DNA of 60,000 nt, taken from assembly GCF_026151205.1 (NCBI RefSeq), contig NC_087074.1, positions 12,879,182-12,939,181 on the forward strand. The letters run 5' to 3'. The stretch comes from Bolinopsis microptera. Lineage: Eukaryota > Ctenophora > Tentaculata > Lobata > Bolinopsidae. Position 1 is the first letter of the stretch. The number at the start of each line of letters is the position of its first letter. The position numbers and the translations under genes are program-made. This document shows, piece by piece, positions 1 to 60,000 of this stretch. The notes under the pieces are model-generated. The model ran no database searches. It worked only from the letters and a program-made list of their open reading frames with translations, and had not been told where the DNA came from.

Positions 1-105
1 CCTGAACACGTGCACTAATTCCTGAGTCACGTGCTCTTTCAGTTACCATGGCAGCAAAACACTTTATCATAGCAACAACACGTTGAAGACCCCACGTGGC
101 TCCAC
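1..105 (-). CDS. possible internal exon at the left edge, unknown protein
   Basis: On the minus strand a splice acceptor (cactcag) at 106-112 is followed by 34 open codons that run to the window edge. The peptide contains RVVAMIKCFAAMVTERARD, mostly helical in character. I do not recognise it. The polypyrimidine tract is weak and no donor is visible inside the window, so this could be a chance open frame. It is 620 bp downstream of the coiled-coil gene's stop codon, so it would belong to a separate gene. Confidence 0.25.
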
Positions 106-726
106 CTGAGTGTGGACCCATGCTGAGCCATTGAGATGGACAGATGGCTCGCGGATGATATGATAATTGTCAGCATGGATTAAATATAATGTATTAGCAT
201 TATATTGGCTATTGGACATGCAACCAATCTCGTAATTGCTGAAAGAAGCATGAAACTTATGGTTATTTCATGAGTTTTGTGAATCATAGGTCATTACTAA
301 AATTGACAACCGTAGAGTTCAATTCAATATTAAAATGAATAATCGGAACACTGGTTGAAAAGACGGTGTTAAAGAAAATATTTCCCCTGAGAATAACAAA
401 AGAGTGCGACTTTTAATAAAACTCAGATGATTGGTAATAATTTCTATCATGAACCTGCTTCCGCATAATATAATTCTCGTCCACGAAGCATATTAGTATT
501 ACACAAGAATAATCCTGGTTCATTTTCATATGGGTGACATTCGTTTGAAGACATGTGCGAATTTGACGTGCATCAAATCTAGCTCATTAAAAAAATGAGC
601 ATTTTATTCAAAAGTCACGCTAAGATTCGATCGGTACACCGACACTCCGTCAATATCCAAAGAATGCTGAGTCAAGCAGTTGAGAGGCCAATAGTTTCGG
701 CGAAAACAAGATTTATATTTTTTAAA
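106..726. other. intergenic, nothing clear
   Basis: AT-rich sequence with no supported exon. Near its right end it carries the putative poly(A) signal of the coiled-coil gene that ends at 727. Confidence 0.5.
603..608 (-). promoter_or_regulatory. putative poly(A) signal AATAAA
   Basis: The hexamer reads AATAAA on the minus strand, about 120 bp past the stop codon of the coiled-coil gene ending at 727. Its position suits a 3' end, but the motif is common in AT-rich DNA. Confidence 0.4.
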
Positions 727-1311
727 TCATTTTGCCATCTTCGCAACAGTTCGTCTAAGGGTTTCGTTAAGTTTGGGCATTCCATCGTTTTCCTTTTTAA
801 GTGTCTGAAATAATCAAAATTAATCAAAGTTTATCAAAAATTAATCAAAGTTAATCAATCAAAAAAGTTTTGGAATGGATAATGTATATATTCAATGAGT
901 AATTCCTTGAATTTAATTTTAATTGCTGACGATCAAATGAATGTTTTGGGTATTAACTGGAGATTCAATAAATGAGTGGTTTATAAAAATGTACCTTAAT
1001 TTGTTCCTCAATCTCCTGGAGTCTCTTATCCAGATTGTTTTTCTCCTGAAATAATAAAATAAATGTAACTGAATATAACATAAATAGGAACAATCACTGT
1101 AAAGGTGTAAAGAAAATAGGTGGCGTGGTTAAGGATTGATCTAACCTGGCAATCTTCATAACAAGTTTGTATTGAGATGGAATTTTTTAAGTAAGTTGAC
1201 ACTAACCCCAGTGAGTTTTTCCACTTTATCGTCAGCTGCCTCCAGTTTTTCAATCGTTATGGCCAGCATCTTTTCTTGTTCCTGACGTCGCTCTCTCATA
1301 TCTTCAACCGC
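727..1311 (-). CDS. C-terminal exons of a coiled-coil protein
   Basis: Three minus-strand exons fit together in phase 0: 1207-1311 (35 codons), 995-1045 (17 codons) and 727-804 (25 codons plus TGA). Each has an AG acceptor after a pyrimidine-rich tract and a GT donor. The peptide is almost all charged helix, for example AVEDMRERRQEQEKMLAITI and EKNNLDKRLQEIEEQIK, with a heptad-like spacing of Leu and Ile, so a coiled coil is the safe call. The 5' exons are not found. The next gene upstream on this strand (1866-3464) is intronless and could lie inside an intron of this gene, or the gene could start nearby in a small exon I missed. Function is unknown; cytoskeletal or ciliary scaffolds often look like this, but nothing here proves it. 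Confidence 0.7.
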
Positions 1312-1340
1312 CTGAAAGGGAACCTGTATCATTGTTTGGA

Positions 1341-1560
1341 AACCTTAATCACTTATTGATAATCTGGATCACTAATTGAAAGCCCGGATTACTAACGGAA
1401 AACTTAGATCACTAATTGAAGAACTGGATCACTAATTGAATACCTGGATCGCTAATTAAAAACGTGGATCACAAATTGAAAATCTAGATCACTAATTAAA
1501 AACGTGGATCACTAATTGGGAACCTAGATCACTAATTGGGAACCTAAAATCTAGATCACT
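1341..1560. repeat. 20-bp tandem repeat, about 11 units
   Basis: Units of exactly 20 bp close to AACNTGGATCACTAATTGAA repeat head to tail with 1-5 differences each. They lie just upstream, in transcription order, of the coiled-coil exon at 1207-1311. There are no spacers, so this is a minisatellite and not a CRISPR array. Confidence 0.85.
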
Positions 1561-1679
1561 ACAATAATAATTAGATTTATGTGTCATACAGTAAGTGACC
1601 ATATTAACATATTAACGCAGCAATATTTCATTATTTGGTCATTTTCAAGTTAGGTATGATAGGGTACCTGAATAGATCT

Positions 1680-1685
1680 TTTATT
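1680..1685 (-). promoter_or_regulatory. putative poly(A) signal AATAAA
   Basis: AATAAA on the minus strand, about 180 bp past the stop of the PP1-binding gene. It is the nearest such hexamer downstream. Confidence 0.35.
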
Positions 1686-1865
1686 TCGTCTTTTTTATCT
1701 GCTTTTAAGCAGATTAGTCTAATAAATGTTATCCGTTTACTTTACAATATCCACGATTCTTTATCAGCCATATAATATATTAGACAGTCATATTTATCGC
1801 CTTGCCCGCAAGGTTCACAGTCACCAACGGCAACAGCACAATAATTTCCGTTCTCTACCGAATGG

Positions 1866-3464
1866 CTAAGAACTTTCCCGACCAGCAGGCAGCAGATCAA
1901 TCAAAATAACAAATCCAATAATGATGGCAAAGATGAAGAGCCAGAGGAAGGGTACTAATGTCATCTGGGTAAAGCATTGGCAGCATTTAAAAAGATTACA
2001 GCATTTAAATACTGCTGGACGGTTCCTTGAATTGTCAAAAACGCCAGGGTTCAATCTTTCTCTTGATTTGATAATAGAAGCTTTTTTAATGTGATATGGA
2101 CTATCCGTTACTGGGATACTGTTCTCGGAGCTGTCTTCGGAGCTCTCACAGATGTCAATGACTACTGACTCCACATTGCAGATGCTGACAGCTGATTTTC
2201 CGTAAAGAGGGGTGGACAACACATTTGATGACGGTAAGTCTCCTTTTATATTTCCTTTAATTCGCTTTTCTGCTTTTATAGGTGAATCTGATTCTGATTC
2301 GTCCGTGTCTACATTAGAAAAGTCAAAATAATCGGAAGTGTCAGAGCTCGAACTCGAAGTTGAATAGCTGCTGTAATCAGGGGAAGGAATGTCTACCTCA
2401 ACAAGTTGGGTCAAAGATGTGTGGCATTTCTGGCACTGAAGAAGCGGAGCCACCTTCGTCAAATTAGGTTCACTGGAACTGTGGCTGTTTTGTTGAAAAG
2501 GATTTTGAGCTGTAGTGGCCGCATGTGATCCAGCGAAAAGCGAAGAGTTAGATTGACACGCATTGTCTATCTCCAGTGACGAAGCTGAAAAGGCCCTACT
2601 CAGTCTTTCGGTCTTTTTGACGAAGTCTGAACTACTGATAAGAGCATTTAGTGCCAGAGGAGCAAATTTCTCGATATCTTCAGCATAAAATGGGTTGCTC
2701 CTGCTGGAAGTCCCAGACATGTTAGAATCAATGCTCCCGTGGTGATAACGCTCAAACAAATTGGCCTCTTGTAAACTATCCAATATTTGACCAAGCCCAG
2801 TTGAAGGAACATACTTGAAATTTCTGATATTTTTTTGGTTTTGATCTTTGGTCTTCTGATCAAGTCCAGAAGCTGAAGATGGAAACGATGATTGTGCACC
2901 TGAAGAGCTGACAGTAGCATTGGCTGGACTTGTAACCATTTGGCTGCTTGAAAATGGTTTCTGAGGATCATTGCTTTGACATGTTCTCAAAATCACGGGA
3001 GATGAAATTGATGAGTTGTAACTGATTGGTCGTGCTGCTCTCCGTAATTGATCGAAGGATGTTGGAGGAGCACTCCTCAGCCGTTTAACGACCTCCCCTT
3101 TCCTCGTCCTCTCACTCTCAGGAATCATTGTGGCATTATTTTTATTGCTTTCGTTAATAGGAAGAGCCTTTTTTACCCCAGCCATCTTTTTTCGAGGCGG
3201 AGGTAAAGGGAGATCGGGTTTGGTTTTCTCACTCTTTTTCATGATACCCCCGAGATGAAAATGGCCAGAATGAGACTTTGATTTGGATGGAATTGAAGGA
3301 AGCCTGTTAGAAGATATGGATTTCAAATCCAAGGATTTGATTGGCATACCAACTTCTTCTGCAAACGAAACTTTTCGACTGGCACGAGCCAAGAAATCAG
3401 TACTATCCAAATGGCTTACCTCTGCAATGTTTTCCTCGTATTCACTAAACGGTGCTAACGGCAT
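1866..3464 (-). CDS. PP1-binding, tail-anchored membrane protein (intronless)
   Basis: A single 532-codon frame opens with ATG after an AT-rich leader. Residues 31-34 are KVSF, the RVxF-type docking motif for protein phosphatase 1, in a context (RKVSFAEEVGMPIKSLDL) that resembles glycogen-targeting PPP1R3 subunits, where the motif is followed by a short hydrophobic stretch. The CBM21 glycogen-binding domain of that family is absent. The middle is low-complexity: a proline-rich LPLPPPRKK segment near residue 90, Ser-rich and acidic tracts near 375-410, and one CxxC (QCQKC). The C-terminus has a Cys cluster (KCCNLFKCCQC) followed by about 23 hydrophobic residues and a short polar tail, so it is probably inserted as a tail anchor, perhaps with palmitoylation. 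I infer a scaffold that brings PP1 to a membrane. The PP1 motif is short and could be fortuitous. Confidence 0.75.
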   Translation of the reverse strand: MPLAPFSEYEENIAEVSHLDSTDFLARASRKVSFAEEVGMPIKSLDLKSISSNRLPSIPSKSKSHSGHFHLGGIMKKSEKTKPDLPLPPPRKKMAGVKKALPINESNKNNATMIPESERTRKGEVVKRLRSAPPTSFDQLRRAARPISYNSSISSPVILRTCQSNDPQKPFSSSQMVTSPANATVSSSGAQSSFPSSASGLDQKTKDQNQKNIRNFKYVPSTGLGQILDSLQEANLFERYHHGSIDSNMSGTSSRSNPFYAEDIEKFAPLALNALISSSDFVKKTERLSRAFSASSLEIDNACQSNSSLFAGSHAATTAQNPFQQNSHSSSEPNLTKVAPLLQCQKCHTSLTQLVEVDIPSPDYSSYSTSSSSSDTSDYFDFSNVDTDESESDSPIKAEKRIKGNIKGDLPSSNVLSTPLYGKSAVSICNVESVVIDICESSEDSSENSIPVTDSPYHIKKASIIKSRERLNPGVFDNSRNRPAVFKCCNLFKCCQCFTQMTLVPFLWLFIFAIIIGFVILIDLLPAGRESS

Positions 3465-4436
3465 AATTGTATTCTTGGCAATAAAAACCGGTGTATTTAT
3501 TTATAGCGAAACCAAACTGCAAAACAGAAGAAAACTCCTGCAGGTGAATCTGTGTGCCAGTGTGAACCGGTAATTACCAGCCAGGTATTGTGTGATATTT
3601 AGAGCTGTGTCCCGACTCAATTAACACGCCGAGAATTAATAGGCAAGCAGGACCGAGGCCTCATTTGTTGTATTCCAGGATAACACTTGTTTCACCAAAG
3701 TTTCTAGCTCTTGTTGAAAACAGCTTCTGATAACCTCAAACACCGAGGGTTTGTATGAAGCTGTATCAAACTCAACCGATTGCAAACCGAAACCAAAACG
3801 ACTGAAGTAAACGACAGATAAACAAATTTTACTTAATATTAACGATGACGTATAACAATATTCCCAATAAAAAGAGAAAACCAATTGCCACGCAGACAGA
3901 GAAGCATTAGAAATATAAGTGCGGTTGCTAGGTAACCCAATGAGGTAACCATGACATTGTACATGGTTTAGTTTTAATTATGGTGGTTAGTTTACCTGGA
4001 CCCTAGAAAGTGACGCTCCGAATAGTAATGTCAGATTTAATTGAAATAAATTTAAATGAATGTAGGCACATTAAACGGTTCTAACTGAGCCGCTTTTCCT
4101 AGAAAAAATAAAGTCATTGCTGAGGTGTGAATAATTGGGTAATTACTTTCAGCAGAAAAAACCTTTGAGTTTGTGGGGGGCGAATTAAATTTCGTACAAA
4201 TTATGCATGAACACTGAGTTTAGGTGGTTATTTTTTACTCATAGTAGTAAAACAGTCTGGGTCATGTACCTCCTTATGACGCGGTTCTTAGAGAGAGAAT
4301 TTTACGAATTACATAGAAACCTTATTTTGAAAGGAACTGGGTGGTAAAAGGGTCTGCACTACCAGGGTCTGCACTACCAATACCATTTCCTTAGTGGAAG
4401 TAAAAATAAGCTTCCCGAATATGACCCAATACAGCT

Positions 4437-4534
4437 TGAATTTGAATTGACAGCTTAAAATTAAATGTTGTGCAGTTGTTTACATTTTAATCAACTGTAA
4501 AACATTAAATTTTAAGATGTCAATTCAAATTTAA
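4437..4534. repeat. hairpin with arms of about 43 bp
   Basis: The left arm (4437-4479, starting TTGAATTTGAATTGACA) is nearly the exact reverse complement of the right arm (4492-4534). The loop is 12 bp. AT-rich inverted pairs of this size are typical of MITEs, but no target duplication was seen. Confidence 0.8.
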
Positions 4535-6341
4535 AATCCATTATGCGATATCGTCATAAGTGAAGAAACTGTGCTCCGACACAATATTGAACTTTAATTG
4601 AACTATCCGAAAATTGTTCTAGCTAAATTATACTCGCCAAGAATCCTGGCCAGGCGAAACTGTTAATTTGCCCTAGCCCTATCTTTAACCCAATTTAATC
4701 TAAACATAACCCTAATATACCCTATATAACCACAGCTGTGACCTTATGCCATAACCATGACTAGAATTCTATAAAATTTGGAAATCTACGTTACACTGGC
4801 ACAAGTGGACTTGTGACCGAAACAGTTTTTAGCCCATAACTGACCAAACTCTTTTTACCCTATGTCATTTCAACCCTCATAGCTGCAATTTTATCTGTTT
4901 TAAAAACTAAAAGAACGACAACAGTGATTACCGAATGTGATGGTAAAGTTCCTGTGTGTGCCAGATAACTCTTCGATCTAATCATGACACGCTAATGTGC
5001 AATGGTTCTTTTAGTGCGAGCTGAATCCCCCAATTTTCCCAAGTCCTGGGCTGTTTTTACTCCGAGCAAGCTTAGACAAACAGACACAGTGAGACAGTGT
5101 TATCAGGACCCTCACGAGGGGCTCTCGTGATAGCTGTTATAGGTAGGTGTTGTTAAATCACGACACAAGTGGAGAATCGCGTTTTTAGCTTAATTTCGAA
5201 ATGATCGCAGAGTACGAGTTGCAAAGCAATACAAAACAGGGCAAAATAATTACTTCCTAGAATAACTTCCCATCATTATAAACGGTGACGTATTGTGTCC
5301 TGTACGCCTCCGAACGATTTATCACAGGAAATTCAATTTATTTGCACGTGTTGGGCCCAAGATAATGATATGATTGAGTGATTGCTATTGACCTGCGTCC
5401 AGTCAGGACGATAGCTTATGACTGCAGCCTATTATAGTGATAGATTGTTGTCGAAAATAACCAAAAGTAGCTGTTTTTACTTTTCCAGATGGGACGGTAT
5501 TTACGGTAAATAGTCTATCGTCTCTTCTGTACTGGGTCTAACTCTAGGCCGATGTCAAAGCGGTTCAGAAAACACTGAAATGAAGTAAAGCCTCACAAGA
5601 TATGTTTCAGACCAGTTTAATTAAGCTTGCTCCCCCAACAACTCGTGAACGATGGACACTTTCTTACTCGTTCAGCGAACATTTCTTTCAACATTCTACT
5701 GTTTTATAATAATAATTCTACTCGAATGCCTGGGCCACAAACCTAATTGCTTGTCAAATGTCACGCCCAGGATAGGATTAGCTTACCTCACATTTAATTG
5801 ATTAATTAGTATCCGACTCTAATGCTACAGACTGTTCTTAACTTTACTTATACATTGATATAGCATTGATATCATCCAGTATTCACATTTACTGATTAAT
5901 CAACACTTCATACCGGATGTTGAGTGAACTTTTGTTTACATTGATAATTATATTCAGTGCTTCAAAATTAATGAGACCCATTGGACATGCTACCGTCTTT
6001 ATTCAGCAGTTGGGCCTTTTGGAGAAGCTTGACGATGAACACGATAGAGAAGAAACTTAAACAAATTCTTTTTGAAATTGAACAAATTAATATTATTCAT
6101 TATTTGCTCTACAGTTGCAATCACAAACATTAAAATTAGTGAAGTATTTATTAAGGTTAGATATCACCAAGGAAGAAGTTATTATTATCAAGGAAAAAAT
6201 TGAATAACAATTGAAATCCTTGTATTCATATTTTCTGATTTATGGAACTGAGCAAAATTTTATACTTCTGAATTCAACAAAATGTACCCCAAACAAAAAA
6301 CAGTTGCAAAATTTCTGGCTAAAAAGGTAAATCACATCAAG

Positions 6342-6347
6342 TTTATT
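6342..6347 (-). promoter_or_regulatory. putative poly(A) signal AATAAA
   Basis: AATAAA on the minus strand about 143 bp past the gelsolin stop codon. Confidence 0.35.
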
Positions 6348-6489
6348 AAACATAAAAAAGGTTCTGTCCAAATGAACAATATGATCATCTTACTATTTGA
6401 ATACTATCTTACTTTCAATTTACTGACAACAACGCTAATTACAGAAATCAAAGAAAACCGCCAATAAAATGTAAATCTGTCCTTGTATC

Positions 6490-9400
6490 CTAGGAGAGTT
6501 GTTGGTAGAGTTGAGCAGCCCTCCCTTGGGAGACAACTGTTATGGGACAACTGAACCTATCCACTCCATTGAGGTAGTTACTCGCGTAACTCAAGCCGTT
6601 TTGTGATTCTCCTTTAGAAGCATCTGAAATTTTTTATGTCAAGCAAATGTGTATAGTCTGCATACCATCATGATTTCCATGAAGTCGATATAAGTTAAAA
6701 TTATATCAGTATATTACGTCATCATTCAAATCGCTTGATGGTCAAATTTGCCATTTTGGTGATAAATAATCTCAAATGCCTATGAAATAAAAACACTGAC
6801 CGTCTCCGACCCATACGTATAAATGAGTCCCTAGATCAACCAAGAACACATCATTAGGATCCAACATCCTCTGCTCGATCTCTCCCTCAGCAACTGTTTC
6901 CATCTTCAACTCTCCATCGGCATCACTGATCTGGGGAAGTTAGTGAGGAGTGAGGAGCCGGCTTGGTTAACGAGCGAGTCTACAATTAGGACCTTAGTGG
7001 TTTTGTGAATGAGTCTACAAGGACACACGACCCTAGTGGTTTTGTGAATGAGTCTACAAGGACACACGACCCTAGTGGTTTTGTGAATGAGTCTACAAGG
7101 ACACACGACCCTAGTGGTTTTGTGAATGAGTCTACAAGGACACACGACCCTAGTGGTTTTGTGAATGAGTCTACAAGGACACACGACCCTAGTGGTTTTG
7201 TGAATGAGTCTACAAGGACACACGACCCTAGTGGTTTTGTGAATGAGTCTACAAGGACACACGACCCTAGTGGTTTGGTGAATGAGTCTACAACGACACA
7301 CGACCCTAGTGGTTTTGTGAATGAGTCTACAAGGACACACGACCCTAGTAGTTTTGTGAATGATATCTTAATCTATTGAAGGCAATAATTCTTAAGTTGA
7401 TGACGTGTAAACAGAAAAGGCTTTGGACACATATTAAGTATTAACGAAAGGCTGTTGGAAAAATTAAAAGCAACAATAAATGTTTAACTGTAAAATCAAT
7501 CGTCATTGTCACTTACTCTTATAAGTTTTCTTGTGTTATCGTCGATAGGTTTCTGGCTTTCAAGTGAATCAGCGTCGCCATCTTTCAATATCTGAAAAAG
7601 AGGTTCTACATCAATAATATGGTCGTTGCGAAAGAATAAATATGAATTTGATCTACATTGTCAATTAAAATAAGTTATTCCAAAAAAGAATGCTGCAATT
7701 TTAAAATATTTTCAACAAACCTCCAAAACATCCCTATCCCTCAGCGGATCATCATCAATCACTTCAACTTTTGGTTTGCCATTCCTTTCTGCCCTTAGTT
7801 CTGACACGTAGTACATGGCTTTGACCTGAATTATTAAGTTCTGTTGTTAGGGAAATAAAGGAGACAAGAAATTTAAGATTTTGGACATGAAAAGCTAACG
7901 CTAACCCACCAAACCATACGTATCGTCGAAATATTAAATGCTATGACACAAATCAACATTTTATACGACTTACCTTTTCGTCCTTATCACATTTGGGACC
8001 ATTGATCTGATAAATAGTTAGTCCAGCATCCAGTACGAAAACATCATCCTCGTTTAGATTCTGTCTGATTAATTCTAGCTCGTTAATAACGGTGTTTTCT
8101 ACTGTGTCCCCTGTTGGATATCGAGATGTGAGATAGGTAGTCATTAAATATATGTGATCAGGAAACATAACAGTTCCAAAGGTGGTATCAAGTTGACCAA
8201 AGCTTTGAATATATGTGGAAATATTTATAGTTATAGCGCATGAGATATGAGAACAAATGAACTGGCTCCATTGCCGACCAATGGCGGCATTCTGCATTGT
8301 GCACGCCAGCGAAAAGCATTAATTCATTGCCAATGGCTTTACTTATAAACTTATGAAAATTAAGTGTCATACCGTGCAAGTATGCTTCTAAAATTACTCT
8401 TAAAATGGATTAGGCAATAATAAACCTCATCTAAATTGAATACCGTGGAAGATGAAGAGTCGAGGAGTATACTCTGTAGGTTTAACGTGTCTGAACCCGG
8501 AATCTGCTCCTCCCTTAAGGTATGTGATCCCTTCCTTGAAGTAACCTTTGAACAGCTTGGACTCGTGATATTGTACCTGGACAATTATTGCATATCATAG
8601 TACGAGAAGTATAAAGCAGTTTTGTGTACATAAGAACATAAATGGGAGACGTGAATCACACCTCATGGCCGCTGAGAAGTACAACATTTCACCTCTCGGC
8701 ATTTTAACCCACAACATTCGAGTACTCTATGCCAAAACCTAACCCTTGCCAAAACCGTTAAAATTGGAATTACTACCCCAAAGTTGCAACCCTAAAACAT
8801 AAACGGTTATAAACTCCCTGAAATGAAATTATTATGAAACCTCTCTATGTTGAATAGGTTTGTCACTGTGGAAGGTGTCCAGTTCTACAGTTTTGTAGGC
8901 AGCGGTTCCGTACTCGTCTTGAGTGGAATATTTTCCTATCCAGAAGTGAAGATCATACTCTAGAGCATCCTCATCTGGGATCCTGGCAAAGAGACGAGAT
9001 TGAGAAAAACTAAATTAATGACCCAATAATCCACATGTATTCGGAGTAGATTTTTAGGAACTGGTTGTATTAAAACTTCCTTATTTTAGAGGCTTTTGGT
9101 GCCCCTCCCTAAAATTGAACAAATTAGGTGATTTTAGAGAATACGCCGGTAAAATCTCTAAAAAAGTGGGTATCTAGAGCAAAACGCGCAGTTTTGCTAG
9201 TACTTTAGTTAAGTTTTCGAAATTGTCCCACATTCAAACGACGATTTGGCGCCCCCCTAATACGGCGCCCCGTGTCTTACCGATTTCCAGCCTATTAGTA
9301 TTAATACGAAAGTAAGTGACTTGTTGTTCAATCTCGAATAGTTGGTTTTGGTCCATACACTAGAATCTTAAAACCTGTTAAAGTCTCATCCTTTGTTTCT

Positions 9401-10011
9401 CATCCAATTTTGACAAATGTTATCCTTCGGATCTTCTGATTCTAGTTTTTTATTTTAAGCGTCTCGATAACTTGCAAGATTGAACACGGTGACTGGTGAG
9501 GGTATCGGAACAAAAAAGTTTCACATGAATAAAATGCCTACTTGTAAGTGTTGAGGATGATGTAAGAGTCACCTTCAAAGAACCGACCGTAGTCTGCTTT
9601 GGGCCATCGTTCCACCTGAAACTTAACTATCCTCCAGATTTCTAGTCCCACAACTTTACCTGAATTGTTTATTTCAAAGAAACAGAACCAATGCTAATAA
9701 CTAACCGGCAAACTCGGAAACTGTTAATAATTTCAGGTGAAGACATCACTGACAATCTGACATGTAAAACAATATGGCAGCATGACTCATGAGGTTAGAT
9801 TGCTTAGAGTTAAAGCAAATAGGCTATCTCCTGATTCCTGAACAACATTATTGATTATAGATTCTTAACGCAACAAGAATTAACCTGAGTTTTCCCAAGC
9901 AGGTTCGCTCTGAGCAGACTCTAATTTCACTTGTTTTTCAACATCAGAACCAAAGAGAGCCAAGTTGGAATCCTTCCAGTTGTACTCTGCCTGCTTTTTC
10001 AGACCAGCCAT
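6490..10011 (-). CDS. three-domain gelsolin family protein (severin/CapG type)
   Basis: Nine minus-strand exons join in phase: 9885-10011, 9542-9659, 8841-8982, 8444-8576, 7974-8110, 7721-7825, 7517-7591, 6801-6930 and 6490-6623. They total 1101 bp, or 366 residues plus TAG. All introns are GT-AG. G1 (about 45-150) holds [17 protein letters not shown] and [20 protein letters not shown]. The G1-G2 linker has [20 protein letters not shown], the classic actin-binding linker. G2 (about 160-260) has [12 protein letters not shown] and IYQINGPK. G3 (about 278-366) has [20 protein letters not shown]. Proteins of this layout sever and cap actin filaments in a calcium-dependent way in the cytoplasm. 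G4-G6 and a villin headpiece are absent, so it is a short form like severin, fragmin or CapG. The ATG directly follows an acceptor-like CAG at 10012-10014, so a 5' untranslated exon, or a trans-spliced leader, may lie upstream. Confidence 0.95.
6978..7363. repeat. 39-bp minisatellite in a gelsolin intron
   Basis: About ten near-identical 39-bp units, each containing GTGGTTTTGTGAATGAGTCT, lie in the intron between gelsolin exons 7517-7591 and 6801-6930. The unit length is a multiple of three and lacks stops, so long frames stay open on both strands (13-residue repeats such as [13 protein letters not shown]). This is a by-product of repetition, not a gene. The array ends about 47 bp before the next exon's acceptor. 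Confidence 0.95.
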
Positions 10012-13000
10012 CTGAATATGTGAATATTTGTATCATACTCTGAATATTTGTATCATACTCTTGATAAACGCTCAATCTCAATCTTCGAATCACAATATCC
10101 GCCAAAATATGATGCATATTATCAAAGAAAACATTAGCTGATATATGAGCAATAACTGAAAACACAGTATCATACTAATGATCAAGAATTATCCGTGACA
10201 AAGTATTATAATTCAGAGACGAAAACTCGCTATTAAGCCATGTTTGGAGCGGTTGATAATATTGAATATGGGATAAAGTGTATAATTAAACCACTGTTTC
10301 AAAAACCAATTAATACTGCTTTGCACTAAAAGGGACGAGACTCGGAATTGCAATTAATCTAATCTTGTATCAAGCAAGCAACGTGGTGAGACATGAATGA
10401 TCTTATAGAAACTGCAGCTTTATATTAAAATTGCGTACGTCAGTATGTGTTTCCATCGGTCGATTGAAAAATTGGTTGAAAAGTTTGTGAGATTATCATT
10501 AAGACGATCGAAATATAACATATGTGGCTGATAGAAATCTCTATTGTTTTCTAGCTTTGCTTCAAGGACGATCAAGAACTACAAAGCAATACATCGTTAC
10601 ACTGTGAACAATAAGATCTCATGGAAAATAAAAAAATTGATTTATATGTCTTAGATTTCCTATTTTCGAACACCTCTAAAGATTTGCTCTAAGTTTTTAG
10701 GGGATTAGGGGGCCAGATGTTAACTAAAGATATTATTGCTTAGCTAATCTGATGTCCTAACGATTTCAAATCATTCAAAGTTTAGGCTGCTCTACGTATT
10801 AAAGAATTGACGAACAAAACTTTTTTTTTGCCGTGTTGGTTATGAAAGAACCGTTAGCAAAACGAAACAACCGGGTGATAAAGTGAGTCATCAGAGAGAA
10901 CAATCAATAAGCCAGCAGTTTGTGCAATGGCGAAGAGATAATGATCAAACAAAGCAATAAGATATTATATTAAAGCTTATCATTCCCTTAGTTAACATTT
11001 ATTTGACATTTTCGCGCGCAACTCATTAGTCATGTTTTGGTGGGCCTAAACATGTTTGATATGTAATATCTTCATAGCATCAACCGTAGTAGTGGGCTTT
11101 ATCGTGGTGCAATCTACTAATCCTCAATCCTGACTGCAATCGGGAGCAAACAATTTGTATAAAGGTCGAAGAGGCAAATTTGACAAAGAAGTTAAATATT
11201 AAGCGATGAAAAATTTAAAGATGGCGACATGCACCGAGAAAGTATATATCCTACAAAAGTGCTCGTTGGGTAAACCATGACACTTGGCAAGCTCATAACT
11301 GTACGGGTAATAATTCATATTATGGAGATAAATCTGCATGCAAAAGCTGTTATTCGTAAACTATTTTTTAAATTTTTGGTGTGTTCACTTTGCATCATAA
11401 ATATCATGGATATTTCTTATTTATTCTTTATTCTTGGATTATTGAACTTGTGAATATAATTGTTCAGGATGTTACAGAAGGATAACGTTTCCCAACCGCG
11501 AATGAATATGTACGTGGGACTATCTCTGGTAATTTCCAACGTTAAGGGGCAGGAGGTTCTTATATATGATCTGTTGTCACGTGACACATAAACTATAAAC
11601 TTATTAAATCTGTACAGAGTTTAAACAAGCCACATCAAACGAATATACACAAATGAATAATGAGGTCCCGAGTCGGAGAAACGTTCAAGCCAGCGAAAAT
11701 AAATCAAAATACGAATAATCGCCATAGCAACTCATAGTTTCTGAAGTGTTAAATGAAAAGAGAACTACGGAACACTGTCATATAGCTGGTAACCAAGACA
11801 ATTTAACAATTGTTCAACATAGAATAATGAAGTCCTCTTCTCCATACTAAATACTCCACGAGTATTGAGTATTCCACAGTTCAAAGCAGTGAAACATGAC
11901 GTAATTACAGTGCACCAGCTCACAATTCTTCAGAGAGTACACTGAACAGTGAACAGTGTGATGCACCTTCTCATTTCATGGAGCAACAGTAAATAGTGAT
12001 GTGGAAACAATTGACGTGAACAATCGATCGTAACTGCTCGATGTTGAGAAATTAAGAATTACGAAAACACAGCATAGTGGAGGTTCAAATCATGAATAAA
12101 CATATGAAGATTAAGTGAGAAACGAAAGCATATCCGCAACGAAGTGTTGTGGTTCGACTAGCTGTTGATTAAACAATTCAGATTGGTTAATGCGTTTAGC
12201 TGAGATTGTTGACTTCAAGATCGTACGTGTTTTATAGCCATATTCGTTATAAACTCTACCAACGTCTTACATTTAAGATACAACTCCAATGAATCTATAA
12301 TTGTTTTATAGCGAATATATCAGATCGAGAATTTTTTAAACCAACCAATATCATAATATTAATATAACCAAACCTCAGCAACTGTGGTGATTTGGTCACC
12401 ACATTTACAGCAATTATCTTGCTAACAAACCGATGCCTCTAATATTATGAGGAATTAGATTTGGGGAACCGGTGTGCAGTTTTTAAGGACCTGGTTCCTG
12501 CAACTTAGCACCAGAGAAGAGGGGACACCTGGGCCCAGAGGACCTGGGCCCTGGACCCCCTGTAGTACATTATAGGTCAGGATATAAATAAATAAATATG
12601 GCCAGGTGTGCTCGCACATACAAATGAGCAGCAGTACTTTATAACTGTAGAGAGTAATGGTTATTACAGTGTAGCATGATTCTGATACAGAGTGGTTTAT
12701 TAACATTAGCTCGCTCACAACACCTCAGTAGCAAATGCAATTAAAACTGGTCACTATTACTAATCCTCGACTCCCGGTTCTCACGCAGGAAGCACAAAAG
12801 TTTTGACTGGCAAAAACTCATCTGATTCGGCTGAATGAGCACTAACTGACCGGGATGGAAAGTAGAATTTGATGCGGTGTGGATATAACAAACACTACAG
12901 ATCACTACTGGTAATGCACGGCAAGCTTTACTGTGTAGGATACAATAACAATGCACTCTTGCTGTCCGGAAATGTCAGTGTAACGGTGCTTTTGTTACTT

Positions 13001-13707
13001 TGTGCTATTTTGACAGGTCCAATGGTGTGACGACTACATTATCAGGTGCTAGACTCATTCTTTATCTTATAGCGCAGGATTGATATCGATAACATTAAGT
13101 AATTGCTCAAAATAACAATTACATTGGGTTAGGTGCTATGTAATTGTGAAAAAATGGGCTTTGAGACGATTTTGCAAGAAGTAGCTTAAATGTAAGACTC
13201 AACAAGCATTCCTAAATCGATTGCATCTAATTTGCTCCTTCATAAAATAGAACAATTATATTTTCAAATTTGGAGTTTTGTAACACCCTGTAAGTTAATC
13301 TTAATTTTTTATGAAATACTCTATGCTTCTATGGGAGAATGAGATCAACATACTTTATCAACATTGGTGCAAGGGGAGGAAGACGAAAAATAAGAAACTG
13401 CTAACGATAACATGATCATATCTACAAAACAGCTCTGTATCAACTTGCTGACAGAGGAGATTGGGAGTCTATGATTATAAAGATGATAATATCTTTATCT
13501 ATAAATAACTTCTCGCGCTCATTGTATCCTTCCATATAGAAATTTATAGGCAGTATACAGAGTATGATCATTGTCGAAAGCTGCCAACCATCACTTACGA
13601 GAATTATTGTCCAATGCAATAATAATGTTTTGAGATAACCGCAGTTTACTTAAACTGGCATGGTATCGTAATATAAGTTTATGTACTTATAACTTTCATA
13701 ATTTGAC

Positions 13708-13798
13708 TTACTGGGCGGCACTCAGCCTGTTATTCCGCCAAATCTCTATTCTCATATGAATATGAACATAAATATAATAGCCTGGGGTCCCCAGGTAA
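13708..13798. mobile_element. TTAC-end MITE, copy 1
   Basis: 91 bp starting TTACTGGGCGGCACTCAGCC and ending GGTCCCCAGGTAA. The flanks are aatttgac and aattttac, an 8-bp target duplication with one mismatch. The internal TCCGCC...AATCTCT motif is shared with the other copies. Confidence 0.85.
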
Positions 13799-15575
13799 AA
13801 TTTTACCAAATATAAAATATAAAATGGTGATAGAAATAAAAAGCTACACAGTATGCTGCTTTTTTATTCTGGTCAGGATTGAGGACACGGCAGCTAATAT
13901 GACCATGAGCCATTAGCAAATAAATGTGATCAGAATATTGGTTCAGACTGTCACAAAGTGAACATACTATACTACAACTACTGCAGGCGACCACATTGGA
14001 GTTTAACAATATACTTACATACGGCGAATACATAAGAGAGATAAATGAGATATGAGTAGGCGACGAACATGCATTCATCCAGCAATTGTATCACAGTGCA
14101 AGAGCCTCTTGCTTGTTATTAAAAAATGTTTCGTCACGAAAATACCGTGTATTTTAATACATGGTTCGACATAAATACCATGTATTTTGGGGCAGTCGAA
14201 CAATGTAAAAGGAACCCAAAAAGCACTGCACTGCGATTAACTCAAACTTGTTATATAATACGCGATAAGCTTAAGTACGTTATAAACGATAAAAATTAAC
14301 TTTAATTAACTTTAATGCTTTTAACATAATACTTTTAACATAATACTTTTAATTAAGTTTAATAACACATCTGAAGTTGGAGATAAAGTTTTTATGAGCG
14401 AGCTTCGAAATTAACAATTTTCTCCATCGTACAATCCTTCTAGAACTTGAAAATTTCGACAACACCAAAATAGGATAACACTCATTACATAGTGATTGTA
14501 GAATGAAATGGTAACAAAAATTGAGGTGAACAACAAACAAAATGTACTGTAGACACGTTTTACACTTTGTTAATGAGCTAACTTATTTGGGTTACACGTC
14601 TTGTTACTGTGATGACGTACACTTTTACAGTTTACTAGATATCAAGATGTATTTAACGTTAACAATTCATTATGATGAAGGATATGCGACGAGATACCAG
14701 CGGGATTTATATTTACTTCTGTGTTTGACATTTTAACGTTTGAGATATGTTAGAAACTAAAAACCTTGATCATTGTTCAATGGTTTTATTTAAGAATTCA
14801 GATATTGAGTCACTAATAGACCGGTAACGATGCTAGCAACTAATTCAGAATATAAAAAATCCAATATTTTATAGTTAAGTAGTTATACTATCGAACCACC
14901 ACCAGTGCCTTTATAGATATAGGTTCAAAAATCGATGTCACGACTTTCTGGAAACATCACCTTACTACCAGGTTATCTGTTGAGCAGAGCTGTCGAGCAA
15001 AAAACAATAACAGACTAATGAGGCATGGGGGTCGGCCGAGGTGGGAGGGGTTTTAGTGGCCCACGAAATACAAATACCAATCATACCTTACCTGGACGTT
15101 TCGCCGGACACTAACGTCATGACAAAATAATAGTGCACCTCTCGCGTGATGCATCTTTCATCAATGAGATATTACAGTTCTAGTTGTCATTTTACCTTTT
15201 CACTCATACTGGATCTCCGTTCTAATAAAGAAAATGACAAAGTTATGAAAATGTGACGTTATGTTTATTTGTAGGCACAGTTGCAACTTATACTGACTGA
15301 CTCTTTCAAGTCAAAACCTCCTCGTTTATAAGAATATAGTGAGAATATATATCATAGGGAACAATTTATCCTAAGGTTGATTAGACTATAGAAACAGTTC
15401 AGAAAATTTCAATATTTGGTTCTAGGGAAAGATCAGAAAAAAGCAAGGAGATGGTCAAAATATCAATAAGGCCAGGATAAGCGGTAAAAATCAAAATGGA
15501 AAAATCGGAACAAGGCTAGGATAAGATCAGATCACGTTCCAATTTCCAGGTGCTCGGTTGATTTTTAAGTTTTTA

Positions 15576-15662
15576 TTACCTGGGGACCTTCGGCTTAGTG
15601 TTCACAATAAACACAATTGATTGAAGATATGGCGGAATGACAGGCTGAGCGCCGGCCAGTAA
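15576..15662. mobile_element. TTAC-end MITE, copy 2
   Basis: 87 bp starting TTACCTGGGGACC and ending in GCCGGCCAGTAA, opposite in orientation to copy 1. The flanks are agttttta and agtttata, an 8-bp duplication with one mismatch. This is one of the more diverged copies. Confidence 0.85.
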
Positions 15663-15802
15663 AGTTTATAATACTTCTTACTGCAGATCAGAGACATACC
15701 TGAGATAATCAACAGAATGCTTAAACATTTTTTCTATAATGGCGATAAATCACGATGCATATTGCATAGTCATATAACAATAACACAATTGTATACCATT
15801 GA

Positions 15803-15945
15803 TGTTTCTTTTGTTCAAATTTCTGATTGTTTCTGAATAGACTCGGTGAAGACAGATTCTACAGAAATAAATAAATTTAAATTCCATAAGAACCTGTCTT
15901 AAATGAGTCTATTCAGAAACAATCCGAAATTTGAATGAAAGAAAA
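15803..15945. repeat. inverted repeat, arms about 41 bp
   Basis: Arm 15803-15844 (ending CTGAATAGACTC) matches the reverse complement of 15905-15945 with few differences. A 12-bp direct copy of gtataccattga lies outside the arms near 15791 and 15987. Probably a decayed short inverted-repeat element. Confidence 0.75.
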
Positions 15946-17554
15946 TCAAATCATGAGACTCAAGAACACTACACGAATCCACTAGTGTATACCATTGACA
16001 TTGCCACATTATTCAGGCGTTATTCAATCCATTGTTGAGCTAAAACAATACATAAGGCAGGTATGAAGTACTACTAATAATATAAATTGCACAACATGAA
16101 CCACCATTAATATTACCTGTCAATCTTTCATTACATCCAAAGTCAATTAAATTATTCACCAAGACTCTCCTCAAAGTACGAACTAACGCAAAATTTGTAT
16201 TACAAAAAATGTTTATTACTTCTAGTTCTACTACTATACAGGCTGAAAAATGGGCGGAGTGACTTTAATAAAAAGCAATCACAGAATGGCTTTCGATCTT
16301 TATTCATATTAAAGCATAAAAGGATTGAAATGTTGGCCTGGAGGACGGGAGCTACACTTACAGATATTCAGTGAAGAAGAAGACCCATAAATCCAAACGA
16401 TTCTAATTAATCATTTGATCCTAATTTATAGCTGTCCAAATATTTTTTGACGATTTCATTTTCAAAATGCTGGTTTCAAAGCTTTAATTTTAGAAATTAT
16501 CTAAAAATTCTTCATATCATAGCTTATAATCCTGGTCAATTTCAAAATATGCTTAAATATAAAAGCTTTTTTTTGCCTATATCAAGTGTAAATATGCTGC
16601 ACTTTGCCAGTTGGTATTTTTGATCATATTCCACTTGATGTCGTTGTATTAATCAAAGCTTTCCGTTCACATCTTTAACAGTTAGGCTTTTCGCACGCGG
16701 TTAAATTGGAACACAATACATCTCCATTCCTTCTTTTACTTTCATCGACTTTTCGATAGAGCTTATGTTAGTTGTAACATTAATAGGACGGAAATTAAAT
16801 AAAAATTCCTCCAGCGACCGGGGATCACAGTCAATCACTGGTGCAAAAATAATGAGTGAGACAGAAAACACAGGAGAGAAAGCGTTATACTTTTATAGTG
16901 TTACACATTCAGAAAAGGAGTAACAGATTCGAGAAAAAAGCACGGAAACCGCTTGATGCTCACATTTCAGAATTACTCTAAAACAGATTGTTGCCTTGCT
17001 GGTAAAGGAACCACATACCTGGTACTCACCGCCTGAAACTGTATTGAGTAAGTTTAAGGAATGTGTTTCTGCGTTTTGTTCCACGTAGTTATATATTAAT
17101 CGTACTCGTAACACACTATCCTGGCAAAGCAGTTTACACGAGGAGAAGATGGTCAATGTTCATGAGAATAACATTGATAAACCTGCACTTATTTGACATG
17201 TGATTTATTTATTCCGGTATTTTTGTAGTTCACACTTCTTTACCAGCGATAGACTTGTATTTGAACTAACAAAGAATAACACGACGTTTAAGCAAAAGTA
17301 CCTCAATTTCCGGTAATCTACAACAAAACAATGTTTAATAACTTAACAAAAATAACTTAAAAGAAATAACAATATTTGCAGCCCGAACTTTTATTTAATT
17401 ACCATTTTGAAAGCGTAAACGTATTGATATTTAATTGTGTATAATTATAATTTAATTGTGTATTACTGAAATATTAATTTGATTTCAATGCTTCCACTTC
17501 TATGACTGTAATAAGATATCAAAAAGAAGCCTATAAGAATCTTGAAGTTCTACA

Positions 17555-17933
17555 GGGGGGAGCCAAGTGGATATTTGTAGATATTTGTAGATTAATGTAG
17601 AATGGATAATCCACGAAAAAACTGGATGACATTCTACAAATTTATACATTTATCTCCAAAAATTCAGTAGAATTTCTGGGCACATATTTGGGATTACATT
17701 TTTTGTAGATAAATGTAGATATTTGTAGATTATTGTCAATGGATAATTCACGAAAATTCTACAAATTCTACAAATTTATCTCCAAAAATTCAGTAGAATT
17801 TCTGGGCACATATTTGAGATATACATTTTTTGTAGATAAATGTAGATATTTGTAGATTATTGTAATGGATAATTCACGAAAAAAGTGGATGACATTATCC
17901 AAATATCTACAAATATCCACTTGGCTCCCCCCC
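17555..17933. mobile_element. G-capped MITE with 6-bp target duplication
   Basis: The 379-bp element begins with a run of six G and then AGCCAAGTGGATATTTGTAG, and ends with the inverted complement and a run of seven C. The flanks are both TCTACA (17549-17554 and 17934-17939). Inside, about 115 bp is repeated directly with a 126-bp period (for example from 17651 and 17777). No coding capacity. The superfamily is not assigned. Confidence 0.85.
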
Positions 17934-18096
17934 TCTACAGCCCCTTTTGAAATTCTACAGACTTAAAGAATTTTCGATCAAATCACAAAATAGTCCTTTG
18001 ATTTTAAGGGACTCCGATCTCGACTCAGATTTTAGGTTACTCAAAGTTGTACATTGAGTCTGAAACATTTCACCAGTATGTAACACTCGCTCCAAT

Positions 18097-18617
18097 CTAC
18101 AAAGTGGTCAGAGATATGGGAATCTTATCGTCTAACGTCCACTCGAAACTGCTGACGGCGACTAGACAGGAATCATCCTCCACATCTGACGGTCTCTCGT
18201 AGAGTGGCTTGTTAATACCCTGTATGCTGAGGAGTTGCAGTTCCGCGTCCGTCACACCCATTTCCTGAGGGGAGGGAATTAGGATCACTGCAGTTTAAAA
18301 AAATAAAAAACCAGTGTAATAAACCAATCGATGATCAGAACGAACATAAACTTACTCGAAAAAAACTTAATCGAAAATCAAAGACTTTTGGCTGACAAAA
18401 ATTAGGAAAAATCAGTTTCCTAAAATTAACCTCGTCAGAATCGTCAGTAAATTCGTCCTCCCCCTCTTCGCTGCCACTGTCATCCTCTTCTCCTTCGTCT
18501 TTTTCATCCACGTCTTCTATAGCTAACCTCTGATCCTCCATTGGGGGTGGTGTTATCAACAGAGAGGTTCGGTTACCAAACGTCGTCCCTTTCTTCACGC
18601 AATCCATATAGTGCTGT
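18097..18617 (-). CDS. last two exons of an acidic protein of unknown function
   Basis: Exon 18431-18617 (one base plus 62 codons) joins in phase to terminal exon 18097-18264 (55 codons plus TAG). The donor is GAG|gttaat and the acceptor follows ccctcccctcag. The peptide starts QHYMDCVKKGTTFGNRT, passes through a strongly acidic tract (DEKDEGEEDDSGSEEGEDE) and ends in FEWTLDDKIPISLTTL. A start at the internal ATG (18606) is possible, but the acceptor directly before the exon suggests more exons upstream that I could not locate. Acidic linkers next to short conserved termini occur in nuclear and axonemal proteins alike. I do not recognise the family. Confidence 0.65.
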
Positions 18618-20889
18618 CTGAAATATGTGTTCGGTGGTTAACATTTGAACAGTAAAACAATAATTATGTTGATTGAGTGATTAGTTTACTGAAATAGCAC
18701 TGTCTCAATTCTCAGGCGCGAGTGCTAAATCCGATACAAATAGGTTGTTTTGAATTTTCCAATCTCATCGAAATGTGAAATTTTAATTTCAAACCAACGC
18801 ACGAATCAGACTTGGATATTACTTGATATTACTATTTTATTACTCGCTCCCAGCTGGTGACGAGAGGTAAATTATAACTTGAGTAAAATGGCTGGAGTAT
18901 ATGATAATTTGGGCAGACTCTTCATAATGTTATGGCAATTCTATGATCATCATGTTATACTCTTTACAGCCTTCGAGTACACGCGCATTTGCAGTTCAGC
19001 TTTTAGAATTAGATGAAACTCGTTTTAATTTTTTTTCTCAAGAACATTCGATATATCGTTAATTGGTCAAATTACTCTTTAATCAAACCAGTCGGTCACT
19101 AAATTAAAATACATTATAAAACTGACGAGGGTAGAGTTTTCCAATATGTTGCAAACAAAATGTAACCTTGAGTCGCACATGTAAATGATATGTATGTTGT
19201 ACAATCTTAATGTATATGCTGTGAATGAACCCTTGGTGTGAAAGTTACGTCATTTGAATTAACCATCATATCATCGGCGGACTTTTCAAAAGATTAATAG
19301 TTCTTGGTAACTTTTGTACTGACTTTTGGTATGATTAGATGATAAACACTTCATGTAACAGTGATACATGTAACATGAGAGCATAAACCAGGGAATATTG
19401 TCCATTCTTTACTGTCTACTAAATTTCCTACCCTCATAACGAAGCGACTAGCGAGACTTTTTGAAAACTATGTCAGCCTATACTATAAAACCAGTCGCAA
19501 AATTTGAAGGAATAAAATCCTCGTCCTATTTTTTATGTCTGATTTAATGATTCAGAGGACGCATTAATTCTTGAGCTGAAGTCAAATTTTGATGTGGCCA
19601 CTTAGAACACATATAAATATTCAGACAAACATTTTCAAGCATTCGCCATTCATTAAAATTAAATCATTGATTTATAGCTTGGCGCTATCTTTCTAAGTTT
19701 CTATAACGGGAGATGCTATGCCGAATTTTTACTCCATTAATCACTGAGGTGTGTACTTTTATAGCTTTACTGTATTGATTCCAAGTGGTTGATTAGACAT
19801 CATAAATCATTCATCAACCATACTATACCGTTCATATCGCATGATAAACAATATGGTTCTTAAAATGTTAAACCACGAAAAGAATTAGATAGAATTGAAA
19901 TTATGAAAAGGTAATTGTGCATGTTTTTTGTTTTGAAAGTGCTTATTGCCACAATTTAACCGATATTCTGATCATGCTAGTTTTTAGATAACATATTAGA
20001 CCTTCACACTGCAGGAGAAAAGGTACTCTCTGTAAAGTGATGGTTAAGGCGCCTGGCTGATCGAGGCGATTTATTGCAACTTTCTCTTTTGTCTTGCAGG
20101 TAAAATCAAACCTTTAGTCGCACTCGCACGCAGTACGACGCATATAGTGTACGAAGTGCATATTGTAAAAGTGGAGAAAAATCACATGTTATGCGGTACA
20201 CCCTGTATATGCACGATCATCATTCATCATATCAGCCGACATAAATCAGCTATGCCTTTAGCGTTCATTTTACATTCCGCTTTGTTCCTTTGGTCAGTAT
20301 TATTAAAGTACCACTTTAAGTTTAACTGATTATCGTCCATGTTGAGAAAATAGATGTTGGAGTTTTAGTTATTGTTGCACGCAGGAAAGCTTCAAATTTA
20401 AAACAGTTGAAATCTTTTAACTAATTATCTAGTTGTCCTTTTGGCTATTTTAGTACCTGGCAAGTATTTAGATTTAATCTTTTATCTTATCTGTTGCCTT
20501 TTCGCGGTAATCAGAAACTATAAGTCTCCTGATACCTCATTTAATGGACAAGCAGTGCGGCAGTTATTCTTATCTGGTCGTCAATAGCCATGGCAGGTAT
20601 TATAGTAAAGTAGTAAGCAAGATAGCAATGATAGCAATAGCAATAGTAGTCATGGTATTGGTAGTTAGTTGTCCGTGGAATTCGGCAAATTACATCTATC
20701 TACACTATTGAATTAGAGAAGGCGACTTCAAGAACCTTAATTCTATATGAGGACCATTTACGAACGCGGGTGTTCTTTAAATATGACAAGATAAAATCGG
20801 AAGATGGTTCATTGATATACAATTATTTGCTTCGGTAGCATTGTGCTCAGACTCAAATTAATAAATTATAGAAGTCAAAACATGATAAA

Positions 20890-20975
20890 TAGCTGCGTGG
20901 CTCAGTTGGTAAATCTTCCTGCTTGTTAATCGCGAGGTACCAGGTTCGATTCCAGCTGAGCTACCAGCCATAGGG
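20890..20975 (+). repeat. tRNA pseudogene or SINE head
   Basis: The sequence has an A box (TGGCTCAGTTGG) and a B box (GGTTCGATTCC) at tRNA spacing, and ends GAGCTACCA. The acceptor stem pairs in only five of seven positions, and the D and anticodon stems are broken, so a working tRNA is unlikely. The tail gagctaccagcca is shared with the retroposon near 22473, which suggests a tRNA-derived SINE family. Confidence 0.6.
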
Positions 20976-21777
20976 TGAGCTACTTTTAGATTATCAAAAA
21001 ATCTAAAAGTAATCATTAGTCGAAAATTGGGAACAGTTTTTCATCTGCATGAACGTTTCTTGGAAAATTATCCCAGCTCTATGCTTCGGCAATGGTACTT
21101 TTGTGGCTAAAGACACGATTTTCAAAGACAATAATTACGGCAAAAAGGAGAGCAAATTGTCGATTACGATTTTTCAAGTCGAGTCTCGGAAAATTAACTC
21201 GCTTAGTTTCTCACCTCACTCCTAGAATTGTGCTCTGCAGGAGATTATTTTCTCAGCACTGAAAAAAAAATGTTCAATTTTTCAACTCTTGGACTAACCA
21301 ATATTTGTAATTGTATTCGAATTGGTTTTAAAGAGTATAGTCTTGAAACGATCATCATAAGCATTTGCATTTTTCAGTGGACACATGTGACATGACTCGG
21401 ATGTTCGTTTACCATTCTTAAATTTTAATTTATTTGGTAAATCTGTGGAAGTTTGTACTGCAAAAGTTCAAATGTCTGCTTTTCGTTCAAGTGCATGTGT
21501 TGTTTAATCAATTCGCAGTTATAATCCGTTACCGATTTAATATGTATTTGCGATCTATATTAATCCCCCTGATATAGGCGAGTTTGGGCCCAAGCTCATC
21601 AATATCAATATTTATCTAAAATTGATATATTATATCAATTGGGGTTTATTATGGCTTCTAAAGTTCTAAGATACCGTATCTTAGTACTATATATAAAGCG
21701 AGACGATATAGGTCGTCGAAAAGTGTTTCGATAATTTAACAAAATTAGCAGAAAAATGTTTTAAAATTTATAAAAAA

Positions 21778-21857
21778 ATCCCGGTTCGGTCCCGGTGAAA
21801 ATTCTGCATTTTAGCCGGGACCGGGACCAGGATTAAGCCGGGATCCCGGACGAACCT
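21778..21857. repeat. CCCGG-rich palindromic repeat, copy 1
   Basis: Inverted blocks of CCCGGT and ACCGGG around an AT-rich centre (TCCCGGTTCGGTCCCGGT ... CCGGGACCGGGACCAGG). Four related copies lie at 45693, 46011, 56398 and 58858. Confidence 0.6.
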
Positions 21858-22462
21858 TGAACACAGGCCAGTGTATTGATAAACTGTTGAACCCTATTAG
21901 ATCTGATCTCTGCGAATGATGCGTTTCTTAATATTTGCGTTTCTTTATCTTCTGTTTAGGCTCATTGCTCTTAGTATAATAACAAATATATGATCTACAA
22001 CCGCATGGTGCATGACGGAACAGGTTTAAACATTTTGTAACGAGGAAAAGTCGATCAACTTGATATTATCAGTTGCGATCATGGCCACAACTCTCTATAA
22101 GTCATATCTTACTATATAGTATATATGAAGCGAGACGATATCTGAAACTATGGTTGGTGTAGCTAGTTGGGATAGTAAAGGAATTCTAGTTCCTACAAGT
22201 TGGGAATGAGGTTCACAGATCACCCTCTAAACCTACAAGGAAATATTTCCTGTAGATCCTTGATATATAAGCAACATTTGACAGAGGCATCTTGTGGAGT
22301 GAGTTATGTGCCCATCTTTGGCTAACTCGGTGAATGTCCTTGCTGTACGGCAGTGTTTAACAAGGAACTGAAACAGAGGGGTTCCGTTCAGGCCTTTCGC
22401 ACTTTGTTTCTGTCTGGTTCTAATATACCGTTTAAAATATAATATATATGTTTATATATCCG

Positions 22463-22818
22463 TACCATTTTAGCTGAGCTACCAGCCATGGAGTGAGCGT
22501 CGTTGACGCTCAGCTAAGGATTACGTGTGATCTATGCAGCCCCCCGGTACACTCAGCCGAATACCCGAGAAATCAAGTGTGAGGGTTGATTAATGAGGAG
22601 ATGCCCATTGCAGTAAAGTCTCGGGCGAAGAAAGTATGGTATTGGTACACACTACCTTATTAAGTGACCTTAACCGTCACGGCGTCACTGGCCTAATGTA
22701 TAATTGAATCCTTTGGCTTCCTATAATATTAATTGGCTGGTTACACTTGTGTAACAATGTGGCTGTTGTAATGTCCGAAGTAAAATAAAGTGTGAGATAA
22801 AAAATAAATAAATAAATA
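22463..22818 (+). mobile_element. SINE-like retroposon, 5' truncated
   Basis: It begins within the tRNA-like 3' region (GAGCTACCAGCCATGGAGTG) and runs to an AATAAATAAATAAAT tail. The combination of a tRNA-related start and an A-rich simple tail is typical of SINEs. Boundaries are approximate. Confidence 0.5.
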
Positions 22819-23227
22819 TGAAATTGTAGAAGATTGGGAATAACGCACCAGATGGCTTGACTTTTTAATCGAGGATCATTATGATACGACGAAGCTACGA
22901 ATTTTAAAAAGAAGTGATGCAGAACAAGTACAACACAGGTGCATGATAGTTCCGTTAGTTCCCCTCATCTTATACAACAATTTTCATTTTGTAGATCTGT
23001 AAATGATCACTGTATTCTGACTCACTACTCAGAAACAACATTTAGTAAAATTTAACAAAAGTTACCAATCTTACATTTTTTAGTCCTTGTCTACCGTCTG
23101 ATTTTACGATTTACAGATCACAAAATTTGGTGTCGTGATGTAGATACTTTGTACGTGAATAATGATATTTAATCTTGATCCATTTTTAGCGATGCAAACA
23201 GTATGATAAGGTAAAAGTAATGGAGGG

Positions 23228-25339
23228 ATGATTATACAGAATCTACTAGTTCTTGTTCTTGGTGCCTATTTTCAACAAGGTATTTTAATTTCATAGTGAT
23301 GAGTTTATTAATGTTAAGTAGATTTATATAGCCAGAAATATAATTGGTCGCACTAACCTTAAGCCTAAAAAGAGGCTATTAAATGAAACGTTAAATGAAA
23401 CGTTCTACTTCTCGACAATCGACAGAAACTATCAACACTTCCAGGTCAAAGTCAAGGCATCAAACTTGAATCTCAACAGAGGATATGTGGCATTCTTCGA
23501 CACATAAAAACTAACAAATGTGTAAGGGTAATTGAAGAAAAGCTCACCTTAACACCCACCAATTGTGATTCAGTGCACCAACAAAACATCTTCTGCTACA
23601 ACACTGCGTCACGGCTAATAAGTAACATAGACGTAAAGCACACCGAGAGGTACGTAGGAGTGGGAGAAGATGACGTCACTCTGGGTATAGGCGGAGAAGA
23701 GGGTACTGAGTGGCGTTTGAAAGATGATGGATCTATTCAGATTGCCAGCGGTTCGGAGGTTCTGTGTTGGACTCCAATGTCAGATGGCGACGGAATTATA
23801 TTGAATGACAAATGCAAGGAAGAGAATAACTTGTTCGATTTACAGCTTCAAAAGTCAGGTAAATATCGCCCAGCAATGTTATGATTCTCAGATCATGCAT
23901 GACGGTTGATCCAAGTTTATGTTTAATTATGTGGTCTTGCGTGAACTAGTGCAATCTGCACTCTGCAAGAGGCCGAGGGCAGCATAATGTGAAGATTTGC
24001 CACTGATTTAAAGATTGCTGACTTACATTGACATCTTTTATTCTTTTATTAGCTTTCTAATTAATATTTATTCTCAGGAGTAGAACCAATCTTCAAAACA
24101 AGAAAGAATTTTCCTTTAAGAATCAGTGTCAAACAGATTAAGAAGCTGAATAACACTTGGTCAAAACCGTATCGATTTCACGTTAATTTGAATTTGTTCT
24201 CGAAAAATTCCGACGATAGTTTGGGTATTCTAAAGCTACAAGGAAGATATCTCAAAAGCAACTCAGAAAGGTACAGGAAACTACCTCAGTTTTTCCGCCG
24301 AAGACCATACTTAAAATTTGCCTTCTTTTTGGCTTCACCACCCGAGGAATAATCCATCTTAATTTTTCATTCCATTCCGGGATCAAAACTGTTAAATTAA
24401 GACGTTTTCCAATTTCAGTGATGCCTCGTTAATTCTGGTTAAATGGAATGAAAATAGCTCATCAAGATGCACATCTAACCAAGAGAGTGTTACGGGTTTC
24501 TTCCGAGTCAAAGTAGAAATATGGATTGATTCAGCAGGAAACTTGAAAGTAACCTGGAACGGCACTGACGTGGAGTGGCCTTGTCAAGTGGAACCAGTTT
24601 GGTCTGACGTGACTGAAGCAAAGGTTACCCTGGTTAACCAGATTCAACAGCAAGATATTAATGCATTCAATCCACCCGAGAAACTCTTTGACATTAGTTA
24701 TAGTAACAGACGAATTCCAGCAGGTGATACAAATTAGCTCTATACGTTTTTCCACATCATGAAATACGAAGATGTTTATATTTATAAACATCTTCGTATT
24801 CCAAAAATTATTGACAAAAAATGTCGTAAAATATTGGGACTATTTTACGACATGTCATGTTACCTTTTAGATAACTGTATTATCATTTAACATCGAAGGT
24901 CTTTATTTATATCAGGGCTATTGGTCATTTTATAATTAACCCTCCCTGGTTTTCTTCTTTCGAGAATCACAGAGTTTAAGGGGAAAATGCGGGAGTAAAT
25001 GGAGCAATGACCGCCCAGGTGTCAGGTAGGTATTATTGAGTTCAAGTTACTACTAATCAAGGATCATGACAATTACGACTACTCTTCTGATTTGATCTTC
25101 TCCACATAACGTTAATAATTCCATGGTAACTCACAACTCACAACGAAGTACAGAATCTGACAGTAGTAATTGTCAGGGCGTCTGATTCAGTGAGTAATTG
25201 CGAGAACGCACGGAATATCACACTTTCAGGATCTACCAAGCCAGCTGGCGACAAAGCCAAATTATTAACCAATAGTTGTGTTTCTGGGTTTACCACGTTC
25301 TTATTAACTTGTAGTGGTGTTGCTGATATCAACACATAG
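23228..25339 (+). CDS. secreted protein, ricin-B-like N-terminal region
   Basis: Six plus-strand exons fit in phase: 23228-23279, 23445-23858, 24078-24270, 24419-24723, 24965-25018 and 25149-25339, giving 402 residues plus TAG. The first exon encodes a signal peptide (MIIQNLLVLVLGAYFQQG). Exon 2 has a beta-trefoil look: KCV near the start, then YVGVGEDDVTLG, EWRLKDDGSIQIASGSEVLC and ILNDKC, the G.I/C.L/W spacing seen in ricin-B lectin folds. The rest is Cys-poor beta-like sequence with several N-glycosylation sites (NNT, NGT, NIT) that I do not recognise. The exon 6 acceptor (acgaag) is weak and chosen because it keeps the frame open. A second secreted-protein gene starts 215 bp downstream on the same strand. 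The likely role is extracellular carbohydrate or ligand binding, which is inference. Confidence 0.7.
24763..24853. repeat. two intronic stem-loops
   Basis: Perfect 18-bp arms (AATACGAAGATGTTTATA and its complement, 24763-24780 and 24783-24800, loop TT) are followed by a second perfect stem of 13 bp (24821-24833 with 24841-24853, loop 7). Both lie in the intron after exon 4 of the secreted-protein gene, 40 bp past its donor. Confidence 0.9.
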
Positions 25340-25474
25340 GTTCTTAGTTCTTCATTTTACCGTCAATAAGTAGAATTAGGTAAATTAGTAGCAATATTAG
25401 TTTTAGAAAAGTTGAAATTTTGTTTGTTTGTCCCAAGTTTTCTTTAGCTTTATCTATATCAGTATATCCTTAGC

Positions 25475-25523
25475 AGCACTATATTAGCAGTATATTAGCA
25501 GTATATTAGCACTATATTAGCAG
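25475..25523. repeat. 12-bp short tandem repeat
   Basis: Four to five units close to AGCAGTATATT lie in the short gap between the two secreted-protein genes, upstream of the second gene's ATG. This is where its core promoter should be. Confidence 0.7.
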
Positions 25524-25554
25524 CACTTGGCAGGAATATCTAAGGTTCCTTGTG

Positions 25555-26849
25555 ATGAGGTGTCGATACTATCTTCTCCTAGTCGTCCTGACTCCAACAT
25601 CAAGACAACTGCTACCTCAGACCGAAGGTATGAAAATAATGTGAAGCAAATCTTATACCCAAATATTTAAAACGATATCGCTGTTTCCACCAGATCGCTA
25701 AATATCGCATTTGTAACCTCCTCCCTGTATTTCAGATAGTTCAGAAACTCTACTGTGGACACAGTTTAACAAGGACGAATCAGCTGAGTACTATCTTGGC
25801 AATGACGTGGTACAGGAACGCTACTTCGTGAAACAGCACTGTGTTCAGGACTCCCAATATTCTCTCTACCTCTACAACTCCGCCAATGTGGTATTTTTAT
25901 CATCAGGGATTTGAAGTCATAACTTGTTCTTTGCATAAAAAGGGAAAAGCATCTGTTTTTAAGACTTTTTCCTGCATTGTGATTAATTGATTAATTAACC
26001 AGGTGACTGGTGAAGTGCGAGTGGAGGTTTTGTTAGGGAGTGACGAGGTAAACGGAGCGATCATGTGTAGGAAAACGGGTGCAAGTTTAGATAGTGATCC
26101 GGAGAATTTTACGTGGAGTTATTTTGATTTGGAGAGCATCGGTTGCGCGGTGGGATTAGAGATTATCCTGACGTAAGTAAAATACTTGGTTGGGGAAAAT
26201 AGTATCTTAAACTGCTAGCACCGTCCAATTAATATAAATTTACATGGGCAATGAATTGAAGTTGCATGTCCGTGAATACGAAAACACAGTAATCTTATCT
26301 TAGGGTCGAGAAATCTAGAAAAAGTTTCACGATAAAGATCCAGAACTCACGAAACTATTGGAAAAAGTTCGTGACAGCCGGTGAGGGAGGGTGTCTTCAA
26401 CAAACAGAGGTTGTCCTTGCACGTGCAACAAAACCCACCCTACAAGACTTGTCTCTTGCCGTTTCTGAACAAGGTACGTTCATTGTATATTTTTCTTACA
26501 TTATAACGTCGGATCGGCAAGCAAAACAGATCACATAGTCAAAATAATGAACTAAAATTTCTACCATCTTGAGTTTAAGGGTTGGATATTTGTTTGAGAT
26601 ATTTTAGATTTAACGACCCCTTCAATTCCAGAGGGGTGTTATGGACTAGACCCCAGTTGGACAGACATAGCCACGACCACGGAGTTTCCTGTCGTCTCTA
26701 ACACCACGATAACTGTATCCTGTCACTCCGGACTTTTTAACATTGGTCATTCTCCGGTGTGTATCAAGGGTACGGAGTTTAGAGGTTCTCCTTCGTGCAG
26801 AAAATTTAGTGAGTCAAACATTTGTATCACAAGTTTGCGCTGCACTTAG
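25555..26849 (+). CDS. secreted protein with a C-terminal sushi-like module
   Basis: Five exons fit in phase: 25555-25627, 25736-25890, 26003-26172, 26304-26473 and 26632-26849, giving 261 residues plus TAG. The start encodes a signal peptide (MRCRYYLLLVVLTPTSRQ). The middle is unrecognised beta-rich sequence with paired Cys. The last exon resembles a complement control (sushi) module: C...W........VVSNTTITVSCHSGL......VC.........PSC. A strong donor (gtgagt) at 26809 lies inside this exon, so the C-terminus may instead be spliced to a further exon, for instance one after the acceptor at about 27191-27197. Secretion and sushi domains suggest adhesion or immune recognition outside the cell, which is inference. 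Confidence 0.7.
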
Positions 26850-27924
26850 ATAAATCTTTTTCGTTAGACCTATTTCCCTATTGTATGATAATTCTTTCTC
26901 CAAAACTCCACGGTAAATCGGGATTTTACTGCAGTCAGTTGTCAGAATATTTTACGTTAATTTTTTAGTTCTTAATCACCTCACAAATTATTGGGACCTA
27001 TTTGTGACGCGTGAGACATGTTAAAAGAACTATTTGATTGGTTTATATTAGCTTTGTGACAAAAGAGATCCATACTCTGACCTAATGGTTCATCGTACCA
27101 CACCTTCTACATAAAACATGGAAGTTGCCAGTGAGTAGGTAACTCAATGTATTTTCACATTTAACACCTCTATAATACAGGCGCCTTCTTTTCTCAGGAA
27201 ACTTGCTTTACTGTGCGGTCATTACTGTAACTAACTGAGTAAGTTAATCTCAAATCAAAAACTTTCATCAAAGTTCAGCATGTAATCATGAATGCTAATT
27301 TTCAAAAGTTCTTAATTTGAGCTTTGTTTCAACAGATATGAGTCAAACTCCTGTGTTGCTGTTATATTTTCCAGGTTTGATAACCCGCTCTAACTAAAGT
27401 TACGCAGCTATGAAGCCGAATCTCTAAAATATAGATAGTAACTGTACAATAAATCTTCCAATATTGTTTCTGTAAGATGAGCTCCCCTTCAGAGTTAGTA
27501 AAATTGTATTCATTGCGGGTGGTGTCAACATTTACTCAATCATTCCAGTCTGTGCCATCGTAATAAGAATACGAATTATGAACTAACTCTCGCTCAGACC
27601 GAATATGTAAATGATATTAAATATTTAATGAACTATCATGAAATTAGGAACGTATTTGCTCAATAAAACGATAATTTATTTCAGAAAACCGACCTGGATC
27701 GTTTTATGTCCATCATTCGCTCATCGTACATATCTGTCAACATGAAGATGTTATCTGTTTCCAACTTTTCAACCTCCTTCCACAGCCTGCGGTAGGAAGG
27801 CTGGATATTCATTAATTCTTTTAAACAATAATGATTTTTAATTTATTGATTTGTCCAAAATTCTTATGTTTGAGAAAGTAGAAACCTTAAATTTGAGATA
27901 TTATCGTAACCATTGGGAACCATT
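26850..27924. other. intergenic, convergent 3' ends
   Basis: Lies between the plus-strand secreted gene and the minus-strand coiled-coil gene. An alternative terminal exon for the former may exist near 27198-27239 (NLLYCAVITVTN then stop). Otherwise nothing is seen. Confidence 0.4.
27842..27847 (-). promoter_or_regulatory. putative poly(A) signal AATAAA
   Basis: AATAAA on the minus strand 78 bp past the stop of the coiled-coil gene. Confidence 0.4.
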
Positions 27925-30900
27925 TTAAACTATTGTATTTTCAGGTTGGTGTCTTCTGCAAAAGACCATACAATTTAAGGGACAGTTACCGTTCAATGTC
28001 GTTCCTAAGAAGTTGAACTTCACTCTTCAGCCAAGAGTTTTGTTGAGCTACAGTATAGTTCCTTGGGTCAAGCAGTTGGATCGCTCTCTGATAAGAAATG
28101 TCTGGTAAAGACAGCTGTTAAATAACAATATAACATTTCATCTTTAAAATGTTAACAAATGAGAAACTAGAACTCGTAATAAGTGGGATTTTGACATTTT
28201 CATTGGGAGATTTTCGTATTAGTCTACTTTATACTTACATCAGTAGCCTGATATTTTTGGGAGTCAACTTTTGAAGCAGTATCTTTGCTGATTTCATCGA
28301 GAGTCAAACGTAAATTCTTTTGGATGTACTTAGCATTTTCATCAAACGAGTCGTTGATGTCTTTGATTGCACATTTCAGAATGTCAATGTTCTTTTTATG
28401 TAGTACACTTCCGTTGTCCTATCGATGGAAAAACAATCAATTTGAGGGTTTTATTTTTCTCTCTTCGATACATCGAATACATTACCATAAGATAAGCACA
28501 AAGTGAAAGTGAGTTTCCATTAAATAATCTATATCCCGAATATATTGCAAGTGGTAGGATTAAATTGGAATTGGAGCGGGAAGCTGTCGCTCAGAAATGA
28601 TAAGAATGAGCTATCAAGCTGTCAAGCAGTAATATAGACCAATCCTCAAATCTGGTCACGGTCCATTACATGCACGCTGCACGTGGCCTTGTGCTTGTTT
28701 GGGCTCATGAATATGTCTACTCAATTCACGCGTGCGCGGCTCAGAATATAACACACTGAGAGCTTACATTAGAAAAGTTAATATCTTTTCTATTACCGCG
28801 CGCTCTCTAAAATCTCTTCGGTAGACCCTTTTGATGGTATCCAAGGGGATTGGTTGATCCGATTAGAGGATTCATACTATTAGCTGTACAATGCCATATC
28901 AGTTATCACGATGAGTAATGACATAATACCATTATCAGGAATTAAACTACATTTTCGAAAAGTTTTCAATCCAACAGATTTTCTACGGACGAATTCTTTA
29001 GCCATCGCAATCATGTAATCAAAATTTTACACTAAGTTCTTCCCTCTCAAATAATTTACCTTGTAATCAATAAGCTCTGCTTTTTCTTGCAAAGTTTCGT
29101 CTGTTCTCGCTTGCTCTGCATCACATTTTCCTTTCAGTTCTGCTTCCTCCGCTTGAAGTTTTTGTGTGGAGACTTGTTTTTCCTTAAGAGCAGTTTCAAT
29201 CTTAGTCTGAAGCTCGGTTAGAGTATTCTGGTAGTCTGAGTCGAATTCTTTTGCTGCTCTCATTGATTGTTTTACATACTGCAACTGTTGCGCTTGTAAC
29301 TTCTGCGTCTGAAAAATGTATCGTTGACGAGAACTATGCATATTACACCAGGAATGAGGAAGTGTAGATAAATAATAACATGAAATAAAATACAAGTCGC
29401 ATATAATGGATTATGGAGCTACTTATGATATACGTAAGGTCAGAAAAGCCACTTTTACCGGGTTAGTAAGAACTTCAGTGTTATTTTATTTTGAGATACG
29501 AACATAGATAGTCATTGTGCATGTGTCGTGTAATATCTAACAGGAAATTTTGACAGTGATCTCTTCATTTCCTACAGTAATCCGAAGTAATTGAGTAACT
29601 TAATTAAGTGTTGAAACAACCATCAATCTTAATTATCGTTAGCTTTTAAAAGTTGGTCGACTCGAGTCGTTCAACCATTGTACATTTTTTTGCTCGTGAC
29701 ATCGCTTGTGCGACTTGTTTACTTTTAACACGAGACCAAGAGCTTAGTTTTGATCATGAGAATGATCGTGATTTTGTTGGCTACAACTCTTGAGATAGTT
29801 CAGGGACTGCAGACTTTTCACATTGGATTTATTGCTGATACGGATAATGCAGAACTCGAACAAGTGTTTACTGGAAAGATAACACAACTGAATAACAAGA
29901 CAAAGGAATTCCAACTAGTTCCTGTTGTCACAAACAAAAATTCCACTCATTTTTCGTCGTTAGACGTACAGGAGCAAATCTGCAGTTTGGTAAACAAAAT
30001 GAATATGACAGTAGTCGTCGGACCTCTAAACAGAAAGCATGTGGCAGATACCTCCAACATGCTTTCAATTCTTGGCATTCCCAACATAGTTCCAAAACGT
30101 CCAATTAGACTCGGACGTTTTAAGGGGAATTTGTGGAGTTCTTATCAGATCAACCTGGGGATGAAACCTTCAAAAGCCCCATTTGTGGAGTTGTTCAAAT
30201 TGTACGACTGGAGTAAAGTGACGGTGGTTTACTCGAACGACGACTATGGAATGTCAGAAATGATCGGAATTGTTGAGGCAGTTTCTGATGATAACTCGGT
30301 GACTGTTGTGGAGGAGATATCAATACCAGTTAACAATGATAATGAACAGGATTGGGTCGATGTTGGGCTCAGGTAGGTTGCAATGATGATTCATGTTTTT
30401 AAAACATTTCTTTATACTAAATAGATCTTGCTGACAATATAGAATGACTGTAAAGAACTGGTAAATTCTAGAACTCTCGATTTGCATGGAGATTAACTGT
30501 TTCTCTAAATACTCTAAATCGCAGATGATAATGTTAAGACGAGCTAATTAATTAATTCTCACAAAACTTCAGGTTCAGAAACAGAATAAACGTAAGAGCA
30601 AGGACCTTTATACTTTGTGTATCAAGTAACGTGCTGCTGAGAACACTACACACTGCAGCTCAGGAGGGACTGGTTGGAAACAACTTCTACTGGATTTCCA
30701 CTGACACTGCCTTAGATAAAGCATCGTACAACAGTACGACGTTACCTTGGTACATGGCCGGTGTTGTGGCAGTAGGTCCTGATGTAAACTTCAGTGAAAG
30801 TGAAACGGATCTCCCCAATACTTTACACAAGGGTTCACTGGTGTTGGACAGTGTGGAACTAGTTCACAGAGCTCTTGCTGGAAATTTTGAGATGTTGAAA

Positions 30901-33368
30901 AAGCTCGATTTTCATGAGTACAATGAGGGTTGTACCTTTGACACGACGTTCATTGTCCCATACAACTTCAGGTACACACTCTCGAGAATTCTAAAAAATA
31001 CAACTGTGTTCGGCAAGACAGGAACAATTAAACTCGACAAACACGGAAATCGGATAGAAGTGTCACCTCGCTTGGGAATTTACAATTTTGTTGGAACAAA
31101 TCCCAAAGTCGTTAAAGCTGGAGTGTGGAATGGCCGGGAATTAGAACTAAGCCGAGACCTGAAATTTTACTCTGATTTCCAAAGAAAACGACGTACCCTC
31201 AGAATAGGTTTGATCCGAGATGAGCCTTTTGTCTTCTACGACTATCTGAACCGGGGACAAACCTCGTGTCCGACATCTGGGATCCAAAAAGATGACAAGT
31301 CTACCCCACCATGCTATTCCGGAATCATGATCTCACTCTTCGGGGAACTTTGTCGGAACCTCAACTTCCTCTGTACCTATCACGAGTCTAAAGACGGGAC
31401 ATCCGGAATGTATCATGATGGAATGTGGACAGGGTTACTCGGGATGCTTGACAACGACGAGATAGACATTACAGGGATCCCTTTCGCACAGACACTATTC
31501 GTCTAAAGGTAGCTCACTTCTCCACCCCAATACTCGATGGTGGGGTTTACATGGTGCTGAATCCTGCCGAGCAAAAACAAAAGAAGGGGTTTAAAATCGG
31601 ACAGTTCTTTTCTTCAGGGTATAGCAATGATGGACTCTTGTTTTTGTCCCCTTTTAGTTTCCTGCTGTGGGTCTCTATCGGAGTAGTGTGTCTTTCTCTC
31701 TGGGTTCTGGTTTGGATTTTTGATAGATATTCTCCGTATGGACATCGTGGAGGTTTGGTACAGAAGTTGAACACTTGTAATTGTGAGCAGTGTATGTATC
31801 TCCCCATGTCAAAAGAACAGCAATTGACACTCTGTCAATATAGTCCTCTAGATGGTGTGAACGAGCGTTTACAGGAAATGGATTCACTAAGCTCACTCTG
31901 GATGATGGTCAGCTCAATCGTCCAAGTGATCCCAATGCCAACTGCTCCCCGGAGCTGGAGTAGTCGACTTGTTGCAACCAGCTGGTGGTTAGTGTGTCTG
32001 ATTATGGTGGCCATGTACTCAGCTAACCTCACTGCCACCATGACCAGGTCGAGCGTGTCTCGAGCTGTCAGAACTGTCAACGATCTCATGAGATCTGGAT
32101 CAGGTATCTCATTTGGCACGGTCAACAACTCAGTTACAGAACATCTGATCCGTAATGCAGAGGACTTTACTCTCAAGGAGTTTTACAGGAGACTAAGTTA
32201 TGTTGACTCCTTCGATAAAGGTGTCAGTCTGGCAAGGAAAGGATCCTTTGCGTTCTTATCCGAAAAAATACCGCTACAGTATGAAGCTCTGAAACCGCCA
32301 TGTAATCTGTACGTTACACAGCACAAGATAGTTGATTACAGCTACTCACTGCTCTACAACAAGAGACTGAAGGACCGTGAAGACATCGACAAAGGACTTC
32401 TATTGATGAAGGAGAACAACATGTTACAACGTTTATGGTACAACGTCAGCCACTCTAAGGATCTGTGTGACCATTTTAATCCTGTAGACTCGATAAAACC
32501 ACTGGAACTTGGTGTAATGTCAGGGGTGTTTGCGCTAGCTTTTACAATGATTGGGGTTTCGATAATATTGTTTACACTGGAGGTGATGAAAAGCACGAGA
32601 ATTTCGGAAAGCACATTTGTTAACAGAATCATTGGGTGCTTGAGGAAAAAAGATGGAACTAAACCAAACGGAAGAAGTTCTAAATCCATAACTGGACAAG
32701 AGGATCAAACCACAAATTGTTTAAAACCAGAAACTGAGCTGCTACAGTAGAGCAGTAGACACTTTTCAATACCAAATTTCCTCCTGCTAGTCACATTCAA
32801 TATAGACTCTTTAACTAAACATTCATTGATATTATTCAGTGATATTTTAATCATGTCGTATTAAGCCACTGCATTATATTGAATATTAACTAGCCACATC
32901 TTTTGATTGTAAAACTTCTCTGAGATCTACAAATGGCACAAGACAACTTGAAACCAACCTTCTCTTTGCTTTCTTCATTTTCTACCTTAAGTTGCACAAT
33001 TTCGTCTCTAAATGCCTCGATTGTCTTAGTCTTAACTTCGATCCTGAATAAAACAAAAATTAACAGCCCATCAGGACACCAATTTTTAAAAACAAAACCA
33101 AATGGCGAACAATAATTTTACTGTTAGTAAATGAGCTATTGATTTATTTGAAACAGTTTCCACAGCAGCTGTGATAAAATATTTTGCTGTCAATTCTTAA
33201 CAAGGATAGTAACAAACTGTTTGGAAAGCTTGTCATGGGTACTAACTGGAAGGAAAGAATCGATTCAGCGACTGAGAGAGGTTCATCCTTGCCTGGTTTG
33301 TGGCTTACTTCTCCGCCTGATCCTTCTTCTCCCCCTTTTGTCTTCTTCTTCTTTCCCTTCTTAGCCAT
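27925..33368 (-). CDS. coiled-coil protein with lysine-rich N-terminus
   Basis: Seven minus-strand exons: 33309-33368, 33202-33245, 32959-33043, 29060-29308, 28239-28418, 27990-28087 and 27925-27955. The sum is 747 bp, 248 residues plus TAA, with every junction in phase. The second exon (44 bp) is weak in coding character but exactly supplies the phase needed. The N-terminus is MAKKGKKKKTKGGEEG, as in several axonemal and basal-body coiled-coil proteins (BBOF1, CCDC166, DRC12). The body is a continuous coiled coil, for example LQAEEAELKGKCDAEQARTD. The C-terminus is LLRNDIERRHQPENTIV. A ciliary role is an inference from the N-terminal style only. The 3650-bp intron between exons 3 and 4 contains the whole glutamate receptor gene on the other strand. 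Confidence 0.75.
29756..32750 (+). CDS. ionotropic glutamate receptor, frame broken once
   Basis: Exon 29756-30372 starts with a signal peptide (MRMIVILLATTLEIVQG) and continues in phase at 30573 after an intron. About 930 residues. Order: amino-terminal domain (20-400), ligand-binding S1 (from RIGLIRDEPFVFYDY, about 414, to EIDITGIPF), M1 (about 560-585), intracellular loop with CNCEQC, pore loop (SLWMMVSSIVQ, Gln where the Q/R site falls), M3 with MYSANLTAT, S2, and M4 (about 850-880) before a short tail. These are the hallmarks of tetrameric glutamate- or glycine-gated cation channels. The frame shifts near 31485-31505: one frame ends LFV-stop, another continues into TIRLKVAHFSTPILDGG, which carries the conserved ligand-binding Arg. 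One missing base (or two extra) explains it. A pseudogene, a polymorphism or an assembly error are all possible. The rest of the sequence is uninterrupted. Confidence 0.93.
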
Positions 33369-34529
33369 AGTATCTTTCTGCTACTGAATAAAGGTCGATA
33401 TTAAAGTTGGTGTTTTGTCGTTAAACAAATACTTTAACTTTTAAATTCAATCGAATTATTATTTCAAGTCAATCTCTTTATTATATGTATTATATATACT
33501 ATAAATAAATCAATAAAAAATCAATAAAAATAATGATTGTTCAACAATATAGATGCTTCTGTTTAAAAATCTACCAGAATGTCTCCTTCTATTCTGATGA
33601 TTATTCGGTTATCAAAGCTTTTTTCGGTAACCTAGCTTTCAGTGGCCTCAATGGTGTCTTGTGCCATCCACATTCCAGGGTGAACTCACTTATTATTGGT
33701 CATCGAACAAAATTCAGGCATAAGAGTGAAATTTGGGTCCAGGAAAGCTGATATTTGAAAATTTTCTACGGGTAGGACATTTTCATGCTTACATTTTATC
33801 AAAGCTTTCTCCGGATATACAGCTTCCAGTACATTGAAAGTTACTCGAGTTACTCACTTAAACTTCACTGATTGATCATTATTCACTGGTCAAAAATTCA
33901 GTCGAAACTATAGCTATGAAATTTCGGTCAAGTCGGAAAAGCTTCTATTCAGAAATCCAAAATTGTTTTCTTCTATTTTGATGATTTTATAATAAATTTC
34001 TTGAAGCTTTTTTCGGTAATCTTGCTTTCAGTACCTCAATGGTGTTTTGTGTCATCCACGTACAGCGACCTTGATAGATGATAATTAAACAAAAGTTTAG
34101 TCAAGACGATGAAAGCTGGAATCTGAAAATGTCCTACTTGCATACTGGTAAAATAAAAATGTTTACTGCTGACAGAATTTAACTGCTGACAGAATTTAAC
34201 TGTTGACAGAATTTGACTGCTTAGACAATATGAATACACTCACAGTCAATCAATTGGCCTAAAGCTGAAAACTAGGTCAATGAGATCTGAAAATTTCCTA
34301 TGAGTATGGCATGCTAATCTCTCGCTCCGTTCCCTTCACATATGACATAGAAAGTCCTAAAAAGCGCCATGCATAGGTATAGGTATGCTTGGTAATTATA
34401 TAAAGGGTAAGTGGGACATTTTTTATAATTTTCCTAATTTCACCAAAGATGAAAGATTTCTCCGGATATTCAGCATTCAGTAATTCACGATGTAGACTTA
34501 CTTGTACTGGGGACCTCAGGCTTTTTTAT
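33369..34529. repeat. degenerate tandem copies upstream of the coiled-coil gene
   Basis: About 90 bp containing TATTCTGATGATT, AAGCTTTTTTCGGTAA and CCTCAATGGTGT appears at about 33580-33668 and again at about 33970-34060, with weaker copies near 33795 and 34450 (TTCTCCGGATAT). A 17-bp unit (CTGCTGACAGAATTTAA) repeats three times at 34164-34215. No gene is supported. Confidence 0.7.
34508..34525. mobile_element. fragment of a TTAC-end MITE
   Basis: Only the terminal CTGGGGACCTCAGGCT part is present, preceded by acttgta. The rest is missing or diverged. Confidence 0.5.
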
Positions 34530-34559
34530 TCAAGGTTATTAATTATTAAGGTTATTAAT

Positions 34560-34930
34560 GGTTTGACTATTATTAAGGTTATTAATGGTTTGAATGATTA
34601 TGGTTCAGACTTGTTGTTGTTCAGACCAAGCAGATCAGGTCTTAATCTGGTTTCATCCAATAGATGTAGTAAGAGTGTGACAAAGGTCAAGAATCTTCAG
34701 TGTTCTTTAATCTTTTCTTCCAGAGCGGGTTGTTCCTTACCTGGGGACCTCAGGGCTCAGGCTATCATGTTTATAAACGAATAGAGATTAGGCCGAATGA
34801 CAGGCTGAGCGCGGCCCAGTAAGTTGTTCCTTATTGGAACAAACTCCCTTCGTTGGTGAAGAACTGCTTGACAGTTTTGAGTTTTAAAATTGGATTGGAA
34901 AGTTTTAAAAAGAATATGATTTCTAAATGT
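34560..34930 (+). pseudogene. LINE reverse-transcriptase C-terminal fragment, split by a MITE
   Basis: Upstream of the MITE the frame reads DLLLFRPSRSGLNLVSSNRC ... FSSRAG. Directly after the MITE it resumes as VVPYWNKLPSLVKNCLTVLS and ends with FK..LESFKK. This is the usual extreme C-terminus of non-LTR retrotransposon polyproteins (a frame R, then W-N-x-L-P, then FK..L). Nothing of the upstream reverse transcriptase core remains. Confidence 0.75.
34737..34822. mobile_element. TTAC-end MITE, copy 3
   Basis: 86 bp, TTACCTGGGGACCTCAGG ... GAGCGCGGCCCAGTAA, flanked on both sides by GTTGTTCC (perfect 8-bp duplication). It interrupts the LINE fragment, so it inserted later than that element. Confidence 0.95.
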
Positions 34931-37101
34931 ATTTATATATTTATCAATCAACAAAAATGTGGAACGACTGTCGAAAAATTGACAGTTTGATAAGCTTTAC
35001 TAAGTCAACGAACTTAGTTAAAGTAACACTGGAAAGTGAGCTACTCAAGATACAGTCCAGGTACGAAGAATTAGAATGGACAGAATTAAACTTCGATAAG
35101 AATGAGCTTGTATTTTAAAACAGAGTCCTTTGACTTTATTACTTTGAAATTGAAGAATCGTCTGGCCATAACTCATTTCGTTCGCATTATAGATTCACAT
35201 TCACTTTCATTTTCACTATCACGCACAGTACAGGGTCATACCTCAATACCAAATTATTATAGGGCACAAGAACGAATTTGTTTACAATTATCAAAATTTG
35301 TTGAGCCCAGCAGCTTACTTCCTTTCCTCTTTTCCCCCGTCGTCTGGAGCGTGTGATTTTTGTTGATATCCGAGCTCTTATTTTTATCTTTTGGTTAACT
35401 TTCTGTGATTGGACTCGGTATTTTCGTCCCGGCCGAGTGGGACGATGCTTGCTCGCCAGTTAAGCTATACTGTAGATGACACTAATTTCTACAAACCACA
35501 AAATATTAAATATAAAATGTGTCCAGTATGGCGCAAATGCATAATTTGATAATTTCTTGACGCCGTCGTCGGGGTGAGAGTTATCTGAACCAACTGCATG
35601 CCCCTACGATTGCGTCACCACTGGTGAGCAAGCATTTGTTTGTTGTTTAGTTGTGTTGAAAGGGAACATTACTTGATTAATTCATCCATTCGGATTTTAA
35701 TAACGATGAGCTATGATATACCGTTCATCTTAGACTATTGGATCAATCTTATTATATGATTAGATTTTATAAACGAACTTGGCACACAAAAGATTATAAT
35801 GCGGAGGTTGGCTGGCTCTTCTATAATAAATACGACACTTCAATTTACAGAATGCTTGCTAGAGATAAGACAAAATATTATCAGACTATACATGCAGCAT
35901 GAGTAACTGGTGGATAAGCCTTCGGTAAAAACGGATCCGGAAAAGTCAATGCGGCACTCGGGTCCTTGGTATTGTCGTCGGTATATTGTCAATTATCTGC
36001 GTTCTGCTTTCGTAGTTTAAACAATAGTGAGTTCTAAATATACAGCTTTAAACAGATTAAGTATGAATGAATGAAATACCTGACAATCCGCACTCTTATA
36101 ATCCAAAAGCATGAGTAACTCGTAGTGATGTATGATTTCTAGAAACTTTAAATTAATTTTGGCGCTCACAGGTCCTCGTGAATATGTGATCGCCGCATAA
36201 GGTTCTGTAAATGTGCAGGGCACCTTCAAGCTTAAATTATTCACCTTACTGAGGCAGTCAACCAACGCGCGGCTTTATTTTTATGATATGATATGTTTTG
36301 ATTGTTATTAATAAATACCAAAATTTAAATTTGTTTTCCTAAAATTTGTTTTCCTAAATGACTTTCATTTTTGGAATGTTTCGAAAGAAGTTTTAACAAG
36401 AATTGAAGGTACCAGTTATATCAGTAATAAGGAAAAACACAATGATTATCTGTGGTTTCATCCTTATGTAGCAAAGAAACGTTTTATAAATCTTAACTCC
36501 ACTGGGAAGTATGAATAAATTAATTTTTTTAATGTTTTTTTTATTCATGATTAATATTTTATAAATTATTACTTTTAAATTTGATGGAGAAATAGTTACT
36601 GTATATTTTTCCATGTAGTGCAATGATATTTTGTCATTTGTAGACATTAGTAATGATATTATGTCATAATTTTTACTTTACTTTACTTTAGTATTCATAA
36701 ACAGATTGAAGCTGCGCTTCAAGATCACTGCATTTTGCAAGTCATTCACAGGAGGGGCAAAGTGCAAAGAAACTGCTGCATAATTGAATTACATATAATC
36801 GTATATATGCAGAGCTTGGCTTACAAAATGCAGCAATTTCATTGGACCAGAGTCGAGAGCAACTGTGTCATGAGTGTAATTGCTTGTGGCGACGTTTGAC
36901 TACAAATGGCAGCGTTTGATCCTGGTTTCAGCCCACACTGTGAGTGCGCTACTATAATATACTTCGAAGCACGTTCCCAAAAAAAGTCAAAACGTTTAAT
37001 ACACTAAAATTATGATATTTGAAAAACAAATTATTTCAAAAATTACAAAAATGTATGCAATATGCAAGAGCAAAGAGGGTTGGGGATCCTTGTGTTCTTG
37101 G
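34931..37101. other. intergenic, nothing clear
   Basis: AT-rich with a few short open frames on both strands, none with domain content. A TTTAC short repeat sits at 36672-36691. Confidence 0.4.
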
Positions 37102-37199
37102 TTACCTGGGGACCTCAGGCTATCATGTTTATAAACATGTTTATAAACATCCGCCGAATAGAGATAAGGCGGAATGACAGGCTGAGCGCGGCCCAGTAA
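37102..37199. mobile_element. TTAC-end MITE, copy 4
   Basis: 98 bp with the same ends as copy 3, flanked on both sides by GTTCTTGG (perfect 8-bp duplication). It has an internal duplication of ATGTTTATAAAC. Confidence 0.95.
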
Positions 37200-37305
37200 G
37201 TTCTTGGCGGATGTTACTCGTCTAAATTTCTTCAAAGTATAAGTAGCCTAGCCCCGCCCAAGTCAAGTGCTACGGAGTAGCGCGCTGAGCTAGGCCATTA
37301 ACAAT

Positions 37306-37458
37306 GGACAATTTTGTCATACGTTCCTCCCCTGTATCGTAGAAACTCACTATATTGAAGCGACAGTGGGGGTCACCACGTGATACAAGGACAATTGTGG
37401 TTGAGCTGGAAAATTGTTAAAGGTCGAAATAAGATTAAATTGTCATACGTTGTATAGC
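37306..37458. mobile_element. MITE related to the 55.5-kb element
   Basis: Contains TTTGTCATACGTT near both ends and the block CACTATATTGAAGCGACAGTG followed by GGGGGTCACCA, which matches the element at 55520-55681. Boundaries are uncertain. Confidence 0.55.
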
Positions 37459-37590
37459 CGTTTTGCAAACAATAACAAACCAAAAGGGAACTCAGTCAGT
37501 TCCCTTCATAATAAAGCGCCGCGCCATACGTGATTGTACTGAATATTTGTGTGCTGCTAATATGAATTGTTTGCGGAGGGTTGCTATAAC

Positions 37591-37662
37591 TTACTGGGCC
37601 GCGCTCAGCCTGTCATTCCGCCTAATCTCTAATGAACATGATAGCCTGAGGTCCCCAGGTAA
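37591..37662. mobile_element. TTAC-end MITE, copy 5
   Basis: 72 bp, the shortest copy, TTACTGGGCCGCGCTCAGCC ... GAGGTCCCCAGGTAA, flanked on both sides by GCTATAAC (perfect 8-bp duplication). Opposite in orientation to copies 3 and 4. Confidence 0.95.
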
Positions 37663-38065
37663 GCTATAACCTTTTTAACTATGAAAGTATGTGGCCATTT
37701 ATAGATCTATTTTATTTGTGTAGTGTTGCTAAGCTTTTAAGATATGAAATTATTTGGCCACATAAAGATCTATTTTAAAATGCTTGCGGTGTAAACGGAA
37801 TGAATGTCACATTGCTTTTTAAGTTAACAATAACAGTTAATTTGTCTGCACTCATTACATGTGTGATGACCATTATGTGTCTGCCTTGTCAGTTGTCATT
37901 AAGTTTTGCGTCGTAACTCGTGACCCTCTTCATCATTTCATTTAATAACTTCTGCAACTTCGGCCCTGCTTTAATAAATTGATACTGGTAATTTCGTTTG
38001 TCGAAAGTTTGGCATTCTCACCCTCGTTTTGGCTTAAACTGTAATTTAAAAGTATTATTTTCAGG

Positions 38066-38843
38066 AATTAATTTAAAGGCACCGTTCCGACTGGACCTGT
38101 TTCTCATCTTTACTGGCTACAGTGTCAGCTGTTGTATTACACTTACACTCCTCTATACACCCCTTATTTGTCTTAAACTTCTCCCGCATTTAAAACTCAT
38201 GGAGACAGCCCTAAGTAGAACATACGTTCGTGATTTCAGCAATTAATTTAAAGGCACCGTTCCGACTGGACCTGTTTTTATTACTATAAATGTAACTCTA
38301 TGTAATATTTTTTGTTTACACTTGGTTTCGCTGTCATCTACCCGTACAATTAACGATTAATCCAAATATGGGCATGTCGTCCAGTGTCCACTATGTCTGT
38401 ACTTCAGTTATTTTGTCCTCATCTTTACTGGCTGCAGTGTAAGCTGTTGTATTACACTTACACTCCTCTATAAACGAATTGGTCTTATTTGTCAAGTTTC
38501 CGACTCTTTCGCCCTAATTTTATTTGGAACTTCGTTCTTCTTAAAACTTCTCCCGCATTTTAAACTCTGGTTACCATATCCTGGAGACAGCCTTAAGTAG
38601 AACATACGTTCGTGATTTCAGGAATTAATTTAAAGGCACCGTTCCGACTGGACCTGTTTTTATTACTATGAATGTAACTCTATGAAATACTTTTTGTTTA
38701 CACTTGGTTTTGCTGTCATCTACCCGTACAATGTCCACTATGTCTGTACTTCAGTTATTTTGTCCTCATCTTTACTGGCTGCAGTGTCAGCTGTTGTATT
38801 ACACTTACACTCCTCTATACACCCCTAATTTGTCTTAAACTTC
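38066..38843 (+). repeat. tandem array, left part (units 1-3)
   Basis: Units begin with AATTAATTTAAAGGCACCGT at 38066, 38241 and 38623. They differ in length (175, 382 and about 291 bp) through internal additions but share the blocks CCGACTGGACCTGTTT, ACTGGCTGCAGTGT and ACATACGTTCGTGATTTCAG. The third unit is cut by the foldback element. The array resumes at 42074. Confidence 0.9.
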
Positions 38844-41800
38844 GGCACTATCCGTCGCGGAGTAGAGTCCGCGGCGGAGCCGCCGGACTCCGAGCGGACT
38901 CCGGCGGTGCTCCGCCAAAATGTATTTACACTGGACTCGAGTACATTTTGGCGGACTCCGAGCGGAGCCGAGCGGACTCCGAGCGGACTTTAAAGTCCGC
39001 CGCGGACTCCGAGCGGCTCCGCGGCGGCTCGGCGGAGTGTTCGCCGCAGACAAAGCCACTAGGCGCACTCCGGTCCGCCGCGGACTCCGGCGGAGTGCTT
39101 GGCGGACTCTGCCGGACCTCTCCGCCAGACTTGAATCCGGCGGAGTCCGGCGGAGCTTGGCAGAGTCCGCCAGCTCGGCGGACTCCGCTCGGAGTCCGCC
39201 GGACTCCAACAGAGTCCACTGACTTCCGACCTCCGACTTCCGACCCTCGGCTAAATTTGTCACGTGACCTACAACATAGCATTTTGCAATATTGTGGTCA
39301 GATGAAAAGGTCGCTAGTGATAAACCTTAACCATTACCCTCACAATGTCAATAGTGTACAACTCTAGTCCTAACTTTGACCCTATAATGTATAAACGTTG
39401 ACCCTAACCCTCCACCAAACCGTCAGCAGCGAAATATCAATGTCATTGACTGGTCACGTGACCAAAACAATTTTTGTCATATTATCTCATATAGGGAAGC
39501 GTTTTTAGTTTTACCCTACACGTTGCATGTGGCGTCATTCGGCCGGATCCTAGCAAGCAAAAATACGTCGACCATCACAGGACGACGCCAGCCAGCACTC
39601 TCTACGCTCTTCGAGCTCCGATCGTCCTGTGACGAAGTAAGGACGAAGCCTGAGGTCCTCAGGTAACATCGACCACCGATTGAAAATTCAGAGATTTTTT
39701 GACATAAAGGTCAAATGTAAAACTAAAATCTTGATGTTAATTGATTGACGACGTCAATTTTTGAGCACAGCGCGAGCGCATGCGGAAAAGGACCGCGTAG
39801 CTAGTCAAGATGTTGATAAATATTTGGCTTGTGGCGCGATGTGTTGCTCTAAGTCTAACTATAGCCCTCTCGCTTGCAGTAGCGCGCGACCGCCGGAGGC
39901 GGAAATGACCTGGTTAGCTAGGTAAACGCGATGTGCCTTGTAAGATGAAATCCTACTAGCTGACGCCACTCGCAGCTGTGCTGCTCGCTGTACGTCAGCA
40001 ATCGAAATTTATACGCGTATCACCCGTTAAGATGTGCCACCCGACGTGCCACACAATTTTTCTCGTTGCTCGTCGCACGTCGACGAACAACGAAGCTCGT
40101 TTGTCGTTGCGACGCGCAATGACAAATGAGCTGCCAGGCTAAGACATCGTCCTGGTCCAACAAATTTTGGCGATCGATTTTCTCCAAAAAATTAATGAGG
40201 GCGCCGACTTCCACTCTGGCTAGGTTTCTTGTTACCCAGCGCGCGTTCCTTAATGGGATGAGGTAAAATTAGGTAAAAAGAATCCACTGACTTGGCCAGA
40301 GTGCTTTCATAAAACTCTATTACTAGCTTGGCGTTGTAGGATTATATACTTTAATTTCGGATTGAGTGAAGCGAGTGATACACATTACTTTGATTAAACT
40401 CATGCTGATCACAATACAGTACAGGGAAGTGGGTAACACGGCTTGCAGTCGCAGCTGCAGCTCCTCGCTGACGGTAATATTTCAATGAACAAGAATTAAG
40501 AAAAAGAGAATTTAAGAAAAAGAGAATTTTATTTGCCACAGAATAATCGATACATATAATATACTTCAAAAACTTCAAAATATATTGTAACATGTAAGTT
40601 CATCTATCGTTCATAAGATGGGGTACTCTCAATAATCAAGTACATGAGTACCCGACCCGCCGCGCTGGGTAACAAGAAACCTAGCCAAAGTGGAAGTCGG
40701 CGCCCTCATTAAATTTTTGGAGAAAATCGCTCGCCAAAATTTGTTGGACCAGGACGATGTCCTAGCCTGGCAGCTCATTGCGCGTCGCAACGAGCTTCGT
40801 TGTTCGTCGACGTGCGACGAGCAACGAAAAAAATTGTGTGGCGCGTCGGGTGGCACATCTTAACGGGTGATACGCGTATAAATTTCGATCGCTGACGTAC
40901 AGCGAGCAGCACAGCTGCGAGTGGCGTCAGCTAGTAGGATTTCATCCTACAAGGCTCATCGCGTTTACCTAGCTAACCAGGTCATTTCCGCCTCCGGCGG
41001 TCGCGCGCTACTGCAAGCGAGAGGGCTATAGTTAGACTTAGAGCAACACATCGCGCCACAAGCCAAATATTTATCAACATCTTGACTAGCTACGCGGTCC
41101 TTTTCCGCATGCGCTCGCGCTGTGCTCAAAAATTGACGTCGTCAATCAATTAACATCAAGATTTTAGTTTTACATTTGACCTTTATGTCAAAAAATCTCT
41201 GAATTTTCAATCGGTGGTCGATGTTACCTGAGGACCTCAGGATTCGTCCTTACTTCGTCACAGGACGATCGGAGCTCGAAGAGCGTAGAGAGTGCTGGCT
41301 GGCGTCGTCCTGTGATGGTCGACGTATTTTTGCTTGCTGGGATCCGGCCGAATGACGCCACATGCAACGTGTAGGGTAAAACTAAAAACGCTTCCCTATA
41401 TGAGATAATATGACAAAAATTGTTTTGGTCACGTGACCAGTCAATGACATTGATATTTCGCTGCTGACGGTTTGGTGGAGGGTTAGGGTCAACGTTTATA
41501 CATTATAGGGTCAAAGTTAGGACTAGAGTTGTACACTATTGACATTGTGAGGGTAATGGTTAAGGTTTATCACTAGCGACCTTTTCATCTGACCAAAATA
41601 TTGCAAAATGCTATGTTGTATGTCGCGTGACAAATTTAGCCGAGGGTCGGAAGTCGGAGGTCGGAAGTCAGTGGACTCTGTTGGAGTCCGGCGGACTCCG
41701 AGCGGAGTCCGCCGAGCTGGCGGACTCCGCCGGACTCCGCCGGATTCAAGTCTGGCGGAGAGGTCCGGCGGAGTCCGCCAAGCACTCCGCCGGAGTCCGC

Positions 41801-42073
41801 GGCGGACCGGATTCCGCCTAGTGGCTTAGTCCGCGGCGGACACTCCGCCGAGCCGCCGCGGAGCCGCTCGGATGTCGGAGTCCGCGGCGGACTTTAAAGT
41901 CTGCTCGGAGTCCGCTCGGCTCCGCTCGGAGTCCGCCAAAATGTACTCGAGTCCAGTGTAAATACATTTTGGCGGAGCACCGCCGGAGTCCGCTCGGAGT
42001 CCGGCGGCTCCGCCGGAGTCCGCTCGGAGTCCGGCGGCTCCGCCGCGGACTCTACTCCGCGACGGATAGTGCC
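38844..42073. mobile_element. foldback element with 1.4-kb inverted arms
   Basis: The 3230-bp element starts GGCACTATCCGTCGCGGAGT and ends with the reverse complement. The arms are 38844-40243 and 40661-42073, with a 417-bp spacer. Both flanks are TAAACTTC (8-bp target duplication at 38836-38843 and 42074-42081). The outer 400 bp of each arm is a GC-rich, degenerate repetition of TCCGCC/GGCGGA and CTCCGAGCGGA blocks. The inner part contains CACAGGACGA...TCGTCCTGTG and a stretch with GCCTGAGGTCCTCAGGTAAC, similar to the MITE end. No transposase is visible in arms or spacer. Open frames in the GC-rich ends are artefacts of composition. It resembles Foldback/Galileo-type elements in structure, but the family is not assigned. 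Confidence 0.93.
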
Positions 42074-42647
42074 TAAACTTCTCCCGAATTTTAAACTCTG
42101 GTTACCATCATGGAGACAGCCTTAAGTAGAACATACGTTCGTGATTTCAGCAATTAATTTAAAGGCACCGTTCCGACTGGACCTGTTTCTCATCTTTACT
42201 GGCTGCAGTGTCAGCTGTTGTATTACACTTACACTCCTCTATACACCCCTTATTTGTCTTAAACTTCTCCCGCATTTTAAACTCTGGTTACCATCATGGA
42301 GACAGCCTTAAGTAGAACATACGTTCGTGATTTCAGCAATTAATTTAAAGGCACCGTTCCGACTGGACCTGTAACTCTATTACTATAAATATAACTCTAT
42401 GTAATATTTATTGTTTACACTTAGTTTTGCTGTCATCTACCCGTACAATTAACGATTAATCCAAATATGGGCATGTCGTCCAGTGTCCACTATGTCTGTA
42501 CTTCAGTTATTTGTCCTCATCTTTACTGGCTGCAGTGTAAGCTGTTGTATTACACTTACACTCCTCTATAAACGAATTGGTCTTATTTGTCAAGTTTCCG
42601 ACTCTTTCGCCCCAATTTTATTTGGAACTTCTGTTCCAAATAAAATT
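42074..42647 (+). repeat. tandem array, right part (rest of unit 3, units 4-5) and terminal hairpin
   Basis: The array resumes after the duplicated TAAACTTC. Units 4 and 5 start at 42152 and 42338. Unit 5 ends in a perfect hairpin (15-bp arms, AATTTTATTTGGAAC at 42614-42628 and its complement at 42633-42647). Confidence 0.9.
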
Positions 42648-43535
42648 ATTATAGTGCCAAGTCAACACTGTTGACGTGACTATTATATTAATAAATTAAT
42701 CGACTCTAGAGATTTTGCTTTTATATTTGAAACAACTACCGTCCACGAAGGATTATATTTATTGCTATTTTATTTTATACTTACCAGAATCTGATTTCTC
42801 TATTAGATGTGTTGAAGTCAAAGATAATACTGGATTTTTGTTCGACTTTATACTTTTCTGCTGAAGCTCCATAACGGTCAACACGTATAATACCTCTCTG
42901 GGAACCTATTTGTGCATTCATGAAGGATGAAACCCGAAGGTGAGTTATGGACTTATTCTAAATTCTAATATTCTCATAATATCTAACTGCTTCCCTACTT
43001 ACCCCTAACTTGAGTGCTTGTGAACCACATCAAAACCCTGATTTATCATACACCACGATTAATCGCACAAGTTGTCTTTCCCTCAAACTGCAAACTGAGC
43101 AGTAAATCGTGGTGTTACTGTACATGGTTTGCCTGGTGAATACCATGATTACAATATTAAGTTTATGATAACAATTCTTCTAACCCTTAACACATTACGC
43201 CCACTTTGCAGTTGACGAACAGAGAAAAAGTCATATCTTGGGATATGGACCGATACATCAGTTGATCTTTGAATAAGAGGTGAGAATTAATTTTAAATAT
43301 ATCGATTTTGTAGGGTTTAATTTTATTATGAGGTCCTATTATGCATCATATAATGGGTTCGGAATGATACTATCATGCCCACACAAGTCAACATATCAGA
43401 ACAAGTCAAGTTACACGGCCACAAAGATTTTCCAATCAGACAATGTACCAGTCCTGCTTGAGTTGATCGGATCTATATAATATATCAGATTTGTCCTAGT
43501 TTGCCGGTCAACTGCTGTCAGAATCAAGTTTCATG
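42648..43535. other. intergenic, nothing clear
   Basis: No supported exon or repeat. A 22-base C run follows at about 43537-43556. Confidence 0.4.
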
Positions 43536-43560
43536 ACCCCCCCCCCCCCCCCCCCCTCGC

Positions 43561-43866
43561 ACAGACAAATACTACTGATAAACATCCTGACTCATATACT
43601 GATGTAATCTAGCAGTTTGGCTAGAACTATGCCAACAATAATTGATAGGTGAACTGTGCTGAAACCGTGCCAGATTATCTGGCATTACTAAAATATTGCT
43701 TGTGATTGTTAATCAGTCACCCGTCTAATTGTAGATGATGGTTATCACTGTAATAGTCCGAAGGTCGCAAACTTGCTCTGTTCCTCAACCCATATCGTGG
43801 TTCTGGTTCCGGTATCTCTTGATCACTTGATGGTTCTGTTCTCCAGCATCCAGCTGATCTGTGCCT
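43561..43866 (-). pseudogene. LTR-retrotransposon 3' fragment, copy 1
   Basis: About 306 bp that recurs at 45359-45692, with a 33-bp gap relative to that copy. On the minus strand the second copy encodes PEPEPRYGLRNRASLRPPDY before a stop, the kind of basic tail found at the end of retrotransposon pol polyproteins. In this copy the frame is more damaged. It follows a C run directly. Confidence 0.5.
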
Positions 43867-43910
43867 TTATCACTATAGTCTCACGATGCAAACGTTGAGT
43901 TTTTACTTTC

Positions 43911-44043
43911 CTGTTCTTCTAAAAATCCGCTCCATCGATCACTTTCTACTTTGATTATTTAATTCCGTTAGAGGAGTACTCCTTATTGATATGCAGTAGC
44001 TGATAGACTCGCAGTCCCTAGCCGTGTACTTGTCCGAGCAATT
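43911..44043. repeat. dispersed repeat shared with 47906-48007
   Basis: The blocks CCGCTCCATCGATCACTTTC, CCGTTAGAGGAGTACTC and CGCAGTCCCTAGCCGTGTAC occur in the same order at 47906-48007, where a segment of about 30 bp is missing. It follows the LTR fragment and is probably its outer part. Confidence 0.7.
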
Positions 44044-44275
44044 AAAATCAATTAGGGCTTGTGCTGATAGGAGAATAATGATAGTGGGGAATGTGGCAGT
44101 GTAAATATGAACCTGGAATTTAGGATGTGTGGCTCATCCATTAATATTATTATTAGTTGCCGCTAGTCTGTGCCCAGTTTGTTCTGGCTTTTTTGTGTAC
44201 AAGTATTATATACATATCATAGTTTATTTTTGTAATATCATATAATATATAGTACGTAATAATAACCATATCACT

Positions 44276-44346
44276 AATAACTAATTAACTAATTAACTAA
44301 TCAACTAATTAAATAATTAACTAATTAACTAATTCACTAAACTAAT
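44276..44346. repeat. microsatellite (AACTAATT)n
   Basis: About eight units of AACTAATT with minor variation. Confidence 0.85.
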
Positions 44347-44579
44347 AGGGGGGCAGTAATATGACCGTTATATCCAGTAACTGTCAAACCCGTTGTTATC
44401 TTCTTAGTCCTGGAATATTATGTAATAGGAAACTGGGCCACGTGTCATTGTCATTTTCACTCTGCAGGTTCAAGAGCATGCGTTTTGTAGCCGATTTAAA
44501 AAGGTTTATGGAAAAAAGTTTGGGTAGGGCCGGGTGCTTACATTTGCATTTACAGCATAAATTGAGAGTAAAGGTTCTT

Positions 44580-45355
44580 TAAAGAACAAGCGAAAATCTG
44601 AAATATGTGGTGTTGCACTCGGCTAACCAGGAAGCTGCAGTCACGTGATCTGAGTTTGCAGAGGGTGCATTTTCTGGGATGGTCATACGGATTTGTTGAG
44701 TGACTGAGCTACGGAAGTGTTTGTTTCGGTGCATGAGAATTAGTGTGTTTTTTACAATAACACTGTGCACGGTGAGCATACCATTGTCATTGAAAAATTG
44801 TTTAGTGTGCTCTGGCAGTCGACCGTCTTTGTAAAAGTAATTAATGTAACCTGGCATTACTGCAGATGCAGATTGCAGCCTGATACCCTGTTTTTGTCGT
44901 GAGAAGAGTGATTCAGTATGATTTTTTGCTGCAAACCCCCATATAATTGAACAGAAGTTTAAATGCGATTGAACAAAACTTTGATATAAATGTCAATATG
45001 TTCATTATATGCAAGCCTCTTGATTTATAACTGTAGCCTTATTTGAATCGGTAGGTGATATAATTCCTACAGTAGGTGACATAATTCCATCATTTTTTCT
45101 AACAGCTGCGATATGCTTAGACCATGTTAATTTATCATCCATTATAACGCCAAGAAACCGTGCTTCCCTTTTACGATCTAATTGTGTGTCTGCAATATGA
45201 ATATTTGGAGTATTGTCAGTATTTCTAACACCGAAAAGCATATAGCAGGTCTTTTTTAGATTAAGTGAAAGTCCATCACAGTCAACCCAGCGTACAAACT
45301 CGTGGGAGAATTGGTTGAATTTTGTATCGTGTGCATTTTTACCTTTTATTAGATG
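44580..45355 (-). pseudogene. LINE reverse-transcriptase C-terminal half
   Basis: On the minus strand the frames read LSLNLKKTCYMLFG, then ARFLGVIMDDKLTWSKHI, then QSHLNFCSIIWG, then LILMHRNKHFRSSV. These are, in order, the late reverse-transcriptase motifs and thumb of non-LTR retrotransposons. Frames change around 45000-45060, where a short duplication (VGIISPT after DGIMSPT) lies. No endonuclease domain or catalytic YADD remains. It sits between the two LTR-fragment copies. Confidence 0.75.
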
Positions 45356-45358
45356 TTT

Positions 45359-45692
45359 AAAGACAAATACTACTGATAAACATCCTGACTCATATACTGA
45401 TGTAATCTAGCAGCGTGGCTAGAACTATGCCAACAATAATTGATAGGTGAACTGTGCTCGGTTGGGCCTGGGTAACACTAAATCCCAGTCTTGAAACCGT
45501 GCCAGATTATCTGACATTACTAAAATATTGCTCGTGATTGTTAATCACCCGTCTAATTGTAGATGATGGTTATCACTGTAATAGTCTGGAGGTCGCAAAC
45601 TTGCTCTGTTCCTCAACCCATATCGTGGTTCTGGTTCCGGTATCTCTTGATCACTTGATGGTTCTGTTCTCCAGCATCCAGCTGATCTGTGC
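45359..45692 (-). pseudogene. LTR-retrotransposon 3' fragment, copy 2
   Basis: Second copy of the sequence at 43561-43866. The minus frame contains PEPEPRYGLRNRASLRPPDY and ends with LQLDG-stop. It is cut at 45692 by a CAGTAATCG-ended element, since the uncut copy continues into ttatcactatag. Confidence 0.6.
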
Positions 45693-45850
45693 CCAGTAAT
45701 CGACCGGGATTCCCAGTACCGGGAATCCCGGTACCGGGATTGGCAATTATGAGCTATCCCGGTCCCGGTCAAATGCTGATTTATGATCTCGGTCCCGGTC
45801 CCGGTTAATTCAGGATTCTTGGTCCCGGTCAATCACTCAAATTTGCCGGG
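45693..45850. mobile_element. CCCGG-rich hAT-like end, copy 2
   Basis: Begins CAGTAATCGACCGGGATTCC and continues as alternating CCCGGT and ACCGGG palindromes. The CAGT terminus and its insertion into a known repeat mark a transposon end. Assignment to hAT rests only on the CA terminus. Confidence 0.6.
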
Positions 45851-46010
45851 ATTTTGGCCTGGATCTTTTACATAATTTCATTCACTGTGATTTTAAGTTT
45901 TTCCTTTCATTCATTTTGAATTTCATCTTTAAACATCCTCTGAGCCAAATAAAACAATGTTTAAAATTGCTAAACAAGTTTGAGTAATAAATTATGATCA
46001 TGAATTAACC

Positions 46011-46141
46011 AGTAATCGGCCGGAATTCCCGGTACCGGGAATCCCGGTACCGAGATTGGCAATTTTGAGCTATCCCGGTCCCGGTCCCGGTCAAGTCACA
46101 TTTTTCATCCCGGTCCTGGTCCCGGTCAAATTATGCGGATC
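46011..46141. mobile_element. CCCGG-rich hAT-like end, copy 3
   Basis: Begins CAGTAATCGGCCGGAATTCC, the same terminus as copy 2 with two differences, in the same orientation 318 bp later. Confidence 0.6.
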
Positions 46142-46645
46142 CCCCAGACAACCATAACACGAGGTTAACGAAAATATGGAATATAATAACCCCTAACTTA
46201 AAAATATTTGATTATTCTGTTAGTATTTCTTGCCTGAAATCCACTTGCCAACCAGCATTGTCATGCCGTGCCAACCAGCATTGCTGCATTGTCATGCCGT
46301 GTATGACTGGACAAATACAGATTTTGATATTATTAACCTTAAAATTTCGTAGGCTCCTGTAGGGATTCCACCTGACCTCCAAAATTTCATGACCAAATCG
46401 ACTTACTCTGCCAGCTAAGCGTATTCCAGTTGAATGTGATGTGTGAGTGAGTAAGTGTAGTGTAAAGAGATCCTATTTTTGTATCCAATTTGAATTCTAA
46501 TAAAGACCCTAAGCATTATGATCAAATTTTTAGTACAATAGTTATATCAGGGTTGACATCTATGATTAATATTATAACCCAACATTCATTTTTTTCTCCC
46601 CTAAATTTAAACCCCCGGCCCCCAATTAAGACATTTAGCCATGAT

Positions 46646-47472
46646 GGGGGGGTACCAATGGCATAAAATGGCATAAATGGCATACGTTTTATGGCATAAA
46701 TGGAAATTTTTATTGGCCAATTCTCCATTTATGCCATGAATTTAGATCTTCATATTTGACCTTTAGGATGACTTTAAATTCGCAAATTATTATTAGTACT
46801 TGAATAAGAGACATGTTTCATGCTTTATAACGCTTGGCATGATCGTTAAAGATTCATATGACAAATAAAGAAAATAGAAATGTATTTTATCAAACGGGGG
46901 GGGGGGGGGGTACCGATGGCATTTTATGACATAGAATGTCATAAAATGGCATAAATGGCATACGTTTTATGGCATGGTTGGTAATATACTCAATGATGGG
47001 AGTATAGTGTATTGGCTATGCCCCGCTTACTAGTTTAGCTCTTTCTAGTCCCCTGCTACACGGCATGTAAACAGGGATTGGCTAGTTAGAGGCGGTCCGT
47101 GTAGGCCTTACACTGTGCTTTCAGCAATACTCATAAGTATTTCCGTGGCTGTGGTTGCAATGCGCCTAGTCTACTGGAATGATTCTTCGGAATTTCGCTG
47201 GATTGTACAACTTTCGTCTTGGTAGATTCCAAACACAAGGAAATTTTCCTTCTGGTTGGTAATATACTCAATGATGGGAGTATAGTGTATTGGCTATGCC
47301 CCGCTTACTAGTTTAGCTCTTTCTAGTCCCCTGCTACACGGCATGTAAACAGGGATTGGCTAGTTAGAGGCGGTCCGTGTAGGCCTTACACTGTGCTTTC
47401 AGCAATACTCATAAATGGAAATTTTTATTGGCCAATTCTCCATTATGCCATTTATGCCATTGGTACCCCCCC
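46646..47472. mobile_element. G-capped element with nested insertions, 8-bp target duplication
   Basis: Begins with seven G then TACCAATGGCATAAAATGGC, and ends ATGCCATTGGTACC then C run. Both flanks are GCCATGAT (46638-46645 and 47473-47480). A second internal cap (15 G, 46896-46910, then TACCGATGGCAT) shows that two copies or a rearranged copy are joined. A terminally repeated insertion lies at 46975-47414. Confidence 0.8.
46975..47414. mobile_element. TRIM-like element with 162-bp direct terminal repeats
   Basis: Two copies of 162 bp (46975-47136 and 47253-47414), identical as far as I can see by eye, begin TGGTTGGTAATATACTC and end near AATACTCA. They enclose a 116-bp non-coding interior. 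Layout and TG...CA ends fit a terminal-repeat retrotransposon in miniature. It interrupts the G-capped element: the empty sequence (ATGGCATAAATGG) is present at 46687-46702. A target duplication is at most 3 bp (CAT), which weakens the LTR interpretation. Confidence 0.65.
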
Positions 47473-48291
47473 GCCATGATTTAACACCCAAAATACTTAC
47501 CGTCCTTAATAATTGTAAAGACCATTTGTTACAAAATAGCTTATGTCCCTAGAAGGGTGTTCTGCTAACAGTTTTCGACTGACTTGAATGTCCTGCACAG
47601 CAGATTGAAGCTTCTTAAATTAATTTTTATTCTTATTGTATTGCTGTGTAAATTTGATTCTAATTCTAATTCTAATTCTAATAGCTGCTAGAATAGTACA
47701 TGCCAAATATTCCCTCTTACACCCACAAATTATAATGCCTTCCTATCAACCAGACTAGCGTTCTGGTGTGTACAAAAGCTACCAGCCAGTACATTCCTTG
47801 CCCCGCTAGTTGATTGTCAAAAAACCATACAGCTCAGAACAAATGGCCATTTACTACTAAGAGCATTATATGTTTTCATTTGTTTACATTTTATGCTGTT
47901 TACTCTCCTGTACTTCTAAAAAACCGCTCCATCGATCACTTTCTACTTTAATTATTTAATTCCGTTAGAGGAGTACTCGCAGTCCCTAGCCGTGTACTTG
48001 TTAGAGCAGTTTATTAGAGAAACAGGTAACATTGCATAGTTTATAGTGTGTGTCACTGATAAAATCAGTGATATTTACGGCAGATGCCAGATCCTGTAAT
48101 AAAACGGAATCATAGCTTATAATATTTTTTATAGATTACAGCGGCTACACTTCTAAATTTGCTTCGCACACACCATACACATTTGTACATTCCAATTTCC
48201 ATTGATAGATATATTCGCACGTGTGCGCGGCTCTGATCACGCCACAGCCCACAATTTATTGGCAAATATCATATTAGAGACACACCGAATT
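47473..48291. other. repeat-rich intergenic stretch
   Basis: Contains a short TTCTAA microsatellite near 47655-47683 and the second copy of the dispersed repeat (47906-48007). No exon. Confidence 0.5.
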
Positions 48292-48696
48292 GGGGGGGGG
48301 TGTAACCCAAAAAAACCCAACTCCTACCCAAGAAAAGGTAATACTGGGATTGGGTTTTTTTGGGTTTTTTTGGGTTTTTTAAACAAAATTTAAACAAAAT
48401 TCTAGCCATTTCATTAATTGTATTGAATGTGAATTATTTCCCACTGAGTCTTACCTACGTGTTGTTCTCATGTCTTAACTTAATAGATAGTTTACATAGT
48501 AAATAAGTGTGTTTATAATTATATTGATAGTATGTTATCACGATAGCAAACAGGATGTCTCGTTCATTGAGATATAATCCATATGAATGCACAAAGTGGA
48601 AATGTGCCAAACGTGGCAAATGTGTTCTCCTGTCATGGAAGGAGGCTGTGACGAAGGTCAAGGGCAAGTCAAAGCACATGACTTAAATAACTTGAC

Positions 48697-49880
48697 TTAA
48701 GGCGGCTTCAGAGTCCGAGTCTCGATGATGTGTCTCCAAATCTTTCTGTCCGCCATAAGCTCCTTAATCTCCCCAGTGTTCTTGAGTCCAGTGTCACTTA
48801 TTAGGTTATCGACGAAGGTGAGCGGTGGTCTACCCCTCCCTAGGTTCCCAAAGGAGAAGTTGGTGTGCTGCCAGGTCATCATGTCGCTGGATGTGCCCAG
48901 CCAACCTCATTCTTCTGGCCTGTATCTTCGAAATAACTCTTGGGAGTGATCCAAAGACCTCCTTGTTGGTGCGATGTCCTATCCAGTCCACGTTTAGGGC
49001 CATCCGAAGCATTCTACTGTAACATCCGTCTATTCTTTTCTTCAAAGAATAGACGGATATTATTGTCCACGTTTTCGTTCCATACAGGAAGATTGATTTA
49101 ACCGTAGCTTGAACAGACGGATCTTTAAATCTCGGCGCAAATTGGACCTCCATATAGCCTACATTTTGTGGTAGGCAGCCCATGCCTTGGCCTTGCGTAA
49201 CCTAAAGTCGTGCTCCGTTGTACTAAAATCCTCAACTTCTTCTAAGGCATGTCCGTCCTTAGAAATTATTGTGTGTGGCTCCTCTCCTACTAAATTAACT
49301 GTAAGATGCTTGGTTTTAGACAAAAAAGATTTCATGCCTCCTCATCAGATGAGGCTTCTGTAGGACTGTAGCATGTGATGACAGTGAGCCTGGGCTTTCC
49401 ATTAAGAGACATGGTGAGGATCCTTGCGCTGTAAGATTTTATAACTTTATAAGACTTATAGCCTCGTATATGCGCTGCTGTCCTCGTCAAGATGATTTCT
49501 ACTCTCCCATTAGAAGCGCCAGCTGCGTTTCTATTCTGGTATTCTCAGCAATCAGCATGCACTACCCGATGTTCGATTCTTGCAGGGCAAGGATGTGCAG
49601 CTTGCTTCCAGAAAATAGTTCTGCAAGTTCGATGCGTTTGTGCTGTTCTCTGGCTGTTCTTATGTTAAATGTGCTAACCTTAGCAGTCCTTTTACATGAT
49701 ACAATACAATTGATGTTCATATTTTTTTGATGTTTTCTTGTTTGACTTTCTGTAGAAATAGGTTGTCGTGTTGTGGAGACCGAGTCATCAGCTTCTGTAA
49801 TAGCAGCGTAATTACCCCGGCAACCACTTCCACTAGAAAAATAAGGGGCTTTAACCCTTAAGCTGTTGATAAACTTCATC
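48697..49880 (-). pseudogene. internally deleted LINE (endonuclease start joined to RT end)
   Basis: Minus strand. From 49880 the frame has KVSTFNIRTAREQHKRIELA and ILALQE, the start of an APE-type endonuclease. A later frame has RLTVITCYSPTEASSDEEA. The next recognisable parts, from about 49330, are already near the reverse-transcriptase end: RLRKAKAWAAYHKM, SIFLYGTKTWTI, RMLRMALNVDWIGHRTNKE, RRMRLAGHIQRHDDLA, and then LTFVDNLISDTGLK with a frame change. The catalytic core of the reverse transcriptase is absent, so it cannot move itself. Confidence 0.85.
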
Positions 49881-50805
49881 TTGACTTTTCAGTTGGCTCA
49901 CAATCCTGTGCAGTCCCCTGCACATTAGCAGTGGATTGTGTTCTTAACTCTTGCGCCACTAAAAGGTTAAGGGCATCCGCTTGAACAAAAGCCATCTTTA
50001 ACTCTCACCATAATATCTTGGGTATCTTGAGCATGTAATTGCACGAACATATGCTATACAAGACAAATGTGACACTTCCTTTTTCTACCCAACAGCATCA
50101 GTTGTAATCCTTACCCAATCGTCACCTGCTCTAGTGTGGGACTTTCCGATTTTATTCCAAAGCATAAGGAGGTTAGAGTGAGAACAGAGCTACACTTTAG
50201 CGGGGACTAACCCTTCCCTTGACTACCTCGTTACCCGGTACCCCGGGCATAGGGAGCCGTATCCTGACTACCAGAGTGTGGTCCAGTCTAGCTGGGTCAT
50301 AGTAGACTAGGTTGAACAGGGTAACAGCCAACACCTCTTAAGCTACTGTGCAATCCACAGTAAAGATTTACGAGTCTCAAAGCCTCTTGTAGACCAAGAG
50401 TTAAGGAGTCAATAGATCAAATTATTGAACTTCCGGGGCTCAATGTCTCCCGTCGACCGTCCTGCCTTTAGCCTGGACCCCCTGTCCAGTATCCAGTCTT
50501 CACCACGCGGAGGTAGTGGCTTTCATCATGCTATCGGATGAGTGTCTGGAAGAGGGCACCAGCAGGATACCCCTTTTCAAAGTTCTGGGAGCCTCACATC
50601 AGACCAGGGCTTCCACCCAGCTTCTATCCAGCGGTGACGCCTTGGGCCACCTAAGCTTCACACAACCATTGAAAGAGTGACCACCTGCCTACTTGTAAAA
50701 ATTTTGACGATGTGATTATTACAGTCGAGGGTCTGTTGCTGTACATTCTCAGTGTAACAGCTGACAACAGTTATCAACACTTTATGCCCTGGCTGTTTAC
50801 ATCCG
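49881..50805. other. probable LINE 5' region, non-coding
   Basis: More GC-rich than the surroundings, with no open frame of note. It lies directly upstream of the endonuclease remnant in its direction of transcription, so it is probably the 5' untranslated part of that LINE. Confidence 0.4.
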
Positions 50806-51316
50806 ATGCCTGCAAGCAAACTTTATGCTTTCCTGCGCATAGGCCTCCATGCAAGCATTAGAACTTATCTGTGTTCTAAGGATATGTTGGTTGGCATGGG
50901 CAAATCAAACCGTTCCCTCGAGCTTGATGCACTCGGCAAAAGTTTGATCCCTGTAACAGTTGCCCACCCTCGCAACAAGCTTGTTATACCGCATCCGAAA
51001 GCATAAACTATATAGAGGTAAAGATACTTCAATCTTAAGATTGTTACAAGCTGTGAAGAAGGGAGTCTCAAGGGGTAGAGAACTCCTTCAAGAACACTAT
51101 AGCTTCGAAGGAGAGGCTTTCCAACCATCTTCTGACGGAGCAGAGAGTGACGAAGCGGAAACAGATGATGAAGAAGAGGAAGTGGAGGATATTGACTCAT
51201 CAGAGGAATGGGAGAAAATAGCAACTGTGTATGGTAATGCTCTGCATCATGATACGACTGTTGAGGTTTGCCTCAATGGAGGGCGAGATCGAATGCCATC
51301 CCAGTCAATATTTTAG
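50806..51316 (+). CDS. two overlapping short frames, unknown
   Basis: Frame 50806-51006 (DALGKSLIPVTVAHPRNKLV) overlaps frame 50960-51316, which has SRGRELLQEHYSFEGEAFQP and then a strongly acidic tract. They may be one protein with a frameshift near 50960-51000. They lie inside the G-capped composite, so could be a remnant of its own protein or a captured gene end. No family recognised. Confidence 0.35.
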
Positions 51317-51768
51317 CGACTCCAGGGCCATAAACAAGCGAAGATATCACTTAATATCACATGTGATCATGCAGCTGATGTTGTAGTGATGAACCACAAC
51401 AGTGATGTTGTACTGATAATTGTTTTGCTAGGTGCCTACATGATTTTATTTCCTTCAAATTAAAAATTTGTAAAAAACCCAAAAAAACCCAACTCCTACC
51501 CTGAAAAAGGTAATACTGGGATTGGGTTTTTTTGGGTTTTTTTGGGTTACACCCCCCCCCCCCCCCCCCCCCCCCCCCCCGAATTATAGACCAAAATGTG
51601 TCTAAGAGTTTTATGTAAACCACACTTGCTTCAGCATTTCTGCCAAAATTTGAGTGTGCATCACCGGAACTTCGAGATTTGCGTGAATTGTCGAGTTGTA
51701 CAGACAGATCCGTCTGATAAAATCGATCTGCCGACACACAAAGCTTACAAAAGATTTGTGTCTTAATA

Positions 51769-52530
51769 TATAGGGTGGGCCAAAAGTCAGTGGGCATACG
51801 TTGGCCTTAATAGCTCCGCTGTGTTTTATATTTTAGAGCTGTTGCTTTGCAGATGGCATACTGTACTTACTGGTTCGAGGATTTCGTCGTCAAAATTTGA
51901 AAATTCGAATATTTTAGACCACGCCCATTCAATATTAAAACACCTATATTGTTTTCTCTGAACATGCTGAACGCCTATTTTTTCAGAGACGGTAGATTAT
52001 TAAATGTTGCATATGATCCGAAAACATGAGGCAAAACGGATTAGAAATGACCAAGTTATCAAGCATTTTCTGTATCTTGTTAACAATATTGACTGGGTGA
52101 TTATGTGACACCGTGACACGACACCTTAATTGGGCACCCTTAACAATTCCCATAATGTTTAACGGGGTGGTTAACGGGGTCACCTAATCACGTGATTAGG
52201 TAAACCAATCTCCTGATCACACGTAATGAATAAACTCGTTATGCTTCATATCTCTGTCATCTAAGAAGTTACAGTTCTAATTTTTTCAGGACAAACGTAA
52301 TTCGAATGGCCAAACACAATTCAATAAAATTTAGCTCGATTCGACTATCAAAACTATTATATAAAAACTATATCAAATTAATGCAAAAATGAACCTTCAT
52401 TTGAAAAAAATGAACTCTAATATTTATCGATTTGACAAATTCCTCGAACTAGTGGTGGTAGTAAGTCATACCAGAAAGAATTATTTCAATTGGGCACTCA
52501 GTGATTGAGCTATTAAGGCCACCCTGTATA
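51769..52530. mobile_element. mariner-like non-autonomous element
   Basis: Left end TATAGGGTGGGCCAAAAGTC and right end TTAAGGCCACCCTGTATA are inverted. Both sit in runs of TA, the mariner target. The 760-bp interior has no transposase frame. A related start (GAGGGGGCCAAAAGTCCCGT) and inner motif (CGAAAATTCGAATAT) recur at 53122-53220. Confidence 0.75.
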
Positions 52531-52884
52531 TATATAAGGCCACTTTTTGCCACTTAACCGCTTTTCTTGTTTGTCAAATAACTTTAGTTGTGAACATCGT
52601 TAAAGGTTGCAGATTTATCGAGGGTGTTCATATAATCAGGAAGACAATTTTACGTAAGATAATCAGTTAATTGGATAATAAGCAATAAGCTAATGAGCAA
52701 AAATTTAAAAACTTTTTTATAGGCTCAAAATGATTGGAATAGCTTAAAACACGGAGAAAAGTAGTTTTTAGTTATCAGGAATTACTAAGTCGAAAGGGCT
52801 GAAACTGAAAAACGTTAACCACAGGGTATTAGAGTTTCATAATTAATTTATATTAACTAATAAAGAATGGCTATTCTATAATAT

Positions 52885-53111
52885 ACACCAGATACACCAC
52901 ATTTTACTAGCTCTAATATTGTTCAGATACACCAGACTTTATTAGCTCTACTATTATAATTGTGGAGTTATACCAGACGTAGACGTCACTAGTTCTTATA
53001 TTGTTAATATACACCATACTTCACTAGTATTTATATTGTTACGATACACCAGACTTTAGTAGCTCTAATGTTGTTCAGATACACCAGAATAGCTCTAATA
53101 TTATAGATATA
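52885..53111. repeat. degenerate tandem repeat, unit about 45 bp
   Basis: Five or six units related to AGATACACCAGACTTTA followed by TAGCTCTAATATTGTT. Confidence 0.75.
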
Positions 53112-53650
53112 CTAGGAATAATAGAGGGGGCCAAAAGTCCCGTTACACACGTGTTTAATATTTATAACTATTCATTCGAGAAGTCTGTCGTCAACATTCG
53201 AAAATTCGAATATTTCAGACAATATTAAATCCCAATAATGTTTTATAATGATTTATTTTTCAGAAACTCAGCAACCGCTGCAAGAATTGAAATGCCGAAA
53301 ATCATTTGAAAATTCTCGTCGATTATATGTTGGGCCATGCGTTTGATCATCTATGGAGATTGGAGGTCACTCTGATTTAGTTATTGAAAAGGAAATGTAA
53401 AACCAAGGTATGTGATATATGTTGCAAGTGACCATGTGGTCAAGTATTCATTTCTAACCTCCGGTTTGTGCTACCAAGCATTGATTCAGTCGATATTGGT
53501 CGCTCTGCATGTTGTTTTAAGTTACTTTTCAAATAGATCCAATGCTGGATTATATTAATGAGCTATTAATATAAAATAAATCCTTTTGGGTATGCTTAAA
53601 CAAATCTTTACGTATCATGAATAATCTAATGTGACATAATATATTTCAGG

Positions 53651-54260
53651 AGACTGAAGAAATCCAAAGATAGAGCCAAAAAAGACAGTCAGAGGACCAA
53701 TTTGATTAACCTTAACAAGAAGAAGGCCGAGCTGGATGAACAGATATTGCTCCGCAGCTCGTTTCCTAGACCCTACTTCATAAAAGTATCCCCATCCTCA
53801 ACAGATCCTCAACATACAGCAGAACCTCAACCTCCAGCAGAGAAAGACAATTTTAAGTATTCCCGACGAAAATGGTCAATTCTCAGATTCAAAAATTCTC
53901 AACAATAGTCATGATCACCCAGATGTTCTGCCTAGGGTGAATGTTAAGACCACTAAGTATTCCGAAATGTGTTCTATGAATAAGCTAGATGGTATATTTA
54001 AATTGTCTTGGTAAGAACGTGCCAGTAACTGAGCCGCATATTTTAAAGGGATTAGATTTATCTATGTTTTGTCTTAAAGAACCATTTACTTCTGAGCTGC
54101 CCTGTCAAAATTAAAAGGGCGTATAGGTTGTTTCGGCAAAAGTTCCCTTAAATTATTGATGGACGATGTTAAAGATCGTAATTTGGTTATGAATACTTCC
54201 GAAGAATTGAGTGATTATGAAATAAAGGATATTGCCCGCTGTAGACAATGTTGGAGGATC
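53651..54260 (+). pseudogene. degenerate coding remnant, unknown
   Basis: After an acceptor-like tatttcag the frame reads RLKKSKDRAKKDSQRTNLIN and on to RRKWSILRFKNSQQ-stop (TAG at 53906-53908). A second frame overlaps its end and continues PRVNVKTTKYSEMCSMNKLD to SW-stop, and a third gives LMDDVKDRNLVMNTSEELSD. Successive open frames in one direction suggest a decayed protein, perhaps a transposon. A genuine terminal exon at 53651-53908 cannot be excluded. Confidence 0.4.
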
Positions 54261-54298
54261 CTTTAAATGTAGTTTTTTTTGCACATTTTACGGTTTGA

Positions 54299-54482
54299 AG
54301 ATGTTTTAACCATGGTAAATTAGGTACACGTACTCAAGTTCGACACGCACTGTAGTTCGTCACTTATACTGTAGTTCGACAAACCCTAAGATTCGACTCT
54401 GTCGAACTCGAACCAAAGTGCTCTATCTGGACTCAAGTTCGACACTCACTTAAGTTCGACAAGAGAACTTAGACTGTCGGAC
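54299..54482. repeat. AAGTTCGACA palindromic cluster
   Basis: At least seven direct and inverted copies of AGTTCGACA/TGTCGAAC within 180 bp. Confidence 0.7.
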
Positions 54483-55519
54483 TAAGGTTTTGAAATCTCC
54501 AATATCAAGCAACGATCCGTTATGAGCTTGAAATCTATTCGTTTGTTTGTTCTCCGCTTGTCTCATGCTGTTCAATTATGTTTGAATGTAATTTCTATAA
54601 TCCACATCTGTGGACATTAATTAATTGACCTCATACTCAATTGTTAGTTAGCGGAGTTGTAGGCTTAACGGAGAGATAAAAGAGTAACGTGGTAACTCTT
54701 ACTTCGTTTTATAGATCTAGACTCTAGAGTATGCTATGTAAATACAAGGGTCGACCTCGGCCTCGGTTTTACCGAGGAATAGCGATTTTTCCTCGGCCTT
54801 GGTCAGGAGGACAATTCCTCGGTTTGCCTCTGTTTTTTATCAAAGACCCTCGTATAAATATCTAACACATACCACACTTTATGTATTGTCACAAATGACT
54901 AGTAGTAGTAAGCGAGTACCGGAGACCAGTCCAGAGATTTGGCTGCTGAACCGGAAACCGTCTGATATCAATCTTTTTTCTTTGAAGCACTGATCTATGT
55001 TAATTTATATTGCAGATGAATTTTAGTTGTGTTATACATTAATATAAGGATACCAATAATACAATTTTGAGTTATATGAGGTGAGTTTTGTAAATCGTAA
55101 ATATCGTGACTAAAATTCTGGCTTTACTGATTGAATTTGGAATATTTTTTCTGATTAAAATGCCGGATTAACTTATTTAATTTGAAAGATGCTTTCTCGT
55201 CTTATCCAAGTATCGACATTTCAAAAATAATCAATCTACCGAGACTTCAGTGTTCATACTAAAATAAGAATAAGAAGGAGAAAGTGTTGCTAGTTAGAAA
55301 ATTGTAAAAAGTAAGGGTTTAGCTTTCAGTCAACGATCACGTCATCAAAGAATTTAACATGTAACTTCAAAATCAAATAGTCTAGAACCTTCTGAGATGA
55401 CTCTCCCGTACACGCGGTAACAATTTAGTACTGAGTCTACTGCCCCGCGCACGCGAGTTCTTCTCGTCCGGCCAGTTGCACCTGAGATTTCTCGCGAATC
55501 TCGCAATTCGGATGACACC

Positions 55520-55681
55520 CACTATAGTGAAGCGACCGTGGGGGTCACCATGCAAAAATTGTCTTTTTGGCATGGTGTTCGCGCGACGCGAAATGATATT
55601 TAGATTTTAAATTAATATTGTCATTGTATTTAAATTATTTTGTCCTCAGTCCTTTTTGTATCACGGTCGCTTCACTATAGT
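55520..55681. mobile_element. short inverted-repeat element, TA target
   Basis: Ends TAGTGAAGCGACCGTG inverted about a 130-bp AT-rich interior. Sequence outside it (CCCCTGTAGC, TTTGTCATACGTTG) also matches the copy at 37306, so the mobile unit may be larger. Tc1/mariner type is suggested by the TA flanks. Confidence 0.65.
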
Positions 55682-55860
55682 CTTCGACGCTACAGGGGGA
55701 GCCGCGCACTTCGTGCGCGGCGGGTCATACAACGTATGACAAAGTCCTTTAAGGTCAAAATTTTGTAAGAACAAAGAAATGGCGTTTTTAAATTTTTAAA
55801 TGGAGACTTTTTATGGAATAATGCATAATAGAAAAACCCTTGGGAAATTCTTCATTCTAG

Positions 55861-55890
55861 CCCCCCCCCCCCCCCCCCCCCCCCCCCCCC
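55861..55890. repeat. 30-base C run
   Basis: Homopolymer of C with no partner G run within 1 kb and no recognisable element on either side. Confidence 0.9.
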
Positions 55891-56397
55891 ATGAATGATG
55901 AATACATTAAAATACACTCGCGCATAGCATAGCATGCACTGACTACTATACCATAATCCATATACAGGATATACATTGATATCCCAAATATCATAGAGAT
56001 ATATATCTTGGCGGCGCGCGAAAATGGAAAAGTGGCATGCAACGTATGTCAAGATATACATCACATTTCATTCTTCGCGCGCAACGTACGTACGTCGTAT
56101 ATTATGCGTACACGGACCTGAAATTCCTTAATTAACCTTGCCACTTGCTCAGCTTCTAAAAGTATCATAATTGATTTTAGTTTTACTCATTACTGTCTTG
56201 CACCGGAAATTTCACAGTGTATAAATACGCGGCGGATGATGATTATTCACTCTACACTCGACCATGTCACGTGACTTTTTAAACAGTACCTTTTCACTTC
56301 TCTGGCTGGCCCTGAATGACTATTCGAAATTAATCCTAGACCTCTAATCTGCATCTGATCCCAAAACCCAACCCTAACTAGTAAAGTCAATCCTGAT

Positions 56398-56500
56398 GTC
56401 GGGAATTCCCGATCCCGGAATTTCCGATCCCGACCATTTTTGACCTGAAATTTTCACGGACCGGGAAATTTTTTTATTTTCCGAATTTCGCGTTCGGGAA
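56398..56500. repeat. CCCGG-rich palindromic repeat, copy 4
   Basis: Begins ATGTCGGGAATTCCCGATCC and continues with alternating TTTCCGATCC/GGGAAA blocks. Related to copies 1-3 but with GAT in place of GGT. Confidence 0.6.
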
Positions 56501-56644
56501 ATTTTATGCAATGTAATTTTAATAATTTTAGCGCTTAGATTAGCTTGCTAATGCTCGAATCTTCGATGCAATGCTCATTGCTCATGCTGGGTAATAAATG
56601 ATCTTGATTCACGATGTCAATCCTTCCTAGCTCGGCGAGGCCCA

Positions 56645-57716
56645 GTGGTGCATTTCGATCTCGCCGATCTACGGAAGCATTATTGGATCCCAAAACACGT
56701 GTTTAACTCCGTAGCCTTCTCCCAAATGCTTCGGATTGCTAACAGGAACTCAAGAGAGGATACACGGCAGGCGGACCTACAGCAATTGAAATCGGATTTG
56801 CGTCGTAGTGGACACGACTCAGCGAAACTGAACGCCTTAGAGCCAAGGGTGTTGGAGAAGCTGTTCAATCCTCCACCCAACTCAGAAGGAAGTGTTCATG
56901 TTCCCCAAAAAACTTCCATGGTGTTTTCAGTCCAACACCTCTCGGAGATGCCCCAGCTTAAATCAGTCTTAAGGGAGTTGGAACCGGACATTGAAGCACT
57001 ATTAGGCCCAACACAAATCACGGTGGCATCGAAGAAAGGCTGCTCGATTGGTAACAGAGTACTGAGAAACAGTGCTATCTGCAGAACACCGGCAGAAAAT
57101 AATTCAGAGTGGACTCAGAAATGCAATGCACCAAGATGCCGAACATGCAGGCATATGTGTAGGGCAGGGGAAGAATTTGTAGTTAATGGACAGAAGCTAG
57201 TAGTTCCTATCAGATATAATTGTAAATCTAAAAATGTTATTTATGTGGCCCAATGTAAGCTTTGTAATCTTATAAAGGAAGAAGGTTATGAGATAGTTGT
57301 AGAAGACACTTATTTCGGGCAAACAATGCAAAACTTTCATAAACGTGTCAATGGACACAGAGCCTGTTTTAAAGTAGAGGATCGTAATAAATCAGCCCTT
57401 TCGATTCATGCCTTTAATTGACGATGTCAATTCATGGCAGCTCGGCGCGGCACAGTAGCGCATCTCGCCGATCTAGCCAGTCGCTGTGAGAAGCCTTATT
57501 AACAATTAATGATTAAGTGCGCGGCGCGGCACAGTAACGCATCGCGCTACAATTCATGCCTATGAACATCACAGAGATATTTTTACTATTGACAACTATA
57601 AATTTGCCATTTTGAAAGAATGTAACCCCAGGGGATTAAATAGGGAGGAATTTAGGTATATTGAGAAGTATAGAACTAATTGCTTGGGTTTAAATAGATG
57701 CAAAGTTGAAAGATAA
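56645..57716 (+). pseudogene. Penelope-like element C-terminus with GIY-YIG nuclease, split
   Basis: The plus frame begins with the reverse-transcriptase to endonuclease connector (SVAFSQMLRIANRN), then a Cys-rich motif (CNAPRCRTCRHMC), then a GIY-YIG-type nuclease: KNVIYVAQCKLC, YFGQTMQNFHKRVNGHR. The frame stops at 57419-57421, caused by a 138-bp insertion at 57414-57551. After the insertion it resumes with IHAYEHHRDIFTIDN and runs to a stop at 57714-57716. The reverse transcriptase itself is missing, and the 5' end abuts a GC-rich SINE-like stretch. Such elements insert by target-primed reverse transcription using this nuclease. This copy is dead. Confidence 0.85.
57414..57561. mobile_element. 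GC-rich short insertion in the Penelope-like element
   Basis: 138 bp flanked by ATTCATGCCT on both sides (57404-57413 and 57552-57561), a 10-bp target duplication. Inside, GGCGCGGCACAGTA is present twice, followed by GCGCATC or ACGCATC. Related stretches lie at 56630-56680 and 57975-58032. The A-box-like motif hints at a tRNA-derived SINE. Confidence 0.75.
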
Positions 57717-58504
57717 GGTTCTTAGTTTTTATTTCTTCTTTTTTGAAGCTTCATTTTTGAAGCTATATTTTTGTGTATTTCATCTCCATTTACCTTGTGT
57801 ATTTTATTTAGGTTATTTGATTCTCGATTGTTTGAGGCATTTTAGATCTTCGTATATATAGTACTAATAAATCTAACCAACTTAATTCCTTTGTAGCTAA
57901 TGATGTAATTTAACGAAGTATACACTACATTTGCGTGTTTCACTGTCTAGCCCACCAACCATAAGCATTATTGGATGCGCGAGAAGCATTATTGGATGCG
58001 CGCGCGAGCCAGTAGTGCAGATCGCGCTACAATAAATGATCATGATATAACACTCATCGCCACATGTGCTTTTATTTTATGTTACGTTGCACGTGTTCGT
58101 GTGGTGATGTAAAATAATGCACGCATCTAGAATAGCAGCTAGTTGCCTGATCCGACCACTTTTTGACTATGTCTTTAGTTCTGTGGAGTGTGGTTGCTTT
58201 GCTGCGCGCGAGTTGGTTCCGTTTACACGTCAATTGATCATTCCGACTTTATTACTTTTTGCAAACAAAGGTAGATGTCCGAGTCTAATGCGAATTGATC
58301 AGGTGAAGATGTAAAAGTTCTTGAGGTTCTTTTAATTTTGACAAAAGATGTGCATTTTCATTTGTTATCTTCAATTTGAATGGCCGATAACTATAACATA
58401 TAAACTGAAAGTTTTAAACTAATCTTAAACGGTTAAATTTTAATTAAAAATGCTAATCAAAATTGCAATTGACACTCTATACTGCTTCAAGTACACTTTT
58501 ATAG

Positions 58505-58801
58505 GATCGTTCACATATTACGTAATCATTTTTTTGGAACATTTTTACTCCCCCCCCCCTTGATCCAGAGCCCTCTCGCTTGCAGTATAGTAGCGCGCGA
58601 CCGCCGAAGGCGGCAAAGAGGCTTATATTCTACTTGTGAAACAAGCGCGTCACGCAGTACGCGTATACACATGGCTATGTGAACCCCCCTCCGTTATCAT
58701 TTTTACACATAGCTAGTATTGTGTCAAAATTACACAAGCGTAATCATTCGGAACCCCCCCCTCAGCTGATTAAGTAATATGATTTTATGTGAACGACCCC
58801 T
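58505..58801. mobile_element. inverted-repeat MITE
   Basis: Left end GGATCGTTCACATATTACGT and right end (inverted) GGGGTCGTTCACATA frame a 297-bp element. It contains CTCTCGCTTGCAGTA followed by GCGCGCGACCGCCG, a segment also present in the foldback arms (39865-39900 and inverted copy). Confidence 0.7.
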
Positions 58802-58857
58802 TATGAAACTTGTAGTCGAACTCCAGGATTGGCACCATTTGTTTTAACAAACTTTCA

Positions 58858-58972
58858 ATGTTCGGGAAATTCCCGATTTTCGGGAATCCGGGAAATTTTT
58901 CCCGATTTTCCGGAAACCCGAAATTTATTTCGGTCGGGATTCCCGAATCCCGGGATTTAAAAATGAGATCGG
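58858..58972. repeat. CCCGG-rich palindromic repeat, copy 5
   Basis: Alternating GGGAAATTCCCGATTTTCGG and CCCGAATCCCGGG blocks, close to copy 4 in style. Confidence 0.6.
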
Positions 58973-59026
58973 GAATGACTTCACTAACCCTAACCCAATC
59001 TTTAACAACAGAATTCACTGAAACCC

Positions 59027-59125
59027 TTACCTGGGGACCTCATATAGGCTATTATATTATTATTTATGTTCATAACAATAGAGTCAGAGATTCGGCGGAA
59101 TGACAGGCTGAGCGCGGCCCAGTAA
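59027..59125. mobile_element. TTAC-end MITE, copy 6
   Basis: 99 bp, TTACCTGGGGACCTC ... GAGCGCGGCCCAGTAA, flanked on both sides by TGAAACCC (perfect 8-bp duplication). Same orientation as copies 2, 3 and 4. Confidence 0.95.
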
Positions 59126-59920
59126 TGAAACCCTAACCCTAACGAGAAATTAATAGACCAACTTCTTTAAATACTACTACTAACAGTAACAATATTAACT
59201 ATATTCTTTAAAATATTAAGTATGTTGATCACAAAAAATAAAATCATTCAATCTACTTCTAGTAGTACTAGTAGTATCGTTCTTTAGGCATTATAGGGGG
59301 TAGGCCCACTTCCAGTCCTTGGCTGTGAAGCGTGCGCAGTTCGGGGAGCATCCTGTGGCAGATCGCTTGTGCAGCTGGGTATTTGCTATAAGTGACAACC
59401 AATGTGGGTGTCAGGCAGTGGATCACAATGGATCAAATTTTGATCAAATTCCAGGACACAGGAACCTCCATCATCTCAGGCAGAGTATCCTCATGCAATC
59501 CTTTCATGGGCCATCTAGGTCCAGCCTCTCATTATTAAAATGGTCCATTTCTAATTTCTTTCAGCAATTAACTGTGATCAGACACTGCCGTAATCATTAA
59601 CACCCGGAGAATCTGCAGTTACAAAGCTTTCCTTTTCAGGTCGCCGTTGAACTGGTACAGCCATCGACTTTAACTTCGTACTGATAATAAGTGATAAGGT
59701 AACAAAGTGATAGCAAATCAATGCATTTGAGCTATTTCTTGTTTTTTGCAAGAAGTCAACTCACCACAGGATCTTATGCAATCAATTCCAACAATGATCA
59801 TGATAATTAAACTAAATCACAACACACAGGGATTGATTAAACGCAACAATATTTGATTCATTACAAAGATCCGAAATAACGGATGAAAATATTATTTAAT
59901 CAATAATAATGATCAGAAAG
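59126..59920. other. intergenic, upstream of the right-edge exon
   Basis: No repeat family is recognised. It would contain the promoter of the gene starting at 59921; no TATA box stands out. Confidence 0.4.
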
Positions 59921-59965
59921 ATGTCCGAGCGTACCTATTTTGGGAAGATTGTTGTAGGAAAGGAG
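59921..59965 (+). CDS. probable first exon of a gene leaving the window
   Basis: ATG opens 15 codons (MSERTYFGKIVVGKE) that end at a strong donor, GGAG|gtaagt, in phase 0. The upstream region has stops in frame, so this ATG is a natural start. The product is not recognisable from 15 residues. Confidence 0.5.
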
Positions 59966-60000
59966 GTAAGTAAATGCCGGCTAGCTCACTAGCTTTTACT

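What the first reader, a model, noticed from the sequence alone, without database searches (positions are those of the whole stretch)
17555..51580. Transposons capped by homopolymer G/C runs, three families
Three elements with unrelated inner sequences all begin with a run of G and end with a run of C directly at the target duplication: 17555-17933 (flanks TCTACA), 46646-47472 (flanks GCCATGAT) and 48292-51580 (flanks GAATT). Cap length varies from 6 to 29 bases. Behind the caps the ends are AGCCAAGTGG, TACCAATGGC and TGTAACCCAA. The flanks are different lengths (6, 8, 5). I know of no transposon family defined by G-run termini of variable length; a cap added or expanded during movement, or a shared transposase that recognises G runs, would be new.
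Basis: partly seen in the sequence, partly recalled or inferred. Interest (0 to 1): 0.75.

Follow-up and report, generated by a model that had tools for sequence, protein, structure and literature searches.

The report
Jumping genes capped by G runs
Three different mobile DNA elements in what is probably a comb jelly genome all end in a run of G because they belong to one group of cut-and-paste transposons with related transposase-like genes, and the varying run length looks like ordinary copying slippage rather than something added during a jump.

Summary
In detail: all three elements have inverted ends starting with a G tract, between target duplications. In 83 sampled copies of five families, 162 of 166 ends carry G5 or more. 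A and A' were fetched mostly by capped words and so are biased; B (52 of 52) and C (33 of 36) are not.

The families are not unrelated. Longer copies of A, B and C, and two further capped families, carry pieces of homologous proteins. The fullest ORF (766 aa) has no meaningful Pfam, NCBIfam or PDB match. A shared transposase group with G-tract ends is supported; caps added in movement are not: two B copies at one satellite position, best read as one duplicated insertion, differ in cap length, and expansion rises with starting tract length. The host is probably the ctenophore Bolinopsis microptera. Repbase could not be searched, so a new superfamily is possible but unproven.

The parts
17549..17554 (.). 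target duplication TCTACA, left copy of element A
   Evidence: read; matches 17934-17939
17555..17933 (.). element A: 379-bp non-autonomous MITE, 33-bp perfect inverted repeat starting GGGGGGAGCCAAGTGG, right cap C7, inner GTAGATATTT-type repeats
   Evidence: 90 copies of the end word in the genome; long relatives with transposase-like pieces
17934..17939 (.). target duplication TCTACA, right copy of element A
46638..46645 (.). target duplication GCCATGAT, left copy of element B
46646..47472 (.). element B: non-autonomous copy, ends G7 TACCAATGGC / C7, ATGGCATAAA-type repeats behind the caps
   Evidence: 210 end words in the genome; 8-bp duplication in 23 of 26 copies
46896..46910 (+). second left end inside B: G15 followed by TACCGATGGC
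   Evidence: no matching right end or duplication seen
47473..47480 (.). target duplication GCCATGAT, right copy of element B
48286..48291 (.). target duplication CGAATT (5 to 7 bp possible), left copy of element C
48292..51580 (.). element C: 3.3-kb non-autonomous copy, ends G9 TGTAACCCAA / C29, GGGTTTTTTT-type repeats behind the caps
   Evidence: 139 end words in the genome
48833..49180 (-). fragment inside C matching P0003, an ORF found in other C copies (read by eye as a non-LTR retrotransposon piece)
   Evidence: tblastn of P0003, 94%
50758..51313 (+). decayed piece of the shared transposase-like protein (C-terminal part)
   Evidence: tblastn of P0002, 96% and 85% identity
51580..51585 (.). 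target duplication CGAATT, right copy of element C (its first C may instead be the last base of the cap)

Best explanation
The three elements are non-autonomous members of one group of cut-and-paste DNA transposons. Shown: each has terminal inverted repeats whose outermost part is a G tract (family baseline about 5 to 9), followed by family-specific repeats; each is flanked by a short target duplication (commonest length 6 bp in A and C, 8 bp in B and E); and longer copies of A, B and C, and of capped families D and E, carry homologous coding pieces of one large protein. Inferred: that protein is a transposase with an RNase H-like fold (motifs SIDAT, GDGD, D..H..KK.RN and SD.NEQ.FA.IR), it holds the family-specific inner repeats and cuts at the outer edge of the G tract, so the tract is the conserved cleavage-end motif. 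Tract length then drifts by replication slippage after insertion, more so the longer the uninterrupted tract.
For: Caps and duplications in 83 copies, with mispaired controls. TNNNNA preference: T first in 21 of 23 and A last in 21 of 23 of the A/A' copies with a perfect 6-bp duplication. Homology: B and C proteins hit the same third loci; P0004 matches A' (E 2e-45), E (3e-42), B (3e-30), D (3e-16); direct A'-B 3e-26, A'-C 3e-8, P0004-C 8e-9, B-C 1e-4. 13 single-element pairs of A' ends 3.4 to 5.2 kb apart each enclose a protein hit. Empty sites: two B copies sit in a satellite whose unfilled word occurs 83 times in the same locus. Cap change in place: those two copies lie at the same satellite position, are 99.7% identical over 3.0 kb and full-length nearest relatives among those compared, yet have left caps G7TGGG and G19 and right caps C9 and C11. 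Expansion follows baseline: ends with 10 or more: E 0 of 6, A 4 of 42, B 15 of 52, C 16 of 36, A' 24 of 28. Specificity: 0 of 7 other inserted stretches in C copies begin or end with a G-run cap (one of the seven shows no duplicated flank).
Against: No intact full-length transposase was found in families A to E; the fullest ORF (P0004, 766 aa) sits in an element with only GG at its left end, C9 at its right end and no clear duplication, and its C-terminal part is separated by retrotransposon-like sequence (by eye). C's link is the weakest: P0004 did not hit the three C copies in the comparison at 1e-4, and B-C direct is only 1e-4; C is tied in mainly through D (35% over 164 aa, E 1.6e-27). The RNase H assignment rests on motifs read by eye; no family library or PDB search supports it. 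Duplication length is not fixed: three A copies fit only 7 or 7-8 bp, two C copies only 7 (or 3) and one only 4-5; 13 of 83 copies show no perfect 6-8 bp duplication. No capped inverted-repeat pair was found around the relatives in L094 and L095, though each has isolated G runs. The L087 pair could be two separate insertions of close relatives at the same satellite position; only 1 of 1040 coding columns sets both apart from seven other copies, and a third copy (L077) is 99.4-99.6% identical over 1.8 kb.
Confidence: 0.78

Rival explanations
1. The cap is added or lengthened at each transposition, for example by untemplated synthesis on the cut end, so cap length is a product of movement.
For: Caps vary widely between copies (0 to 59 uninterrupted bases) and lie exactly at the junction.
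Against: Modes are tight and family-specific (7 in A and B, 8-9 in C, 5 in E). Cap lengths differ between two copies that look like one duplicated insertion. A single A interrupting the tract in family A goes with short caps (median 7), while the uninterrupted A' has medians of 14 and 12. Other long C runs occur in the window away from these ends, while A and T runs never pass 9.
Confidence: 0.08
2. The elements belong to an already described superfamily (for example P, hAT, KDZ/Zisupton or Novosib) that diverged beyond the searches used, and G-tract ends are a lineage trait. This is compatible with the mechanism above and concerns classification.
For: 8-bp duplications are typical of several of these; hAT lineages with 5-, 6- and 7-bp duplications are known (PMC12730594, passages). 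The D..H..KK.RN and NEQ.FA.IR motifs recall P and hAT catalytic motifs (recalled, no call).
Against: No Pfam match at E up to 10 apart from weak hits to unrelated families; one P-type model found nothing in this genome, but nothing in the 14 control genomes either, so that test is void. A hAT-looking element inserted in a C copy starts CAGGGTTGCC, not with a G tract.
Confidence: 0.45
3. The elements insert into existing G runs, so the cap is target sequence.
For: Long G/C runs occur elsewhere in the window.
Against: The runs are inverted (G on the left, C on the right); a poly-G target would give G on both sides of the same strand. 83 empty sites beside the L087 insertions hold no run.
Confidence: 0.02
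4. Cap lengths are mainly homopolymer errors of the assembly.
For: Homopolymers are error-prone in long reads (general knowledge).
Against: Errors cannot create tracts at conserved ends of many copies, nor easily explain why A/T runs stay at 9 or below in the window. They may add scatter to individual lengths, the L087 pair included.
Confidence: 0.05

Closest known systems
hAT superfamily
   Same: cut-and-paste, inverted ends, duplications of 5 to 8 bp by lineage (PMC12730594, passages seen), zinc-finger-like N-terminus by eye
   Different: hAT ends (YARNG, recalled) do not fit G tracts; no hAT Pfam match
P superfamily
   Same: 7-8 bp duplications and D(2)H..K..RN plus E..F..R motifs (recalled)
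   Different: no P-type Pfam match; ends recalled as CATGATG-like, not G tracts
Kyakuja-Dileera-Zisupton
   Same: 8-bp duplications in Zisupton and Dileera (PMC12730594, passages)
   Different: no KDZ Pfam match at E up to 10; Kyakuja has 7-bp duplications, CA..TG ends and no inverted repeats
IS3EU
   Same: 6-bp duplications and inverted repeats longer than 30 bp (fungal families)
   Different: ends TAYGG..CCRTA (PMC12730594)

Membership tests
Cut-and-paste DNA transposon with inverted ends (and MITE derivatives) | terminal inverted repeats | tested here: met
   33-bp perfect arms in A; paired inverted end words for many copies of A, A', B and C (the listings stop at 100 places)
Cut-and-paste DNA transposon with inverted ends (and MITE derivatives) | target site duplication of constant length per family | tested here: inconclusive
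   Duplications are present. B 23 of 26 at 8 bp, E 3 of 3 at 8, A' long 7 of 7 at 6, A 13 of 21 at 6, A' short 3 of 7 at 6 (4 of 7 at 7), C 11 of 18 at 6: one length dominates in B, E and A' long, less strictly in A, A' short and C
Cut-and-paste DNA transposon with inverted ends (and MITE derivatives) | encodes a DDE/RNase H-like transposase | tested here: inconclusive
   shared large protein with D, D and E-like motifs by eye; no library or structure support
hAT | hAT domains in Pfam | tested here: not met
   no match at E up to 10
hAT | YARNG termini (recalled) | tested here: not met
   the capped families begin with G tracts
P superfamily | P-type transposase domains in Pfam | tested here: not met
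   no match at E up to 10; the genome search with PF21787 found nothing but also rang in no control genome, so it adds nothing
Kyakuja-Dileera-Zisupton | KDZ transposase domain in Pfam (PF18758, named in PMC9297572) | tested here: not met
   no KDZ match at E up to 10
Novosib | sequence relation to Novosib transposase | not testable with these tools
   no reference sequence held; Repbase not searchable

The most novel reading that the evidence does not exclude
These families form an undescribed superfamily of eukaryotic DNA transposons, present in a ctenophore, whose transposase requires a terminal G tract; each insertion therefore plants two G/C homopolymers that later expand by slippage and scatter hypermutable G tracts over the genome.
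Probability: 0.4. Interest if true: 0.65.

Novelty: new variant of a known kind. Interest (0 to 1): 0.5.

Why it matters
If the group is a new superfamily it adds a transposase lineage in a phylum near the base of the animal tree, with an unusually simple end motif (a pure G tract) shared by families whose inner ends differ. It also links mobile DNA to G/C homopolymers: ends that start as 5 to 9 G become tracts of up to 59. The ready-made comparison of interrupted A with uninterrupted A', and the probable duplicated insertion, make cap slippage directly measurable.

Tried and rejected
Classification: Pfam, NCBIfam (67), PDB by single sequence (32) and by profile (52), IMG/VR (55) and one P-type Pfam model in the genome (60; void, as no control genome rang) gave no placement. 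Weak hits of the group's proteins (Astro_capsid_p E 0.083, Molybdop_Fe4S4, Fer4_18, c-SKI, DUF4902 E 0.01, DUF7291; two NCBIfam hits at E 0.12 and 0.15; five chance-level PDB chains) lie below the curated cut-offs or at chance and are unrelated. PHROGs and PADLOC were not searched.

Papers: searches were seen as listings; none listed a transposon group defined by G-run ends (search 50 found no paper at all). From PMC12730594, PMC9297572, PMC11797021, PMC10232365 and PMC12221973 I saw passages, and section 9 of PMC12221973 whole. No claim is made that the group is absent from print beyond these searches.

A possible 22.7-kb A element (C2:17801005-17823705) looks like two inverted copies of a duplicated stretch. 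The FLYWCH ORFs in L069 and L093 were set aside as belonging to other insertions (for L069). Structure prediction was not run: its stated rule names window sequences and loci from other tools, not these genome loci, and the window holds only a C-terminal remnant.

Rows left out of the 83-copy count: L071 (same element as L059/L060), the first L087 copy (interrupted left cap), the A copies L072/L073, the one-ended loci L075-L086, L088, L091 and L093, and the P0004 element.
Full report
What was checked. The three elements were read in the window. Each begins with a G run, ends with a C run, and lies between copies of a short duplication: TCTACA (A, 17555-17933), GCCATGAT (B, 46646-47472) and GAATT (C, 48292-51580). 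For C the C run ends next to the duplication, so CGAATT and CCGAATT fit as well.

Host. The genome held for the window has 264.65 Mb in 232 contigs, a contig C1 of 26,206,493 bases and a contig C11 of 20,825,282 bases; window GC is 38.3%. Table 1 of PMC11797021 (passage) gives Bolinopsis microptera 265 Mb, 13 chromosomes, largest 26.2 Mb, N50 20.8 Mb, GC 38.5%, but 346 scaffolds.

Copies. End words in the genome: A 90 (84 of them have G6 or more directly outside, by hand comparison with the 88), B 210, C 139, and A', a form of A in which the interrupting A base is absent so that the G tract is unbroken, 97 (that word demanded G5). I fetched 20 A, 24 B (four of them chosen for length), 10 C end pairs and 8 long C copies (one the same element as a pair), 7 short and 7 long A' copies and several loci with the protein. 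These are a minority of the copies, taken mostly from the top of the listings; A and A' were chosen mostly by capped words.

Caps and duplications. In 83 distinct copies (A 21, A' 14, B 26, C 18, D 1, E 3, window copies included) 162 of 166 ends have an uninterrupted G tract of 5 or more. B (52 of 52) and C (33 of 36) are free of selection for the cap. The four short ends are one E end (G4) and three C ends, two of them interrupted by an A and one C3. Duplications, letting up to three bases of a cap belong to the duplication: B 23 of 26 at 8 bp; E 3 of 3 at 8 bp; A' long 7 of 7, A 13 of 21 and C 11 of 18 at 6 bp; A' short 3 of 7 at 6 bp and 4 of 7 at 7 bp; D one copy at 7 bp. Two of the three B misses (L024, L039) show an 8-bp duplication by eye with a cap interrupted by an A. 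Mispaired flanks match in 0.7% (A, 6 bp), 0.3% (B, 8 bp), 0.9% (C, 6 bp) and 4.8% (A' long, 6 bp). The 23 perfect 6-bp duplications of A and A' mostly read TNNNNA: T first in 21, A last in 21. Thirteen of 83 copies have no perfect 6 to 8 bp duplication.

Shared protein. Long B copies carry a 344-346 aa ORF, a long C copy a piece of 186 aa. Searching the genome with each found its own family and, in both cases, the same further loci, such as C9:15607322-15607966 and C5:18466330-18466980. Those two loci (L088, L093) show one G/C-run end each of a family D, and L092 has both D ends and a duplication ATACCCC. A family with a 521-aa open frame at seven places, one of them with a stop, is E: ends G4-G5 / C5-C6 before T(A/G)ATGCAACGACC, and 8-bp duplications in the three copies examined. 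Another family found with the B protein has the A end with an unbroken tract: this is A', and 13 single-element pairs of its ends 3.4 to 5.2 kb apart each enclose a protein hit; a fourteenth pair in that range, at C3:8306636-8310221, is two small elements. So the A MITE has long relatives with the same protein. Alignment scores: P0004 to A' 2e-45, E 3e-42, B 3e-30, D 3e-16, but no hit at 1e-4 in the three C copies of that comparison; A'-B 3e-26, A'-C 3e-8, P0004-C 8e-9, B-C only 1e-4; C to D 1.6e-27 over 164 aa. The fullest ORF, P0004 (766 aa), lies in a 7-kb element with inverted CCAACGCCCTAAAAGGCC ends, of which the right has C9 but the left only GG, and no duplication was seen: an exception to the cap rule. 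Two further relatives, L094 and L095, show no capped inverted pair, only isolated G runs.

Mechanism. Motifs shared by the fullest sequences are (S/A)(I/V)D(A/S)T, DGD..(L/M)R, D..H..KK.RN and SD..EQ.FA.(I/V)R.G...GR (read by eye). Their order resembles the D, D, E order of RNase H-like transposases (recalled). I infer cut-and-paste transposition with the G tract at the cleavage edge. Family-specific repeats behind the cap would give specificity, the cap the common end. No assay or structure supports these steps yet.

Cap length. Three lines favour slippage in place. In L087 two B elements sit at the same position of a 31-bp satellite; the copies are 99.7% identical over 3.0 kb, with their surroundings 98.9% over 3.9 kb, yet the left caps are GGGGGGGTGGG and G19 and the right caps C9 and C11. 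They are each other's nearest full-length relatives among the copies compared, so one duplicated insertion is the likeliest reading; two separate insertions of close relatives cannot be excluded, because a third copy is 99.4-99.6% identical over 1.8 kb and only 1 of 1040 columns is private to the pair. The same locus holds 83 unfilled sites without any run, which also shows that the cap came with the element. Second, expansion depends on the starting tract: 10 or more bases in 0 of 6 E ends, 4 of 42 A, 15 of 52 B, 16 of 36 C and 24 of 28 A'. C runs of 10 to 30 also occur in the window away from these ends, while A and T runs stop at 9.

Is the cap special to this group? Seven other inserted stretches in C copies, including a hAT-like one (CAGGG ends, TACATAGT duplication), have no G caps: 0 of 7, one of which shows no duplicated flank and may not be an insertion.

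Known or new. No family library or structure collection places the protein, and the paper searches listed no group with such ends (seen as listings). But named superfamilies without a Pfam model would be missed and Repbase could not be searched, so a diverged member of a known superfamily remains about as likely as a new one.

Noticed in passing
window 43537-43556, 55861-55890, 58550-58559: Long C runs (20, 30, 10) not at the ends of the families studied; could be slippage or ends of further capped families.
   Followed up: partly
L087 (C5:19873800-19883700): 31-bp satellite array with two B copies at the same satellite position; the unfilled site word occurs 83 times.
   Followed up: yes
L095:3879-4011: A 133-bp G16/C7-capped MITE-like piece inside a gene for the shared protein, without a clear duplication by eye.
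   Followed up: no
L088, L092, L093: Family D loci hold long TCCTCCTCAGTCC-type minisatellites next to the protein piece; similar sequence occurs in A' long copies L098 and L099.
   Followed up: no
L069:2757-4376 and L093:3875-4453: Stretches with a FLYWCH zinc-finger ORF (Pfam E 7e-10 and 2e-12); the first is an insertion with an 8-bp duplication and no G cap.
   Followed up: partly
window 29729-32750: ORFs that read like an ionotropic glutamate receptor gene (by eye, not searched).
   Followed up: no
window 56552-57421: 289-aa ORF with a cysteine cluster and GQT...NGH motif, perhaps a GIY-YIG endonuclease of a Penelope-like element (by eye; only a weak SLX1_C hit).
   Followed up: no
window 6906-7379: Minisatellite open in several frames (repeat [13 protein letters not shown]).
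   Followed up: no
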